64,000 nucleotides of DNA from Daedaleopsis sinensis (Eukaryota; Basidiomycota; Agaricomycetes; Polyporales; Polyporaceae). The DNA is taken from the NCBI GenBank assembly GCA_033807695.1, contig CM066307.1, positions 868,001 to 932,000 on the forward strand. The letters run 5' to 3'. Position numbers and translations under genes: made by a program. The notes under the pieces are model-generated. The model made no database searches. It worked only from the letters and a program-made list of their open reading frames with translations, and had not been told where the DNA came from. Positions 1 to 64,000 of this stretch are shown here, piece by piece; position 1 is the stretch's first letter; every line of letters starts with the position of its first letter.

Positions 1-827
1 GGCCCGTCGTGACTGCAACTTCAGCAACGGCACCCCTGGCCCCAACTCCTGCCTCGACGGAGGCTGCAATGGCGGCCTGGTGTGCACCAACCCTGTGAGT
101 CATGCACAGTATCGTCAGAACGCCTACATGTCATGCTGACCGCAGGATTTGCTTAGGGTGTTCCTCCTGCCACGCTCGCTGAGTTCACTCTGAACACCAA
201 CGGCCAACCCGACGCGTACGATGGTGGGCAAAGCTGGCAGGATGACCTACGTGATAGAGACTCACGGACTATCCCGCAGTGTCTCTGGTTGACGGATACA
301 ACCTTCCCGTGAGGATCAACAACAACAAGGGCTGCGCTATCGGTGACTGCCCTGTCGACCTCGGCCCGAACTGTCAGTAGCGTATCTGCAGGTCGTGACG
401 TCAGATGCTCAATCTGTACTCTCCTTCAGGTCCCGATCAGCTCAAGGGTCCATTCGACTCGTCTGGCTTCCCCGTCGGCTGCAAGAGCGCCTGCGAAGCT
501 GGTCTCGGCGACCCCGGTGAGCATTCACCGCTGCTGAACGATGGGCTAGCGATTAATGAGAGGCTATTTGACAGTCAACAACCCCAACTGCTGCACTGGC
601 ACTTTCAACAGCCCGGACACCTGCAAGGCGTCTGGTGTTGCCTTCTACTCGTACTTCAGTGCGTGACGCTCCGATGCTTGTTGATCTCGCAACATTGCTG
701 ACCATGTTGCACAGAGAGCAACTGCCCCAACGCGTACGCCTTTGCGTTCGACGAGCCGAGCGGCACTGCACTCCAGTTCTGCGACTCCAACCTCCGGGCT
801 GACTACACGATCACTTTCTGCCCCTGA
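1..827 (+). CDS. Thaumatin-like protein TLP1, 5' end outside window
   Basis: This is the C-terminal two thirds of a thaumatin-like protein, a cysteine-rich beta-sandwich family that is usually secreted and in fungi is often linked to beta-glucan binding or cleavage. The visible exons are 1-94, 157-223, 280-372, 430-516, 575-658 and 715-827, all with GT-AG junctions. They show family features: RRDCNF near the start, DGGCNGGLVC, a VPPATLAEFTL block, NNPNCCTGT, and a terminal DYTITFCP followed directly by TGA. Splice positions match the two paralogues downstream, which supports the model. The signal peptide and N-terminal exons lie before position 1. Family assignment is firm; enzymatic activity cannot be judged from sequence alone. 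Confidence 0.88.
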
Positions 828-3340
828 AGTGCCGACCTGCTTGAGTGTCTTAGTGGACAAGGCCGAGGCCCGTATGACGTAGTCACCGTTGCATTTGGGG
901 TCTTCGTTAAAGTTTTTAACGTTGAAATTTCACGGTAGTCAAGGACTGTCAGGTACTACAATATGAATTTGTTTTCGTGGGTACACAGGAATGCCCCTGG
1001 CCCGTCCCGATCCCGGCGACTGCAGTATCAACTCCTCGCATGGGACTGAGGCCTACCGATCCCCCCCCGTTCAGTAGGTCTTCATCGTCTGCCTACTAGC
1101 AACAACTTCGACCCGCAAGCCCGCCACAAAGTCGCACATCTCCTCAGGCTACTATCAGTGACACCTGCCGAGCACATATTCCTTTCCCTACGCGGTATGT
1201 GAACCGGCTCTGTGCTTTTATTTGTCGTTATGCAGTAAGATGCTCTTCACCTTCGGATTCTGGCTGCTTGACTCAGATCAAAACTCCGTGTGGTATTGGC
1301 CGCCGTGGTACGCAAGAAGTCACGGTGCTTGGATGGCAGGTGGCAGTTTGGCTTGATGAGTCTGAGGTAAGCTGACCCTTTCCGTTGGCTAGTCCGGAAT
1401 ATCTCTTGGGACTCTCTCCTACATCCTACCTTCCTCTGTCCATTGTTCGACTCTTTTGATGTCACCATGATCTAGGCCTGCTGTTTGCACCATATCATGT
1501 ATTCACGGCTCTTCGTGTATTCCTACCATGAGTAGCATGAATGCATAGTTTACAAGCAGTGCATCCATCATAGAAGGATAATGGCTTTAATACGGCTATA
1601 ATCAGTATCAATATCAACTAAGCAAATAAATCGTATCGACCTGTCCGCCCCCACATCACTTTGAATCTCTCAACCGTCTGTTCTATCTGACATCGGCACA
1701 TGTTCTGTCCAACACCGATTACATCGTTCACTTATCCATGTGCAATATTATTATCACCAGGGAAAGACTTCACATCGCACGCGCTGTTCTAGCGACGGCT
1801 GTGTGACGCATTTCACTGGCAAGTGGTCGTAGCGCGTTCGATCTTGAGTCTTACACCCGGGTGTCCGGGATAACGATTCGGGCCATAGTACACATATACG
1901 ATTTTCGGATTTACGCAGTGAATGCTGCTAAGTATTCTAGTCTGTCGCTTGTTTTCTTGGATGCTACAAGTAAATTTGAATGGTCTAGACTCGTCTCCTC
2001 CTCCTCGTGCATTCAAACCAAGAGGGGGGCACCGGCAGATGCCGAGACCGGCGCTAGGAGGGGGGAGGGGGGGTCCCGGGGTCCTTAATGCACTTCGGGG
2101 ATACCCCTTGGGAAATTCGTTTGGACCCTCTGCAGATGTGTTGGAAGCTATTCTGAGCACACAAAGACTCGTTAGAGCACTTAAGCACACAAGCACTTAC
2201 CTCTCACCGGTCTTGAACTCAGGCTGGCTATGAAAAGTTTAAGCACAGTGACTTGAGTTCTCGGCGCTTGCCAAAGTATTACTTCTTTACTACTACCCAA
2301 GTTCTAAGCACGCCGATGGGCAAGGGCCTTTCCCCTGCCGTCGAGAATTGAAGGAATGTATATCATTGTTTTTGCTCTCGCGCATGTTGAGGCCCGAAAA
2401 CTAGGAAGTGATAGATACTTATTCAATTTCCTCAGGGATGGAAAAGGGCATTAAATGCCCGTCGTGACTCGGAAGTTCATCTCATCAAATATGTGACTTA
2501 CTCTCTAAAGTAGCAGCTACTATCTAGCAAATCATATCACACACTGAGCACTGAGATGTGTTTTTATCTTCAATCAAATGGTCATGCCTGATATTACTAT
2601 GCAATTTCGAAACTAAATAATCCGAGTCGGCGGTGGTCACGAAATCATTATACTGACCACTGCTTAGGGCTGTCTCATACAACTTTTAACGTCTTACTGA
2701 TGCTGTCAATCCCTGTTAATGCATTTAAACTCATGGGTCCGAACCTACTACTTACTAATAGTGAGCCGTCCGGAGGTGTTGGGCGCCTCCGCTTCTCCTT
2801 TAGGATATGTTATGCCGGAAAATATACCGTATATAGCAGTTTCCCACGGGGGGAGGGGGAGGGGGGGTCCCCAGAAACCCCTTATTGCACTTCGCCTACC
2901 CCGGTACGATTTTCACTTCATGCCCCCCTCTTGATTCAAACTAGCGTTTCACTATCCTATACCAGCGCCTAGCTCACAAGCGCCCTGTTTCCGGATGACA
3001 CCCCTGGCACCCCATCTCTCAAGTTGAAGGCCCCGGAAGTGCACACGGGAACAAAGATCTAATCCTTTATGAGCTATCTGAAGGCCCGGCCCACTGCGGC
3101 GGCGAGAAGTCCTACCAACGCAATATTGTGGGACTCTACATCGTTGTAGTAAGTGTACGAGCGCTTATGAGGCGATATTATTGGTGCTTACATCAGCTTC
3201 CTCGAGTTACCTCCGAGTCTAAGTACTAGTGTACGAGGAGTCGAAACCGAATCTTAATCCGCGCGATGTCCTAGACCGAGTGTGAGTTATATCTACAATG
3301 TCCTCTATACACGTACTATTTGATTGTCACGGTGGGACGG
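828..3340. other. Intergenic, no supported gene
   Basis: No open frame here has splice signals or family motifs. Two G-rich patches, near 2045-2110 and 2845-2900, share a run of G followed by a TCC-TTA-TGCACTTCG-like segment. Flanking CAAGAGGGGGG-type motifs lie in opposite orientation (about 2018-2035 and about 2920-2940), so this could be the wreck of a small non-autonomous repeat. I could not define exact ends or target-site duplications. Confidence 0.4.
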
Positions 3341-3357
3341 GAGAGGAGTGGCCGGGG

Positions 3358-3640
3358 TATAAAGAGCTCGGCTACAGGGCGCCTTTGAGCCGTCCCGCTT
3401 GCAGTACAGTCGGGACGTCATAGCCTCCGGTAAACGAAGCCGTACCGTACATAGCCCGCGCCTACTATATTACAGTCGGGAACCATAGTCTCAGTTTGAA
3501 TGCCATCCGCTCAGTCGAACCGAGCGCAGGGAGCATCCCGCGTACAACTACAAGGGTTGCTGTGCAACATGCAATGGACTTCACAAGTTTTGGGGTACAG
3601 ATGTCAGTGCAGCTCATAAATGCTGAAGGTATAAAAGAGC
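3358..3640 (+). promoter_or_regulatory. TLP2 promoter with TATA box
   Basis: TATAAAAG at 3630 lies 90 bp before the TLP2 start codon. The flanking 150 bp, from AGTCTCAGTTTGA through GGGGTACAGATGTCAG, are nearly repeated upstream of TLP3, so the duplication that made the tandem copies included the promoter. A second TATAAAG at about 3358 has no matching gene start and may be unused. Confidence 0.6.
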
Positions 3641-3719
3641 GAGGCAATATTGGACCTACATCCTTCACCTCGTCAACCTTCCTCGCCCAACCGAACTCTC
3701 TACCACACACGCCTTCATC

Positions 3720-5198
3720 ATGATGAAGGGCTCCGGCCTCCTTGCTACTGTCACTCTCGCATTGCTCTCGTCTGCATCTGCACGGACATTCACGGTCGTC
3801 AACAAGTGCCCCTTCACCATCTGGTACGTACCTGAGCCCCGAGCGTGACTATGTGACGTGGATGATCTAACATGATCGTCTGCTTGTAGGCCTGGGGTAT
3901 GCGTGCTTCCACCATTTCATATGGCAACGGACAACTTACACATTGGATAGCTGTTCACAGACCCCCACGTTGGCAGCGGAATCCCTCAGCAGCCGACCGG
4001 GTTAGTCATGAGCTCATGTAGAGGAGCCAACGGACAACTGATGTGCTTATTTCTTTCAAAGGTGGGAGCAAACTGCCGGCAAGACTGTGTCATTCTCTGT
4101 GCCCGACAACTGGCTGGCCGGCCGCATCTGGGTTAGTCAAACGTCCGATGCATCGATGCACGGCTTACCCTGAACTTGTTCGTTATAGGGCCGCCGCGAC
4201 TGCAACTTCAGCAATGGCACTGCGCCAGGACCGAACTCGTGCTCAACTGGCGGCTGCAATGGCGGGCTCGAGTGCAATGCTAACACCGGTACTGTAAGTA
4301 ACTACTCACCTCGCAGTCCTTTCACAAGCTAATCGCTCTTGCCGCTCGATAGGGAGTACCCCCTGCAACAGTCGCGGAGTTCACATTGGGTATCAACGGT
4401 GGCCCCGATAACTACGACGGTGGGTAACCATGATACGAGTGGATCCAGATTGGTAGCTGACCGTACCCCACCCCATAGTGTCTCTGGTTGATGGCTACAA
4501 CCTGCCGGTCAGGATTGATAACAACAAGGGCTGCCCAGTCGCGGACTGCCCAGTAGACCTGGCTCCGAACTGTAAGTATATTTCATTGGATTATCACGAC
4601 TTGTACTGACAGGAGTATCGCCATAGGCCCCGCGGAGCTCAATGTTTATGCCAATGGAATTGCGGTCGGGTGCAAGAGCGCCTGTATCGCCGGTCTCGGT
4701 GACCCGAGTCAGTGAAACGACATCCTTGAACAGTCATTGAGCATGCAGGCTTACACACCTCTTCTACTTAGCGAACAACCCCAACTGCTGCACGGGCACT
4801 CACAACACGCCGCAGACCTGCCCACCAAGCGGTGTGCAATTCTACGATTACTTCAGTACGTCGAACTCTGTTTTCAGAAAGCTTACGAGTGAATGACTAA
4901 CCGATTTACAGAGAAGGGATGCCCGAACACGTACGCTTATGGATATGACGAGTCGAGTGGGACCGCGCTCTTCACTTGCGATGCAAAGAAGGCGGCCGAC
5001 TACACGATAACTTTCTGCCCCTCGTCGAGCCCTCATCCTCCTCCTCCTCCTCCTCCTCCTCCTCCTCCCCCTCCTCCTCCTCCTCCGAAGGGGGGAGGGG
5101 AACAATCTGGGGGAACCCGGCCCGGCGGTCAACAGCCTGGGGGCGCAAATGGGGGACCCCGGGTCAACGGTTCCGGTGAACAAGGGGGCACAAATTGA
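3720..5198 (+). CDS. Thaumatin-like protein TLP2 with Pro/Gly-rich tail
   Basis: A secreted thaumatin-like protein. It begins with a signal peptide (MMKGSGLLATVTLALLSSASA) followed by RTFTVVNKC, the usual mature N-terminus. Exons are 3720-3823, 3890-3896 (a 7-nt exon), 3951-4000, 4062-4131, 4189-4293, 4353-4419, 4479-4571, 4627-4707, 4772-4855 and 4912-5198; they sum to 948 nt, or 315 residues. The start ATG was chosen by alignment with TLP3. Both paralogues stop directly after ITFCP. Here the stop codon is replaced by serine codons and the frame runs on through a CTC trinucleotide run encoding about 17 prolines, then a Gly-rich segment, adding roughly 50 residues. The tail is probably disordered; whether it is translated and tolerated is unknown. 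Confidence 0.88.
5036..5090. repeat. CTC trinucleotide run at TLP2 3' end
   Basis: A near-perfect (CTC)n microsatellite sits exactly where TLP1 and TLP3 have their stop codon. It encodes polyproline in the TLP2 frame and is followed by a G-rich stretch resembling the G-rich patches at about 2.05 and 2.85 kb. Confidence 0.75.
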
Positions 5199-6979
5199 CT
5201 TCAGTACCGGGGTATGTAGGCCAAAGTGAATTAAGGACATTTCGTGATCCGAACCTAGGACATTTCACTGGACCCTGTGGAAACTTACCATATATAGATG
5301 ATTTGTCATATTTGTTGTGAAAGTCCGTCATAGATACTAGTACGTCGACACTGTCTTCGAAACCTTCGATTAATGCCTCTATGTATATGCACCGTCTCAC
5401 ACAGACACTAGCTACTAGGTTCAGATACCCTCTACTACAGTTCGTCTCTTTTCTCCTGCATGATTTTTTCGCTTTCCTTTTGCGCGCTCCTGCGTTCTCT
5501 CGACATATGTTGTCGCAAAAGAAGTCCCCGACTGGCTTCCTCTTCAAGTTGACACAGGCGTAGTGATAAGTACTGTGAGTTAAATTCAGTCCATGTCTCT
5601 TAGAAAGGTAGATTAGTGTTGCTTACCCATTGCCCACGGGCTGGTCCATCATAACATATCATCTCTCCAGTCTACACGCGGATCGCGCGACGGCGAGCTG
5701 AAGGTTCGTGCACGCGCACAAGACGGCGTCGATTCAACGGCGCGGGGCATCGAGGACCCCTGAATTAGTACACCAGGTTGTTATTCCGCACAAATGAAGA
5801 AGCTTCACCGGACTGCCATCTTACACACATGGGCCTCGGAGATCGTCTCGGCCATTTTTGCCGCTTTCGCTTTGTCTCAAGCAGCTCCTTCAGAGCATCG
5901 CGCTCCGCACCAGTAATGTGCCATAATGTTGCGTATCCGAGTCGCTCGGGATCTTCGCGGTGAGCGCGGTCTTCCATATTATACTTCCATATTGCGCGCG
6001 TTCGATCTCGTGGGACAGAGCGGGCAAATAATTGGTATGTTTGTACAGTGGCAGTACACGGCGTCCGACCGGTCGAGCTTGAATCTGAAAGGACATCGAG
6101 AACGAGCGAGGTCGATGTCGGCAGAGCTGTTGGTACCTTTCCCTTTACTCGCCGGTCACTAAACAGAATCCGCACCGTGTGGCCCGGCGATCGACCCGAG
6201 GATCATGTAAGCTTGAGATATGCGCACCAATGTGTTTGAGAAATAGGAAGCTAGAACGTTGCTCCGCAGTTAACAGCAGTGCTAGGCACAGGGGGACGAT
6301 GCTGACTGCGGGAGTCCCGGCATGTTCTCACGAGCCGCTCCCTCCGACTCGCAGAGAAAACAAAGATTCCCTGTTCCGGATCCCAGGTAAGTATCAGTAA
6401 CACTCGTACTAAGTAGATCAGCCTCATCACATACCTGAATTTGACCGGTAGGTGATCTGGTCCGTCGAACTTCGGGTCGGATTGTTGACAACTTCTTTGG
6501 GTCGGAATCGCCTTCCCTTCTGTCTGTAGATAGTGTGCGAGGCAAAAGGCTTGCCAGTCTGCCACTGGCAGTGGCAAATGCCAGCGACAAATGCCATTCT
6601 GCCCGTTGAACAGCTTGAGCTTACAATTGACTTGAAGTGACGTCGGACGAACTCCGAATTGCTGGCGGTCCATAGCACGTGAGATCAGCATCATGTCGGT
6701 TGTCGTGGAAGCGATCACCATATGGATGCAGCATATGTGTGCGGGGCACCGAGCCCCACAGTCACATCGTAAACATTGCTCGCAAATCACGGTCGTCCTG
6801 ATTGTATCATATACCAGTCGTTCGCGCTGTAGCTACATATCAATGGAGGCCGGATATAGGCCGCCACCGATATGCTGAACGCCGCTATTCCAGATAATAG
6901 TGTACTAGTCATTGCTCGTTTGCCTGGAAACCGCAAGTAAGTAACTTTAAATGGTCTCAATTAGCGTTGCACTATCCTA
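5199..6979. other. Intergenic, no firm gene
   Basis: There is a 136-codon open frame on the minus strand at 5765-6175. It shows no recognisable domain, and its 3' end lies inside the 110-bp repeat at 5672-5781. Codon content is compatible with coding, but nothing else supports it. The rest shows no gene. Confidence 0.35.
5672..5781. repeat. 110-bp dispersed repeat, copy A
   Basis: This segment matches 10898-11007 closely over its full length. Both copies run from CTACACGCGGA to ACCAGGTTGT, with a handful of differences, and similarity stops abruptly at both ends. No inverted termini are visible. Confidence 0.8.
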
Positions 6980-6984
6980 CCAAA

Positions 6985-7240
6985 CAGGCCCCGGTCCGGG
7001 AGGCGCATCAACCGGAGGCGTACATAGCCCGCAGCGGGAGTCCGGGACATAGCCATCAAACGAAGCCGTTGACAACCACAGTCTCAGTTTGACTGTCATC
7101 TGCTCTGTAGCCATATGCTGCTCACTTACCGAACGAGCGCAGGGAGCATCCCGCGTGCAAGGGTTGCTGCGCCACATGCGGACTAGACATATTTTGGGGT
7201 ACAGATGTCAGCGCAGCTCATAGATGCTGAAGGTATAAAA
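6985..7240 (+). promoter_or_regulatory. TLP3 promoter with TATA box
   Basis: TATAAAA at 7234 lies 104 bp before the TLP3 ATG, in sequence homologous to the TLP2 promoter. Relative to TLP2 there is an insertion of about 14 bp between TATA and ATG. The shared block includes GAGCGCAGGGAGCATCCCG and the GGGGTACAGATGTCAG stretch. Confidence 0.6.
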
Positions 7241-7337
7241 GAGCGAGGCAGGTCGACAGAGGAGGCATCGGACCTACATCCTACACCTCGTCGACCTTCC
7301 TCGCCCAACCGAATTCTCTACCTCACACACCTTCATC

Positions 7338-8643
7338 ATGACGAACGGCGCCGGCCTCCTTGCTACTGTCACTCTCGCATTGCTCTCGTCTGCGTCTGCA
7401 CGGACATTCACGGTCGTCAACAAGTGCTCCTTCACCATCTGGTACGTACCTGAGCCCCGAGCGTTACTATGTGAGGTAGATATCTAACGCGATCGTCTGC
7501 TTGTAGGCCTGGGGTATGCTTGCTTCCACCATTTCGCATGGCAACGGATAACTTACACATCGGACAGCTCTTCACCGACCACAACGTTGGCAGCGCAATC
7601 CCTCAGCAACCGACCGGGTTAGTCATGAGCTCATGTAGACGAACCAACACAAACTGACGTGCTTACCCCTTTCAAAGGTGGGAACAAGCTGCCGGCCAGA
7701 CTGTGTCGTTCTCTGTGCCGAACAACTGGCAGGCTGGCCGTATCTGGGTGAGTCAAAAAGTCTAATGCATTGACGCATGGATTGCCCTGAACTTGTTCAT
7801 TATAGGGCCGCCGCGACTGCAACTTTAGCAGCGGCACGGCAGGACCGAACTCGTGCTCAACTGGCGGCTGCAATGGCGGACTCGAGTGTGATGCAAACAC
7901 CGGTACTGTGAGTAATTACTCACCTCGCAGTCCTTTCACAAGCTAATCGCTCTTACCGCCCGCTCGATAGGGAGTACCCCCCGCAACAGTCGCGGAGTTC
8001 ACGTTGGGTATCAACGGTGGCCCCGATAACTACGATGGTGGGTAGCCATGATACGGCCTGATGGATCTAGATTGGTAGCTGACCGTACCCCATAGTGTCT
8101 CTGGTTGATGGCTATAACCTACCGGTCAGGATTGATAACAACCAGGGCTGCCCAGTCGCGGACTGCCCAGTAGACCTGGCTCCAAACTGTGAGTATATTT
8201 CATTGGATTATCACGACTTGTACTGACAGGTATATCGCCATAGGCCCCGCGGAGCTCAAGGTTTCTGCTAATGGATCTGCTGTCGGGTGCAAGAGCGCCT
8301 GCACCGCCGGCCTCGGTGACCCGAGTCAGTGAAACGACATCCTTGAAAAAAGTTATTGAGCATGCAGGCTTACAAACCTCTTCTACTTAGCGAACAACCC
8401 CAACTGCTGCACGGGCACTCACAACACGCCGCAAACCTGCCCACCAAGCGGTGTGCAATTCTACGATTACTTCAGTACGTGGAACTCTGTTTTCAGAAAG
8501 CTTACGAGTGAATGACTCACCGATTTACAGAGAAGGGATGCCCGAACGCGTACGCTTATGCATACGACGAGTCGAGTGGGACCGCGCTCTTCACTTGCGA
8601 TGCAAACAAGGCGGCCGACTACACGATAACTTTCTGCCCCTGA
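7338..8643 (+). CDS. Thaumatin-like protein TLP3
   Basis: A secreted thaumatin-like protein, close paralogue of TLP2. The signal peptide is MTNGAGLLATVTLALLSSAS and the mature part begins RTFTVVNKC. The exon layout is the same as TLP2, including the 7-nt second exon encoding part of the WPG tripeptide. Key blocks are GRRDCNFSSG, STGGCNGGLEC, GVPPATVAEFTLGINGG, NNPNCCTGTHN and a terminal DYTITFCP with TGA at 8641. The normal stop shows what TLP2 has lost. High nucleotide identity extends through introns and promoter, indicating a recent tandem duplication. Confidence 0.9.
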
Positions 8644-11217
8644 GCTATAGGTATGAGCGCATAGTTCGAATCTGTACCAACACCTTGTGTATGTTAGTCA
8701 TGCGATACCCCGATGAATGTACAAAAGTACTCGTCAGGTCCTCAGAACGACTTGTGAAGTTCGAAGCTCATGGTGTAACTGAAGCCGGCCTGAGTCCCGA
8801 CCTTGGTCTGACAGCGGCAGTGCTCGGACTTTGTATCGGCCGGGGAATGCCGGGAAGAGGAAGTCTGCACCTCGCAGCCGCTTCGGTTAGCTTTACTCCT
8901 CCTCGTGCACTATGCAGCTATCAAATACGGGCGAGTTAGAGTACTTATGCTTCGCATTAGATTTAGTAAGTAAGTGAGTAGCATAACTAATGGCAGTGTA
9001 TTACTCCCGAATTCAGCGCAGGTAGTACGCGCGTCGCCGCCGGCGTTCTCGACATTGTCGCCTCGTGCCTGGCAGGTTCGAAGTGGACTAGCAATTGCTA
9101 CTCATGCCTGGCGAGGACATTGTGAGTGGATGGAACTGACTCCGTTGATAAATGCTTACTGACCGCTCTTCTCGAAGAACCAGGCTCCGAACCGCGACAA
9201 GGGGGTTGTGGCAGATAGTGGTCCCTCAGCACCCGGCCGAAGATTGGTATGATGCGTAACAGCGCTCTCGAACCGCTTCACACCACACGGACGTCGTCTC
9301 AAGTGCATTACACGGTGCGTCTCGCTGTCACGGGTTTCCAGCTCACCCCGCCCGATGTGAACAGAGATTATCGTACTTCGTTTGCCTACTCGCAGTTGCC
9401 CGCTCTGTCAGCAATCTGATGCCTTCTGGGCAATCTTGGCTGATCATTCGACAAGGTCCGCATTGCCCTCCGATGGTCGACTTGCTTACTTGCTACGGGA
9501 CTCGCGACGTATCGGGCGAATCTCCTTCAAATCCCCTTCGCCCGGACCCGGCTCCGAAGCATGTATAGGCTTAGCTCCCCTCCAACCTTGTGCCTTCTCG
9601 ACATCGACACTGTATTCTTAGGCTGAACGCTCAGTCAATCATCTCAGCCAGTTTGCCCATGCTCGCTTCCGCCTTTGGACAGGAGGGTTCCATTGCAAGT
9701 CGCACCGGACAAATCGGACAGGACAAGCGGCGGACACTCAAAGAACATCAGAGGCACGTCCACCGCTTACCACCCACGTAAACCGTCACCAACCCCGCCC
9801 GCGAACGTCGTTCTTTGTATGCTTGTCCTGGGATACCGCTGCATCCGATGGGGTCAAGCGTCGTTGCTGTCCGGCTATATCTGCTTCCGACCGCATCCCT
9901 CTAAATTCCCCACTTCCCGAAAAGCCGCTGGGTACCCGGAGGGGTGAGGCCTTGAGGCTTGAGGTCCCAAGCTCGTGTCGTAATTGAAGCTAATATTAAT
10001 GTTGCTGCCACGCGCTTCTATCAGCAGGTTCTCTGACTCGCTTTGCGCCGCCCGAACAATCCAGCGGTCTTGCGGAGAAGAGCGACCAGGTGGTTGAGCG
10101 TATCGCATGCCCCCTCCGCAGCGCTGGGGTGGTTCTGGAAACTACCATTTCGTTCATCGAATAGATCCGATACGTGTGTGGCCGCCATCGACGCCGGTGA
10201 GTGGATGCGGCCTTCATACATAACAAGTTAGCTAGGAATGATTGATGGACGATGTCCAGCACAAGCCACGAGCATGAGAATCTTCCGAGTGCGAGAGCGC
10301 GTGAATCTCACGGAGCGGGCTGCTAATTGCGCGGAGCTATAAATCTGGGGCATTGTTGTCCTCGCTCGCACTTGCTTCGAAATTGAATAATCAAATCGTT
10401 CCGCTTCGCTTCTACGTGCGAACGTCGTTTTGTCGGTCCGCTATCAAAAAATCTCACCGTTTGGTAGAGGGCTCTCTGTCCTTATCAACCATCGTCGGAT
10501 GACTGGAAGCCTTGCGCCATGCTGTCGAAACCTCCCTAGCGATTTGTGCGGCTCCGCCCGGTGAGCGAATACTCCCGTACCCCAGTCATATATCGGCACA
10601 CATTGAAGTTTGACAGGCTGCTTCATGTCGGGGTACGCGTGATGTACATCTCTTGGAGTCAATGCCGTCACGTCCACGTCTACGGTGTCCGGCCAGCAGT
10701 CAAACGGCCGTCGCTCGACGTTATGGTACGACTCCATGGGAAGGGCTAGGCGCACAGAATATTAATGCGGGTGCCCGTAGCATCCAGCCGGTCATTCTGC
10801 TCAATTCACGGTCGCGAAGCTCTTCGACGATTCCCGCTGCTTTCAAAAGGACACCTCAATACGGATACCCCTACCCAGCCGCTTACATACCGCTAAGCTA
10901 CACGCGGAACGCGCGACGGCGAGCTGAAGGTTCGTGCACGCGCACTAGGCGTCGTCGATTCAGCGGCGCGGGGAATCGAGGACCCCTGAATTAGTACACC
11001 AGGTTGTGGTTCACCGTGTCGCTTCGGCCGTCAAGTTATACGTGTATGACATGCGATACAATCGCAGCGGGGGCCGCGTCGGACGAGCGGGGGCAGACGG
11101 CTGGCAGGCGGATGTTTGAGCGAAATCTGTATTTGACACAGCGGTGCACCGGTCTCTATATGATACACGACGAGGTTGGTATATCGAGCGGAAGCCGTCC
11201 GCAGAGTTGTACAAGAG
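8644..11217. other. Intergenic, no supported gene
   Basis: No frame here has family motifs or convincing splice structure. A TATA-like GAGCTATAAATCTG at about 10336 precedes sequence without an open reading frame, perhaps an orphan promoter. The second copy of the 110-bp repeat lies at 10898-11007. Confidence 0.4.
10898..11007. repeat. 110-bp dispersed repeat, copy B
   Basis: Direct-orientation partner of 5672-5781. Both copies end at the same CACCAGGTTGT, after which the sequences diverge completely. Confidence 0.8.
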
Positions 11218-12337
11218 CTAGAGAGCTCGGAGAGCGGCCTCGAGAGGGGCGGCCATCTCTTCGGGGTTACCGATCCAGCGGACGATCCCGTCTTTTGGGG
11301 AGATGATGAACGCTACAAGGCGAATTCAGCGAGGTGCCACGAGAGCCGAAGAGAGTTTCATTAAGCTCGGGAACGAACGGTGCGGACGTACCCAAGGGGA
11401 TAGACAGGTTTTGGCCAGGCTGGAAGATCGCTGTGATAGAGAAGGATGAGTCAGCACCTTGTCCGCGCCAGGCACAGGCACGCACCGTTGACCGCCACCC
11501 GGTGCGTATCGATGTAGATCGGGTAGTTCATGTCGTCGCGCCGCGCCACGAACGCCTTGACGGCGGCGGCGTCGACGGGCGTGTTGGTGAAGATGCCCTC
11601 GGAGTTGAAGGTGATGACCTTGATCTCTCGCCGCGTCTGCGCGAGCTTCGAGAGGTCGCGGAAGACCGCGAGGCAGGGCTGCGCGCGCGTGGGTCAGCCA
11701 TGGGCAATTAAGCCGAGTATGTACACGCACCCTGCACCACCTGCGGACAGAAGATCTCGGGGTCAGTAATCGCAGATGCGTGACGCAGGCCAGAGCTAGA
11801 AGCGCGACCGCGCTCGCAGCTGAGGCAGCGCTGAGGAGAGAACTCACGATGCCCACAGCTCGATGACGAGCAGCTTGGCGTCGCGCCAGCCGTCCATGCT
11901 CCCCTTGACGTGCTCGAACTGGCCCGAGTCCAGCCACCGAAGGTCCACCGTCTTCCCCAGCAGCGGGCTCGTCCACCCCGGGCGGAGGAACGGCGGCGGG
12001 CCCTTTTTGAACTGCGCCTCGAGCGCGTCCCACCCGGGCAGCTTCGCTCGCGCCCAGAATCGCTGTACCGCCGCGGGGTCGTGCGCCGCCTTGAATCGCG
12101 CTGCGAACGACTGTCAGCCGAGGGCCACTGCGGCCGACGCGAGCCACTCACCGACGGCGGCGTTCCACCGGGCTGCTGCACATCGTCAGATATGCTCCCC
12201 GGCACCGTGAGCGACGCACCTTGGTCCCACTTGCTGTCGTAGAGCTCCTGGAACACCGCCCAGATGTTCGTCCGAAAGTCGGCCTTGACTGCGATCTCCT
12301 CTGGCGTTTCGACGGCGGACATGCTGCTGCTGGCCAT
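11218..12337 (-). CDS. Thioredoxin-fold protein with WCRPC motif
   Basis: A thioredoxin/AhpC-TSA-like protein of about 235 residues. Exons in coding order are 12337-12220, 12100-11848, 11740-11731 (a 10-nt exon), 11678-11486, 11430-11392 and 11312-11218; they sum to 708 nt, a multiple of three. Splicing the tiny exon creates ELWASWCRPCLAVFRDL, so the redox pair CRPC is assembled across three exons. Later blocks VITFNSEGIFTN, AIFQPGQNLSIP and FIISPKDGIVRWIG fit a thioredoxin beta-sheet core. The N-terminal hundred residues (KADFRTNIWAVFQELYDS onward) are an extension. There is no signal peptide, so a cytosolic thiol-disulfide or peroxiredoxin-like role is likely. The start could also be the second ATG, five codons downstream. 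Confidence 0.82.
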
Positions 12338-12474
12338 CCAGACGGGGTGCCCAGATTTATAGCTCCCTCGGATGCTGTAACGCCTGTCAGTCCTCCATGC
12401 CGGAAGAGCATGAGAGCGATCTGCAATCCAGGCTCGTTAATCAATCAAAACTATGCCAAGATACAGCAAAACAA

Positions 12475-12574
12475 TGGACACTGTGGGGTTCGAACCCACG
12501 ACCGCACGCAAGCATTCAAGGCTCATATCAGATGAACATGCAAAGCGTGCGCGCTACCACTGTGCCAAGCGCCC
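12475..12574 (-). tRNA. tRNA-Ala(UGC) with intron
   Basis: The cloverleaf folds by hand. The acceptor GGGCGCT pairs with AGTGTCC (two G-U pairs) before discriminator A. The D arm is GCAC/GCGC with one mismatch, the anticodon stem CACGC/GCGTG, and the T arm GTGGG-TTCGAAC-CCCAC. The loop reads TT-TGC-A, giving anticodon UGC (alanine), and a 28-nt intron follows position 37 in the standard place. The B box GGTTCGAACC is perfect. Removing the intron leaves 72 nt. Confidence 0.85.
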
Positions 12575-13315
12575 CATGTATAGTAGCTTGTATTTGTTCT
12601 CCTAGTGTCGGTTATCCTTGATGGATGAAGCCTTGTCTTGCAACTGGCAACTGCCAACGGGTGTGTAGCAGGTTTGTAGTAGCTCGCATGCCAGAAAGTC
12701 ACTTGGCCAGTATACACATGTGAGAGCAGCCACGATACGTTGGAGGCAGTAAGATTCTGGACATACCTAATGTCCCCCACTCGTCTCCTCCCTAAACCTT
12801 AGACGTCTATCCCGATCCGGCGAGCCACCTACCAACTTGAATGCGACGACCCCGGGGGTCTGTTGTCTCCCCTAGGCAGACGATGTACAGGTCCTATTGA
12901 ACGGGGGGGCGGACGGACCTGTCTAACGTCTGTAAGCGAGGTGCCAATGATGCTAGTGATCATCCGGTGAGCCATGTACGAGCACGTTGTCGACATCAAC
13001 AGTGCGACTCGGGAATGTGGTGATAACACGGAAGATTTGACGGATGATAGACAATAAGAACTCGCTTCCTTGATGAATACCAGTAGTTACCTACAACATG
13101 CATCAGGATGCCATGGCCTACGGTCATAGTATATCCTCATAACTGGCACGACTCAGAGAGCTCAACCTCTGCTCCTGGATGACTTGGATGCGTTGTGAAC
13201 ATCCTCTAGAAAGCGTCAGGAAAGACTCAGAAAGGTATGGGATGGACGCACGACGACTACACCTTCAGTACCGACATTCACTCCGTGTCCTCCCAGCGTC
13301 CCAGCGGCGGGGTCA
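12575..13315. other. Intergenic between tRNA and DUF1295 gene
   Basis: No supported gene. It includes the 3' flank of the minus-strand reductase gene. Confidence 0.4.
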
Positions 13316-14710
13316 TTACCGAGATGGGCGACGGTAATCGCCTTTGACGCCAATGAAAGGCCAGAAGATTGGGACAGTCCTGTATAACGAAACGGAGTGT
13401 TACCAGATACTGTCCATGCAATCCAACGGGAAACACAACCTGAATGACGGGTCAAACACTCACCGTTTATACTCCTGCCACTTGGGATCGTCCCGGAATT
13501 TCTTGTTCCCTGCTGCCTAGATGAATAAGGATGTGATGAGAAGCCGATTGCAAGATAGTGATTAAACCATGTTAGTACCTCCAACGGTGGGACACCAGAT
13601 ACACGAGTCAGGAGGAACCAAGTCAATAAGGGACTGGCACCAGCTAGGAGCCACGACCCTCTCGGGAAAAGGGGGGAGTTCAGAGACCGGCATGACAACA
13701 GCCACATTCCAATACCAAGGCCGACCTCCCCGACATAGCTGAGCATGATCGATGCGGTAAGTACAGATCGAAGCAATGGTACGGCGCACACGCACTTTGG
13801 GTGACGGCTAATACTCCATAGACCCGTAGTAATGAACTTTTCATCGTGCTCCTTGTTATTCTTCGCGTGACGCCATTGAGACTTTTGATGGTCGGCAACT
13901 GCAGTGCGAAGCCTGGTTCCGAGGGCATCCCCAAATGTGCTTAACAAGTCGACATACCTATCTCAAATACCCACGAGCCAGCCCAGAGCGCAACGCCCAC
14001 GTAGTCTAGCGGTCCCATTTTGGGATGGTTGACGGGAGCTAGCGTGTTCATCTACGGGCGAAGTCATGGATGTTATCCATCACGACTTTCGATCTCATTG
14101 AGCACGCTTACCATGTAAACGGGCAAGCCTACAACAAAGACCCACGTCGCTATATGCGTTGCATTAGAGCCACTACTACATGTTGAGTTATTTCGACGTA
14201 CCCTGTGCCATCCAAAATGCCGTGAACTTGGCAGGCTGATGTTTCACTTCGTCGAATCGCGAATCGCCTCCAGCTTTCATGGCTCTCTGAACACCAGGAC
14301 GTTCAGGAAAATCCATATATGCGTCTTCAAACCACTTACCGAGAATAGAAACGTTCCCAGCCTCACGGACCACGCAAGAATTGCTGCGTTGACCAGAATT
14401 TGTCTCGGTGCAAAGTGTGTTATAGGCGGGAGCGTTGCAGTGGGAATACGGTCCCAGAACGTCGCCTTAAGATGAGGATAGTAGAGGGAAATCAGTGTTG
14501 TCGAGATAAATCCTATCGAGCCACCAAGATCGTAAAACATCTCGTTGGCTTGGGGAACAAAGATAGCCGCGAGTACTATGAGCGCAGATAGTCAGCCCGG
14601 CACTTGAACAGGGCACAACTCGTCGAAGTCAACCCTCAACTAGGATACTAACCTGATTGCAGTCCATATGCCGATACAAGCGATGGCAGTAGCCTTGAGA
14701 ATAGAGGCAT
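13316..14710 (-). CDS. DUF1295 / steroid 5-alpha-reductase-like membrane protein
   Basis: A predicted integral membrane protein of about 296 residues related to the DUF1295 and 3-oxo-5-alpha-steroid 4-dehydrogenase C-terminal families. Nine exons: 14710-14653, 14575-14340, 14286-14202, 14149-14112, 14051-13958, 13898-13796, 13738-13579, 13516-13464 and 13379-13316. They sum to 891 nt, a multiple of three. Landmarks are FYDLGGSIGF, GGDSRFDEVK, MGPLDYVGVALWAGSW, and the family signature around NKEHDEKFITTGLWSISRHP followed by NYVGEV; near the C-terminus comes KFRDDPKWQEYK. Several hydrophobic segments are visible. The start MPLFSRLLPSLVSAYG was chosen because it matches the usual family N-terminus; an upstream ATG in the same region is out of frame. 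A lipid or sterol double-bond reductase role is the family expectation; the substrate is unknown. Confidence 0.85.
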
Positions 14711-15118
14711 TTCGTCCGCACTGATACTGAGTACTGTAGCCTGAGGGAAGAGTATCTGTATACGAGATGGTGATGGTGTCTGGTGAGGAGCAGTATACCT
14801 TGCTGAGCCTCCGTCATGCAACCGGTCACCTCAAGCGTCTATCTTGACGCGTCTGCTACACGGTCACGTGCTGCTCGCGATGTCCACCGCATAATGACGT
14901 CACTATAGGCAGACATCGCATCGGGTCGAGATTGACAATGGTCAAGGAATAATATTCAAATATTCACGACTCGGACGTGTATTAGATCCCAACTTCCTGC
15001 TACTTGCAGTTCTAGCCCAGCAAACAATGTACACATTGCTCGCCTAAATGGACCTCGTGTCGAGCAAGCAATCTCCTTGGTATAGGCTTGACAGGCGTGC
15101 ACCAAACGCGGTAAGTTA
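14711..15118. other. Intergenic, nothing seen
   Basis: Short gap between the reductase start and the M35 3' end, both on the minus strand. It must hold the reductase promoter, but no clear TATA box is visible. Confidence 0.4.
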
Positions 15119-16519
15119 CTAGACAGTACTGTCTGCGTTCACAGAGAAGTACTCGTAGTTGCATGCGTTCCTGACCGCGCTGTTGGGGTTTGACTTCGCG
15201 AGGTCTTGGCTAGGAATCACGCCATACGCGATGTCCACCGTCCCTCCGTTCTTAGTGAAGTGGCTAGCCTGGTTCACAAATGATCAATCTGTTGAAGCCG
15301 GTACGCGCACTCGTTCATCTAACTTACCTCGTGGACAAGAGTGGACGCCTTCGAATCGTACCCAGACACTGCAGCTTTGAAGAACTCGTCACACAGGTAG
15401 ACGATACCGTAGCTATCCGAAGTTCTAGTCATCAGCATGGAATGCGGAAACTGCGAAAGAGACTTCATCATGATGCTCACTTGAGAGAAATTACGTATGC
15501 GTAGTCACCCTCCTCGCAATTGGGCGCGGAGGAGTGACAGTTGTACGTGAAGCTTGCGAACTGGTTCGTCACAAGGTTGGTGAACTCATTCGTGACTTTC
15601 TGCACGTTCTGCGAGCTACTTTTCCCGAACCACTTGGTGTAGAGAGCTCCGGAGCCGCCGTTCTTCCTGACATAGCTATTGAATGCGTGATTATTTCGTC
15701 AGAGGCCATTGAGTAACATTGACAGAAAAGAAGGACCTCACTCTCTGGCAGCGGCAATGTATCTGTTCGTGACCGGGATAGCGCTCTGGATGGCGCGAGT
15801 CTCTGCAGAGGTACATCCGGCCATCGGCGTGGGGACTTGTATGGCAGCATGCAATGTCTTGAACTTCATGTTCGAAGGAACTTGTATCTCCATCTGTTCA
15901 TGCACGACAGTCGCCGTTGTGTATGCGACCTCTCCGGTGCCTGGGTTGACAGTGTAGAGCGCAGCACCAGCATCTGCGAGCTTTATCTGGGCTTTGTTGT
16001 TCAAGTTAGACAGGTCGTACGCGTCGGCTACTGCAAGTAAAATGATGTCAGGAGTTGTATGAGCATTTACGAGCCAGAGTCACATACAGTCATGGTGGAC
16101 AGTGGCACTCTCCCCCGGGCCAAGGACCAGGATGGACGACGAATTACCAGTCTTCACCACTGCCTCGGGAGACCATTTAGCCTGTCAATGAGGGACACAA
16201 GGTTAGCCTTGACTAAAGCTCGCATTCTTGCTGTGATTGTCACCTTCAATCCATTGAAGGGGGCGGTATGCCCCAGAGCATCGACAATATCGAAGTTCCT
16301 CGTGCGCGGTCTGAGGATGCCGGTATGCTTTAGGATGAAGACGGGTTCTTTGCCACTGTTGATGATAGTAGTGTTCGCGAAGAGGCCTCCCATGTCGGGG
16401 TCGACGCTCGGCGTGGCAACGTGCACGACGAGGTTCGGGTTCGCATCCGTGGCCGCATGCGCATGGTCTACCAAGACAGAGAGCGCGAGGAAGACAAAAG
16501 AGATGAGCTTTGAATGCAT
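15119..16519 (-). CDS. Secreted deuterolysin-type (M35) metalloprotease
   Basis: A zinc endopeptidase of the M35 family, about 362 residues. Exons are 16519-16244, 16181-16088, 16030-15742, 15675-15481, 15412-15328 and 15268-15119; they sum to 1089 nt, a multiple of three. It starts with a signal peptide (MHSKLISFVFLALSVLVDHA), then a prodomain including GPGESATVHHDLADAYDL. The catalytic part contains AGCTSAETRAIQSAI, a WFG block, DYAYVISLNYGIVYLCDEFF, then LVHEASHFTKNGG. HEASH is the HExxH zinc site, split by an intron after HE. GTVD in the following exon corresponds to the GTxD motif that supplies the aspartate zinc ligand. All expected catalytic residues are present, so the enzyme should be active outside the cell. 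Confidence 0.9.
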
Positions 16520-16598
16520 GCTGGTAAGTCCGTAGACGAAGATTGGCTGAGCTGAGGATGGCTGAGTCGTGAGCTCGTCGGCAGAGAAAGATTGCCCG

Positions 16599-16606
16599 TA
16601 TTTATA
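16599..16606 (-). promoter_or_regulatory. TATA box of the M35 gene
   Basis: Read on the minus strand this is TATAAATA, about 80-87 bp upstream of the protease ATG. Confidence 0.6.
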
Positions 16607-16619
16607 CAATGAGGTTCGG

Positions 16620-17541
16620 TCGGCCTTTACCCAAGAATGGGACTTCGCAAGTCGTCGTCTCTAGCTTGTCTAGCTACAGACGTGTTCCATAAGTTGAGCA
16701 ATCATATGTTGACGTCCTTTGGTAGCTTGTCAAGCTTCAAGCTCAGACCCGGGGCGTGGTCTATCCCGAAGCGGTAATGGCAACGAATAAGAAACATTGA
16801 GATGTTCGTCAAATACTAATCACACTTCGTTGAATTAGCTTGAAAAGGATAGATACATACCGTAGTGCAAGTTGCATGATGTCCGCAAATGTCAGCAAAC
16901 GTTGCATTTAAAACGCTTCGTGAGCACTGAAGCACTCGGAAGACTTGAAGTTGAACTTGAATGAGCGAGTAGTAAAGCGAGGAACGTCCTCGGAAGCTAG
17001 TACTTGTACTTCCAGACACAGAGTACTCGGACAGCACAAGACATCTGTCCGAGGAGTCTCAAGGACCGGAAGGAATCCCACTTGTGGGACATGGCGACTT
17101 CATCATCTGTACTAGATCAAGGCTCCGAGTCGGATCCACTTGAATCGCAACGTTGGTGTCAGTAAGTCAAGGTTGAAACGTTGAAGCTTGAAGAGTACAC
17201 TCACCATCATGAAAGCTGCCCCAACATCAGATCAAAGTATTCCCGCATTTGAATGCCATGCTGCCAGCCTCCGCGCACGGTGCGCATGGCATTTGTGCCA
17301 GAGGCTCATTTTGAGATGTGCCGCTGCTGGCAAGTGGGTCATAATAATGAAACCACATGACAGAGTCGCCGCCGCCGCCATTTTGCTGCGTAGGTGTTGA
17401 GCGTAGAACCTTTGGAGATGCGACGGATTACTAGGCGGTCGAGTATGCAATGTCACTCACTGTTGGCACTGGGCAGGCGAGGCTTGTAAACACGCTCACG
17501 TGCTCCTGGACATTCGTGTGAACCGTGTCGCGCCTCGAATC
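16620..17541. other. Intergenic, nothing seen
   Basis: No frame with motifs or splice support. Repeated short GAAGCTTGAAG-like and ACTTGAAG words near 16.9-17.2 kb suggest weak local repetition. Confidence 0.35.
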
Positions 17542-18322
17542 ATGAACCGACTCCAAACCCGCGACGACCACCGCGTACATACACCCTCCTCAGTGTCCTC
17601 ACAAATGCCTGCTCTACCTGAAAACGCGGAAGTTATCTCCATCAGCAGCGACAGCGAGCAAGAGGAGCAACAGTCCGAGTCCCGGAGTGGGCCAGCTTAT
17701 GCGCTGCATGCGCTTGACGCCGCCTCGCGCGCCCAGTTGCGAGCCGCTATCGCGACTGGGCCAGAAGATCGCGTCAGAGACGCGTTTGAAGTCCTCGTCG
17801 GCAGCTTACCTGTCGTCCCGGAGCAAGTTTTCCGGATGCTGGTTGCCATTCAAGCACACCATGTCGAAGAAACATCCGAGGACGAGGACGAGGAAGAGGA
17901 AGAAGACGAGAAAGGGGATGGGCGATCTATAAAGGCACGACGTGTAGAGCTGGTACCGCGATGGCAGATATGTCGGAGTTGCCAGGAAGAGTTCGACGCG
18001 GGGACCCCCCGGGTCCATGGGGAATGTACCTTCCATTCCGGTGAGTGCGAGTCGCGATGCTCATTATACTCAAGGACTACTATCGAAGTTCTCTGACATA
18101 TGGGTGTATGCGCTAGGCGAGCTCGAGGTAAACGAAGAAGAGTTCGCCGACTGGGACGAGCGCTGTCATGGACCGATGGACACGGAAGAAAATCGACAAG
18201 AGTATCCGGAGAACTTCACATGGACGTGTTGTGAAGAAAGCGGGGTTGCCGAAGGATGCGAGAAAGCTAGGCATGAACCTGAGCTTCAACAGGACCGGCG
18301 CAAGAGAGCACGGTACTATTGA
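17542..18322 (+). CDS. Acidic protein with Cys cluster, unknown function
   Basis: A two-exon gene (17542-18040 and 18117-18322, 705 nt, 234 residues). The N-terminal part carries VISISSDSEQEEQQ, a possible SUMO-interacting/acidic patch, then a conserved-looking segment about an ALDAASRAQLR helix, then a long Glu/Asp tract (EETSEDEDEEEEEDE). The C-terminal part has paired cysteines and histidines: WQICRSCQEEFDAG, GECTFHSGELEV, DERCHGPMDT and FTWTCCEESG, followed by a CEKARHEPEL block and a basic end. This spacing is typical of a small zinc-binding domain seen in many Agaricomycete proteins; I cannot name it. Nuclear location is plausible. ATGs at 17542 and 17605 are both possible starts. Confidence 0.7.
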
Positions 18323-18506
18323 TTGTTAGCGAAGTCTTAGCTTTCAACCTTTTTTGTTGCTGCCCTCTTTGAAAACGCTTATACTAGTGATCTTGCTGCA
18401 AGCTCGATGACGGCGGGCCCGGGAGTTTGACCTGAGGCCTGATTCATGGTGTCCGACACGACTCCGGGCGTGATCCCACCACCATCATCATCAACATTTT
18501 ACACTC

Positions 18507-18885
18507 GTGTTGCTCCAATTGCCTCCGTCATCCGGCTGCGCAGAGGTGACTGCACTTAGTAGCGATAGCAAGCAGGACAACCTTGCTAGCCGCGTGATCA
18601 AAACAGTCTACTCACAGTACTATGCGCTCGATGACGCGTCGCGCGTCCACCTTCCGCTTGCCATCGAGACTGGACCCGAATCTGGTGTCAGAGACGCATT
18701 CGACGCGTTTGTCAACAGCACGTAGGGCCTGCTGGGGCGATGCTCCTCGCCGTCTAGACACCGTCTCGTCAGACGAGGATTCCGAGGATGATGAAATTGA
18801 TCAAGACCCAGACGAGATGTGCAAGGTCAGGTACCACAAGCCGGAGCCGCAGCATATACGACGGAAGAGAGAGCGGCACTATTGA
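18507..18885 (+). pseudogene. Decayed copy of the neighbouring Cys-cluster gene
   Basis: The region encodes ALSSDSKQDN, then YALDDASRVHLPLAIETGPE and VRDAFDAFV, clearly related to the ALDAASRAQLR segment of the upstream gene. It then hits a stop after 72 codons. A second frame resumes with SSDEDSEDDEIDQDPDE and ends RRKRERHY, like the RRKRARYY end of the intact gene. The whole zinc-binding part is missing. This is a tandem duplicate with an internal deletion and a frameshift. Confidence 0.7.
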
Positions 18886-19044
18886 ACCTGGATAGGCCTC
18901 CGTACATCTCCAAGACTACGCGTAAATTGGAACACCCGCAGTTCCTGCTCCTCGTTCAACGATACAAGTTGCCTCTCAGCCTCAGCTACGAAAGAGGTAA
19001 CATTCGTGAATCCATGTCCTTGAAGAACCAAGCATACCAGATGT

Positions 19045-19225
19045 ACTTACCTCGTGGACAATCGTAGAAGCCTGAGAGTCGTATTCCCGAGGAAACTGCG
19101 GAAAAAGACGGGGCAACTACTTCATGACCCCAAAGCATTGATAGGACAGCTATCACAGTCATCATACAAGTTCATATGGATACACTTACTCGTCGGGGAC
19201 AACATAGGCGTAGTTCCAGCCTGGC
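19045..19225 (-). pseudogene. Fragments of an M35 protease gene
   Basis: On the minus strand, NYAYVVPDE followed by a splice-donor-like GTAAGT (about 19185-19215) and EYDSQASTIVHE followed by GTAAGT (about 19043-19090) match the DYAYV and GYDSKASTLVHE exon ends of the intact protease at 15.3-15.5 kb. The flanking exons, including the second half of HExxH, are gone. It lies beside the decayed Cys-cluster copy, so one segmental duplication may have carried both genes. Confidence 0.65.
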
Positions 19226-20032
19226 ACTGATGCCTGAGGCCTGAGGCCTCAGCCCGTCGCTAGCGACACCTGCCATAAGAAGGGTGTATCATATCACGCA
19301 ATTGTGCTCCTCACTATGTCTAGGTGCCTAGAGAGGGCTGCTGCTTTCAGTTAACCACGATGAGGCGCCAAACCAGTCTTTCATACAACTTCTCCGAAAA
19401 CTTGTGATACGTAGGGCCCTCCGGGCAGACCTGGACACGATCGGTTTGGTCCACTTGAAGGCGGATGACAAAGCTCAATTGAACTGAGTTGGACTTCACG
19501 TGTCATTGACCAAATGGGGTTCGCTGTGTCTAGACTGTGGTCCATCCCGCAGTAGGTTTTATGGGCGCCGGTTCGACCTTATGTAGTAGTCGGTTCACTC
19601 TGTTAGGTTATTATTTTATCGCCATCGGGAGGAAGAGATCTGCAGCGAGATCCGTTACCACAGCTTCGGGTCGTCATATCGTTGCCGCGATTCTCGTCGT
19701 GCCTCCTACTACATCTGTATGTCCCAAGTCATATAACTCGTCCCTTGCTCACGGACATCGTCGAGGCACTCTATGTAGCGGACGAGCGACTTGCGTGGTC
19801 CATACGACACGCTGGTGGGCGAAATGCCGGTAGGTGCCAGCAATGTGCATTTTTCCCGACTTGAACCTTCTTGATCGTCCTCGCGAGAATGCCGCTGACC
19901 TTTCCGTTCTTCTGAGCCAGGGACGACGCGTACGTACGTACTCGCCCACGCGAGTATTCATACTAAATATATGCTGCAGCACGAACGTGCTGCGCCCTCT
20001 CCCTTCTGCATGCTCTTCAACGTCCCACCGCC
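19226..20032. other. Intergenic, nothing seen
   Basis: No supported gene. A small direct duplication of TGAGGCC-type words lies at about 19233-19252. Confidence 0.35.
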
Positions 20033-20909
20033 ATGATCGTCACTCCTATGGATTACCTCTGCGAGAAGAGCACGAGCGGGGCGAGCGTTGAAGAGTGAGT
20101 GGAGTCTTTGCTGGAAAGGGGGAAGCTAATGTCCTGCAGCCCGGATCGGAATTCTGGAGAAGCCAACGATAGTGCGCCGTTGTCCCCTGCCCTCGCTGCG
20201 GAGAACGGTGAGGAGGGGGGCGAGTTGGACCCTCCCCCCTACCTTCCCTCTCCTCTTCTCCTTCAGCTGTCCTCGCCCACGCCATCTGAGCCTTCGTCCC
20301 ATCAATACCCCCTCCTTCCAGCTGGTTGGCAGCCTGCCATCGATGGCTCCACGTGGGCCCTGCCATACATCGACAACTACCCAATCCCGTGCGCTGTCAA
20401 GACCCAGTCCGACGTTTTGTGAGTATACCCCGCCACCGCGCAGTCCCCCGACTTTGCTGACTGCTCTTAAGCGTTCCAGACATCACCGAATATGCAGAGG
20501 ACGTGCACATGAACGGAGACGTGACGTCGTAAGTGTGTGCTGTACTGCGGCGATGTCGTGCTGACTTTGCGACAGGGCCACACCAGGGGCATGCATGTTC
20601 GAAACGAGCAACGGCCGTACTGCTTGCTTCGTCGTTCCCGCGTCGACCCCGATCGCATTCCTGTCAAGCACCGATGGGAGGATTGTAGGGTACATTCACG
20701 TACGTCCCGTCATGTTCAGACGCACGACCCCTCTCGTCGGTACCAGTACGGAGGGTCGCGGAGACGGTCATGATGACAACGGAGCTCCAACATTCGGATT
20801 TTCCCTCCGGTACGTTGGATTGGGGGACGACCCACAAGTTTCGGTGTTCCACACTACGGTCATCAAGGCCCCCTCCCTCGTGCCTAAGCCGGTGTATGTG
20901 TCACCGTGA
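20033..20909 (+). CDS. Unknown four-exon gene
   Basis: Exons 20033-20094, 20140-20418, 20472-20528 and 20576-20909 join in frame (732 nt, 243 residues) through good GT-AG junctions. The N-terminal half is rich in Pro, Ser and Glu (GEEGGELDPPPYLPSP). The C-terminal half is predicted beta-rich: TACFVVPASTPIAFLSSTDG, IVGYIHVRPVMFRR, FGFSLRYVGLGDDP and QVSVFHTTVIKAP. I do not recognise a domain. There is no signal peptide and no membrane segment. It marks the left shoulder of the accessory island. The intron pattern is the main evidence that it is a real gene. Confidence 0.6.
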
Positions 20910-23630
20910 AGAAACGGGTACTGTGATCTGAGGTTGGTGTACGCTCTCATGCAATGGTGATCGAACAAGTAGGTGAGTTTTGACAACATCATACAGACGA
21001 GCGTTGTAACTGACGTGTGCGTCCTGTCCTCCTCAGTCGATTTGATGGTCTGAACTTGTATTGCAGCCTAGCGACATGATAATGCATCGTATATTTCTTG
21101 GTTATGTTCGTCGCCAGAGCCACACAGTACGAAGCACGTGGATAAGGTCGTAATGTCTGCCCACTTGGACGGGCTGCTGCACGCGAACAGTACTACTTAC
21201 TTACGTTGCGAGTACCGTACATGTACTGTATCTCCCCGCACATACGTAGGCGACAAAACAGAGCTGGCCTGCCGCAGTTGCTGAACATACGACTCGGCCC
21301 GCCCCAGCAAAGACCCCGAATGTTCAGTGAGAGCTTTGATCCCGAAACGTCGGATTCCGCGTTACTATATGCGGCTGAGTTGTCGTACCACCTGCCATAC
21401 AGGGCAAATTCGCGAGCAGATATCGAGCACCTGCTTAACTTTTGACCTCCAACGCGGCCGTATTTGGTGATCCGCGCGGGTGACTTTCTCAGTCTTACCA
21501 GTAACGTCACCTGCTTTGTAATCATTTCTAGTAGCGGCGCTGAGTGGCACTGTATCGATGTCGTTGATCACAGCACTCGAGCCAGTTAGTTGCTCGTAAG
21601 TACAACATACCAGACCATACCGGGTCTCCGGCGGTGGCAGATCCCCCAGGTACCGGACGCGTATCCACCTCGGGCATGCGAACAGACGTTGGCTTGCCTC
21701 AGCAGGGCGTGCTATGACATGCAACTGTCCGATATCAGTTGGGCACGCGGCAAGTAAGTACCTCAGCGGTCCTCGAGATGACTGCAGAATCTGCTGATCT
21801 GCCGCGTAGTGCCTACACAAGCGAGCTCGGAGAGCAGATCCGGCAGGACCCGTCCGTAATCGCGACGGATGTTCGTTGGGACTACACCCCCATGTCGACG
21901 AATTAGAACAGGCGGGCTGCATGCCCGACGTAGCCAAGAAACAGGACGACGGAGATCGAACTAACCACCGCGGACGGACTGGCCTCTACTAGCCTGCACG
22001 GCTGCATACGGGTCTGCGCACAGAAATGAACGGCGCGCGCCGAGCGGGTGCGGGGATGTCCCGAGTACCTTGCTTATCTACTTCCCGATCGTAATGCACC
22101 CCTGCAGCGCCAAAGAGTGTGCGCCCTAACACAGCTAACTAGATCGCGGTGTGCGCGTCAACAATCGACAGTCCGCGCGTCAGCCTTCTCAATATTCGGG
22201 AGCGGCGGTCGCACGCACACTTCTCACTGTTCCAGAGACGCCCATTGCATTGGCATCGCGTAGTTTCTGCATGCGAGGAGGACGTGCCATATCCTCCTGC
22301 CGGGTCGTGAGGAGAATATCGCACGTCGAGTCGCCTCGGACGTGATAGCCTTCATACAATAGGTTCTTGGAAGCGGCTTGTACCGCATTTTCCACCTCAC
22401 GACGACGTCCCAAGCACGTATATGTCTACCAGAACACGCGAAGCGCTGTCCGTGTCCACCAAGTTTACTCGAAGACCAGTACTTAAGGAGCTTGAAGTGC
22501 TCGAAGAACGTGCATTGAGTAATCGCTCTCCCGAGGCAAGAGGGAGGGGTAGCGAAAGCGACAGACCTGGCAAAGGCCCTCCTCTCGCCGAGGCATCAGC
22601 CGCCAGCGGCGCCGGTGGACTATCTACTGAGCTTCATGTCCGGTAGGCATGCTCTCTCTCACTGCTAACGACGGTCTTAGCGGAACAACCGGGATTTACT
22701 CCGGAGACCCATAGGCTCATTTGCTGATTGCCGATAGCCGATCCGGTATGGGCAGTACGGCGCTCTGGACCACTGGATGATTCTGCACTCGACGAACCAC
22801 AACGGAAAGAGCTCCGAGTCGAACACAGTGTCTCGGAGTCTCTAGTCGTGTGGCACGCAGCCTCTGGGAGGGCAGATCCCAAAGCGACCTTACCGTCCCA
22901 CCCGGTCCGAATCCCGTGCGGCAGATCCGATACAATGATTACAATGATATTTGCGGTCTCTTTCATCGATACAATGTCGACATGGCGTCGACCGATGCAT
23001 GGTATGGGCTGGTATGGGTCAGCGAAGGTCTCCCATACAACATAAGCGAGGCAGACGAGGGTAGTAGACGGGGGGACAACATTGATCACCACTTCAGCTT
23101 GCGATCGGAGAACACGCGATACATATACTGTGGGATATGGAGGACCGTCACTTAAGGGTCAAGACGCACGGGGCCGACTAGTCCCGCACCTATCCGTTCT
23201 GGCGCTGGTACCCGTTCTACAGGTCCATACACCGTGCGCTTATCTGTCCCCGCGAGGAATCACCCGACCTGTTCTGCCCCTACTGGTTCTCCTTCTTCTC
23301 CTGAGTGTTATGGAAGGTCGGTGAAGGACCTGCAGAACGTCGGGAGCAGGGACCAGAGCGCGATGTCTAGTCCCACGAAAGGAGGCCGCGTATCCAGTAC
23401 GCTTGCAATAATCCATAACTAGTATATGTCGACGTGGTGTAGTACAGACTGTAAGAGCGAATGGGCCAAGGACGAGCAGTTGTGAGAGGTGGGGACAGCT
23501 GTAGCTATGTTGATCTCTTCCGTATACGAACACGATGTATGGGCAATATGGCACGGAGGGGGCATAATATCGGTACTGGCAGGTAGCACTGTGAGCGGAT
23601 TCAGATATGGTCAAGGGAGGAGATGATCCG
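20910..23630. other. Probable degraded coding sequence, no clear gene
   Basis: Several medium frames look protein-like but have no start, splice or domain support: minus 21.5-21.75 kb, minus 22.2-22.4 kb, and plus 22.73-23.05 kb. The last contains SDTMITMIFAVSFI, resembling the GDAVAISFTLIYVVG block of the gene at 35-37 kb. They may be remnants of island gene families. Confidence 0.35.
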
Positions 23631-23631
23631 G

Positions 23632-23706
23632 TTCTGTAAGACATACAAGGACGTAAATGATCGGGCCGATTCTGTAAGACATACTAGGACGTAAACAGTC
23701 GGGCCG
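23632..23706. repeat. 38-bp tandem duplication
   Basis: Two head-to-tail copies (23632-23668 and 23670-23706) of a unit beginning TTCTGTAAGACATAC and ending CGGGCCG, with a few differences between them. Confidence 0.8.
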
Positions 23707-23989
23707 TCCATCATCCCGAGACCTCGGGAGGGAGCTGCATCAGAGCGTTGGGATCTATCAGATACAGTAACCAGTGAGACTGTTTCAGCATGCACGGGAT
23801 GAAGTAACTCAACTGAATGTACACGCGAGACATAGCGGAGTAGATGAGAAGATGCGAGGGAAGGAGCGAATGAATCTGTGTCCCTTGTTGTCAAGTGAGA
23901 CCATGTCTTGATGGACCACTGCGTGCTGTAGCCTAACATACAATAGATGAGTGTCGTCCATGTGGAGCGGTGGAACAAGCGGCGCACTG

Positions 23990-24865
23990 TCATCGTCGGG
24001 GATTAGTTGCCGTGCGTTCTTGATACCAGCTATAACTAGCGTACGTCCGTACGACGGGCCTTGGCTTGCGACCTTTCCCCCTCTGCCTTCCTCCCACATC
24101 GGTAGGAAGCTGTTCATCCTTCGATGTCGTTCGTTGCGATGCCCCCCTCCCATCCGGTCCGTCCGGCGAGTCAGGACCGTCCTCGGCCCGTGACACATCA
24201 CTACCAACCCTTGCGCCCGCCACACGTGCCGTCCGGCCACAGTCCAACCCCGAGCACTCTCCAGGCCATTCAGCGTTTGAAACAACGTGGGGGTCATGAA
24301 GCTGTAGGTGCACGTAGGTCTCGATGGATTCGTCAACCTGTGCACCCGCCACAACGCGAGGGTGAAAAGGTGCGCTGAGTTCGACGAGGTCGACTGTGTT
24401 GCATCGGCATTCATTAACGATCGTTATTGTCACAAGGCCATCGTCGGCGTGGGATATATCAGCGACCGACCCTTGAATGTGTGGGTCGTAGGTTGACCAT
24501 CGGTAAGCTTGCCTCGTCTTTTTTCCAGTGAATCCAGGTTGTGTACGAGCGAACAGCCTGACATGCATCCCCTCGTAGATCGGAGACAACGGCCATGTGA
24601 AGAGCATGTAGGCGTGAGTCTTGCGTGTACCCATGCGCTTCCAAGTGCCCTTTCCATATCCAGTCCACACACACACGAGCGACGTGGGCGGAACTGGAGG
24701 AGCTGATATGTGGTGAGGCGGAGAATGTAGAGAGGCCTGCCTAGTGCGGTATACTGCCTCGCCAGCAGAGATAGGAGAAACAGCAGTGAGTGCGGACGGG
24801 AGCATCGGGGAGGGGGTGGGGGTGAGGGTAGCGAGAGAGTGAGCGAAGCGGGGATTAAAAGGCAT
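23990..24865 (-). CDS. Island family A protein, copy 1
   Basis: An intronless frame for an unknown protein. A core of about 100 residues (HAYMLFTWPLSPIYEGMHVR, YDPHIQGSVADIS, VTITIVNECRCNTVDLVEL) matches the same region of the genes at 29.3-30.1 kb and 60.7-61.4 kb in order and spacing. The N-terminus is Pro/Ser-rich and the C-terminus is hydrophilic with a basic RQRGKGRKPRP stretch that could be a nuclear signal. Alternating hydrophobic strands suggest a beta fold. ATGs at 24901, 24865 and 24805 are all possible; the last aligns best with copy 2. Function is unknown. Confidence 0.6.
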   Translation of the reverse strand: MPFNPRFAHSLATLTPTPSPMLPSALTAVSPISAGEAVYRTRQASLHSPPHHISAPPVPPTSLVCVWTGYGKGTWKRMGTRKTHAYMLFTWPLSPIYEGMHVRLFARTQPGFTGKKTRQAYRWSTYDPHIQGSVADISHADDGLVTITIVNECRCNTVDLVELSAPFHPRVVAGAQVDESIETYVHLQLHDPHVVSNAEWPGECSGLDCGRTARVAGARVGSDVSRAEDGPDSPDGPDGRGASQRTTSKDEQLPTDVGGRQRGKGRKPRPVVRTYASYSWYQERTATNPRR

Positions 24866-24959
24866 GCGATACTGAGAATATTGTGTAAAAAGCATAAACA
24901 TTATAAAAGTAAACTAAGGCTACATGCAGTTACGGCAGTAACGGCAGCAAAGTACGTAT

Positions 24960-27650
24960 GTGCGAGGAATGATACATAATAAGATTTGCGAAGCACTTGG
25001 GCGGATCAACTTCTTGGGCGGGTCAGCTGCGGATAACATGGACAAGTCATCGTGAGTAGGCCTATACCTTTATGTTTCACACTAAGCCAGGTGAGGACTA
25101 GCACCGCTACATACAGATCTTGGCAGATTTCATGAATAGTCAAATCCCAAGGCAACATTAATCGGTTTGAACCACCTGACGGGCTTGCAGGGCTGAACAT
25201 ATGAGAACAGTGCTGGCATCTGATCGGTCGTAGGTGAAGGCTATGAGCAAAACCCACTGTTGTCTTAGAATCCCTTAGCTGACTTACTGTCTTATACATG
25301 CTTGTACAAGGCAACAAGTTGCCCAAGAGTCCAAGACTATAATTCACCCCCTCTACTTATCAAAACTTTTCTTTTCTTATTCCTTTAAATTCTCCTCTTT
25401 CGCCTCAAATAAGGACATTAAGCCAGTTAAGTCATTTAATTTTGCTGATGTTGGTCAGTAGCCACAGGGCTGTCAGGAGCATGAGTGTGAACACACACTT
25501 AGTGATGTGGACTTATAACATGCTGCACAGCGACTGGATATTCTCCTTATGATATCGCTAGGAGAACAGTGTCTCGTTGACAACACAACAATCTCTTCAT
25601 ACCCGACCAGACCAGGTCAGATGATGACAATAACTTTCTATACACCTTAGATGGTCGCGACCAGGGCACTCTAGTTCTTCACACAGTCATCACCACCATT
25701 TTTCAACTTTTGCACCAACCGTGCCTGATCTCAGTTGCGTACTGCTCGCACTTGCGCTGCTTGCCCTTACATATATGGCACTTGAAATGTATGTGCCTGA
25801 ATTGATGTAAGCCAGCTAGATCCCACACATTAACTGCTTGGGCAAAGGGCAGTATTAACAAGATGTTACCTTCTCACCAATTACGGGATATATATGCTAC
25901 TCCAGGCACTATTGTGCTAAGCCCACAGCTGGGCTTACAACTGTTTGGCTTTGACCAGACTGACTGAGAAGCTGCACTCTCAAGTCCACGATGCAAGCTC
26001 TATAGTACTGGTTGTATCGCACTTACTGCAATAAATACATCCTAGCACCTATGATGTGAAGCTCCTTACTCACTCGGTAGGAGATGTGAACTCATCAAGG
26101 AGACATCATCTCTTTATGCAAAAGAAATGAAACCATCAACTCCTCAAATACATTATTGAATCAACAGGAGATTTGCATCCACCAAGCAGAACATCTGTTT
26201 TCTTGGCACATACACTACATACTGTACTTTCCTACACACTCTTCGCAACTGCAGGACACTATGAAAGCAGTGACATTAATGAGCATCACACTCGCTACAC
26301 TTTCACACTCCATATAGTATAAGTTCTTATGCAAATGGCCAATAGACATACAGCAAGCTCTATGCCAAATATCATGAACTAGTCTGAAAGTGCGATGTAG
26401 GGTTCAAGAATAGATAGCAATTGGGATTGTGAACGATACATGCAGAATATATTGCGCACAGACACTTGTTTGGAAACGGAAATTATTGGAAGTAGGTCTG
26501 ACACATGATGGAGCTTCCTGTGCAGGCTACATCACAAATTGCATAAAGCACTGCAGGTAGGGAGGGATGCAAATATGCGGCAGGTGATCGCAGGGATAGG
26601 CCTGGAATCGTATAGTACACACTAGTATGCATATGGGTGGATGCATCTAGAGGGGCTGGTGCAAACAGCGATCTCATTGTGACCACTGTATAGACCTGTA
26701 AAAGGCCTGTGGTATTCCCTATCTACATAGCATGTACTTGGCAGCAGGTAATCCTCAGCATAAAGGAAGCTACTTGAGGTTTAACTGTGTGATCTGAGTC
26801 ATATGTTGCAATTATGTACCTCTGGTTGTTGTTATATAAGGATATAAGGACACAATGGTATTTTGGATGAAGCTGAGCAATGGGTCAGATTAGATGCAGG
26901 TGGATCTGAATCTGACCTATGATTTGACTCGTAGGTATGTATGGATTACTGGTTGTAGGTCATACATATCATTGACCTGTAAGGATCCAGATTAGAGTTT
27001 AGAGACATCATGCAGGTCATAGGTCAGAACCACAAGCTGACATTAAGCATCAAAGTTAATCCTAAGCTTTAGAAATCATATCTAGATAAGTAAATACTGG
27101 GGCTACACTAGATCTATAGGTTAATCTGTCGTGTGACCCGTAGATTTAGGTTGTTGCAGGTCTGGATCCAAACAAACTATGAGTTGTACAGACCTGAATC
27201 AAAGAGCTAGGGAAGCTTGATGTGTATGTATAAATCCAAATCAACTGTAGGTGATCAGTTGCCCATCCATACATATATATATATGGCACTAACGGAGGAC
27301 ACTGCTGTAGTTTGACTGGGTTGAGGGTGCTGTCTAAGATATACATGAATGGCTGCATTGGCTGCCCTTCGTTTCAGTATGTCACCACTCTGCGGATCAG
27401 ACCTTAATTGAATGTACCAGTAATGTATGTGTAGGCCAAGTCTGAGTATCCTGTATCCTAGTCTGTCCAACCATGACAAAATACTGTGTGCTGGCACGTG
27501 CCCGCTGGCAGATGATACATATGGGATACCAAATTGGCAGATCAGAGCTGCAACACAATGGACATACTGGCAATTGACCATGCTTGGCAGTTGAAAGTAG
27601 AGTTACATAGGGTCATCGTGTCGACATTCACTGCCGCAAGTGCCTCTCAT
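24960..27650. other. AT-rich gene-free block
   Basis: Base composition changes sharply here. The sequence is visibly richer in A and T than everything around it and has almost no long open frames. It holds many short imperfect repeats, notably permutations of TAGGTC/GACCTGTA words around 26.9-27.2 kb and CTTACTC-type words near 26.0 kb. No transposase, LTR or CRISPR-like array is visible. It could be an old, mutated transposon relic or a structural region. Confidence 0.6.
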
Positions 27651-27699
27651 ACTACTTGACCATCCTTCAAGTCTAAGACAACCTTAATGGGTACCTCTT

Positions 27700-28430
27700 A
27701 ATCAGCCCGGACATCTGAGGTGTTGAGGAGGTGCTGTAGCACGTCACTACCACTGGGGTTAATACAACTCCAATTATTAACATTGCAGCTGATCACGGTG
27801 AGTACATTTGGCACGGTGACAACAGTGCATTCGTCGTTGCCGTCTTCTCGACTCGGTCCCGGCACTGCAGGTGGGCTATCATGTCGACAAACATACTCTC
27901 TGCAGCTCGACAAGTACAACCTCGTCGTGACTCAGGCTTCTTTGAATTTTGTCGTCCTTCAATTATATCGGAATGTCGCTCATGGCTTCCTCCGGACCTT
28001 CTCTCCAAGTCAGTTGCTCCAGTGAGGCATGAATTATTGTGCTACAAGGCTCGAGCTATAAACTGAATGCTAGCGACAGAGGCTGGCAAGAGTCCGAGTC
28101 TCGTAGAAGAAGATGAGAAGTGATGTCATTAAATATATCAAACATAGTGTGGTGTCCACATTGTGTACCCCTCGTGATGGGAAATCGCGGGTTTAATTGT
28201 GATGGCTCACCGCATGGACGGCGCAGAAGTGCCAGCTCTCTTCTTGTGGGAGCAGTCAACTTTCCGCAATGTAGTCGGAGCAATTGATGTTGTGAGCCCA
28301 TCCGGTGATGCGATTCTTTTAGGCGATATTGAAGTAGTGTATGAGGGAGGCTACAACGAATGTACCAATGGTACTAACAATTCAATGTCTCGTACTAGAA
28401 GTGGATTGTTTGCGTTTTTATGCTGAATCG
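27700..28430 (+). other. Possible multi-exon gene remnant
   Basis: Two stretches look coding on the plus strand: about 27.85-28.02 kb, and 28199-28426 (EVPALFLWEQSTFRNVVGA, DAILLGDIEVVYEGG). The second has the strand-turn-strand character of the unknown genes of this island. A start, splice sites joining them and a domain are not evident, so I do not call a gene. Confidence 0.3.
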
Positions 28431-29007
28431 GAATATAGGAGATCGTACGGGATGAGCGTAGATTACGCCAATATAGCTGATTCAGGAAACATGAAGTAAA
28501 CGAGCTGGGTTATGGTCCATGACAGGATGATATCGGAAAGGCGCGCGGCGGTGAGTATATGCATCCCAGTATGGCATCTCGCTTACATATATCCTGGTAA
28601 ACGCTCAGTACATCCTGGCTCTCTAAGTGGGACGAAAGCGCGTACCTTGGCCGGACTCCGTGCGTTTACTAGCTTTGATTTATGGCAGCCGTCGCTGAGA
28701 GCTGAGTGGAGGCACACTATATACACGTGAACCGGCTCGAGCTGAGTGCTCCCATGAATAAGTTACGTGTAGATTACTAGGATTTATCTCCCGTCCACCT
28801 CTACCAGTGAAACCAGCCCCCTACCTCGAAGCGACGGTGTAACTCGGAAGGAGCTGAAGGAAAACGAGATCTCCGCCTCGGCTTGAATACACGGTCCACT
28901 ACACCGCTAAGTTGAGCGGCCCCTGGAGGACAATGCGAGTGCAACTGTTCCAGAGCACGCGTTGAACGCCCGGCGGACCGGATCGATGCTCGCAGCGCGT
29001 TCACTCT

Positions 29008-29188
29008 AGAACAGGAGGTGGCATGCGCGGACCAATCAACGAGGAGACGAAGATACAAGTGGTACCTTGAAGAGGCAGACCCCCGCCCGGCCAGTGACCG
29101 TCCACTGAATTCACGCGAGCAATGGGCCGTGGAACTCGCTCGCCGCGAACTACAGATTCTAAGCTCGATTCGGAGCGTAGAGTAGTGT
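29008..29188 (+). other. Possible short coding exon
   Basis: The plus frame reads FTLEQEVACADQSTRRRR, then REQWAVELARRELQILSSI and a stop. It is helical and charged in character. No start or partner exon was found. Confidence 0.25.
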
Positions 29189-29327
29189 ATAGTAGCTACT
29201 GATACCAAGACTGAGTCGGACCTAGGAGTACTATAGTGTGCGCAGTGCGATATGAAGTAGTATAGGAAACGTAATAGTAGTGCGGCAATCTCGTGTGTCA
29301 GTATTGGTGACGTGGTGTCTCTGCAGA

Positions 29328-30071
29328 CTAGTAAGCGGCCCCCGTTCCCTCCCCTCCCGTACCACCCGTCCGCCGTCCCCCTGCTCGACCTCGTCTGACA
29401 GATCCACCCCGCCTCGCTTTTCGGCCGTGGAACCGTCCGCGAGACACTCGGTTCCTTTCCGATACGCCGTCCTCCGAATCAGTCGCGTCGGAGACCTCGA
29501 CATATTCGTCGCCATACGCAAGGTCAGCGAGCTCGTGCGGAGATTGGACGCATAGGGCACCCGAGCATTGCATAGGATCGCCGTCGTTGAAAACAATTTC
29601 CGCAATGGGGACGATATCCCACGCGTCCAGGTCGGCGGGGCCTTTCGGACCATCTGTAGCAGACTGGAAACCGGACAGGGCTCTGGTGTCGTAAGGAACC
29701 AGGATATGGACGATGTGGACAGAGCTCCGGCTACACTCGTTTACGACGGTTACAGTCGCGCGATCGCGACCCGAGTGGTCGATTGCCGCAACACACCCTT
29801 GTACGTGTGCATTGTAGACGGAAACGGTACTCGGATCTGCAGAGGTGACTTGGAAGGCAGGCCGTGTGGTGCCGTAAATGCGGACGAACGAATCTCCTGT
29901 GATAGGTCGGCGCGGCCACGCGGCCAGTGTGTACACGTGCCCCTTCCTTTGACCGTAACCCTTCCGGGACCACAAAGAATAGGATGTCCACCGCGCCACG
30001 ATGTCGAGAGGAGGTGTGGAGGGTCCCGACCGACCTGCAGCGATCGGCACGGAGAGACTCGATGTAGCCAT
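29328..30071 (-). CDS. Island family A protein, copy 2
   Basis: Paralogue of the 24-kb gene, from MATSSLSVPIAAG at 30071 to a stop at 29328, about 247 residues without introns. The shared core reads YGQRKGHVYTLAAWPRRP, VYNAHVQGCVAAIDHSG and ATVTVVNECSRSSVHIVHI, matching copy 1 residue for residue at the VNEC motif. After an acidic stretch the C-terminus becomes a low-complexity Arg/Gly tail (RGGSVRRGRAGGRR), which in other proteins binds nucleic acid. The start was chosen because upstream in-frame codons are not ATG. Function is unknown. Confidence 0.65.
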   Translation of the reverse strand: MATSSLSVPIAAGRSGPSTPPLDIVARWTSYSLWSRKGYGQRKGHVYTLAAWPRRPITGDSFVRIYGTTRPAFQVTSADPSTVSVYNAHVQGCVAAIDHSGRDRATVTVVNECSRSSVHIVHILVPYDTRALSGFQSATDGPKGPADLDAWDIVPIAEIVFNDGDPMQCSGALCVQSPHELADLAYGDEYVEVSDATDSEDGVSERNRVSRGRFHGRKARRGGSVRRGRAGGRRTGGTGGEGTGAAY

Positions 30072-30299
30072 CGTCAACACTGCAAGTAGATACGCGACGT
30101 CAGCAGTGGTATACGGAGAGAAGGAGGGCAAGGGAGAAACGCTACGCGGGTGGATGTGCACGTACACAAATAAGAGGTTAGACTTGGTCTGTGCGGTTAC
30201 GCAGGAGCGAGAAAGCCTTCAACGTTGGTGCGGCGTGGAGGTCGGTCGCGAGACAGAGATTTCCACCCCAAAGAGACCCACGCCTGATGTGGAGCGAGG

Positions 30300-30470
30300 G
30301 AGCGAATTATAGCCACACGACATTACGGCATAGCGGGACCATTCCCTTGCAGCGAACGGTCCAGTCACGGCCATAGTGTTACGGCACAGAAGGACAATTT
30401 CCGTGCCACAACGAACGAGCGAAATACAGCCACAATATTTATGGCATCCGACCGGATCAATGGACCGCGC
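30300..30470. repeat. Degenerate repeat of about 60 bp, three units
   Basis: Three loosely similar units share AGCCACA...TTACGGCA...GGACCATT-like order (starting near 30310, 30368 and 30433). It lies between copy 2 of family A and the large-subunit gene. Weak similarity only. Confidence 0.35.
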
Positions 30471-30929
30471 CATACGAGATGGATAGACGACATACCAGGC
30501 AAGGCAGAGCACTCTAGACACATAGGGAAGCACCTAAGGCGCGGCACGGTCTGCGGCACAACGCGTCTTCGAAGGAAGAGTCGAGGATCATAGCTCCAGC
30601 TAGTACAACCGAACCTACGTGCGCCACACATCCCCACCGCCCGCATGAGTCGCAACCCACAACGGAAGGTTATATCAAAGGCGCGGCCTTGCATAGAGTA
30701 ATACATAACGAGCCAACCACAGGGAGCAAACTAACGGATCCGCATAATCCGACATGTCAGAGTTGATACAGAGACGCTACAAGGAGACGGCAAACACATC
30801 CACCCTCCGGAGACCGGGGACTGGCACGAACCCAAATACACACGACTACCTAGTCAGGTTCCAAACCCACATCACATTCTACGCACTCAGCATCCAAAGC
30901 CACAGCACTTTCTAACCAATAGCAAGCAG

Positions 30930-33900
30930 TCACCCACTGCAGGCTCCACATTCAGACCGCGAACGGTCGCCGGAACGGAGGGCACGCACGAGAACCTCCT
31001 GTGGACACAGACGCGGACCTGATCAGACTCTAATGCCTAAAACCAATACGAAAAGCTCACCTGGCTAGAAACGACCCCACCAAACTCACCAGTCAGATCA
31101 CGAGGATCGTCATCGGCGACCGCGGGTTGTTCAGCCTCCGCCGACGTACTACTCCCAGCCACAGATGAACTGACGGACCCCAACCGAATCGGAATACGCA
31201 TCAGATCAACATCCGATCCGGACACACTCGACGACGTAGCGCTCCGCACAGAGCCGGTAACGGAAGACGGCACATTGTACGGTCCGTGCTCCGAACGCCC
31301 CACGGAACCAGACGGCGCCGACGGAACGGCGTAGGGCAGGGGGAACGTGGGCGCGCGCGACCGCAGGTAATACACGCCAGTCTTCAGACCGAGCCTCCAG
31401 CCATACAGGTAAAGGTCCTTCTGTACCACATATTTCATCAGGGACGACCGACGTTCGCAGACGGAAGCAGGACTGACCATGGACGCCCACTGCGGGGATG
31501 CGACATACAAGGACAAACTCTCGCTTTGATCCACATAGGGCGCCCGGTCCGCGGCCATGTCGACCATCAATTTCGGGTCGATCTCCCACACGGTGCGGTA
31601 CACGTCCTTCAAATCGGCGGGGAATCCGGGCACCGCAGCCACCGAGCCTGCGACATGATTAGAAAGAACAAGCAACGCATGACGAGCCGGATCTCACCGT
31701 GGTCGCGTACAATGGCCTGACGGAGCTCATCCGACCATAAGCCCCGATCTACCAGATCCCGGACCAACCACGGGCAAAACTCTGTGTATTCTCCACTCTG
31801 GAGCCGGTGAGTCGCGACATTGCTGCAACGACGCCGTAGCATCAGCGCCCACCAATGCAGAGACATGCAAATTAAACATACCCGATGCGAGGCTCCGTAC
31901 CCTCCGAATTGCCGAGCAGATGTGCAGTGGACGCGGTAGGCATCTGTGCAGTCAACATTGCATTCCGCAACCCGTGCTTCACGATCCGCCCCCTCAGACT
32001 CGCGAAGTCGTGCCTATCACTAGGCACCACACCCCATCGATCGGGTGCGAGAATCCCTTTGGACGCCGGGGAGCCGTCCCAAGCCGGGTACGGCCCAAGC
32101 TCTTCCGCGGCATCACAGCTCGCTTCCAGCGCAGCATGATAGATGGTCTCGAAAACGCGAACGTTGAAGACTTTCGCGTCCGCCGACGTGTACGGGATCC
32201 CCCGGGACCGCAGACAATCCGAGAAACCTTGGACTCCGAGCCCTAGTGACCTCCATGTAAGAGACGCCGTGCGAACGGACTCGGAAGGATACTGCGCGCG
32301 GTCCAGAAGGACGTCCAGGTTTCGAATGGCGATCTTCACTACTCGATGAAGAAGCGCGAAGTCGAAGGAGAGGTCCGGCTTCACGAACCGCGGCAGAGCT
32401 ACAGATCCCAGCGTGCACACGGCAGGCTCCCCGACGGCGCAATACTGAACGATCTCCGTGCACAGATTAGATGACTGGATCAGGCCACGATGGCTTTGAT
32501 TGTTCTTCGCTGTATCGCAACAGGATAACGTCAAACCGTGCGAGAACGTGAGTACAGTCCGCACGCACCATTAACAGAGTCACGAAACACGACGAACGGG
32601 GTACCAGACTCCCGCTGCGCCTCACAGACAGCTCGGAAAAGCATGTTTGCAGAAACCGTCGTCTTCGTGGCCACCGCCGCCTCGTACCCCTCATACAGTG
32701 CGTCGAACTCAGCACCGAACACGTCGTTCAACCCCGGGACGTCGACGGGGTCGAAGAGCGTCCACGAGGAGTTCTGCTCCAACCGTCTCATGCTACAGAT
32801 TGTTAGCGGAGCGACATGAATGCAGCAAAACACGCACAATATGTCAGGCACGAGCACGCCCGGGAACAGATGAACCGGCCTATTGCCCGGTGCGACCTTG
32901 GTCGTCCTGCACATAAACAAAGAACGGACCTCCATGTGCCACATCGAGATATATACGGCTCCCGAGCAGGGTCGCCGGGAACCACTGGAGGAGAGATACG
33001 CAGCGTGACTGTCGTAGAGCCGCAGGAGTTGCATGACGCCGGGAGACGATGGAACCCCATTCCTGCATACGAGACACAGTCAAAAAACGGAAACGATCAA
33101 AAATCGAGCCAACGCACCGCCGAGCAGGGACCTCCGCAAACGACATCCCGACCCCCCCACCAGATCGCCACAGCAGATCGAGCTCCGTGGCGCCGCGGAG
33201 CAGGCTAGATGGGCTCGAAACGTCAGGCTGGAATATGTAACAGGACGCGAAGTTAGGTGCGGCGGTCCCTCCGTTGCAAGTGATAGGCGTCGCGTGTGTG
33301 TAGAGTCCGCGAGATAGAACATCGTAAGTCTCCAACACCTTGGCCAGGTCTGACCTGTGCACTGCGATGGCGATCCTCATGTGAACGAACTGAGGTCGTT
33401 CAACAGGGGTCTTGAGCAGAGCGGACCTGGACAAGTACGACTGGACGAGACAATGAGCGCTGATGCTGCGATGCGTCGTCAGATCGAAACACGCGCAAAT
33501 CCGCGGGGATACTCACTACCCCAACCCATAGTCACGGCTATGAACGAGCGCGTTGTCGAGCTCCGCACCATGCAGGACGACCGCTTCCAATAGATCCGGG
33601 TGCAAAGAAAGATCGGTAACTAAAGACAGACAGTCGAGTCAGGAACGCGACCACACCGAATGCTCAGCACGTACTGTTGGAATGAACCCAATGCGAAAAA
33701 GACTTCGGCACGAGCTTATGGATGTTTGCTATCAAAATTCTCCCAGCCAGCCGGCTATAATCGGGGTGACGACCAGCGAAACTCGCGACACAGGACGCGG
33801 TGAAGTTCTGAGCCGGGTCAGCGTTGTGCAAACCGGACCGCGCGACATTTACCTGGAGCTCGTAGGTAGTCGTTTGAGGTCTAACACCACCGATGATCGT

Positions 33901-34114
33901 CTTGAGAAGCCTGACGGACGCCAACAGTCAGCCCTGAAAACAGCACACGCACTTTGGAGTGGTCGTGGCGACCTCAGCCTGGAGTGGAACGTACAGGCGA
34001 TAATCGATGTACTTCGAGTCCAGATCCCAGGACAGCTATGATAGTCGCCGTCAGTACACGAAGAGGACAGCGGAGCACACGAGTGAAACATACAAGCTTC
34101 AACGTATGCAGTAC
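30930..34114 (-). CDS. Ribonucleotide reductase, class I large subunit (divergent)
   Basis: Catalytic (R1) subunit, which reduces ribonucleotides to dNTP precursors. Twelve exons: 34114-34094, 34035-33995, 33910-33853, 33807-33675, 33619-33520, 33459-33118, 33062-32838, 32792-32569, 32509-31882, 31822-31698, 31647-31061 and 30998-30930. They sum to 2553 nt, a multiple of three. Visible in order are an ATP-cone-like N-terminus (TTTYELQ, HPDYSRLAGRI), ERPQFVHMR, FASCYIF with the first active-site Cys, NLCTEI with catalytic Asn, Cys and Glu, PTASTAHLLGN, and TGVYYLRSR with the radical-transfer Tyr pair. The last 69-nt exon ends ECGACSG, the thioredoxin-reduced Cys pair. Blocks that are nearly invariant in fungi are altered: GVMQLLRLYDSHAAYL instead of the usual GLVPMLRVYN type. 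The first exon or start codon is unresolved, because an in-frame TAG lies upstream of 34114. It pairs with the small subunit at 53.7 kb. Confidence 0.88.
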
Positions 34115-34930
34115 CTAAGAAATGGAGTCAACACCAGTAACGTCACGGCTCAAGAAACGCACGGACTTTACCGGCGCTGAAAGGCTGTGCCTCGCTGGTG
34201 AGATGACGTCAGCGCTGCATCTCTTGTACTACTACTGGAACTGACGGACCCGCCTGCAACATTGAACCACGTGCGTCAGATATCAAAGATGCGACCGTTA
34301 TGCTACGCCAGACTTACTTCGTTTCACCACACAGAAATTCGGGACTACGTCAGCCATCACAGAGTAAAGCAGATAAGGCGGATTCCAAGTTTGCGCGGGT
34401 TGAGAAAGTTGTGAACGGACCGCACGGAATGGGGATGCTATATATCTTACTCGTTCTTATTACACTGCTCTGTCGGGTATAGCGTCCGTCGCGCGGACAT
34501 GCGCAGAACCCGCCTGAACAGAACATTGCGGAAGAAAAAACTGCCCGGTACCAATAGCGAACCGGTGCGGCCGTGCAGCATTCATGTCCGGGACGGGTCA
34601 AACTATTCCGACGCGAAACGATGGGTGTGCTATACAATCAGGGTTCTACAACACGAAGGAACAGGGCAACTACGCACCCGGGACGCTGCGCAACCTCGTC
34701 GCCGCCGCAGAAGGCTCAAGTACCGGCTCGGAGAGCTCGGAGCACAAAGCACAGAAAGGGCCGCCAGACAAATCCTCGCACACTCTCTGATGCAATAATG
34801 GACGGTATGCGCGGCCACCCGAAAGGCAAAGCTGCCTCCATGTTCGCTAGTTGCTAAGTCACCACTCCGCCGATGTACTACGGCATCTACTGTAGGTCAG
34901 CGGCACCGGCAGGATCCTAGCTGGTCAAGT
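34115..34930. other. Intergenic or 5' end of large-subunit gene
   Basis: It probably holds the missing first exon and promoter of the reductase large subunit. A minus-strand stretch reading SVRFLSRDVTG just above 34114 resembles an R1 N-terminus but is cut off by a TAG. Plus-strand frames at 34.57-34.86 kb have no support. Confidence 0.35.
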
Positions 34931-34946
34931 CTAGGCCAGTGTTCTT

Positions 34947-37163
34947 GTGCGCAACACCGCTGCTGCGTGTGGTCGGTCCGGTCCGATTGCAGCGAGACGT
35001 AGGAGTCGAGCATTAGGACCGCTCACGGCCACTGTCTACAAGTCCGGTCAACAAGGTCACGTACATATGGCGCTCAAAGATGAGGTAACAATCGACGTGC
35101 TAGAATCAACTACGTACCGGCTTCTCACCCGGGCAGACACGAACCAGGTCGTGGCTGAACTGCTCCTGTGCAACGGCGACACTGCGGGCTGCGCCTTAAC
35201 GGCATCTGGGCCTGGAAATCGGCAATCGATATTTTTGACTATAGCAGTTCCGTGTGGGGATCGCTGACACGCTGCTCTATGGCCACTAGGCGGGTCACAG
35301 TGACCGGTACTGAATCCGATGCAATGAGAAGCGGTCCGACTCTGTAGTAGCTCGAAGGGGATGCTTAGCGCAGAGATGTGCCGGTACATGGAGTGCAACG
35401 TTGCACGACTAGACGGCAAGGGTTAGAGTGGGATTCTGTGGCGCGAAGCAATCCTTCCTCACGTATGCATAGGTCATCGTTCAGCTCCGGCATTACGGGC
35501 AAGGCCATCCCGACAGAATGATGAGCGACAAGTCCCAGATGGTTTATAATCAGCAGGCACTTACAGCCGGTTCTGCATCGGCTCCAGTCTCACCACCAGC
35601 AGCTGTTCGACGAATCTTGACATGGAAACGCTCCACCGTAAAGCGGTAGGGTACTGGAAGAAGCACACTATCCACGATGGCGACATCCCCTTCGAGACCG
35701 CAGCACTATCTGCGGGCGGGACGATGCAGCTGTTTGACGCCAAGAAAGTCGGCGATGTAGAATGGGTGGTAAGCCAACCACACTTGACATACAACTCTTG
35801 ACTGACTTACCACGTAGATCTGCAAGCCGGGAGAAACCACGCCGGCGTCGTTCAGCTACGCCGCTATTGTTTCTATTGCGGACCCGATGGAAACCGGAAA
35901 TCTGGTCATAGACATGGAGAAGCGCCCGGACGGGCTGCCTGCGACAAGGGTGTGAGTGAGCATGCTCTCGCTTCGCTGGTCGACCATTCACGTACGAGAT
36001 GTAGAGAGAAGTGGGCTAGCTACAAGTGCTCGTACACGTACGTATTCGATACGTCCGCGGATCAAGGCCTGTACACTCTGCAAGGCGTGAGTATATGTTC
36101 TAGACGAGTGACTCGTAGCTCACCGCTTTGCTGTATACAGGTTATGGACAGATACATGGAATCCCTCCCCGAGTTCGCTTCCGAAGACCAACTACCGCGT
36201 CGGCTATGGCAGTCTGGCAACCAGGTCCAAGCGCGCTCACAGTTCTGGATGCGCGTGCCCATGTTCATTCGGGTCCGAGAGGGCGAGCGGAAGCAGGACC
36301 CGCCGGATACTGTGCACGACTGGGTGAAGATTGCAGACTCTAGGTCGATGTGGTACCGAGCGAATCCTTCTCCTCCGCAGGTACACGAGCTCGTAGACGG
36401 AAACCTCAAGCCAATAAGCGAGTGTCAACCGCCGAAGCTCATGCGCGGAGACGCGGTCGCGATCTCCTTCACGTTAATATACGTGGTGGGCAGAAAGGAC
36501 TGGTACCCGGTGTACTTCCTGACTCGTCTAGTACGTGTCGCGAAGGGAGCAAGCGTAGTCAGGTCGACAAACAGAGACGACAATGAACGTGCCGATGGAG
36601 AGGTAGTTCCTGCCCCACCTCCTTCTCAGATCCGTCGCGATATCGGTGAGCGTTGTGTGCACCGTGTATTTTGGGCGCGCGTGCTGATGTCATTATATGC
36701 AGGCGACGCTACTGGATTGCGACCAGACGCGTCCGACGGTCGACGGAAGCGGCCCCGGAGCGAGGCCACGCCTCAGCAAGTACAGTCCGGCGACGATGAA
36801 GATGTCGTCGAGTGGCCGGCGTCAGACGACGAGCGGCACGCGTCGAAGCGTCGCCTCGCGAATGCCATTGCGGGGCCCTCCCGTACTCAGCTAGAAGATT
36901 GCAGCGATGACGGCGGACAGGCGGCCTCGCAAGGCGCGGCTGGCGCCGCAGCTGCCCACGCCGACGTGAGCACAGACGGATCTTCGGATGAAACATCCTC
37001 TTCCATGTCCTCTGTCAGCACGATTTCCACGAGCTCGTGTGAGCCAGTGGGACTGGAGCTTGGACAGGTTGAGGTGGCGGCTGGCGAAGAACAGCAAGAC
37101 GACCCCAAAGGGAAGCGAAGGGCTGATACAGCCACGAAGCGGCGCACGAGGGGCAGTCGCTAG
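34947..37163 (+). CDS. Unknown multi-exon island gene
   Basis: The 3' part is certain as coding: from about 36139 an open frame runs to 37163. It contains SQFWMRVPMFIRVREGE, VHDWVKIADSRSMWYRAN, then RGDAVAISFTLIYVVG and PVYFLTRLVRV, followed by a long acidic, Ser-rich, disordered tail ending with a basic KGKRRADTATKRRTRGSR that looks like a nuclear signal. Upstream exons are likely at 35620-35770 (HDGDIPFETAALSAGGTMQL) and 35819-35952 (ASFSYAAIVSIADPMETGN), joined by GT-AG introns. A further one may lie at about 35040-35150 (EVTIDVLESTTYRLLTR). I do not know the family by name. The RGD-aliphatic-ISF block recurs in degraded form near 22.9 kb. The 5' end is uncertain. Confidence 0.55.
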
Positions 37164-37399
37164 GAGCGGTGCATGAAGTCTTTCCGGTTTGCGCGTGTAG
37201 AGCGAATCCTTGGCAAGTGTTGATCATACGAAGGTCCAGGTGTAACAGTTAGTATAATGTGCTAGATCATGGGTTCCGCAGCTTACTTACAAAGTATACG
37301 TTGACGTCAGAGACGGTCCAGACCAGCATAACGAGGTCTCATAGTGGGAAGTGTCAAGGTCAGTGGCGTAGGGTGCGGACCAGAGCGCTGTATGTACTC

Positions 37400-39480
37400 T
37401 GTAGTAAGTTACGGTGAAACCAGCTGGGCCACGTCCTCGGACCCGCCACACCTCAGTAACAGATGTATAACATTTGCGGGTGACGTTGTCGGAAAGTCAG
37501 GAACCACAGCCACATGCACGCCAAAAGGCGACTCACAATGCAGTGGCGGCAGCACGTATGCTCGATGTGTATCTTGAATGGCACGACAAAGAGTCGCCGA
37601 GCGACCGCTACTGTATCGAGAGGCAACTACTAGCGGTCCACGCCACGGATGCAAGTTACGGACGTCGCGCAGGTTGTGCTCGACGAAGCCCGGGAAAGGT
37701 ACTTTATCGATCAGGGAGAAAGAGGTTCGCGGCCTGAAAAGATACATGTAACGAGTCGCATTGTCGGAATTTACCAGTCGCCGCCAAGTTTCTAGCACGG
37801 TCCACGAGAGAACGACCAAGACATTTGCATTGCGAAGAGGTTCAGTAGCCAAGAAAGTACTTCAATAGACGTTATCATGCACGATATCGGCGGACCGCCA
37901 TGCGCCTCTTCCCTGTATATGAATGGCCTCGATTGAGACCTCGGCATCGAGCAATAGAAGCACTAGACACTCACCTCCATATTTAGCATGTTTAGCAATA
38001 CTCGTACGATGCAGGGAACTCGCGAGTGTTGAGTACCCGCAGCGTGACTCCGTCTCGACTTGTCCGCGGAGGGATGGCCCGTACAGGACAACTTCGGACG
38101 CCTGCCCCGTGCGCTGTGAGTAGACATCAGCTTTCGAAGGCAAGGCAGCGAAGTCGAACCAGTAACGACCTGAGCAGTCGCAACCATCACGGCCGTACGT
38201 GGCGAATCTCCGTAGGATCCACTCGACCAGACGTCGTCTGAAGCGGCCGGCGCGTCCAAAGGGGAGTGAAAGGGGAAAGGGAAGCTGAGTGAAATAACGG
38301 GCTGGGATCAATGTCTAATAAGCGAACCCGGACGACGAAAGACGCACGAGAATGTACCGGAGGGGCAGAGACCTGAAGGACTTCGCCTACTGAGTGCAAT
38401 GAAGTCTACGTCGCGGTACCGGGCGAACGGGTCTTGCACAGTAACGCGGTAAAAGGTCGGTAACTCGTCCTGTTCGTGCACAACAGATCAGAATAGCAAA
38501 CGTAGCGATGGTGGGGACGAGCTAGCACCCACTACCGTCAATCCTACGCCGGAGACTGGGTTCACCATGGGTGACTTGAATGGTCTGACGGGCGACGGTT
38601 GGAGGATCCCCGAGAAGCCACGCGTATCCCACCATGGCGCACAGCCAAGGGCTACCTCGCGCTGCTGTATGGGCTCAGTGACCGCAGGAGACACGTGCCC
38701 GACCGAGACAGGAAAGACGGGCGTTGATACCGATTGCTTGACGGTGTGAACTTTGGGAATGTTAAGAGTATGAACCCGCCAGCAGAGCGCGAGACATACC
38801 GTACTGTTCCCCATCACCACGCTCCGGGTCCGAGTCGTGTGTATCAAACAGTGTCCGGAATGCGGCGTACGATAGGATGTTGGTTTGTGCGCATACGCAC
38901 GGAATGTCTGGCTGGCGAGCGACCGTGAACACAGACAGCCGCTGGTGATCGAGACTTCCTTGTCCACGGTCGCAAGGAATCCCAATTGCATGACAGCGTC
39001 CGCATGGACCATCCCCAGAGTCGGGACGTTCGATGCACTGAGGGGAGACAGGCACAGGCATCTTCGATTGTAGCTCGCAAAGGAAGGAAACCACAGCAAA
39101 ACACACTCACCGGTCGGCCACCCCTCTGGCAAGAGAAACAAGGATGCACTCTCAGCTTCGGAGACCCGTAGCAGCCAAGTACCACATCCACTCCAGGTCG
39201 ACGGAGCTACCGTTGAAAGGCGGACTTGCTCAGGTTCCCGCGTGTTTGGAAACACAAGCAAACTACTCACCAGGGCCATGTCGCAGAATCTTCGGCCGAC
39301 CAACGCAACGTCTGAACCTGTCCGGACGAGAGGGGGCAACTTGTGTGCTGGACAGACCTGTTCAGGAGGGAGCGCCATCCGGAAGGACGTTTCACTGGTT
39401 CGGTTTCGGTAAGCGTCCTGCGGCACCAAGGAAAAGAGTATGCGGATGAACAGGACCGGCGACCCGGAAAAGAAACCTGC
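37400..39480 (-). CDS. Unknown multi-exon gene with Cys-x2-Cys cluster
   Basis: Several consecutive minus-strand exon-like segments carry good donors. They include ALPPEQVCPAHKLPPLVRTG and VGRRFCDMALV then GTGAGT; a segment with LLPEGWPTG then GTGAGT; and a well-supported exon starting near 39057 with MPVPVSPQCIE, PCGRCHAIGIPCDRGQG and PDIPCVCAQTNILSYAAF, ending at GTATGT. Further exon-like stretches lie at 37.9-38.2 kb and 37.4-37.7 kb. The PCxRCxxxGxPC pattern is a short Cys cluster that often marks small zinc- or nucleic-acid-binding segments in Agaricomycete proteins; a similar one occurs at 62.5 kb. A 342-codon frame at 38488-39516 is read-through of introns, not the protein. Exact boundaries are unresolved. 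Confidence 0.4.
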
Positions 39481-39989
39481 GAGGCAGGCTGGGGAAGATA
39501 AAAGAGTGAAAGACAAGAAGTCCAGCAGCAGCGCTGGGGGAGCCCTAACTGCGCTCGTCAGGGTTCTGGGAGAAGGAGGCTGAGGCGAAACGGACGTAAG
39601 GCGCGCTGGGCGCCTTGGACGCCCGTCCGCAGTCCCGTCTTAATCGGGTTTTCCTCCACGTCCACCTCTCCGTCGCTACACCACAACAATCCCGGATGGC
39701 GTGGCCAGGCCCTGGACATCGAGATGGCTGTTCAGTATCCCTGCCCCGGTTTTGGACCACTGTCCTCAGAACACCGCCCCGTAGCAGCTCGGAGTAGACA
39801 TGATTATCCGTCGCTATACGGAACAATTACCAGCGCATTGATACAGTCGGAATGACCTACACGTCGACAGCCAGACTATCCGTTCTCGTCTACAAAACCC
39901 GGATACTCGTTAACGTGGGTCTTTAACAACATGCGATGAATGCAGCGCTCACGTATGTCAATGCACCACCGGGCTGTTCAGCACAAATG

Positions 39990-40865
39990 TTAGGCTGCAC
40001 GACACGGAGTTGTGCAGACGCGTACCTTAACAGGGAAGTAGGCTACGGATGTCCAACCATCATTGGTCGGGACTACAGGTAGATTACCGTCTTGCTCCCC
40101 GACTCGATGTCCGAACGAGATCACGACAGATCCTTCATGTCCGAACGCTCCAGTACCCTCACGACGTGCCCACCCTCCTCCATCCTCTCGGAAGAGCTCG
40201 AAACCTCTATATGCGTACTTTGCGATTGCTTTGAGGTCCCGGCGAGAGAGATAGTCTCCCTTCACGCGTCCCTGGCGAGTGAAGGTATCACGGGGATACG
40301 AGCAACCTGCTCCATATGGCGTAACGAAATTCTTCACCAGAGTACACCAGAACCCGCGTAACGGCGTGAGCGGGCTAGAGTCGGTGCTCCTGATCACGTC
40401 GACGAACCGTGCGCGGGGTGTTTGGAATCGTCGCAGCTCTTTCACGTAGGCGACTCCTGATAGACCCGACGGCCTCGATGCATGCTGCTGAGTTCCCGGT
40501 GTCCGAAAGTGAAGGCGAGAAGCCGCGGCAGCGACGAAAGCGTCGTACATATGGTCAGGAACGTAGATGTCGAGGTCCCCAGGAGTCCACAATTCGAACG
40601 GTAGGATGAATTTCAACGCGACCGATCCAGATATCACGCCTCCGTGTTCCCGCAAGATCTCGTCGAATGTCTGGATGTCGGAAACGAAAGGACGCACGGC
40701 ATCTTCGTATCGAAAGCGCAGCTCAACGCTGACTGCAGCATAGAACGTGGTGCACGTTCCGCGCCACGACAGAAGAGCGACGAAGTCGCTGTGCTCGATA
40801 ACCACGAAAAGGACCTCGACGGGCACCCTTGGAAGGTACCGGGTGAGTAATATGCCACAAACCAA
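39990..40865 (-). CDS. F-box protein with nucleotidyltransferase-like domain (copy 1)
   Basis: The N-terminus (RYLPRVPVEVLFVVIEHSDF, then WRGTCTTFYAAV) is an F-box-like helical motif for SKP1 binding. It is followed by GGVISGSVALKFI and DLDIYVP, the G-S and D-x-D signature of a nucleotidyltransferase-fold domain that commonly follows F-boxes in Agaricomycetes. The two aspartates are retained, unlike in the two island paralogues. Further blocks are FVDVIRSTDSSPLTPL and KNFVTPYGAGCSYP. The upstream end is uncertain: the frame opens at a TTG with no ATG before the F-box, so a short first exon is probable. Confidence 0.65.
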   Translation of the reverse strand: MVCGILLTRYLPRVPVEVLFVVIEHSDFVALLSWRGTCTTFYAAVSVELRFRYEDAVRPFVSDIQTFDEILREHGGVISGSVALKFILPFELWTPGDLDIYVPDHMYDAFVAAAASRLHFRTPGTQQHASRPSGLSGVAYVKELRRFQTPRARFVDVIRSTDSSPLTPLRGFWCTLVKNFVTPYGAGCSYPRDTFTRQGRVKGDYLSRRDLKAIAKYAYRGFELFREDGGGWARREGTGAFGHEGSVVISFGHRVGEQDGNLPVVPTNDGWTSVAYFPVKVRVCTTPCRAA

Positions 40866-41029
40866 GAACTCGCGCGCACCTCCAAGTCACTGTGATGCCC
40901 GACTCTAGGCCGCCGGCTCCCGTCACTGTAGAAAGCACCATAGTAGTCGGTATCTAACGGGTGGCGACGACAAGCCCAGGTCAGCCTTTTCGCAGAGTAG
41001 ACACAGTGCAACGACGTACAGATGCTCCT

Positions 41030-41990
41030 ATGTTATCCCTTGTGACAGTGCCACGCCCAAGCTACAGCAAGCATCAATGCGACAACCCATACCCGCAGCT
41101 TTGGTATGGCATAGATCCGTCGCCCTGCGGGGACTCCGTGGAAGCATCGCCGCCGACGACAGGGTCTCCAACCCGAGAACTCGGTAATGAGACGGGACGC
41201 TGCCGCCCTCCGACTTCTGCGTTGTTCCAGGATTTCCTTCAGGGAACCGTGGGTTCGCATCATGCAAAGAAGCCGAAGATTCGGAAGACCTGGCCTCGAA
41301 CGTACGTACTACTGCTTCCACACCTCTGACCACACCCTTAGCGTCTCATTGGCAGGCCATTTATAGGACACTGCGGCAGTCTGAACAATGCGCAGCAGGA
41401 ATCAGAATCGGTCTCGCAAGGGATCGCCCCCGTAGCACCTCCCGCTATCAGTGCCGTAACGAGTGCACCGCAGACCTGTTTACCTGATGTGGACAAGTCT
41501 CTCGTACGGGAGTGAGTCGTGCGGCGGTTTCGACGGCCAACAACACTAGCTGTCAGTGCGGACGAACATAGCACGGCCATCCACGGCCACGCTTTGTGCA
41601 CCCGCTCTGAACCGGTCTCCACCGGGAATCCGAACGCACGGCTGATGAACGAGGTGGACCGGTTACGTCCTGCATTCGAAAAGGACAGCGATACCGTCAC
41701 TTGGTGCCAGCTGTCCACGCCAGGAAATGGACACCGGGCTATGGACGTGACTTGTCAGCAGAGTGGAACGAGAAATGTATCGCGGTCCCTGCAATTACAT
41801 GTGCAGAGAGCATCCTGGACGAACCGAACGCGGTACTGATCAGCAGATATAACAAGGCATGCAACGGGTCGCCGGAGCTTACTGCGCGGACTATCTACTG
41901 GACCGGACGTCGCAGATATGTCTCTTCCATGTGAGTGACTGCAGCTGCACCGACTATAACCGTCGCCAACTCATCGTTCGCCGACAGACC
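41030..41990 (+). other. Likely 5' exons of the kinase gene
   Basis: Protein-like plus-strand segments lie here, for example LYDPSPCGDSV-type and FQDFLQGTVGSHHAKKPKIR near 41.2 kb, and AEWNEKCIAVPAITC near 41.77 kb. They sit directly upstream of the kinase N-lobe. I could not find a splice path that keeps the frame throughout, so this is listed only as likely 5' sequence. Confidence 0.3.
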
Positions 41991-41999
41991 ACAACCTGA

Positions 42000-43077
42000 A
42001 ATTCATCTCGAGTAGCCGGTCGGCGACGGTGTACAGCGCGGACCTGACACGCGATGGCAGCGCGATCGTGGTGAAGCAATATAGTGACGTCGGCCTTGAT
42101 GGCGAGACCTGTCGAGCTGAAAAATGGGCGTACGGAGTCGTGAAGGATGGTGACGGGCCCGGAAAAAGGTCAATGTCCCATCGCACGGTCCCGCTTCCAC
42201 TACACGAAGACTCACCTGTTGCCACAGCGCATTCTTGGCCATGTTGTCCACTGACGACGACTGTGAGCCTGGACGCATATTGCTCCCGAAGAAAGATGGT
42301 ACTCTCGCAGACTTGCTACGTACGATGCGACCGAATGCGTTGTACCTGCCGGATGTACTATCCATAACAGAACAGTTACTGGCAGGGATAGAATGTGAGT
42401 TAGACGGGGCGCACTCCGGTTTATGTACACTCACATGCGAAGACTTGCACAACCTGTCGATCACACACGCGGATATCAACCCCAACAACATCGTGCTAGA
42501 CAGCATGGAAATTATAGCGTCGACCTCCGGAACGTCGTACTCCGAGATAGTTAAGGTGAGATGCAGTACATATCGATTTGGACTAGTGCTGTACTCACCG
42601 ATACGTAGCTTCGAAGCACTAAGATATTCATCATCGATCTCGGAAACGCGGTCACGCAACACGTCGAATACGTCGGAGTGGTCGGGAGCTCCCTATACAG
42701 GGCGCCTGAGGTGACACTGGGTAAGCCTGCTTCTCCCCACGACTATACGCGGTCTGATAGATGAACGTACGGAAGGCTTACCATGGAACGGTGCGGTGGA
42801 TTGGTTCGCGGCAGGGTGTGTTATGTTCGAATTAGCCACCGGGCGACCGTTGTTTCCTCGCACCACTTCGAGGAGGTTTCGTCTGGCTGCCGTCGTAGCC
42901 GTCCTCGGTCCGATCCCCCGCTGGATGGGGAAGCGTATCAGGGCTTGGTCTCCGATGCCCATCATAGAGGAGCGATCCGGTTCGTTCAAGATACGATGCT
43001 CGAGGCGCAACGTCCGAGACGCAGTGGAGGTCGAACATATCTCGAGACTCGAGCCCCTTGAGGTGATGTCAACGTGA
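42000..43077 (+). CDS. SRPK/CMGC-like protein kinase, 5' end unresolved
   Basis: A protein kinase domain spread over at least five exons. N-lobe: SATVYSADLTRDGSAIVVKQ gives the glycine-loop strand and the VVK lysine, and ETCRAEKWAYG supplies the helix C glutamate. An intron follows GPGK. Then come DGTLADLL, ITHADINPNNIVL (catalytic loop, HAD in place of HRD), IFIIDLGNAV (DLG in place of DFG), VGSSLYRAPEV (activation-segment end) and VDWFAAGCVMFELATGRPLF. HAD/DLGNA/YRAPEV resembles SR-protein kinases (SRPK group), which have HTD and DLGNA. The Lys, catalytic Asp and metal-binding Asp are all present, so it could be active. The C-terminus is short and stops at 43077. Confidence 0.65.
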
Positions 43078-43079
43078 TC

Positions 43080-44400
43080 TCACGATACGAACATGACAAC
43101 GGTCTGACTCACAGCTGACAGACGTATCTGGAGGACGGGTTCGTATTTTCTATCTGCAACCGCCTCCTGCAGATCAATCCACACAGTCGAGCACTCGCCA
43201 CCTCTACAGTCATCCGCGGCGGTAGATTCATATGACCTGGCCAGTGGGATCGATATCCCAGTCGAAGGACTCGCAGTGACCAATAATGATAACATGCGCA
43301 CCTTTGTACCAGTCCAAGTATAGTCCCAGTGCATGTATGACCTAGTGCCGAGCTCCGTGACGCACCGAATTGGTGCACCGATATGTTCTGTTCGAAATGT
43401 AAGATCTGATAAGTACGTGAGGGCTCCGGATTGGAATAATAATTCTACTAGGACTTACCACACCGTCAGCATGAAATGTTGTTGGCTTAGTCGCTCCAGT
43501 TATACTGTTGTCGTCGCGTGCAGCAGGTGGACAGAACATGATGAAGCGAAATTTTTCGTGCGTGGTGGGGAAATACAATAGGTTTCCAGTGCCACCAGTG
43601 AGTATCAACACCAGACAGATCGCCGGGCTCAACCGGAAGGGCGTAGTCCCGGACCAATCCGACACACCCGATCGGGACGGAACGAAACGGATCGGGATGA
43701 CTCCAACTAGCTCAGCCTCCAACTTCATCGTCTCATTCCAAATCTGACCGTATCTAGGAACACATATCCATTCCACCATCACCCATCGAACTGCAGCACA
43801 GTGCCGTACACGACCCTCCCGATGGTGCGGCGCCCCCGTTCCACTCACAAACCCGACGACCTGAATGCTGTCTGGAGGCTCTGTAGCATCTCCCTCTGCA
43901 GCTGTTGGGAGAAGAATACCCAGGTATTCCTAGTGTGTCCCAAGCCTCCTTCAAACCGGCTCACAAAGTGGACAGACACCGTAGGGACAAGCCCCTGAGC
44001 ATCGCCTCGATCCGTCAGCTGGATCGCTACACGGAACGCCAGCTGTACGCAAATAAGTCACCTTTCGCAACACAGTGAACCATGTCGGTAACTCACGGGC
44101 TCTCCTCTGACAAGGAGGACCATGTACTGGTCAAGCCTCGTCACTCCGTCATCGTCGAACTCGGCCTCCGCGTGGCTCGATGCAGGATTCCCGCGCTCTC
44201 TAGCTTGACCGTCTCGGAACCTCGGTGTACCCCGCCACGCACGAGGACTCAACCGCCTACGGGAAGAATCAGACTCGGTGAAGACGGGACCGCACTGCCG
44301 CACGTACCAAGGTCCGATGGAATTGACAGGGCGCACAGATGCATCTGGGAATGACATGTCTAGGGAATGCAGTTCGTTCTCCAACAATGCGAAATGCATA
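43080..44400 (-). CDS. Unknown multi-exon island gene
   Basis: A run of minus-strand exons with good junctions. The segments are 44.1-44.4 kb (WYVRQCGPVFTESDSSRRRL, DGVTRLDQYMVLLVRGE then GTGAGT); about 43.85-44.02 kb (IQLTDRGDAQGLVPTVSVHF, then a helical SQQLQREMLQSLQTAF, then GTGAGT); about 43.47-43.75 kb (MKLEAELVGVIPIRF, LSPAICLVLILTGGTGNLLY then GTAAGT); and 43.08-43.33 kb (ISIPLARSYES, ECSTVWIDLQEAVADR). Alternating hydrophobic strands suggest a beta-rich protein. It is convergent with the kinase gene, whose stop is two bases away. Exact exon joins and start were not resolved, and I do not recognise a family. Confidence 0.4.
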
Positions 44401-44429
44401 GCGTTCCTTTAAATCCACCCGGCAGCATG

Positions 44430-45230
44430 CAGTGCCTCGCCGTATCCGTGAGTGTCTAGTTCGCGTCTTTCTAGGAGATAAGGTTGACGAATGGACCCTC
44501 GCGACTGCGGAGACCGCGCCAGCCCTAGTAGACTGCGAGCACCTCCTCCGTGTTGTACATAGGACCTATGCATTACGAGATGCCGACAAGTGCCAGGTAT
44601 GCAACCCACGTCCATCAATGAGGAGTGCACGAGGTGCACAGGTAACCAGCGCGTTTCCCATTCTTCCATCGTCTTTGCTAGCTTCTCGATCACGGCACTC
44701 GCAACGCAGGCAACAGACAACGTCGTCCGGTGCGATGGCAATTCACAATTGCCGGCCGTAGGAAGGGGAATCGGCCTCCGCGCAGCGTCCATTATCGTTT
44801 CATTCAATTCCAGTGTTCCCAGCCGCTGCACACCTAATATCCGGTACTACCCACCAGAAGGGACGCTGTGCACCGGTAACGATTCTGCGCAGAAACAACC
44901 ATCGCTTGCAACGCTGCGTCAAACACAAAGATATCGCGCGGCTACCAGCTTTGCACTCCACGCCGAGGTTTCACATCTCGACCATGGTCCGCGCGTCATG
45001 CCTCGTCCAGGGTCCATGTATAAAACATGGAGCAATTCCTTGCACTAGAATTAGCAAGCTACACCTGCGCGAACACCGTATCCTCCCTGTCGTTGTCCCC
45101 GTCTCGCCGCTCGGCTCGTATAGACTAGTCGCACGAACAGTTCCGTCCGTTAGCGCACCCATACTACGGACAACAACCACGATATCAATTACGAGGACTT
45201 ACAGTTCGTCGCCCTCCGCCTTATAGACCA
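44430..45230 (+). other. Possible unknown gene
   Basis: The plus-strand segment LVRVFLGDKVDEWTLATAET, then LVDCEHLLRVVHRTYALRDA, looks coding. It may continue to 45.2 kb (PALHSTPRFHISTMVRASC). No start or complete splice path was found. A minus-strand frame over the same stretch is a weaker alternative. Confidence 0.3.
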
Positions 45231-45354
45231 TGTCACTGACAGATATTCCCTTTCTGTATTCTAGGCGATATCTGCAATGCCTCTTCCCCCGGCACTGGGA
45301 CCGTGTTCCCATCGCACGCGCATATTCACTGAGTAAGTGACAACTGATAGCTAC

Positions 45355-46569
45355 ATGACCGGTGCACGACGCTCACCACCTACAAGGCTTCCTCTGGAAC
45401 TACAGGATGGCGTGTTCTCCTACATGACCATAGTGGACGTCGTCGCTTGGAGAAACACCTGCAGAACCGCATATGGAGCGACGACGATCTCTCTCAAGAG
45501 GCGGCTCCACGTGCTGCTCGCACCGTTCGTCCCTCACCCAACGTCTTTCCTGAGCGAGCTATTTCGCTACAGGGCTCTGATCGGCGGACTTCTCGCCCTC
45601 GCCTTCGTGGTCGTGGATCAAGACTTACGGTTCCCCGTCGTCGACGTGTTTGCACCGGACCTGCTCTACCCCGCACTCGTTACCGCACTGCAAGCCATGG
45701 TACACGAAAACCTCACGGCTATCACTGTCGTGTCCACCCTCCACGCTACGTCGGTCCGGGAGATCCTTGAGACTACCACGTTACGGCTCACGAACGGGCG
45801 CGCGATCGTCGTCTACAGATCGTCGACCTGGAGCCCATTGCTCCCGATATGCAGATCCCCCTCCTCGCTTCTCTTCAACTACGTCTCCCTGACTTCCTTT
45901 GGATGTGGCTACCCTACCCTTACTCTCCGACACCGGGGTCTACTCGCGGACATCGTCCTCCTCAGCGCACTACCCCAGGACCTGCACGCCATGAACACTG
46001 TGACGGACCGCGGCTTCGACATATCATGGTCACCAGTGCGCTTCGCGAAAGAGGACAAGATCGCGCGGCGCCTTCGGTCCCTCAACCCCACCGTCTCCGT
46101 TGACCTTGCGGTCGCCGTCGTCGCATCGGAGCTGCGCCCGGATTATGTGGACCGCCCTGCCACCCCCGCACGGCGATTCCGAACCGTGTGGGGCGCTCCT
46201 CCATTCCACGTCCGGGCCAGCTGGTCCCCTTTCCCAGGTAGCCAGCCCTGTCTCAGTGTCCGGAACATGTGTCCGCAACAAGTACGGTTCTTCGGTGATG
46301 CAGCGTCGTTCATCGACTTCCTTGATCCCCTGTCTACAGACCGACGGGAGCTGGAGGAGAAGTGCATGTCCCCGTTCGGAACTGTAATCGCTTGGAAACT
46401 ATGCAGCTCGTACAGGTGTGGCGGTGTGACCAAGTGCGGTCCCATTGTGCCTTGCGGGATGCTAGTGGACAACGGCATCGTCCACCTCCCAGCCTTGAGT
46501 GGGAATAATCGGTTCGACCGTAGCGTTGCGAGGCATCACCCCCCCATCTACCTTTACCACATGTACTAA
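45355..46569 (+). CDS. F-box protein with NTase-like domain (copy 2)
   Basis: An intronless frame of 404 residues from ATG 45355 (MTGARRSPPTRLPLE). The F-box-like N-terminus is LPLELQDGVFSYMTIVDVVA, then WRNTCRTAYGATTIS. Next comes RYRALIGGLLALAFVV and VVDVFAPDLLYPALV, which aligns with the GGVISGSVALKFI and DLDIYVP parts of copy 1 but has lost the DxD pair. The closest relative is the gene at 55.6-56.8 kb: both share SWSPVRFAKED or SWSPARFAKED, MCPxxxRYFGDAASF-like and FGTVIAWxL motifs. F-box proteins target substrates to ubiquitin ligases; the target is unknown. Its stop lies about 470 bp from the 3' end of the convergent Helitron gene. Confidence 0.75.
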   Translation: MTGARRSPPTRLPLELQDGVFSYMTIVDVVAWRNTCRTAYGATTISLKRRLHVLLAPFVPHPTSFLSELFRYRALIGGLLALAFVVVDQDLRFPVVDVFAPDLLYPALVTALQAMVHENLTAITVVSTLHATSVREILETTTLRLTNGRAIVVYRSSTWSPLLPICRSPSSLLFNYVSLTSFGCGYPTLTLRHRGLLADIVLLSALPQDLHAMNTVTDRGFDISWSPVRFAKEDKIARRLRSLNPTVSVDLAVAVVASELRPDYVDRPATPARRFRTVWGAPPFHVRASWSPFPGSQPCLSVRNMCPQQVRFFGDAASFIDFLDPLSTDRRELEEKCMSPFGTVIAWKLCSSYRCGGVTKCGPIVPCGMLVDNGIVHLPALSGNNRFDRSVARHHPPIYLYHMY

Positions 46570-46776
46570 ACATATGCACCATATCCGATTTCAGAACGGA
46601 ATAGACGAGTATCTGCAGGTCATCCTATGACCATGGGAACCTGACCATTGGACAAGCCCGGGTGTCACGACTGATACCATGTACTATAGTGATCACCATA
46701 CGACCTTTGGTAAATTCAAAACATCCGTGAGGGTAGGAGAGTACCCAGTCGAGCTCTCGCTCTTGCCCAGCTAAAA

Positions 46777-46816
46777 ATGTCGCTTGTCCAAGGCTTAGGA
46801 CATTCACAAGCGACAT
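46777..46816. other. Perfect 11-bp hairpin, candidate Helitron 3' structure
   Basis: ATGTCGCTTGT at 46777-46787 and its exact complement ACAAGCGACAT at 46806-46816 flank an 18-nt loop. It lies about 225 bp beyond the stop of the minus-strand Helitron gene. Read on that strand it is followed by TTTTTAGCTGGGC, which contains a CTRR-type CTGG, as at Helitron 3' ends. Position and orientation fit; the true terminus is not proven. Confidence 0.45.
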
Positions 46817-47041
46817 GTCGCGAATCCCAACAACTTAAGAGTTATCGCATCCGTGACGTCATCATGTTCCAGTCCCTCTTCGCACGCGTGTTCTCCACGG
46901 TAACCTTCGTGTCCCATCTCCTCTTATGGATGCGCCCGCTCGACAGCACAATCCGCTACAACCAGAACCAAGTAGAGATGCCAATCCACGACAAACAGAG
47001 CCAAGTATAATACACAATACGGAACACATCCCGCGCGGGAG

Positions 47042-50000
47042 CTATAGCAACCGTTCTTCCCTTGTGAGGTACGATACCTTGCATTTCACGTCCAGATTCT
47101 CTAAGCGTTGAAGTTCATCCTTTAGATCGCGTCGCAAATCCGTATGTAACTTCTTCCTCGTGAACGGTCGCAGTATACCCAAACCACTTACGCTCCTCAC
47201 TCTCGACAGCATTACATATACACCCTGCAGACTACGCGCCGACGCGACATCCACTATTGCAGTACTGAGAGAACGTCCTTGTGCCTTATAATCTGTGTAA
47301 CAGTACGCGGGGAGGATTGGCAGCTGAGTCCTACTGACCTGAAACGCCTCTTCAGGCGCGCTATCAGTTGCGCGAGTGCGAATCCATCGGAATGTCACCT
47401 GCACTGGGAAAATCGGAACAATGTCGTTCTCCAGTCCCTCCAGCAGGGTTCCAGCTCCAGGGATATGCACGTACACCACTAAGGGATACCTAAGGCCATC
47501 TTCAATAACAAATCGAATGTCTTTCACCGTGCCTATAGCTCCGTTCACGACGTGATGCGAGAAGGCCAGGTTTTCTTGGACCATGACACGCATACCCGGA
47601 AACAGCTGTATCTTTGGGGGTGAATCTTTTGTATGTTTGCCTCTTAACTTCCATATCACCTCGCGATCCGGAGACTGTACTGAGCGCCCTCCAATACAAT
47701 CCCTCGCATGGTACGTGTAGACATCACGATTCAGCGTACGAGCGTGCCGGCGGAGCAACAGCGTATTGATGGCATCTCTAGGTTCCTTTAAACCCACGAT
47801 CACCGGAGTATCAGCGAATGAAGTTGACGTCCCGTCTTCGCCCGTTACGGTCCTCGACACTACACGCTCCGTTAGGAAACTATGATCGTCCGCTTCTCGA
47901 CGAAAAAACGCGTTGTCAGATCCTCCTACGCGGACCCGGTCCAGCAATTCTGCGAATTTGTTGTCTCCCTCCTGTCGCTGGTTCTTCCGCAAGATTACAA
48001 CATCTTGTACCGACCGCCATATGAACACCCCCTTCAACGCCAGCACACCCTCCCCAGAAGAAGACGCGGCGCGCTGCGAGCGTGCACGAGACACCAACTC
48101 GTGGTTATATAGCGCGGGTACCCTCACGGGCTTCAGCTGGCCAAAGTCTCCCGTGAAAATCACGTTCACGCCCCCGAACGGTTTGTCACCAGATGCGGCC
48201 GTGTCTCCCTTCACTCGCTGGATACGTGCCGATATCTCGGCCAAAGTGGTAGCCCCGACCATGGACACCTCGTCCAAGATCAGGTAAGTGACATGTTCCC
48301 ATATCGCGATCAGCTCCGATAAGTCCTTCGGCAGAGCCTTTGGCAACATCACTAGCGAGTGGATCGTGTAACCTCCAATCAAAATCGCAGCAGCACCAGT
48401 AGGAGCTGACACTAATACCTCCTTCCTTCGCCCTAACAGATCAAATAACCGCAATATAGCATTCACTACGTGGGACTTGCCCGTACCACCAACACCGCCT
48501 ATGTACATGAGCAGCTGTCGATCCTCACCTAAGCAAACATGACGAGCAACAGTTTCAAACGCCCTGCTTTGTTCCTCGTTACAGTCCAAGCCGAACTCAT
48601 CCGCAACTTGCTTTATGTAGCGTTTGTACAGCTCGGGCCCTTCCAACACCTCGTCAACCTCCCCGTTCACGGACGTCCCCGCAAGGCGAGACGTATCGAC
48701 CGTCGCTAGCTGAGGATATGAATTTGGCCTACGACGCTTGATGGGCGGTGCGACAGTCGTCTCAAACGTAGGCCTCCTTCTTTTGCGGATACTAGTCATT
48801 CCCTTCAGTTGACTTTCTATAGCCGTCCTCTCCTCTACAGTCGCTTCCCTCGCACTACCGTCTGCATGTGGTCTGCCGCGTTCCACCACCACCGGGAACC
48901 GGTATTCCAGCGCAACTCTCGCAGGGAGGCCGATAAGCTGATCAAGTTTCTCGATCAAGCGATGATCAGGATCATCCGCCTGGAGTGGGTCGAGTATAGT
49001 GTGGTCGAACAGCGACGGCTCATCACCCGCATTCAGAGCATCGTCGACCTCTCTACGCATGCGCATTCTTTCGGCTGCATCAATCCTCGCTGCACGCTGT
49101 TGCTCTCTATTCCGATCCCTGGCATCCTTACACTCCGACAGGACGTTGACGTTCTTCACGATCTTCGCAAACTCCGGCGCAATAGAACCGCTTTGCCTAA
49201 CGTACGCCTCATGCCACGACTCGTCCGTGTGCTTCAAGTCGCTAGCGTTTCGCCATGGTACAAACAGAACGAGCACAGATTTCGACCAGATTTCTCGCTC
49301 GTGCTCTCCCGCTTCCGGCCTAGGCACAGCACTACCCAGCAACACAGGAATGACCCACAGCACACGCTTTCGCACCATGTGACTGTCCCGCTGAGGATGA
49401 TTCTCAATGAAAGCACCTCGCATCTGGGGGGGGCGTCCCCGCCTCCTTCGCTCCCCGCTTTGTCTCCCGACGCTTCCACTCCCCAATCTAGTACGCTCAC
49501 TCGCGCACGATATCTTCTCTGTTAGACCAATGAACTCGTAAAGGCACATACTGTCAAAGGGTTCCACATCTGGCCTAAGCAGGTAGTCTTGCTCCTGATT
49601 CACTGCCGTGCTTATACCCCTGTCCAACGTCAAGATCACTGTATCGCCGTTGTCCTCGCATTCAGGCTCGCCCTCGTCGGCGGCATTGCTCTCATCTGCC
49701 GCTTGTTCGACCTCTATATCAACCATATCCTCGTCGTCCGGTTCGAGTGCCGGTTCGTCCCCGTCGGCGACGGATATTCGATCGGACCCGGTAGAGCTCC
49801 AGTATTGATCCACGTTCTTCGTGAACCTCGTCAGATAAAGCAGTCGGAATCGGTGACTAGTGTAATAATCGCCACCGCCTACTAGGTAACTCATTACCTG
49901 CTGATGGGAAATCTCCATACGGCTTAACATGCTGTTCACCACCATACTCATCGCCGACCGCTCCGCAGACGGAGTCCACTCCGGGGACGCACCGAATCGT

Positions 50001-53000
50001 ACGTTGCTGCGTTGAATGGCATACGTAAGAGCGGCTAAGCCCAAATGCGCGGGGATGGCCGCTTTCGTGATGTAATCCGTGATATAGTATATCAAAGCCT
50101 TCGCACCTTCGCCCGATCCGATGTGCTTCACATCCATGTTGCACTTCATGAGGAACACTACCAGGTCATTATAGTTAGCAATCATGCCGTGAAACCTCCT
50201 GAGCAGAATAGAACCGGTCTCGTCATCGATGACAGTCTCGGCACGCGTCGTACCGTCCATGCGCATGCGACAGTTCCCGTCGGACCTCGCATCCCCCCGC
50301 CGAAGGTACTTCCAACAAGTCTCCGTGTGTTCGTGCCAGTTGTATCTTTCCACTAGGAGATTCACGTACGACTGGTACCGCGCTGCAAAAACCGTCGCCG
50401 GCAGATCATCGCGCAGCAAAGGACCGGTCACTGCACCTGGATGGACAAAACCTTCGCTTTCCGGGCGGACCGGTCTTTGCGGTGGATCGGATCCAGGAGG
50501 AGGTGGTCCGAGTGTGCCGAGGAATTCCGACTTGATGATACCCTCTAACCACGCAAACATATCTGTCTGATATTGCTCAGAATCAATCATCATGCGCCTC
50601 ATCTCCTGCGGCGACGGATGTCCGTCAATCCAGATCAACATATGACAATGCAGCGTACCTCGGACCTGGCACTCAACAGTCCCATAATACGCAGAACATT
50701 TCCCGAACACTCCCCACTCCGATTTGTTGTATCGTAAGATCACATCCACGAACAGCGATATCATAACATGGAAGAATCGGGCGCATGGCCCAGGATTTCG
50801 CGCGACCAGCAACCTCCGGTCCCACTCACTCAAAACCTCACCTCCTTCCATCCTACTCAAGTCGATATCTTCGCCGGACAGAAGGCGTACCAGAGGATGA
50901 GTAACGTCAGATGGGTTAAGCGTTACGAAGAACGCCGGGGTACCATGAAAATGGACCAACGATCTGATCTCGTTCCTTAAGCGAAGACGGTAACCCGTCG
51001 TGCCTGGTAAATCCTTGAGCACGGCCCCCACACTGTTCATCAGCTGAAGCAAGTCACGCTCCCGTGGACATCCAGTCTGGTACGAAGGGTTGTTGCAGAA
51101 CTTACTCACCAGTCCGTCTAGCAAGTCCCGGTCTACAGCCATCAGGCGCTGTACGATAGACCGCTGCTCAGAAGCCTTTACCCGGAATCGAATCGACTCA
51201 CATACCTTCTTCTTTCTCAGGATATTGAAGTAAACGAACGCGAAATCGTTGTCTCGTTCGAATATTCCATGGTGCAACTGCAGCATATATCGCAGCTGCT
51301 CTTCCATCGTAATAGGGGTTGCCCGGTCCGGGTGATGAAACCCGCCGATACCCCACGGATCTAAGTGAGGGAACAACCAAGTCAGCAGCTTCGAGTTCTC
51401 AAAGTCAGGTACTATCCACTCCCCCGCCCGCGAACGTACAAATCTGCCACGGCTAAGACAATGATGCAATGCTCGCAACTTCATTTCTCGATATGACTCC
51501 GGAGAATCGTCACCCTCAGTGTAGCCTACACTCTCCATCAGGATGTCAGTGCAGTCATCCGGCACATTTTCGTACGCGTTTCGGGTACTGTAATCTTCAG
51601 AACTCTCATCCGTCCCGGCACCTTCCTGCACAAAGCCCACGTCCAACGCGCACGGAACCCCAACACCGAGTGCCTTGTCGGCCTCCGACAGCAGGCCCTC
51701 CAAGTTCCGAGCACTGTAACCATGGAACTCGGTATCAGTCATATAGTGCGCGTTCGACCCGACCAAAAACAGTACAATCTTGCGGACTGTAGATGGCCGG
51801 ACCAGCACTGGACCAAGCTTCCGAATGGTCTCCTTAGTAGGCATGGTCCTGCCTACAAAAACCGCACACGCCGCGTCCCTGACCTCGCTCGGAGGCGGGG
51901 GAAGGACGGCGTGCAGAAAGGTAGAGTCCTGCGGCATTATCAGAACATTCCCTTTCACAAATCGCTGCTCAGCTGACCTATCCCCTCCGGAGCTCCTCCC
52001 CTTTGACAACTCGCTGAACCTAAACGACACCCGACTCGCTCTCGCTCTTGCTACCAGTATCCTGTCGAACTGGCTGCTCGATTGAAAGGCAGCCTTGACG
52101 TCGCTAGGGAGTGCATCGTGGCCATAATACAACCAGTTAGCGAGGCATAGACGCGGCATCCTCTTCTTCTCAACAAGCTCTCTGTCACAATCTCGGCACA
52201 TCGAGATACGCGCCAGCCGCCACGGGTCCTCCATCCCGGCCGGGTCTAGGAGCGCGTGCCCGTACAGTGCCATGTCATAATCCCTAGGCAAACAGCCGAC
52301 GGGCAAGCCTCGATTCTGTAGCAAGGCCAGATTTGCCTCGGAGGACGGCACCATACGAGAGCTACTTTCCGTGCATTTACGCGCACACACCGCGCACGCC
52401 TTGACAACAAAGTTCGAACTCTTCATGTTATCCTGCCACTCACCTATGATAAGTTTTCGTGTGGCATCGTCAACCGGTCGCATGAACGACCTGTCGAGAT
52501 CGTCTGCACCGGAAGCCCAGATCTCGCGCTTGCGCTCCACTGTGTGAGATGGCCTTGCTTCCTGCAGCTCCGAAAATATCAGTACGAAACGCCCACATTC
52601 ACCGCACTGATGGTTACGAAGCTTTGCACGGATATCCAATAGTCCGTCACGCACCCTACAGGAGATCCCATGGACGCGGGCGAGCTCGCGAACGTCCCTG
52701 GCTTGCCACAGGCTGAACATAGTCACTGCGACAGGCAACGAAGAGCATACCAAAATGTCCCCCGGTTCCATGGAAAGGCACTGCACAGTCACCTCACCCC
52801 GAATCGGCAAGATCCGAGAGAATCCATGTGTGAAGTCCATAGAGCCCGGGGCGACCTCGCAGAGACGTAGGCACGATCGGCCGTCCACACACTGTCGGAG
52901 CACCGCTATCAAGTCAAGGTATATATACGTGAGCTTTAGATATCAGAGTGTCTCGAGGCGATACACTCACCACAGAGCGAATCGCCGTCAATTATTGTCT

Positions 53001-53030
53001 CGTGCCGGCCAGAGAGCACATCTAAGATCG
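47042..53030 (-). CDS. Helitron Rep-helicase transposase (HUH + PIF1-like)
   Basis: A rolling-circle transposase. The main exon is 52905-47042, open for about 1,950 codons, and a short upstream exon (53030-52971, ending IIDGDSLC) splices into AVLRQCVDGRS; further 5' exons are possible. Domains in order: an N-terminal region with HGISCRVRDGLLDIRAKLRN and paired Cys (QCGECGRFV); a CRDCDREL...LANWLYYG segment as in DUF6570; the Rep domain with FFVTLNPSDVTHPL, RGTLHCHMLIWIDG (HUH metal site) and LIYYITDYITKAAI (two-tyrosine nuclease helix); and a C-terminal SF1B helicase with GGVGGTGKSHV (Walker A), LILDEVSMV (Walker B), FTGDFGQLKPV and a final DYKAQGRSL...VMLSRV block. All catalytic motifs are intact and there are no frameshifts, so the element may be recently active. 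Host PIF1 lacks the Rep half. Confidence 0.9.
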
Positions 53031-53736
53031 CTGAGAAACATACTATCAGGCTCACGAACACACACTCGAACATGTCCGAACTCACACGCAGTCTCGGCGG
53101 CCTCCACCCCGGAATGGGACGATCTATCCGCGACGAATTCATGGGATTCCGCTGCAGCACACGTCAGCGTCTGAACCAGCAACCGAAGAATGTCTCTTAC
53201 GAATAAGGCGATCAGTCCCAGCCGCAGAAGATAGCAGAGCGACGTCTGCAGCAAACAGAGCAAGTTCCGAACATGTCGAAGAATCCATGGCTCCATAACG
53301 CACTCAACATACAACGAAACATATATAATCTGGAACCACTGACATGGGTTACCGCTCGACGTGAACTCATCCACGTCAGGAATGCGCGTCGCTGTCGTTC
53401 GCCGCAGCAGATTCGCGCGTAGCAACCCACACGACCGCCACTGAAGACCCTTTCAGCTCCTTCCAGCGGATGAGTCAGATATCAAAAACGAACCTCAACG
53501 TTCTGCGTACTTGCATGCCTGCGTACGCACGTCGAACCGCAGCAATATCAAATAGACCCTGAGTGCCGGATTCAGTGCTCGTTCATACGTCCCTCCAGGC
53601 CAACGAACCGCAGCGAGATCTTGTTGCAGATCCGATGCTGGCTAGGCGGTGTCCGCAGTCGGCCCAGCGGCACCACGGGCACACTTAAGACCTGTGCACA
53701 CTGATCACAAAGTCCCTCAGTCTACCAATACCAACC
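53031..53736. other. Region between Helitron 5' end and small-subunit gene
   Basis: It probably contains 5' exons of the transposase on the minus strand (for example a frame with ATRIPDVDEFTSSGNPCQ near 53.37 kb) and the promoter of the reductase small subunit on the plus strand. The element's 5' terminus should lie here if it is a simple Helitron, but no clear end was recognised. Confidence 0.35.
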
Positions 53737-54933
53737 ATGTCTATGCTCGACGACCAACCTGATGTGCTCCCAGCCTTCCCTTACCGCTCCCCATACGTCC
53801 TTTTCCCGATCGAGTACCCCGCTGTGCGCCCGTTCCCATCTCTTATTCCCTAAACTGTGCTTACTGCGAGTAGATATGGGACGCCTACAAGCTCGCACAG
53901 GCGTCTTACTGGACCGCGGATGAGGTCGACCTGTCAGAGGACGCGATTCAGTGGCGCACGTCTATCACGGAAGAAGAACGCGAATTCCTATCCGTGATAT
54001 TCGGTTTCTTCGCGACCGCCGACGGCATTGTGGTCGAAAACCTCGCCCTACGTTTCTGCAACGAGGTGCAGATGCCCGAAGCAAAGTGCTTCTACGGCAT
54101 GCAACAGGCGATGTCAGTCACATGTCAGCATGCTATGTCGGTACTGACTCACCTCCATAGCGAAAACGTCCACGCAGAGGTGTACAGTCGGCTGATCCAG
54201 GAGCTAATCGACGACGCATCGCTCCAGGCCAAGCTGTTTCACGCGATCGAGCTGCTTCCTGCAGTGAAAGCGAAGGCAGAGTGGTGCATCCAGTGGACTG
54301 ACTATATGCGTGTCAGTTTCTCCAAGAGACTGGTAGCGTTTGCGATAGTGGAAGGCGTCCTATTCTCCTCCTCATTCGCCGCCGTCTTCTGGCTCAGAGA
54401 CCGGAACCTCATGCCCGGGCTCACCTTCGCAAACGAGCTCATAGCTCGAGACGAGGGACAGCATACCGATTTCGCCTGCCTCCTTTACAATCATCTACCT
54501 GAGAGGCTCGCCGAAGGCGAGGTCTATGCCATGATCAACGAGGCCGTCCAGCTCGAGCACCGGTTCTTCGCTGGTGAGCCTGGGTACCGCATACAGAGAG
54601 TTATATGTACTCACTGGTCCTCGTAGATGCTCTTCGTAGTCCGTTGACCGGGCTGACCGTAGACATGATGGTCGACTACGTCGAGTACGTTGCAGACTAT
54701 CTGCTCCTCCAGCTCGGATATTCGACCTTGTACAACAAGTCCAACCCAGTCAGTATGCCGCCGGAGACGAAACGTGTACCCACTGACCATCAATCCGACA
54801 GTTTCCGTATATCGACAGGACTGTCCTCGATGTCAAGACGAACTTCTTTGAAAGACCTGTCAGCGAGTATAGTGTTGGAGCCGTGACGAACGAGCATCCC
54901 CTGCACAAGCGGCGAGAAGTTATCGCGCCGTGA
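53737..54933 (+). CDS. Ribonucleotide reductase, class I small subunit (divergent)
   Basis: The R2 subunit, which houses the diiron site and tyrosyl radical used by the large subunit. Exons 53737-53823, 53874-54112, 54161-54573, 54627-54748 and 54802-54933 sum to 993 nt, 330 residues. The second intron is 48 nt and in frame, so a naive frame reads through it. Iron ligands and the radical tyrosine are all visible: Asp in FATADGIVVEN, Glu in MPEAKCFYGMQQ, His and Tyr in ENVHAEVYSRLI, Glu in VAFAIVEGVLFS, and Glu and His in NELIARDEGQHTDF. KTNFFERPVSEYS marks the usual C-terminal region, but the predicted end (HKRREVIAP) lacks the acidic-aromatic tail by which R2 normally docks to R1. Either a last exon is missed or docking differs. 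Confidence 0.88.
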
Positions 54934-55019
54934 ACTCGTTTCGCACCTTGAAGACCTCCGCGTCCTGATGCCCAACGGAATGAGCCTTGTAGTGATCTGA
55001 ATGTACTACTATCTCTTGT

Positions 55020-55307
55020 TCACCTATTGCGAAATCGCAGACGGATCAGTATCTCGTCCAGAACGGAACGGCCGTCAGTGTGCATACATGCCAAGTCTAC
55101 AGATAACTCACGCAAATGGTAGGCTTCACCCGCCACGACACACATAAAGCTGTAGGCTTGGACGCATAAAGCAGACCGAATCGATATGTCAACTTGGCCG
55201 TGCAGCGCCACCAACAGCACTCCGCACTCGGTGTTTGCCATCGGAGTGGCAAATCGCCTAGCGCGAGTCGATGACGTCATGCCACGAGCTCGTAACCGTT
55301 CCACCAT
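55020..55307 (-). CDS. Small unknown protein, 95 residues
   Basis: A single-exon frame from ATG 55307 (MVERLRARGMTSSTRARR) with a hydrophobic middle (ECGVLLVALHGQVDIS, then YSFMCVVAGEAYHL) and a charged end. A TATATATG box 52-59 bp upstream on the minus strand supports a real promoter and start. The gene is convergent with the reductase small subunit. No family recognised. Confidence 0.5.
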   Translation of the reverse strand: MVERLRARGMTSSTRARRFATPMANTECGVLLVALHGQVDISIRSALCVQAYSFMCVVAGEAYHLRELSVDLACMHTDGRSVLDEILIRLRFRNR

Positions 55308-55358
55308 TACAACTGGAACTGTACACGGACTTAGACTACCTGGTACACTCTAATCAGC

Positions 55359-55366
55359 ATATATAG
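55359..55366 (-). promoter_or_regulatory. TATA box of the 95-residue gene
   Basis: TATATATG on the minus strand, about 52-59 bp before ATG 55307, matching the TATA-ATG distance of other island genes. Confidence 0.5.
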
Positions 55367-55397
55367 ACAAGACGTACCGCCTGGACCACATCCACTA

Positions 55398-55471
55398 CAG
55401 AGAGTCAGCATATCAAGTACATCATCTATTCATACAGAGAGTGAGCATATCAAGTACATCATCTACTCATA
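55398..55471. repeat. 37-bp tandem duplication
   Basis: Two adjacent copies (55398-55434 and 55435-55471) of a unit starting CAGAGAGT and containing AGCATATCAAGTACATCATC, with two differences. Confidence 0.85.
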
Positions 55472-55570
55472 CGCAAAACCCGCCCGCAGCCAACTATACC
55501 GCGCATGAAATACTACTACAACGCAAACGAAACCCGCTGTGCTATCGCGGCATCCACCAGCAAGGACAGT

Positions 55571-56770
55571 CTACCCGTGATGATACAAGAAACTGGTGTG
55601 CGGCAGATCGGCTGCCTTCCGGTACCTACCCTTCAGGCCGGGCACGGCAGGAAGCCACACCAACCCATCTCGAACCACCGCACTCTCCGCGTCTAAAACC
55701 CAACACACGTCCCGGCGCGTGCACAAGTACGAGGAGCCAAGGCGCCAGGCTATCACCGTACCAAACGGTGCTACGTCGCCATCCTCGAGCAAGCCCCTCT
55801 CCGACGACGTGCCGTCGACGATATCCACGAACGAAGCGGCATCTCCGAAATACCGCAACTCCCTCGGACACATCCCGGCAGAAGAATAACAATCCCGTTC
55901 CAGGCGGAAAGCCTGTCCGCGGCGGTCCCAGCCGACATGTGCCGCATGTCCACGACGACGGTGAGACTCTGCAGCCACCATCGCTTCCACTAGACTCCCG
56001 GTCGGTCCAGCAGCGAACGCGACTCCCGCGAAATGGTACAAGGCAGCCGTAACGATGCGGACCGCGGGCGCAAGCCGGACATGTCCACGGGCTGCCATCA
56101 AGTCCTCCTTTGCGAACCTCGCCGGTGACCACGACACGTCCACGCCGTTCGAGGCCAAGCAGTGCAGGACGGCGATGTCGAAGGGAAGTAGGAACCGAAC
56201 GGACTGGTCAGCAACCAGACTACGGCGGGCCAAGGTCAACGCGGGGTATGCGCAACCGAAAGACCATGGCGACACGTAGTTGAATAACGCAGTAGATGGG
56301 GACGTGCAGATCGGCGACAAGGGGCTCCAATTCATCGACTGATACAAGACGACTCGCCGACCGTCCTCCAGAACGAATTGAGTACAATCCGACACTCCTC
56401 TCCTCCTTCGGGCCACGTCGTCCATGAAGACCGGAGTGATCTTGACCTTGCCCTTCAACTGTCCGGCCATGGCGGCGCGCAGGTCATAGTACATTAGGTC
56501 CGACGCGAACACTTCCAAGATTTGGAAAGAAAACGGGCCGTCCCGCAAAACGAACGCGACCGCGAACAGGCCACCCAGGAGCGCTTTGTACCGGCCGAGA
56601 CAAGCAAGGAAATCCGAAGGATCCAGGACGTACGGGACCAACAACGTCCTCATCCGGCGGCGCAAAGACTGGACGCCAAGCGCGTACGCGGCTCGGCACG
56701 TGCATCGCCATGATGTGAAGTCTCGGATATCGGCCGTCCCGAAAGACAGCTCAACCACTTCCGATGGCAT
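55571..56770 (-). CDS. F-box protein with NTase-like domain (copy 3)
   Basis: An intronless frame of 399 residues from a clear ATG (MPSEVVELSFGTADIRDFTS). The F-box region is followed by SWRCTCRAAYALGVQSLRRR, then RYKALLGGLFAVAFVL and the segment aligned with the NTase signature, again without the DxD pair. Motifs shared with copy 2 are SWSPARFAKEDLM, NYVSPWSFGCAYPALTL, MCPRELRYFGDAASFVDI and FGTVIAWRLGSSY. Copies 2 and 3 face each other across the Helitron and the small-subunit gene but are too diverged to be terminal inverted repeats. A role in substrate recognition by a ubiquitin ligase is the family expectation. Confidence 0.75.
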   Translation of the reverse strand: MPSEVVELSFGTADIRDFTSWRCTCRAAYALGVQSLRRRMRTLLVPYVLDPSDFLACLGRYKALLGGLFAVAFVLRDGPFSFQILEVFASDLMYYDLRAAMAGQLKGKVKITPVFMDDVARRRRGVSDCTQFVLEDGRRVVLYQSMNWSPLSPICTSPSTALFNYVSPWSFGCAYPALTLARRSLVADQSVRFLLPFDIAVLHCLASNGVDVSWSPARFAKEDLMAARGHVRLAPAVRIVTAALYHFAGVAFAAGPTGSLVEAMVAAESHRRRGHAAHVGWDRRGQAFRLERDCYSSAGMCPRELRYFGDAASFVDIVDGTSSERGLLEDGDVAPFGTVIAWRLGSSYLCTRRDVCWVLDAESAVVRDGLVWLPAVPGLKGRYRKAADLPHTSFLYHHG

Positions 56771-56810
56771 ACTGGGGAAAATAGTGCGTCGTCAGCGACC
56801 GCCACGATGA

Positions 56811-57740
56811 ACGATCCAGAGCATGCCATACCCGTTCACAACATCCATAGCTAAAATGGCAAGGACTCTCTACACAGTACAGAGACTGCGAGCTGAGCAC
56901 GACAGTCAGATGCTAGAGTCCATTGCAAAACGATGTTGTTTGCCCACCTTCGTTTTCCGGGTGCGAGTCCACGTCGTCGTACACCACAGTTAAGCCCAGC
57001 TTTATGCCAGCTCGATGCCGGCGTGGTGTACGTAACACACTAACCTCATTCTAACCAAGCTACCGCCCTAGAAACGCAACCTACCAAGACGCGCGCGCAG
57101 TAGCACTGTCGTCGCACAACCAGCAACGACCCTGATCGGTTCTCATAGTCCGACTCCACCGGGTACCCGGCAGTCATTTCCCATCATCTCGAGAAGCCAA
57201 GGTCAGTTCGCAAGCTTTGCCCGTGCACTGCCGTCATTTCCATACAGACGTCCAGGCCAACTACGGCACCTGTTCCTCGGCGAGAAACATCCACATCGTG
57301 CCGGTATCGCTTGCCACAACACGACCCTGTCTCACCAAGCGACCGTCCTTTGTTTATCAAGTTCAGAACCGCGCCGATGCCGTGACGCAGACTACTTCAG
57401 CGGTTAACGTGCGAATCATGAGCGACGATACCCTTGACTCCCGTCAACTTCCGAAGTCCCAGGAACTGCGCATCGCGCTCCATGTCCGCACAGCTGGTCT
57501 TTCGTTCCACGGCCGCATTTGCCACCACATCGAGGTCGTCCAGCCGCAACCGTGTAAATCAGGATCCATGCCATTGGCATTGAACGTTCCAAGATCATAT
57601 CCTTCGCCATCCAGTACGCCTCCTTCTCGGCCCACACCAGCAGCACAAGCTCGATCAATTACATTTCCGTCATGCACCCACGCGTCCACAGCGCGCCTCT
57701 TACTAGGTACGTAACCACTGCGGCATTCAGTGCAAGCCAC
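56811..57740. other. Mostly non-coding, one possible exon
   Basis: Near 57570-57705 the plus strand reads GIERSKIISFAIQYASFSAH, then NYISVMHPRVHSAPLT before a GTACGT donor, which looks like a real exon. No start or partner exon was identified, and it runs into the 3' flank of the MYND gene. Confidence 0.3.
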
Positions 57741-57741
57741 T

Positions 57742-58448
57742 CTAGTCTAGTGACATCAGATACGTCAATACCGCCCTGATGTCGGACGGGGACACGTCGA
57801 TGAAGTCCGTCCTCCGTCCTCCCTTGTACCTCAACACCACGACAGGGCCGTACCAGCGCCCGCGGTCTTGCACCTGACTTCCCCATGCCGCCCCACAGGC
57901 CTTGTTCACCTCCTTCTTATCGCGCAAGGAAGTCGGACATATCCACACCGACAACGGATACCGCAAATGTTCCCCTTCTGGGCCACGACGAAGCACGAGC
58001 TCGGCAGGGATCCGGCGGCCAAAGAATGCCTTCAAGTCCGGCACTGGGAGCATAGAGCGCTCCAAACCAAGTCCTCGCGGTGTGTACGACACTACTTCTG
58101 CCGTTATCTCGTCTGCCAATTATTGTCACTCCAAGTTACGTCCACATCACATATCACTCACCATTCGCAGGTAAGAACGCAAAGCCTCTTACTTCCGTCT
58201 GTGACTGACCCGGCATGGCGAGCTCCTGCACAATCACCGTCTGGTTCTGGTACGGCACACAACTGTGGATGTGCTCGGGCCAATCCTAGGACCGTAAAGT
58301 AAGCGCGGCAGGCATTCCGAGCACAAACCCAAACACTCACGTCGGCGATGTGGGTAGGTGAACAGTACCACGCGCGGTAACAGCGCGAACAACAAAACGT
58401 CGTCACGACACCGCAGAAGTTGCAAGGGCCAAGCGGGAATTTCTCCAT
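57742..58448 (-). CDS. MYND-type zinc finger protein
   Basis: A three-exon gene (58448-58341, 58285-58162 and 58112-57742; 603 nt, 200 residues). The N-terminus carries a MYND-like zinc finger: CNFCGVVTTFCCSRC, then RAWYCSPTHIADDWPEHIHS, with the expected Cys/His ladder assembled across the first intron. MYND fingers bind proline-rich peptides. The remaining part (VIVQELAMPG, GLGLERSMLPVPDLKAFFGR, YPLSVWICPTS, then DFIDVSPSDIRAVLTYLMSL) has no recognised domain. A TATATATA lies 47-54 bp upstream of the start. F-box and MYND proteins are among the most amplified families in Agaricomycete genomes. Confidence 0.75.
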
Positions 58449-58494
58449 GGCGTGCTCAATGTCGATTGCTCCCTATCCACCCACTACTAGCGAG

Positions 58495-58555
58495 TATATA
58501 TACAACCGACCCTCGACGCCCGTATTAGACTGCAGTGCCCTGCAGACGTATATAG
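58495..58555. promoter_or_regulatory. Divergent promoter with two TATA boxes
   Basis: TATATATA at 58495-58502 serves the MYND gene to the left (47-54 bp before its ATG). TATATAG at about 58549-58555 lies 51-57 bp before the ATG at 58606 on the right. Confidence 0.5.
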
Positions 58556-58605
58556 ACTTGACAAAACCAGCAGCCCCATCAACCAGAGAACCTCAGATCG
58601 ATTCC

Positions 58606-58830
58606 ATGGACGGACAAGGACAAATACCGAACGCATATTTCCTTATTCTTATTATCACACCACGTTCCGCCTACTTCGACGTATCGTCAGGGCCCCCCAC
58701 CGCCATTCAGGTTCCCATCCTCGTCGTCACCGTGCACTCCCGGACCACACCACCGCCCGTGTACAGCATATCCCGCATGACCGATACACGTAACGTTCTA
58801 TCTTTAAGCACCGCGTATCATCCAATCTAG
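58606..58830 (+). CDS. Small unknown protein, 74 residues
   Basis: A single-exon frame starting MDGQGQIPNAYFLILIITPR, with a short hydrophobic stretch and a beta-like IQVPILVVTVHSR segment. Support comes from the TATA box at the standard distance upstream. It ends six bases before the 3' end of the convergent gene. No family recognised, and a further 3' exon cannot be excluded. Confidence 0.45.
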   Translation: MDGQGQIPNAYFLILIITPRSAYFDVSSGPPTAIQVPILVVTVHSRTTPPPVYSISRMTDTRNVLSLSTAYHPI

Positions 58831-58835
58831 TACAA

Positions 58836-59631
58836 TCACGACTCTTGGAACCTACCCCCCACCAGTCCGTCCGCAGCCTTCCGCAGCACCGTCAACCCCC
58901 TCAGGTGAACGTGAGGTTCCAATGCAGCGTTGCGGACGACGTTACATTCCAAGAGAACAACGTCGCCTTCTTCCACACTGTCAAGATCAATTCGTTGTCC
59001 CCTCTCCCCTCCGCGAACATCCCAGACCGACGGAAACGAGCCAGCGCGGGACAAGCTCCCCACAGCGAGCATACAGCCGCTCCAAACGTCTATGGCCAAG
59101 TCAAGCATACAACAGAACGCAAGGGGAATCATCGTCAGCCCCACGATCTTCGGAGTGGCAGCGCGACCTACCATCCTCGAATCCAAATTTCTCCCGGACC
59201 TTGCGGAGACCCTCCCGGTCCTCCCTCCGCAACACAGCCACTTCAACATCGACGTGGGGCCGATTCCCGCCGCGGTACTTTTTCGCAGAACAGAACAAAG
59301 CAGGGACGTAGATTAGAAGCGGGGTGCCGTCGTCGTAGACGACGAAGTCTTCAAGGTCTTCCCCCCAATCGGAAGAACTGGCTGCCCGCGCCAACGGCTT
59401 CGCGACCTCGTCGCGTGAACGGGTTCGTAGGTAGCGGCGGAAACGACTGCCAAGTCCGTCAGCACCAAGCGTGGGATCTAGTATGCCTACTCACCTAACG
59501 TTGTGCTCCAAGTCGTGCTCTATCGAACCGTACGGGACGGGGTGGACACTGACATCCAACATAGACGCGTCTTCGTCGCTGGCCATCGCGACTGTGGTTC
59601 CAGTTTGCTCCCCAGTGCCAGTACTAGACAT
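58836..59631 (-). CDS. Unknown three-exon gene, beta-rich
   Basis: Exons 59631-59495, 59446-59172 and 59089-58836 join in frame (666 nt, 221 residues) from MSSTGTGEQTGTTVAMASDE. The middle reads DFVVYDDGTPLLIYVPALF and PHVDVEVAVLRREDREGLRK. The last exon has GCMLAVGSLSRAGSFPSVWD, then EEGDVVLLECNVVRN and HVHLRGLTVLRKA, a strand pattern that could form an OB- or SH3-like barrel. Just upstream, 59973-59780 holds another coding-like minus-strand stretch (MYLFSVCGTVVDIASLYVVE) ending at a GTAGGT donor, so the gene may begin there. No family recognised. Confidence 0.55.
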
Positions 59632-59835
59632 TGGATATAACCGTCGGAACGTGCTCAACGCACGGTTTGATATATATGCCCCCTCGTCCGCGTCACTCCG
59701 CTTTCTACGAACGGATCCGTACCTTGCGACTCCGTCCCCAAATCTCTGCGCCACCTGCCTAGGTATCCGGCTATGCACTCCACGTCCCCGCCAGAGAGTC
59801 GGCTGTCCTCGCTCCCAAACCAAGACCGATTAGCC

Positions 59836-60690
59836 GACTCTGTCTGCAACTTATCTTCTACCACATACAGACTAGCAATGTCAACCACTGTCCCGCAGAC
59901 CGAGAACAAATACATTGGGCCCTGAAGGCACTCATGCCGCGTTCCGTGCTCAAGAACGGATGCTGCGCACATCACGTACTACCTTGCCGTCTTCCTCTGT
60001 CTACGTACACACAGGGAACGCGCAGGCCACGCCGAGCTGCCGCGACACCCTGACTTACCTTCACGGAACATTCCACACCCGCGTCGAACTCTACGCTAAC
60101 CAGTCCCGACTCGCCGCTTGCTCAAAATGTTATACACCAGCCTCACGATCCGCCGAACTATCAAACCTAATCGGTATCGTCCTCCATCCGAGGACAGTAC
60201 TTCCATACCTTCTCACCATTCCTGACTCCGCAGCTCCAGCGACCCGCGGGGCCAGACACGTTTACGCGAACAGCGCCCAGAGTCACCAGCGTCGGCACGA
60301 ATTACCAGACCAACTACGCCGACATCCGAGCAATGCGCAGCACGCATCGCTGTCCTGAATCGCCTCGCCCTATACCAAATCAAGGCCAGCTTCATTACGC
60401 GCGCACGAGACTCTACCACAGCGAGAAGTACCATACTCTCGGCTCCACCAGTTCTCCCTTCTCACCCACGTTTATTGTCCAGCACTGCTACACTCCATGC
60501 CCGGCACAGTCCTGAGCTGTCCTGTAGGGTACACCTTCCGACTCCACGCTGCAAACCCTTCGCCGATTCCGAGCCACGTAGGCCACCGCCGTACATAACG
60601 CCGCGCGACGCATCGCACCTCCCACTAATTGAAACTATCGTTTCCTATCCAACGCGAAAGCTACTACCTCGCTCAGAACATTCGTCCGAT
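59836..60690. other. No firm gene
   Basis: Apart from the possible 5' exon of the preceding minus-strand gene (59.78-59.97 kb), nothing convincing was found. Plus-strand frames at 59.9-60.5 kb lack motifs and splice support. Confidence 0.35.
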
Positions 60691-60697
60691 CCACACC

Positions 60698-61447
60698 ATG
60701 CTCATCCCACTCATGCTCCCCATTCCGAGCTTCCCCTACACCAACCCTAGCACCGCCGCGATCTACATACCCACCCAAGCCGAGCGACCCGCGCAGCACC
60801 GCGCAGTACCTCCCTTAGACGTCTTCATCATCGGCGACCGGGACGTCCACGGTTCTGCTCCACGCAGCGACGACACCGGCGACGACATACTGGCCTGTAC
60901 CGCCATTCTATCGCCAGACAAGCCACTGCGAGTCGGGATGACGGTGCGGCTCGTTCCCGTGCGACGCAGTAGATTCCCCACATCACCCGTCCGGCCAGCC
61001 CGTATCGCTTACAAGGCATATCGTCCCGTGGTGGGAGGCAACATCTCCTCCATTCTGTCCCACGAGCGCCACACAATCACATTCGTAGTCCAGAATACTC
61101 TGGTGCTGCCGTCGAGGTTCGCGCTCGCTCATCTGGCTATATCGTTCAACCACGGCACCACCGTCCGCCTCGGTCTCCTGTCCCGCATATCACGCGCACT
61201 GCGCATCCGATCCCTCCCTGACTCCAGGATCGTGCCCATCGATCGGACTCGATACCCGTCCATCGATTTCACTGACCTCGACAACAACTCACCACCCGAC
61301 GACTCGTTCGACGACGACGGCCTCGCCACCTTAGAAGGTTCATTCCGCGCATCTCCTACCCCTACCGACCCCGGGCCATACCCCATCGACGTTTCAGGCG
61401 GTTCGGAGGATAACCTACTCGAAGACGCAACCCAAGCCTACCTTTAG
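60698..61447 (+). CDS. Island family A protein, copy 3
   Basis: An intronless frame of 249 residues from ATG 60698 (MLIPLMLPIPSFPYTNPS). The core DILACTAILSPDKPLRVGMT followed by VRLVPVRRSRF, YRPVVGGNISSIL and HTITFVVQNTLVLPSRFALA lines up with the MLFTWPLSPIYEGMHVRLF, YDPHIQGSVADI and VTITIVNEC blocks of the 24-kb gene. The C-terminus is acidic and Pro/Ser-rich (DFTDLDNNSPPDDSFDDDG), unlike the basic tails of copies 1 and 2. Function is unknown. It is convergent with, and may slightly overlap, the minus-strand gene at 61.36-61.9 kb. Confidence 0.6.
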   Translation: MLIPLMLPIPSFPYTNPSTAAIYIPTQAERPAQHRAVPPLDVFIIGDRDVHGSAPRSDDTGDDILACTAILSPDKPLRVGMTVRLVPVRRSRFPTSPVRPARIAYKAYRPVVGGNISSILSHERHTITFVVQNTLVLPSRFALAHLAISFNHGTTVRLGLLSRISRALRIRSLPDSRIVPIDRTRYPSIDFTDLDNNSPPDDSFDDDGLATLEGSFRASPTPTDPGPYPIDVSGGSEDNLLEDATQAYL

Positions 61448-61905
61448 AACTCGCAGCGTTCCCGTCCACACGATCCCCACCCCACAAGACAGAATTCGAA
61501 AAGGTCCACCCATGCACTAGGACCGAATCATACACGTTACTGACTGTGCGTTTCTCATAGACGCACTCGCCATCGACCCACCAGCGTCCGTACATAGAAA
61601 CATGTAGTGATCCTTCTCCAACCCAGACATTCACCGCTCTCCACGCTGGCAGGGCTATCGAATCGGAGTAGTATCCCGGGTATTCGACCCACAACGTCCG
61701 TTCCCTCCATATCCCCTGCAGTAGATACCGTTCTCGCACCTTCCAGTTGTACACACTTTAGAAACACACGTCCAGAATACACGCGAGAACTGCTTCTCAC
61801 ATTCCTAGTCCAACGACCGTTAAGTTCGAAACTCCTCTCGGCTAAGTACCGCCGCCCATCTCGAACCCGACACACTCCCCCGGGAACGTCGACATCCATG
61901 CCTAA
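61362..61905 (-). CDS. Unknown Trp-rich gene, two or more exons
   Basis: The 3' exon reads YNWKVRERYLLQGIWRERTL, then PGYYSDSIALPAWRAVNVWV and MYGRWWVDGECVYEKRTV, strongly coding-like and rich in Trp and Tyr. An upstream exon begins MDVDVPGGVCRVRDGRRYLA and ends before GTGAGA at about 61800. The phase of the intron between them is not settled, and the frame overlaps the 3' end of family A copy 3 by up to 85 bp. No family recognised. Confidence 0.45.
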
Positions 61906-62087
61906 CCCTCGCTCGTATTGCAGACTTCGACACACAGATATCGAGATATTGCGGTGAACCATCTCGGGCTACGAACAGCCTGGAGATACAATCCGAGCCC
62001 CAAACCACTACCATACCGTACAAACTACTACCAGCCTCCACACCGCCCCCCATCTCAATCAAAACCACACCCGGAAAATAGTGGAGC

Positions 62088-62159
62088 CCTTCCGATCCCT
62101 TCCGCAGACGGGAATTTCTAGAGGCCTTCCGATCCCTTCCGCCGTCGGGAATTTGTGGG
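62088..62159. repeat. 36-37-bp tandem duplication near the island's right side
   Basis: Two copies (62088-62124 and 62125-62159) of a unit CCTTCCGATCCCTTCCG followed by CGGGAATTT, with small differences. It lies just left of the stretch where host-like sequence resumes. Confidence 0.75.
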
Positions 62160-62429
62160 AGTGCCTTCAGACAGAGCGGGGGTGCCAGGGGTCGCGGTGC
62201 CAAAAGTCACGTGAAGTGGACTTGATTTTCTTGTTTTCAAAACCTGTACACTTTGATCGTGTCCAGGAATAGATACGTTCCTGGATGGCGATCCCTTGCA
62301 CTACTCATGTAACCAGAATCTATCCTTGATCTCCACCAGGCATAAGATTAATTTAGCTCATCGGGCGGCGGACCACCGCTAAACGCTGAGACCGCCCACA
62401 TGGAAGGAAGCGTATACAACACTCACCGT

Positions 62430-62780
62430 GTCATGCTGGAGCACCGGCTCACTCCATGCCTTGTCGTTCTACCAAAGCAATTAACGCCGATCGAATCCAA
62501 GACCGTCCATAGTACCATGCCAGCGACACCATGCCGCTGGGAACACACCGTGTCCCTCGGCGGCGGCACTTCGTACACTCACGCTCACCGGCTTTCCATT
62601 TGCGGAGGGTCAGACAGAGAGCACGATCAGCGGGAAAAACATGCAAGATGCACCAGCAGCAGGCTGGGTCGTAAGCATACAGATACAGCTGTACATGCTC
62701 GACAATGCGGACAAACGACGTGCGGCATATGATACAGAATCCTACAGCATAGCCCCCCAAGCATCAGTACGTAGAGTATA
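62430..62780 (-). CDS. Cys-rich protein fragment
   Basis: The minus strand reads PACCWCILHVFPADRALC, then RECTKCRRRGTRCVPSGM and a stop near 62449. The CxKCxxxGxxC pattern resembles PCGRCHAIGIPC of the gene at about 39.0 kb. Upstream, VVCPHCRAC and PCNRC in another frame may be earlier exons. Incomplete gene model. Confidence 0.35.
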
Positions 62781-62810
62781 GCATAGCACACACACCGGTT
62801 GCAAGGAACG

Positions 62811-64000
62811 TCACGGAGCCCCGTCCTCGTCGGGCTCTCCCTCCGCATCCAAGTCCTCCTCACCCTCGGCGTCCTCGTCCTCGGCCTCACGGACGTCCAT
62901 CGCCGCGTTCGCGTCGGCGATCTCCCCGGCCACCTGCGCCAGCACGCTGAGAGGATCGAGGCGCGAGATGGGCGACATCTTGCTCCTAGCGGGGTCTGCC
63001 CCGATCATGGTGTCATCGCTGGGAACACTGTGCCTACTGGCGGCTGTCGCACCTGTCGCCGGGGTGTCCGCGTCTTCGTACTTCCCGTCCTCCATGTCCG
63101 TCGCAGTGCCCGCATCCCCTGAGGCGAAGCCGTCGAACGCGGGCAAACGCTGCTGCGGATCCTCCTCTTCCTCCTCCTCCTCCTCCTCCTCTTCGCGCAG
63201 CGCCATAGTAGGCTTAATGGGAGTGCGACCGTTTGCGCGCCTGGAGGATCTGCGCGACGGGGTGGCTGGCGTTGATTTCGGGTAGACAGGGACGTTCTTC
63301 TCCCCCATGCGACTGCTCCGCCGAGTGACAGGGGACCTCGGAGGCGTCTTCTCGACCTCTGGCGAAGAGTCGACACGGCGGCGCTTCTTCGGCGAGACAG
63401 AACGCGATGCAGCATTGGAGCGTTTCTGCAAGAGGGTCGAGTCGTCACTGGGGCGCCGGGACCTGAGCTGCCTCCGTGGACTGTCGAGCTCCATAGCAAG
63501 CCTCGCAGCCAGCGCAGCATCGTCGTCTAGGGAGGGCGTTGACGGGTCGTTACCAGCCTGTGTGAAGCGGGAACGCATAGGATACTTCCGCCTGTCGGAC
63601 TGCGCTAGAGCATCCTGGCGCGGGGTATGTGGCCGGCGCCGCAGAGGCGTCGACTCGTTGACGGGATCCCGCGAACGCAGACGCCGGATGGCAGAAGGGC
63701 CGTCCCCACTCCCCGTTCTGTTACGTTTACCGCGCGTTTTATCGGCAGGATCGACGCTCGTGGACCGCGCACGACTGCCATCAGCCTCCGTGTGGTCGGA
63801 AGAACGAGCGTCCCGAGACGTGCTGGCACGCACAACCTCGACATTGTCATCGTCGAACAACGCAAAAGCGGGTGACCGGGTCTTCTCCACAAGCGACTGA
63901 ATATCGGCTGCACCGTCGACAACGGAGCCGTTCGCCTCGGATAGCTGGGCCTCTGTACTTGCGCTCCGCGCGTCGCCAGCTTCTGTGCCGAATGCAGCAT
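62811..64000 (-). CDS. Large charged low-complexity protein, N-terminus outside window
   Basis: Open from the window edge to a stop at 62811, at least 396 residues, without introns. It is rich in Ser, Arg, Asp and Glu, with several nuclear-signal-like clusters (SPKKRRRVDSS, RRSSRMGEKN), many SP/TP sites (a CDK-like substrate profile), an uninterrupted run of 12 glutamates (REEEEEEEEEEEEDP) and an acidic end (AEGEEDLDAEGEPDEDGAP). Only ITSRLDPL-type segments near the C-terminus (ISRLDPLSVLAQVAGEI) look folded. A nuclear chromatin or transcription-associated role is likely but not provable here. No ATG lies in the visible part, so the true start is beyond 64000. Confidence 0.6.
   Translation of the reverse strand, partial: AAFGTEAGDARSASTEAQLSEANGSVVDGAADIQSLVEKTRSPAFALFDDDNVEVVRASTSRDARSSDHTEADGSRARSTSVDPADKTRGKRNRTGSGDGPSAIRRLRSRDPVNESTPLRRRPHTPRQDALAQSDRRKYPMRSRFTQAGNDPSTPSLDDDAALAARLAMELDSPRRQLRSRRPSDDSTLLQKRSNAASRSVSPKKRRRVDSSPEVEKTPPRSPVTRRSSRMGEKNVPVYPKSTPATPSRRSSRRANGRTPIKPTMALREEEEEEEEEEEDPQQRLPAFDGFASGDAGTATDMEDGKYEDADTPATGATAASRHSVPSDDTMIGADPARSKMSPISRLDPLSVLAQVAGEIADANAAMDVREAEDEDAEGEEDLDAEGEPDEDGAP

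Follow-up and report, generated by a model that had tools for sequence, protein, structure and literature searches.

We found a complete giant autonomous Helitron, Helitron2-like in form, in the window analysed here, a 64,000-nt stretch of Daedaleopsis sinensis contig CM066307.1. The element spans 42,864 bp (window coordinates 19407-62270) and belongs to an amplified family that bears both subunits of ribonucleotide reductase (RNR), R1 and R2. It is likely, in our judgement, that the RNR of this family was captured from a fungus, has altered allostery and raises dNTPs for the element's own copying.

Extent and termini of the element

The 5′→3′ direction of the element is the minus strand of the window. 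Its limits were defined by sharp ends against a near-identical copy on a different contig (the C1 copy, the window copy being C8), and by termini that recur genome-wide.

19407..62270, minus strand, whole giant Helitron2-like element
62181..62270, minus strand, 5′ end of the element, ATTCCTGGACACGATC..., with a hairpin in the first 28 nt; shared with short elements
19407..19445, minus strand, 3′ end of the element, ...GATCGTGTCCAGGTCTGCCCGGAGGGCCCTACGTAT, an asymmetric inverted repeat of the 5′ end

Over the compared stretches 19407-35000 and 52362-62270, the two copies are 99.7-100% identical, and they agree in the length and score of the Rep-helicase and in the R1-R2 spacing. Their flanks are unrelated, with no match between them on the left or the right, and stretch 15001-19406 of the left flank had no paralogue among the DNA matches listed. 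The original prediction of a giant Helitron-like element is upheld by these exact ends and by a gene block found at 26 loci, but the limits it gave, 30930..54933, fall well inside the true extent. Segmental duplications or allelic haplotypes, with RNR loci merely near Helitrons, might produce the several copies that occur in near-identical pairs by Pfam scores. This explanation is barely credible, given the unrelated flanks on both sides and the exact ends of C8 and C1 (the one pair tested), the same termini on short elements elsewhere, and the 26 loci of one architecture.

The 5′ 16-mer has 148 genome matches at ≤2 mismatches against 8 for its reversed control, and the 3′ 28-mer has 31 at ≤3 mismatches against 0. 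A T directly precedes the element in 17 of the 19 5′ ends read, a count that excludes two further 2-mismatch rows. Moreover, five non-autonomous elements of 361-373 bp bear both ends of the giant, matching it at 92-100% identity over the first 88-92 nt and at 97% over the last 39-40 nt. Since the same ends occur on these five short elements, the termini are real transposon ends, Helitron2-like in form. Asymmetric terminal inverted repeats, a Helitron2 trait, are formed by CCTGGACACGATC at 3 bp from the 5′ end and its inverted copy at 23 bp from the 3′ end, the latter present in all six 3′ ends read. Folding of the 5′ hairpin against shuffles gave z of -2.5 to -2.8 in three variants. At the 3′ end, 9 nt in from the terminus, lies an inverted repeat (GCCC-GGA-GGGC), the stem of which folds no better than shuffles (z -0.65 and +0.46). 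No target-site duplication was visible by eye in the 12 elements for which both flanks were read, six of them giant copies and six of them short. The ends, ATTCC... and ...CTACGTAT, do not fit a canonical Helitron1 (5′-TC ... CTRR-3′).

Rep-helicase and its linkage to RNR

The transposase and the two RNR genes are arranged as follows, with R1 and R2 on opposite sides of the Rep-helicase ORF.

47042..52912, minus strand, Rep-helicase transposase, an uninterrupted ORF of 1956 aa with DUF6570, Helitron_like_N (HUH) and PIF1 helicase (Pfam)
30930..33807, minus strand, RNR large subunit R1, about 10 exons (spliced alignment to P0001, Pfam PF02867); N-terminal exons upstream of this model are uncertain
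53785..54885, plus strand, RNR small subunit R2, 5 exons (spliced alignment to P0123, Pfam PF00268)

The fusion of an HUH Rep domain (Helitron_like_N, 114.1 bits) and a PIF1-type helicase (83.1 bits) in one ORF is a trait of the Helitron superfamily. The protein contains HCH, YYITDYITK, GGVGGTGKS and DEVSM, which we take to be the functional motifs of the Rep-helicase, and its C-terminal part shows a dN/dS of 0.04. Among the 26 RNR-bearing copies, the ORF is shorter than 1900 aa in five; the Rep-helicase of the C10a copy is interrupted. The 1956-aa protein does not fit a Helentron, as it has no endonuclease-domain Pfam match at E ≤ 0.1.

Genome-wide search revealed at least 72 Helitron_like_N loci, 26 with both a divergent R2 (within 6 kb) and a divergent R1 (within 50.2 kb), and 46 with neither, for which the nearest RNR is 26 kb off. 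In all 26 linked loci, R2 lies 3.1-3.7 kb from Helitron_like_N on the opposite strand, and R1 lies 18.8 to about 50 kb away. Thus, the originally noted flanking of an uninterrupted HUH/PIF1 ORF by the two RNR subunits proved to be an R2–Rep-helicase–R1 block recurring at 26 loci, which rules out chance linkage. Profile matches, at least 91 for R1 and at least 72 for R2, were manually combined into 27 and 29 sites, respectively, the partial R1 match at C11:3199339 being merged with C11:3178831; the Pfam profile counts for R1, R2 and Helitron_like_N are lower bounds. Because two DNA searches missed the near-identical C1 copy, the copy numbers given here do not rely on DNA-search counts. Both ends could be paired by position and orientation in 10 of the 26 RNR copies, yielding sizes of 42.9-52.2 kb. 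R1 orientation and element size differ among copies, and nine genes keep a conserved order between distant copies. The core gene order is the same in the C10 and C6 copies, and is also held in the C3 and second C10 copies over the searched part.

Other genes of the element

The element carries about 15 conserved genes. Besides the Rep-helicase and RNR, the following were delineated.

19597..20903, plus strand, multi-exon gene close to the element 3′ end (tblastn to the C10 copy; no Pfam match in three frames)
23993..24901, minus strand, gene B (dN/dS 0.22)
29331..30218, minus strand, gene C, paralogue of B (dN/dS 0.19)
35622..37163, plus strand, gene E, a core gene conserved as far as the C6 copy
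39993..40886, minus strand, gene F (dN/dS 0.17; no Pfam match)
41975..43232, plus strand, gene G, protein-kinase-like (Pkinase scores 27.7 bits against a cut-off of 31.7), also present in the C10 and C6 copies
43848..44357, minus strand, gene H, conserved in the C10 copy
45337..46569, plus strand, gene I, 410 aa (dN/dS 0.10; no Pfam match)
55574..56791, minus strand, gene L, 406 aa, paralogue of I (dN/dS 0.10)
57748..59406, minus strand, conserved exons of at least one gene (weak zf-MYND, 14.9 bits, below the 22.7 cut-off)
60629..61447, plus strand, gene P, perhaps remotely related to B/C (hhalign probability 82, E 1.1e-5; dN/dS 0.21)

Genes F and I presumably have F-box-like starts, and F a nucleotidyltransferase-like GS...DLDIY motif. 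Gene L is assigned as a paralogue of I because both match one C6 gene. Structure models were poor (mean pLDDT 41.5 for genes B/C and 40.8 for gene P), and the B/C profile, searched against PDB sequences, yielded a single match at E 0.79. Among the element proteins scanned, no polymerase or ssDNA-binding gene was identified.

Features and selection of the element RNR

Sequence inspection of R1 revealed the Cys pair, the NLC radical cysteine, the YY and a C-terminal exon ending in CGACSG at 30930 (the C-terminal CxxC), which we take to be the catalytic and redox residues of class Ia RNR. The R2 model retains, by eye, the D, E and H residues and the tyrosine, presumably the metal ligands and the radical tyrosine. 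Both class I subunits with catalytic residues, as originally claimed, are thus present by motif inspection. Loop 1 is short by four residues and Gln288 of loop 2 is replaced in all six element R1 copies aligned. The ATP cone is missing from the precomputed Pfam lists of 12/12 Polyporales relatives; in a scan of five of them, P0004 and P0011 gave 19.5 and 20.5 bits (cut-off 25.8), and P0005, P0009 and P0010 gave none. The element-type R2 tails seen are without the canonical C-terminal heptad, so that R1 and R2 must either dock in another way or fail to dock.

In six distant pairs, dN/dS is 0.061, 0.073 and 0.093 for R1, and 0.024, 0.066 and 0.12 for R2. The near-identical pair C9a-C8b gave 0.19 (R1) and 0.42 (R2) from very few changes. 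All these values are rough, dS being saturated in 5 of 21 pairs and high in most others. Judged from these substitution rates, the element RNR pair is evolving under purifying selection. The altered loops, the missing R2 heptad and the ATP cone that is weak or absent in relatives could alternatively mean that R1 and R2 are inactive as a reductase and bind host RNR subunits or nucleotides, serving as a regulator or a sink. We regard such inactivity as quite unlikely, given the retained catalytic, redox, metal and tyrosine residues and the strong purifying selection.

A different possibility is a real giant Helitron whose RNR either rides along as a passenger or benefits the host, for instance under nucleotide stress or DNA damage. 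A usual view of giant fungal elements is that their cargo benefits the host, and the variable R1 orientation and element size would suit such a role. However, the RNR pair accompanies 26/26 Rep-helicases of this lineage and 0/46 of the others, the host already has a canonical R1 and R2, the constraint is strong in a multicopy family, and the clade occurs in several Polyporales genera. The linkage and the constraint count against a passenger, which one would expect to have decayed or vanished in many copies. We therefore consider this role possible, though rather unlikely.

Origin of the element RNR

The host R1 and R2 lie at other loci of the genome and both group with ordinary RNR. Accordingly, the element genes are not the housekeeping copies, in line with the original prediction; the opposite case, that they were the sole R1/R2 genes of the genome, was looked for and is contradicted by this host pair. 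In both the R1 tree (44 rows: 7/9 element models, the host, 12 Polyporales, 10 from P0013-P0120, human, yeast and 12/157 viral loci) and the R2 tree (42 rows: 8/9 element models, 2 host and 32 from P0121-P0240), element RNRs and RNRs from other Polyporales form one clade of several genera. In the R1 tree comparison, with nine of the 44 rows left out as long or near-duplicate, the tree holding element and fungal sequences together scored 22.9 log units above the free tree, and grouping the element with viral R1 was less likely, though the test did not reject it (p 0.133). Six element R1 models each match 5-6 of the 9 host R1 introns in both position and phase, where random placement gives a mean of 0.16-0.25 (0 of 20000 draws reach the observed level), a comparison made with this host only and to be read knowing that intron positions can be old in eukaryotes. 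Introns common to element and host were found for R2 also. Given the shared introns and the tree comparison, the element RNRs probably began as captured fungal genes rather than viral ones.

RNR is a common viral cargo, and the size, about 15 genes and collinear core of the element look virus-like. A viral RNR in an endogenous DNA virus, or in a hybrid of virus and transposon that acquired Helitron ends, would also find some room in the p value of 0.133. Nevertheless, 8 ORFs and 9 translated frames, covering most but not all of the element, gave no Pfam match to capsid, polymerase B or packaging ATPase, and a PHROGs search with six element proteins gave no match. In IMG/VR, the best 80 loci are only 33-40% identical to the element R1 family, and bacterial and protist R1 matches are similar, mostly 36-40%. 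Together with the common introns and the higher score of the fungal grouping, these results make a viral descent improbable. The original comparison with large DNA viruses suits function rather than descent.

A putative model for RNR-assisted transposition

These data enable us to propose a model in which a captured fungal RNR serves the element itself. Initially, an ancestral element would have captured a fungal RNR gene pair, introns included. The Rep-helicase would nick and unwind the element, which would move through a rolling-circle intermediate. The element RNR, with its altered allosteric parts, may then raise dNTPs, such that a circle of 43-52 kb is copied despite low host dNTPs, which we assume for non-dividing hyphae. 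In this sense, we infer that RNR feeds the element's own replication. The fuller version, a self-provisioning transposon whose loosened allostery supplies its own dNTPs so that large circles are replicated outside S phase, we hold to be evenly poised between right and wrong; if true, a transposon would have arrived at a virus-like lifestyle with no viral genes involved.

The 43-52 kb elements of this family retain, under selection, a whole RNR pair together with a gene set of fixed order, and several further Polyporales harbour the element-type RNR clade. Should RNR indeed supply the element, transposons could evade the dNTP limit of the host in the way that phages and large DNA viruses do, and control of the dNTP pool would become a testable part of fungal genome defence. 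For RNR allostery, too, the altered loops 1 and 2 and the possibly altered ATP cone amount to a natural experiment. A limited literature search found no earlier report of an RNR-bearing Helitron.

Comparison with known systems

Among giant elements, Starships are moved by a tyrosine recombinase, and Teratorn is reportedly of herpesvirus origin and said to carry herpesvirus genes. The mover here, by contrast with Starships, is an HUH Rep-helicase, and no Starship-type tyrosine recombinase captain had a Pfam match among the 8 ORFs and 9 frame translations. Starships of the basidiomycete Tremella fuciformis (41,942-605,797 bp) are likewise giant fungal elements with cargo (PMC13066641). Teratorn resembles our element as a giant eukaryotic element encoding many functions of its own, but is 180 kb in size with a piggyBac-like transposase, whereas no viral gene occurs among the proteins scanned here (PMC10175614). 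TET/JBP-carrying DNA transposons of fungi, Helitrons included, similarly bear an entire enzyme gene that is considered useful to the transposon itself, but their cargo is a dioxygenase rather than RNR, and the main text of that paper lacks the word reductase (PMC12730594). Fungal Helitrons reach up to 14 kb according to a review (PMC6431247). Those of Pleurotus ostreatus share the basidiomycete host and extra genes beside the helicase, but measure 6.6-7.2 kb in the table rows and carry one to four captured genes; reductase is again absent as a word from the main text (PMC4289320). The Helitron2-type FoHeli elements of Fusarium oxysporum likewise have a Rep-helicase, asymmetric terminal inverted repeats, a T before the insertion point and non-autonomous relatives; FoHeli1 and FoHeli2, about 6 and 5 kb, bear hairpins at their ends (PMC5148889). 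Compared with FoHeli, the present elements extend to 43-52 kb and add about 15 conserved genes and the RNR pair.

An RNR pair and a Rep-helicase within a giant element

In the giant Helitron2-like element (window 19407–62270, minus strand; termed the C8 copy after its contig), the large (R1) and small (R2) subunits of ribonucleotide reductase (RNR) lie on either side of a Rep-helicase gene.

RNR and Rep-helicase genes of the window
30930–33807, minus strand: R1, stop-free model from spliced alignment
47042–52912, minus strand: Rep-helicase open reading frame, 1956 aa, with Pfam matches to Helitron_like_N, PIF1 and DUF6570
53785–54885, plus strand: R2, stop-free model from spliced alignment

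The motifs HCH, YYITDYITK, GGVGGTGKS and DEVSM were read in the Rep-helicase frame. The C-terminal exon of R1 has the final residues CGACSG at 30930; other element copies end in CGSCSG or CGPCAG, and the host R1, the canonical gene of the genome, has the similar CLMCSG. The domains and motifs of this frame, the stop-free R1 and R2 models and the R1 end uphold the original prediction of a complete, divergent RNR flanking an intact Helitron transposase.

A copy on contig C1 of the same genome is 99.7–100% identical to the C8 copy across window 19407–35000 and 52362–62270, the two stretches compared base by base, and the flanks of the two copies beyond 19407–62270 do not match each other. The R1–R2 spacing is equal to within 6 bp, and the C1 Rep-helicase likewise has an open frame of 1966 codons, with a score nearly equal to that of C8. 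About 3.6 kb is inserted in the C1 copy at window 30149–30159, with 11 bp occurring on both sides, and window 27333–27433 is missing from it. A 106-bp segment (22342–22447) is inverted in C1 versus C8 at short inverted repeats GGAC/GTCC, possibly representing a small invertible segment or a template switch. Window 28640–28840 matches facing pairs about 1.2–1.6 kb apart on C4, C5 and C10, and resembles one end of a terminal-inverted-repeat transposon nested in the giant element.

Termini and gene order

The 5' terminus reads ATTCCTGGACACGATC in element orientation, and its core recurs in inverted form at a distance of 23 bp from the 3' end (GATCGTGTCCAGGTCTGCCCGGAGGGCCCTACGTAT); no target-site duplication was seen at the element ends. 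Across the genome, the 5' 16-mer with up to two mismatches has 148 matches versus 8 for the reversed pattern, and the 3' 28-mer with up to three mismatches has 31 versus 0. The base preceding the element is T at 17 of the 19 5' ends read, 13 from RNR copies and 6 from other places. Both ends are paired in position and orientation in ten RNR copies (C8, 42,864 bp; C1, 46,407 and 48,121 bp; C2, 49,024 and 52,177 bp; C3, 44,442 bp; C5, 46,923 bp; C6, 48,570 bp; C10, 46,934 and 50,489 bp). The sequence was read from end to end in C8 and C6, in all but about 2.5 kb of the 50,489-bp C10 copy and in all but the middle of the first C1 copy; for the remaining six, reading covered one or both termini plus short loci, save for C5, whose size comes from end positions alone.

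Five short elements of 361–373 bp match the first 88–92 nt of the giant at 92–100% and its last 39–40 nt at 97%, their interiors being unmatched to its first 601 or last 600 nt. These matches confirm the ends of the giant independently, and the short elements look like its non-autonomous partners. On C7:3917911–4146015, three arrays show terminus motifs at intervals of about 10.6, 10.3 and 9.2 kb, and one tandem repeat unit contains a 288-bp element bearing both Helitron ends; this region may be a large tandem array containing short Helitrons.

The gene order P, R2, Rep-helicase, I, G (kinase-like), F, E, R1 and B/C (paralogues B and C) is kept among the window, C10 and more distant C6 copies, and a DNA search with window 35001–53800 found that order also in C3 and in the second copy on C10. 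Further window genes are common to the C10 copy only, versus C6, in which the B/C gene is inverted and gene L has no partner of its own. When eight open reading frames were scanned whole against Pfam, only the Rep-helicase gave a match. A remote relationship between B/C and P is possible (hhalign probability 82).

RNR linked to a single transposase lineage

After merging of exons, genome-wide Pfam searches yielded at least 27 sites for R1, 29 for R2 and 72 loci for Helitron_like_N. At 26 of the 72 loci found, R2 is 3.1–3.7 kb away and invariably on the opposite strand; R1 lies at 18.8–50.1 kb, on the strand of the helicase in 19 and on the opposite strand in 7. None of the remaining 46 has an RNR gene within 26 kb. 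The Rep-helicase frame exceeds 1900 aa in 21 of the 26 RNR-linked loci, which account for all R1 sites found bar one and all R2 sites found bar three. A canonical R1/R2 set, expected elsewhere in the genome if the element subunits are not the housekeeping copies, was indeed found.

Further R1 and R2 sites of the genome
C9:2927269: host R1, outside the RNR-Helitron loci
C6:1327491 and C6:1329456: adjacent pair of host R2 genes, outside the RNR-Helitron loci
C3:1008427: extra R2, with the R2 of copy C3:1002955 about 5 kb away

At C11:3178317–3199554, the C-terminal and N-terminal parts of the R1 of that element copy are about 19.6 kb apart, probably split by a nested insertion. Seven clustered Helitron_like_N loci occupy C11:2437926–2529461 with no RNR nearby. 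Many pairs or triples of RNR copies on different contigs (e.g. C2, C9 and C11) have equal or near-equal Pfam scores, which suggests recent bursts, C8–C1 being the sole pair compared by sequence over long stretches.

Comparison of the window copy with C10 gave dN/dS values of 0.061 (R1), 0.024 (R2), 0.04 (C-terminal part of the Rep-helicase) and 0.10–0.22 (B, C, F, I, L and P). Further pairs gave 0.073 and 0.093 for R1 and 0.066 and 0.12 for R2; for the near-identical pair C9a–C8b, very few changes underlie the values of 0.19 (R1) and 0.42 (R2), and C2b–C1c had zero synonymous changes in R1. With dS saturated in 5 of 21 pairs, these values are evidence of constraint rather than exact rates.

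Source of the element RNR

In a protein search with element R1, twelve R1 proteins bearing names of Polyporales rank above all other proteins at 42–51% identity; element R2 retrieved many multicopy R2 proteins of the same or related genera at 54–61%. Eight of the twelve R1s are on contigs equal in size to that of an R2 (e.g. Daedaleopsis, 3277499; Ganoderma leucocontextum, 41893), which can serve only as a proxy for linkage. The R1 tree (44 rows) unites seven element R1s and 11 of the 12 Polyporales R1s in one clade with support 100, Trametes cingulata P0011 falling just outside, and places host R1 near yeast and human (support 86–92). In the R2 tree (42 rows), eight element R2s and 14 R2s of those genera are on one side of a branch with support 96; the Trametes versicolor and Sparassis R2s are outside it, and both host R2s group with Suillus and Athelia. 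The separation of element from host subunits in both trees bears out the proposal that the former are not housekeeping copies.

Constraining the element R1s with host and yeast R1 raised the log-likelihood by 22.9 above the free quick tree (p-AU 0.869). Constraining them with viral R1s, as a viral source would have it, gave a log-likelihood 20.9 lower with p-AU 0.133, and this grouping is therefore disfavoured rather than rejected. Of the 9 intron positions in the host R1, 5–6 recur at matching place and phase in every one of six element R1 models (random mean 0.16–0.25; 0 of 20,000 draws each), and five element R2 models contain both introns common to the two host R2 models. Introns at columns 712 and 769, in all six element R1 copies, and at column 151, in four, are not in the host, the only fungus compared; introns near model ends are unreliable. 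On trees and introns, the simplest source of the element RNR is a captured fungal pair.

The six aligned element R1s have a loop 1 short by four residues and a replaced loop-2 Gln288 (yeast numbering), with the following Arg-Pro retained. The ATP cone is missing from the precomputed Pfam lists of all 12 Polyporales relatives, and in a scan of five, P0004 and P0011 scored under the cut-off and P0005, P0009 and P0010 gave no match, though some gene models may be incomplete in either set; the N-terminus of the window R1 model is provisional. Ten element-type R2 tails lack the F-x-L-D-x-D-F end, as does that of Sparassis; four ordinary tails (Orbilia, Suillus, Parasitella and a Bdellovibrionales bacterium) have it or a near variant. 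These changed control sites may loosen feedback control.

Putative transposition model and relation to known Helitrons

Beyond the observed ends, copies, gene set, constraint and RNR–helicase linkage, a putative model can be proposed. Rep would nick the element at its 5' end, followed by unwinding by the helicase and passage of the element through a rolling circle, with the element's own RNR presumably raising dNTPs to copy its 43–52 kb. A circular intermediate is the presumed route of Helitron movement (PMC6431247, PMC5148889). A literature search limited to mostly open-access journal papers, judged by their listings, found no account of RNR in a Helitron, and the association may be new. The asymmetric repeat at the present ends corresponds to that which PMC5148889 reports for Helitron2 elements.
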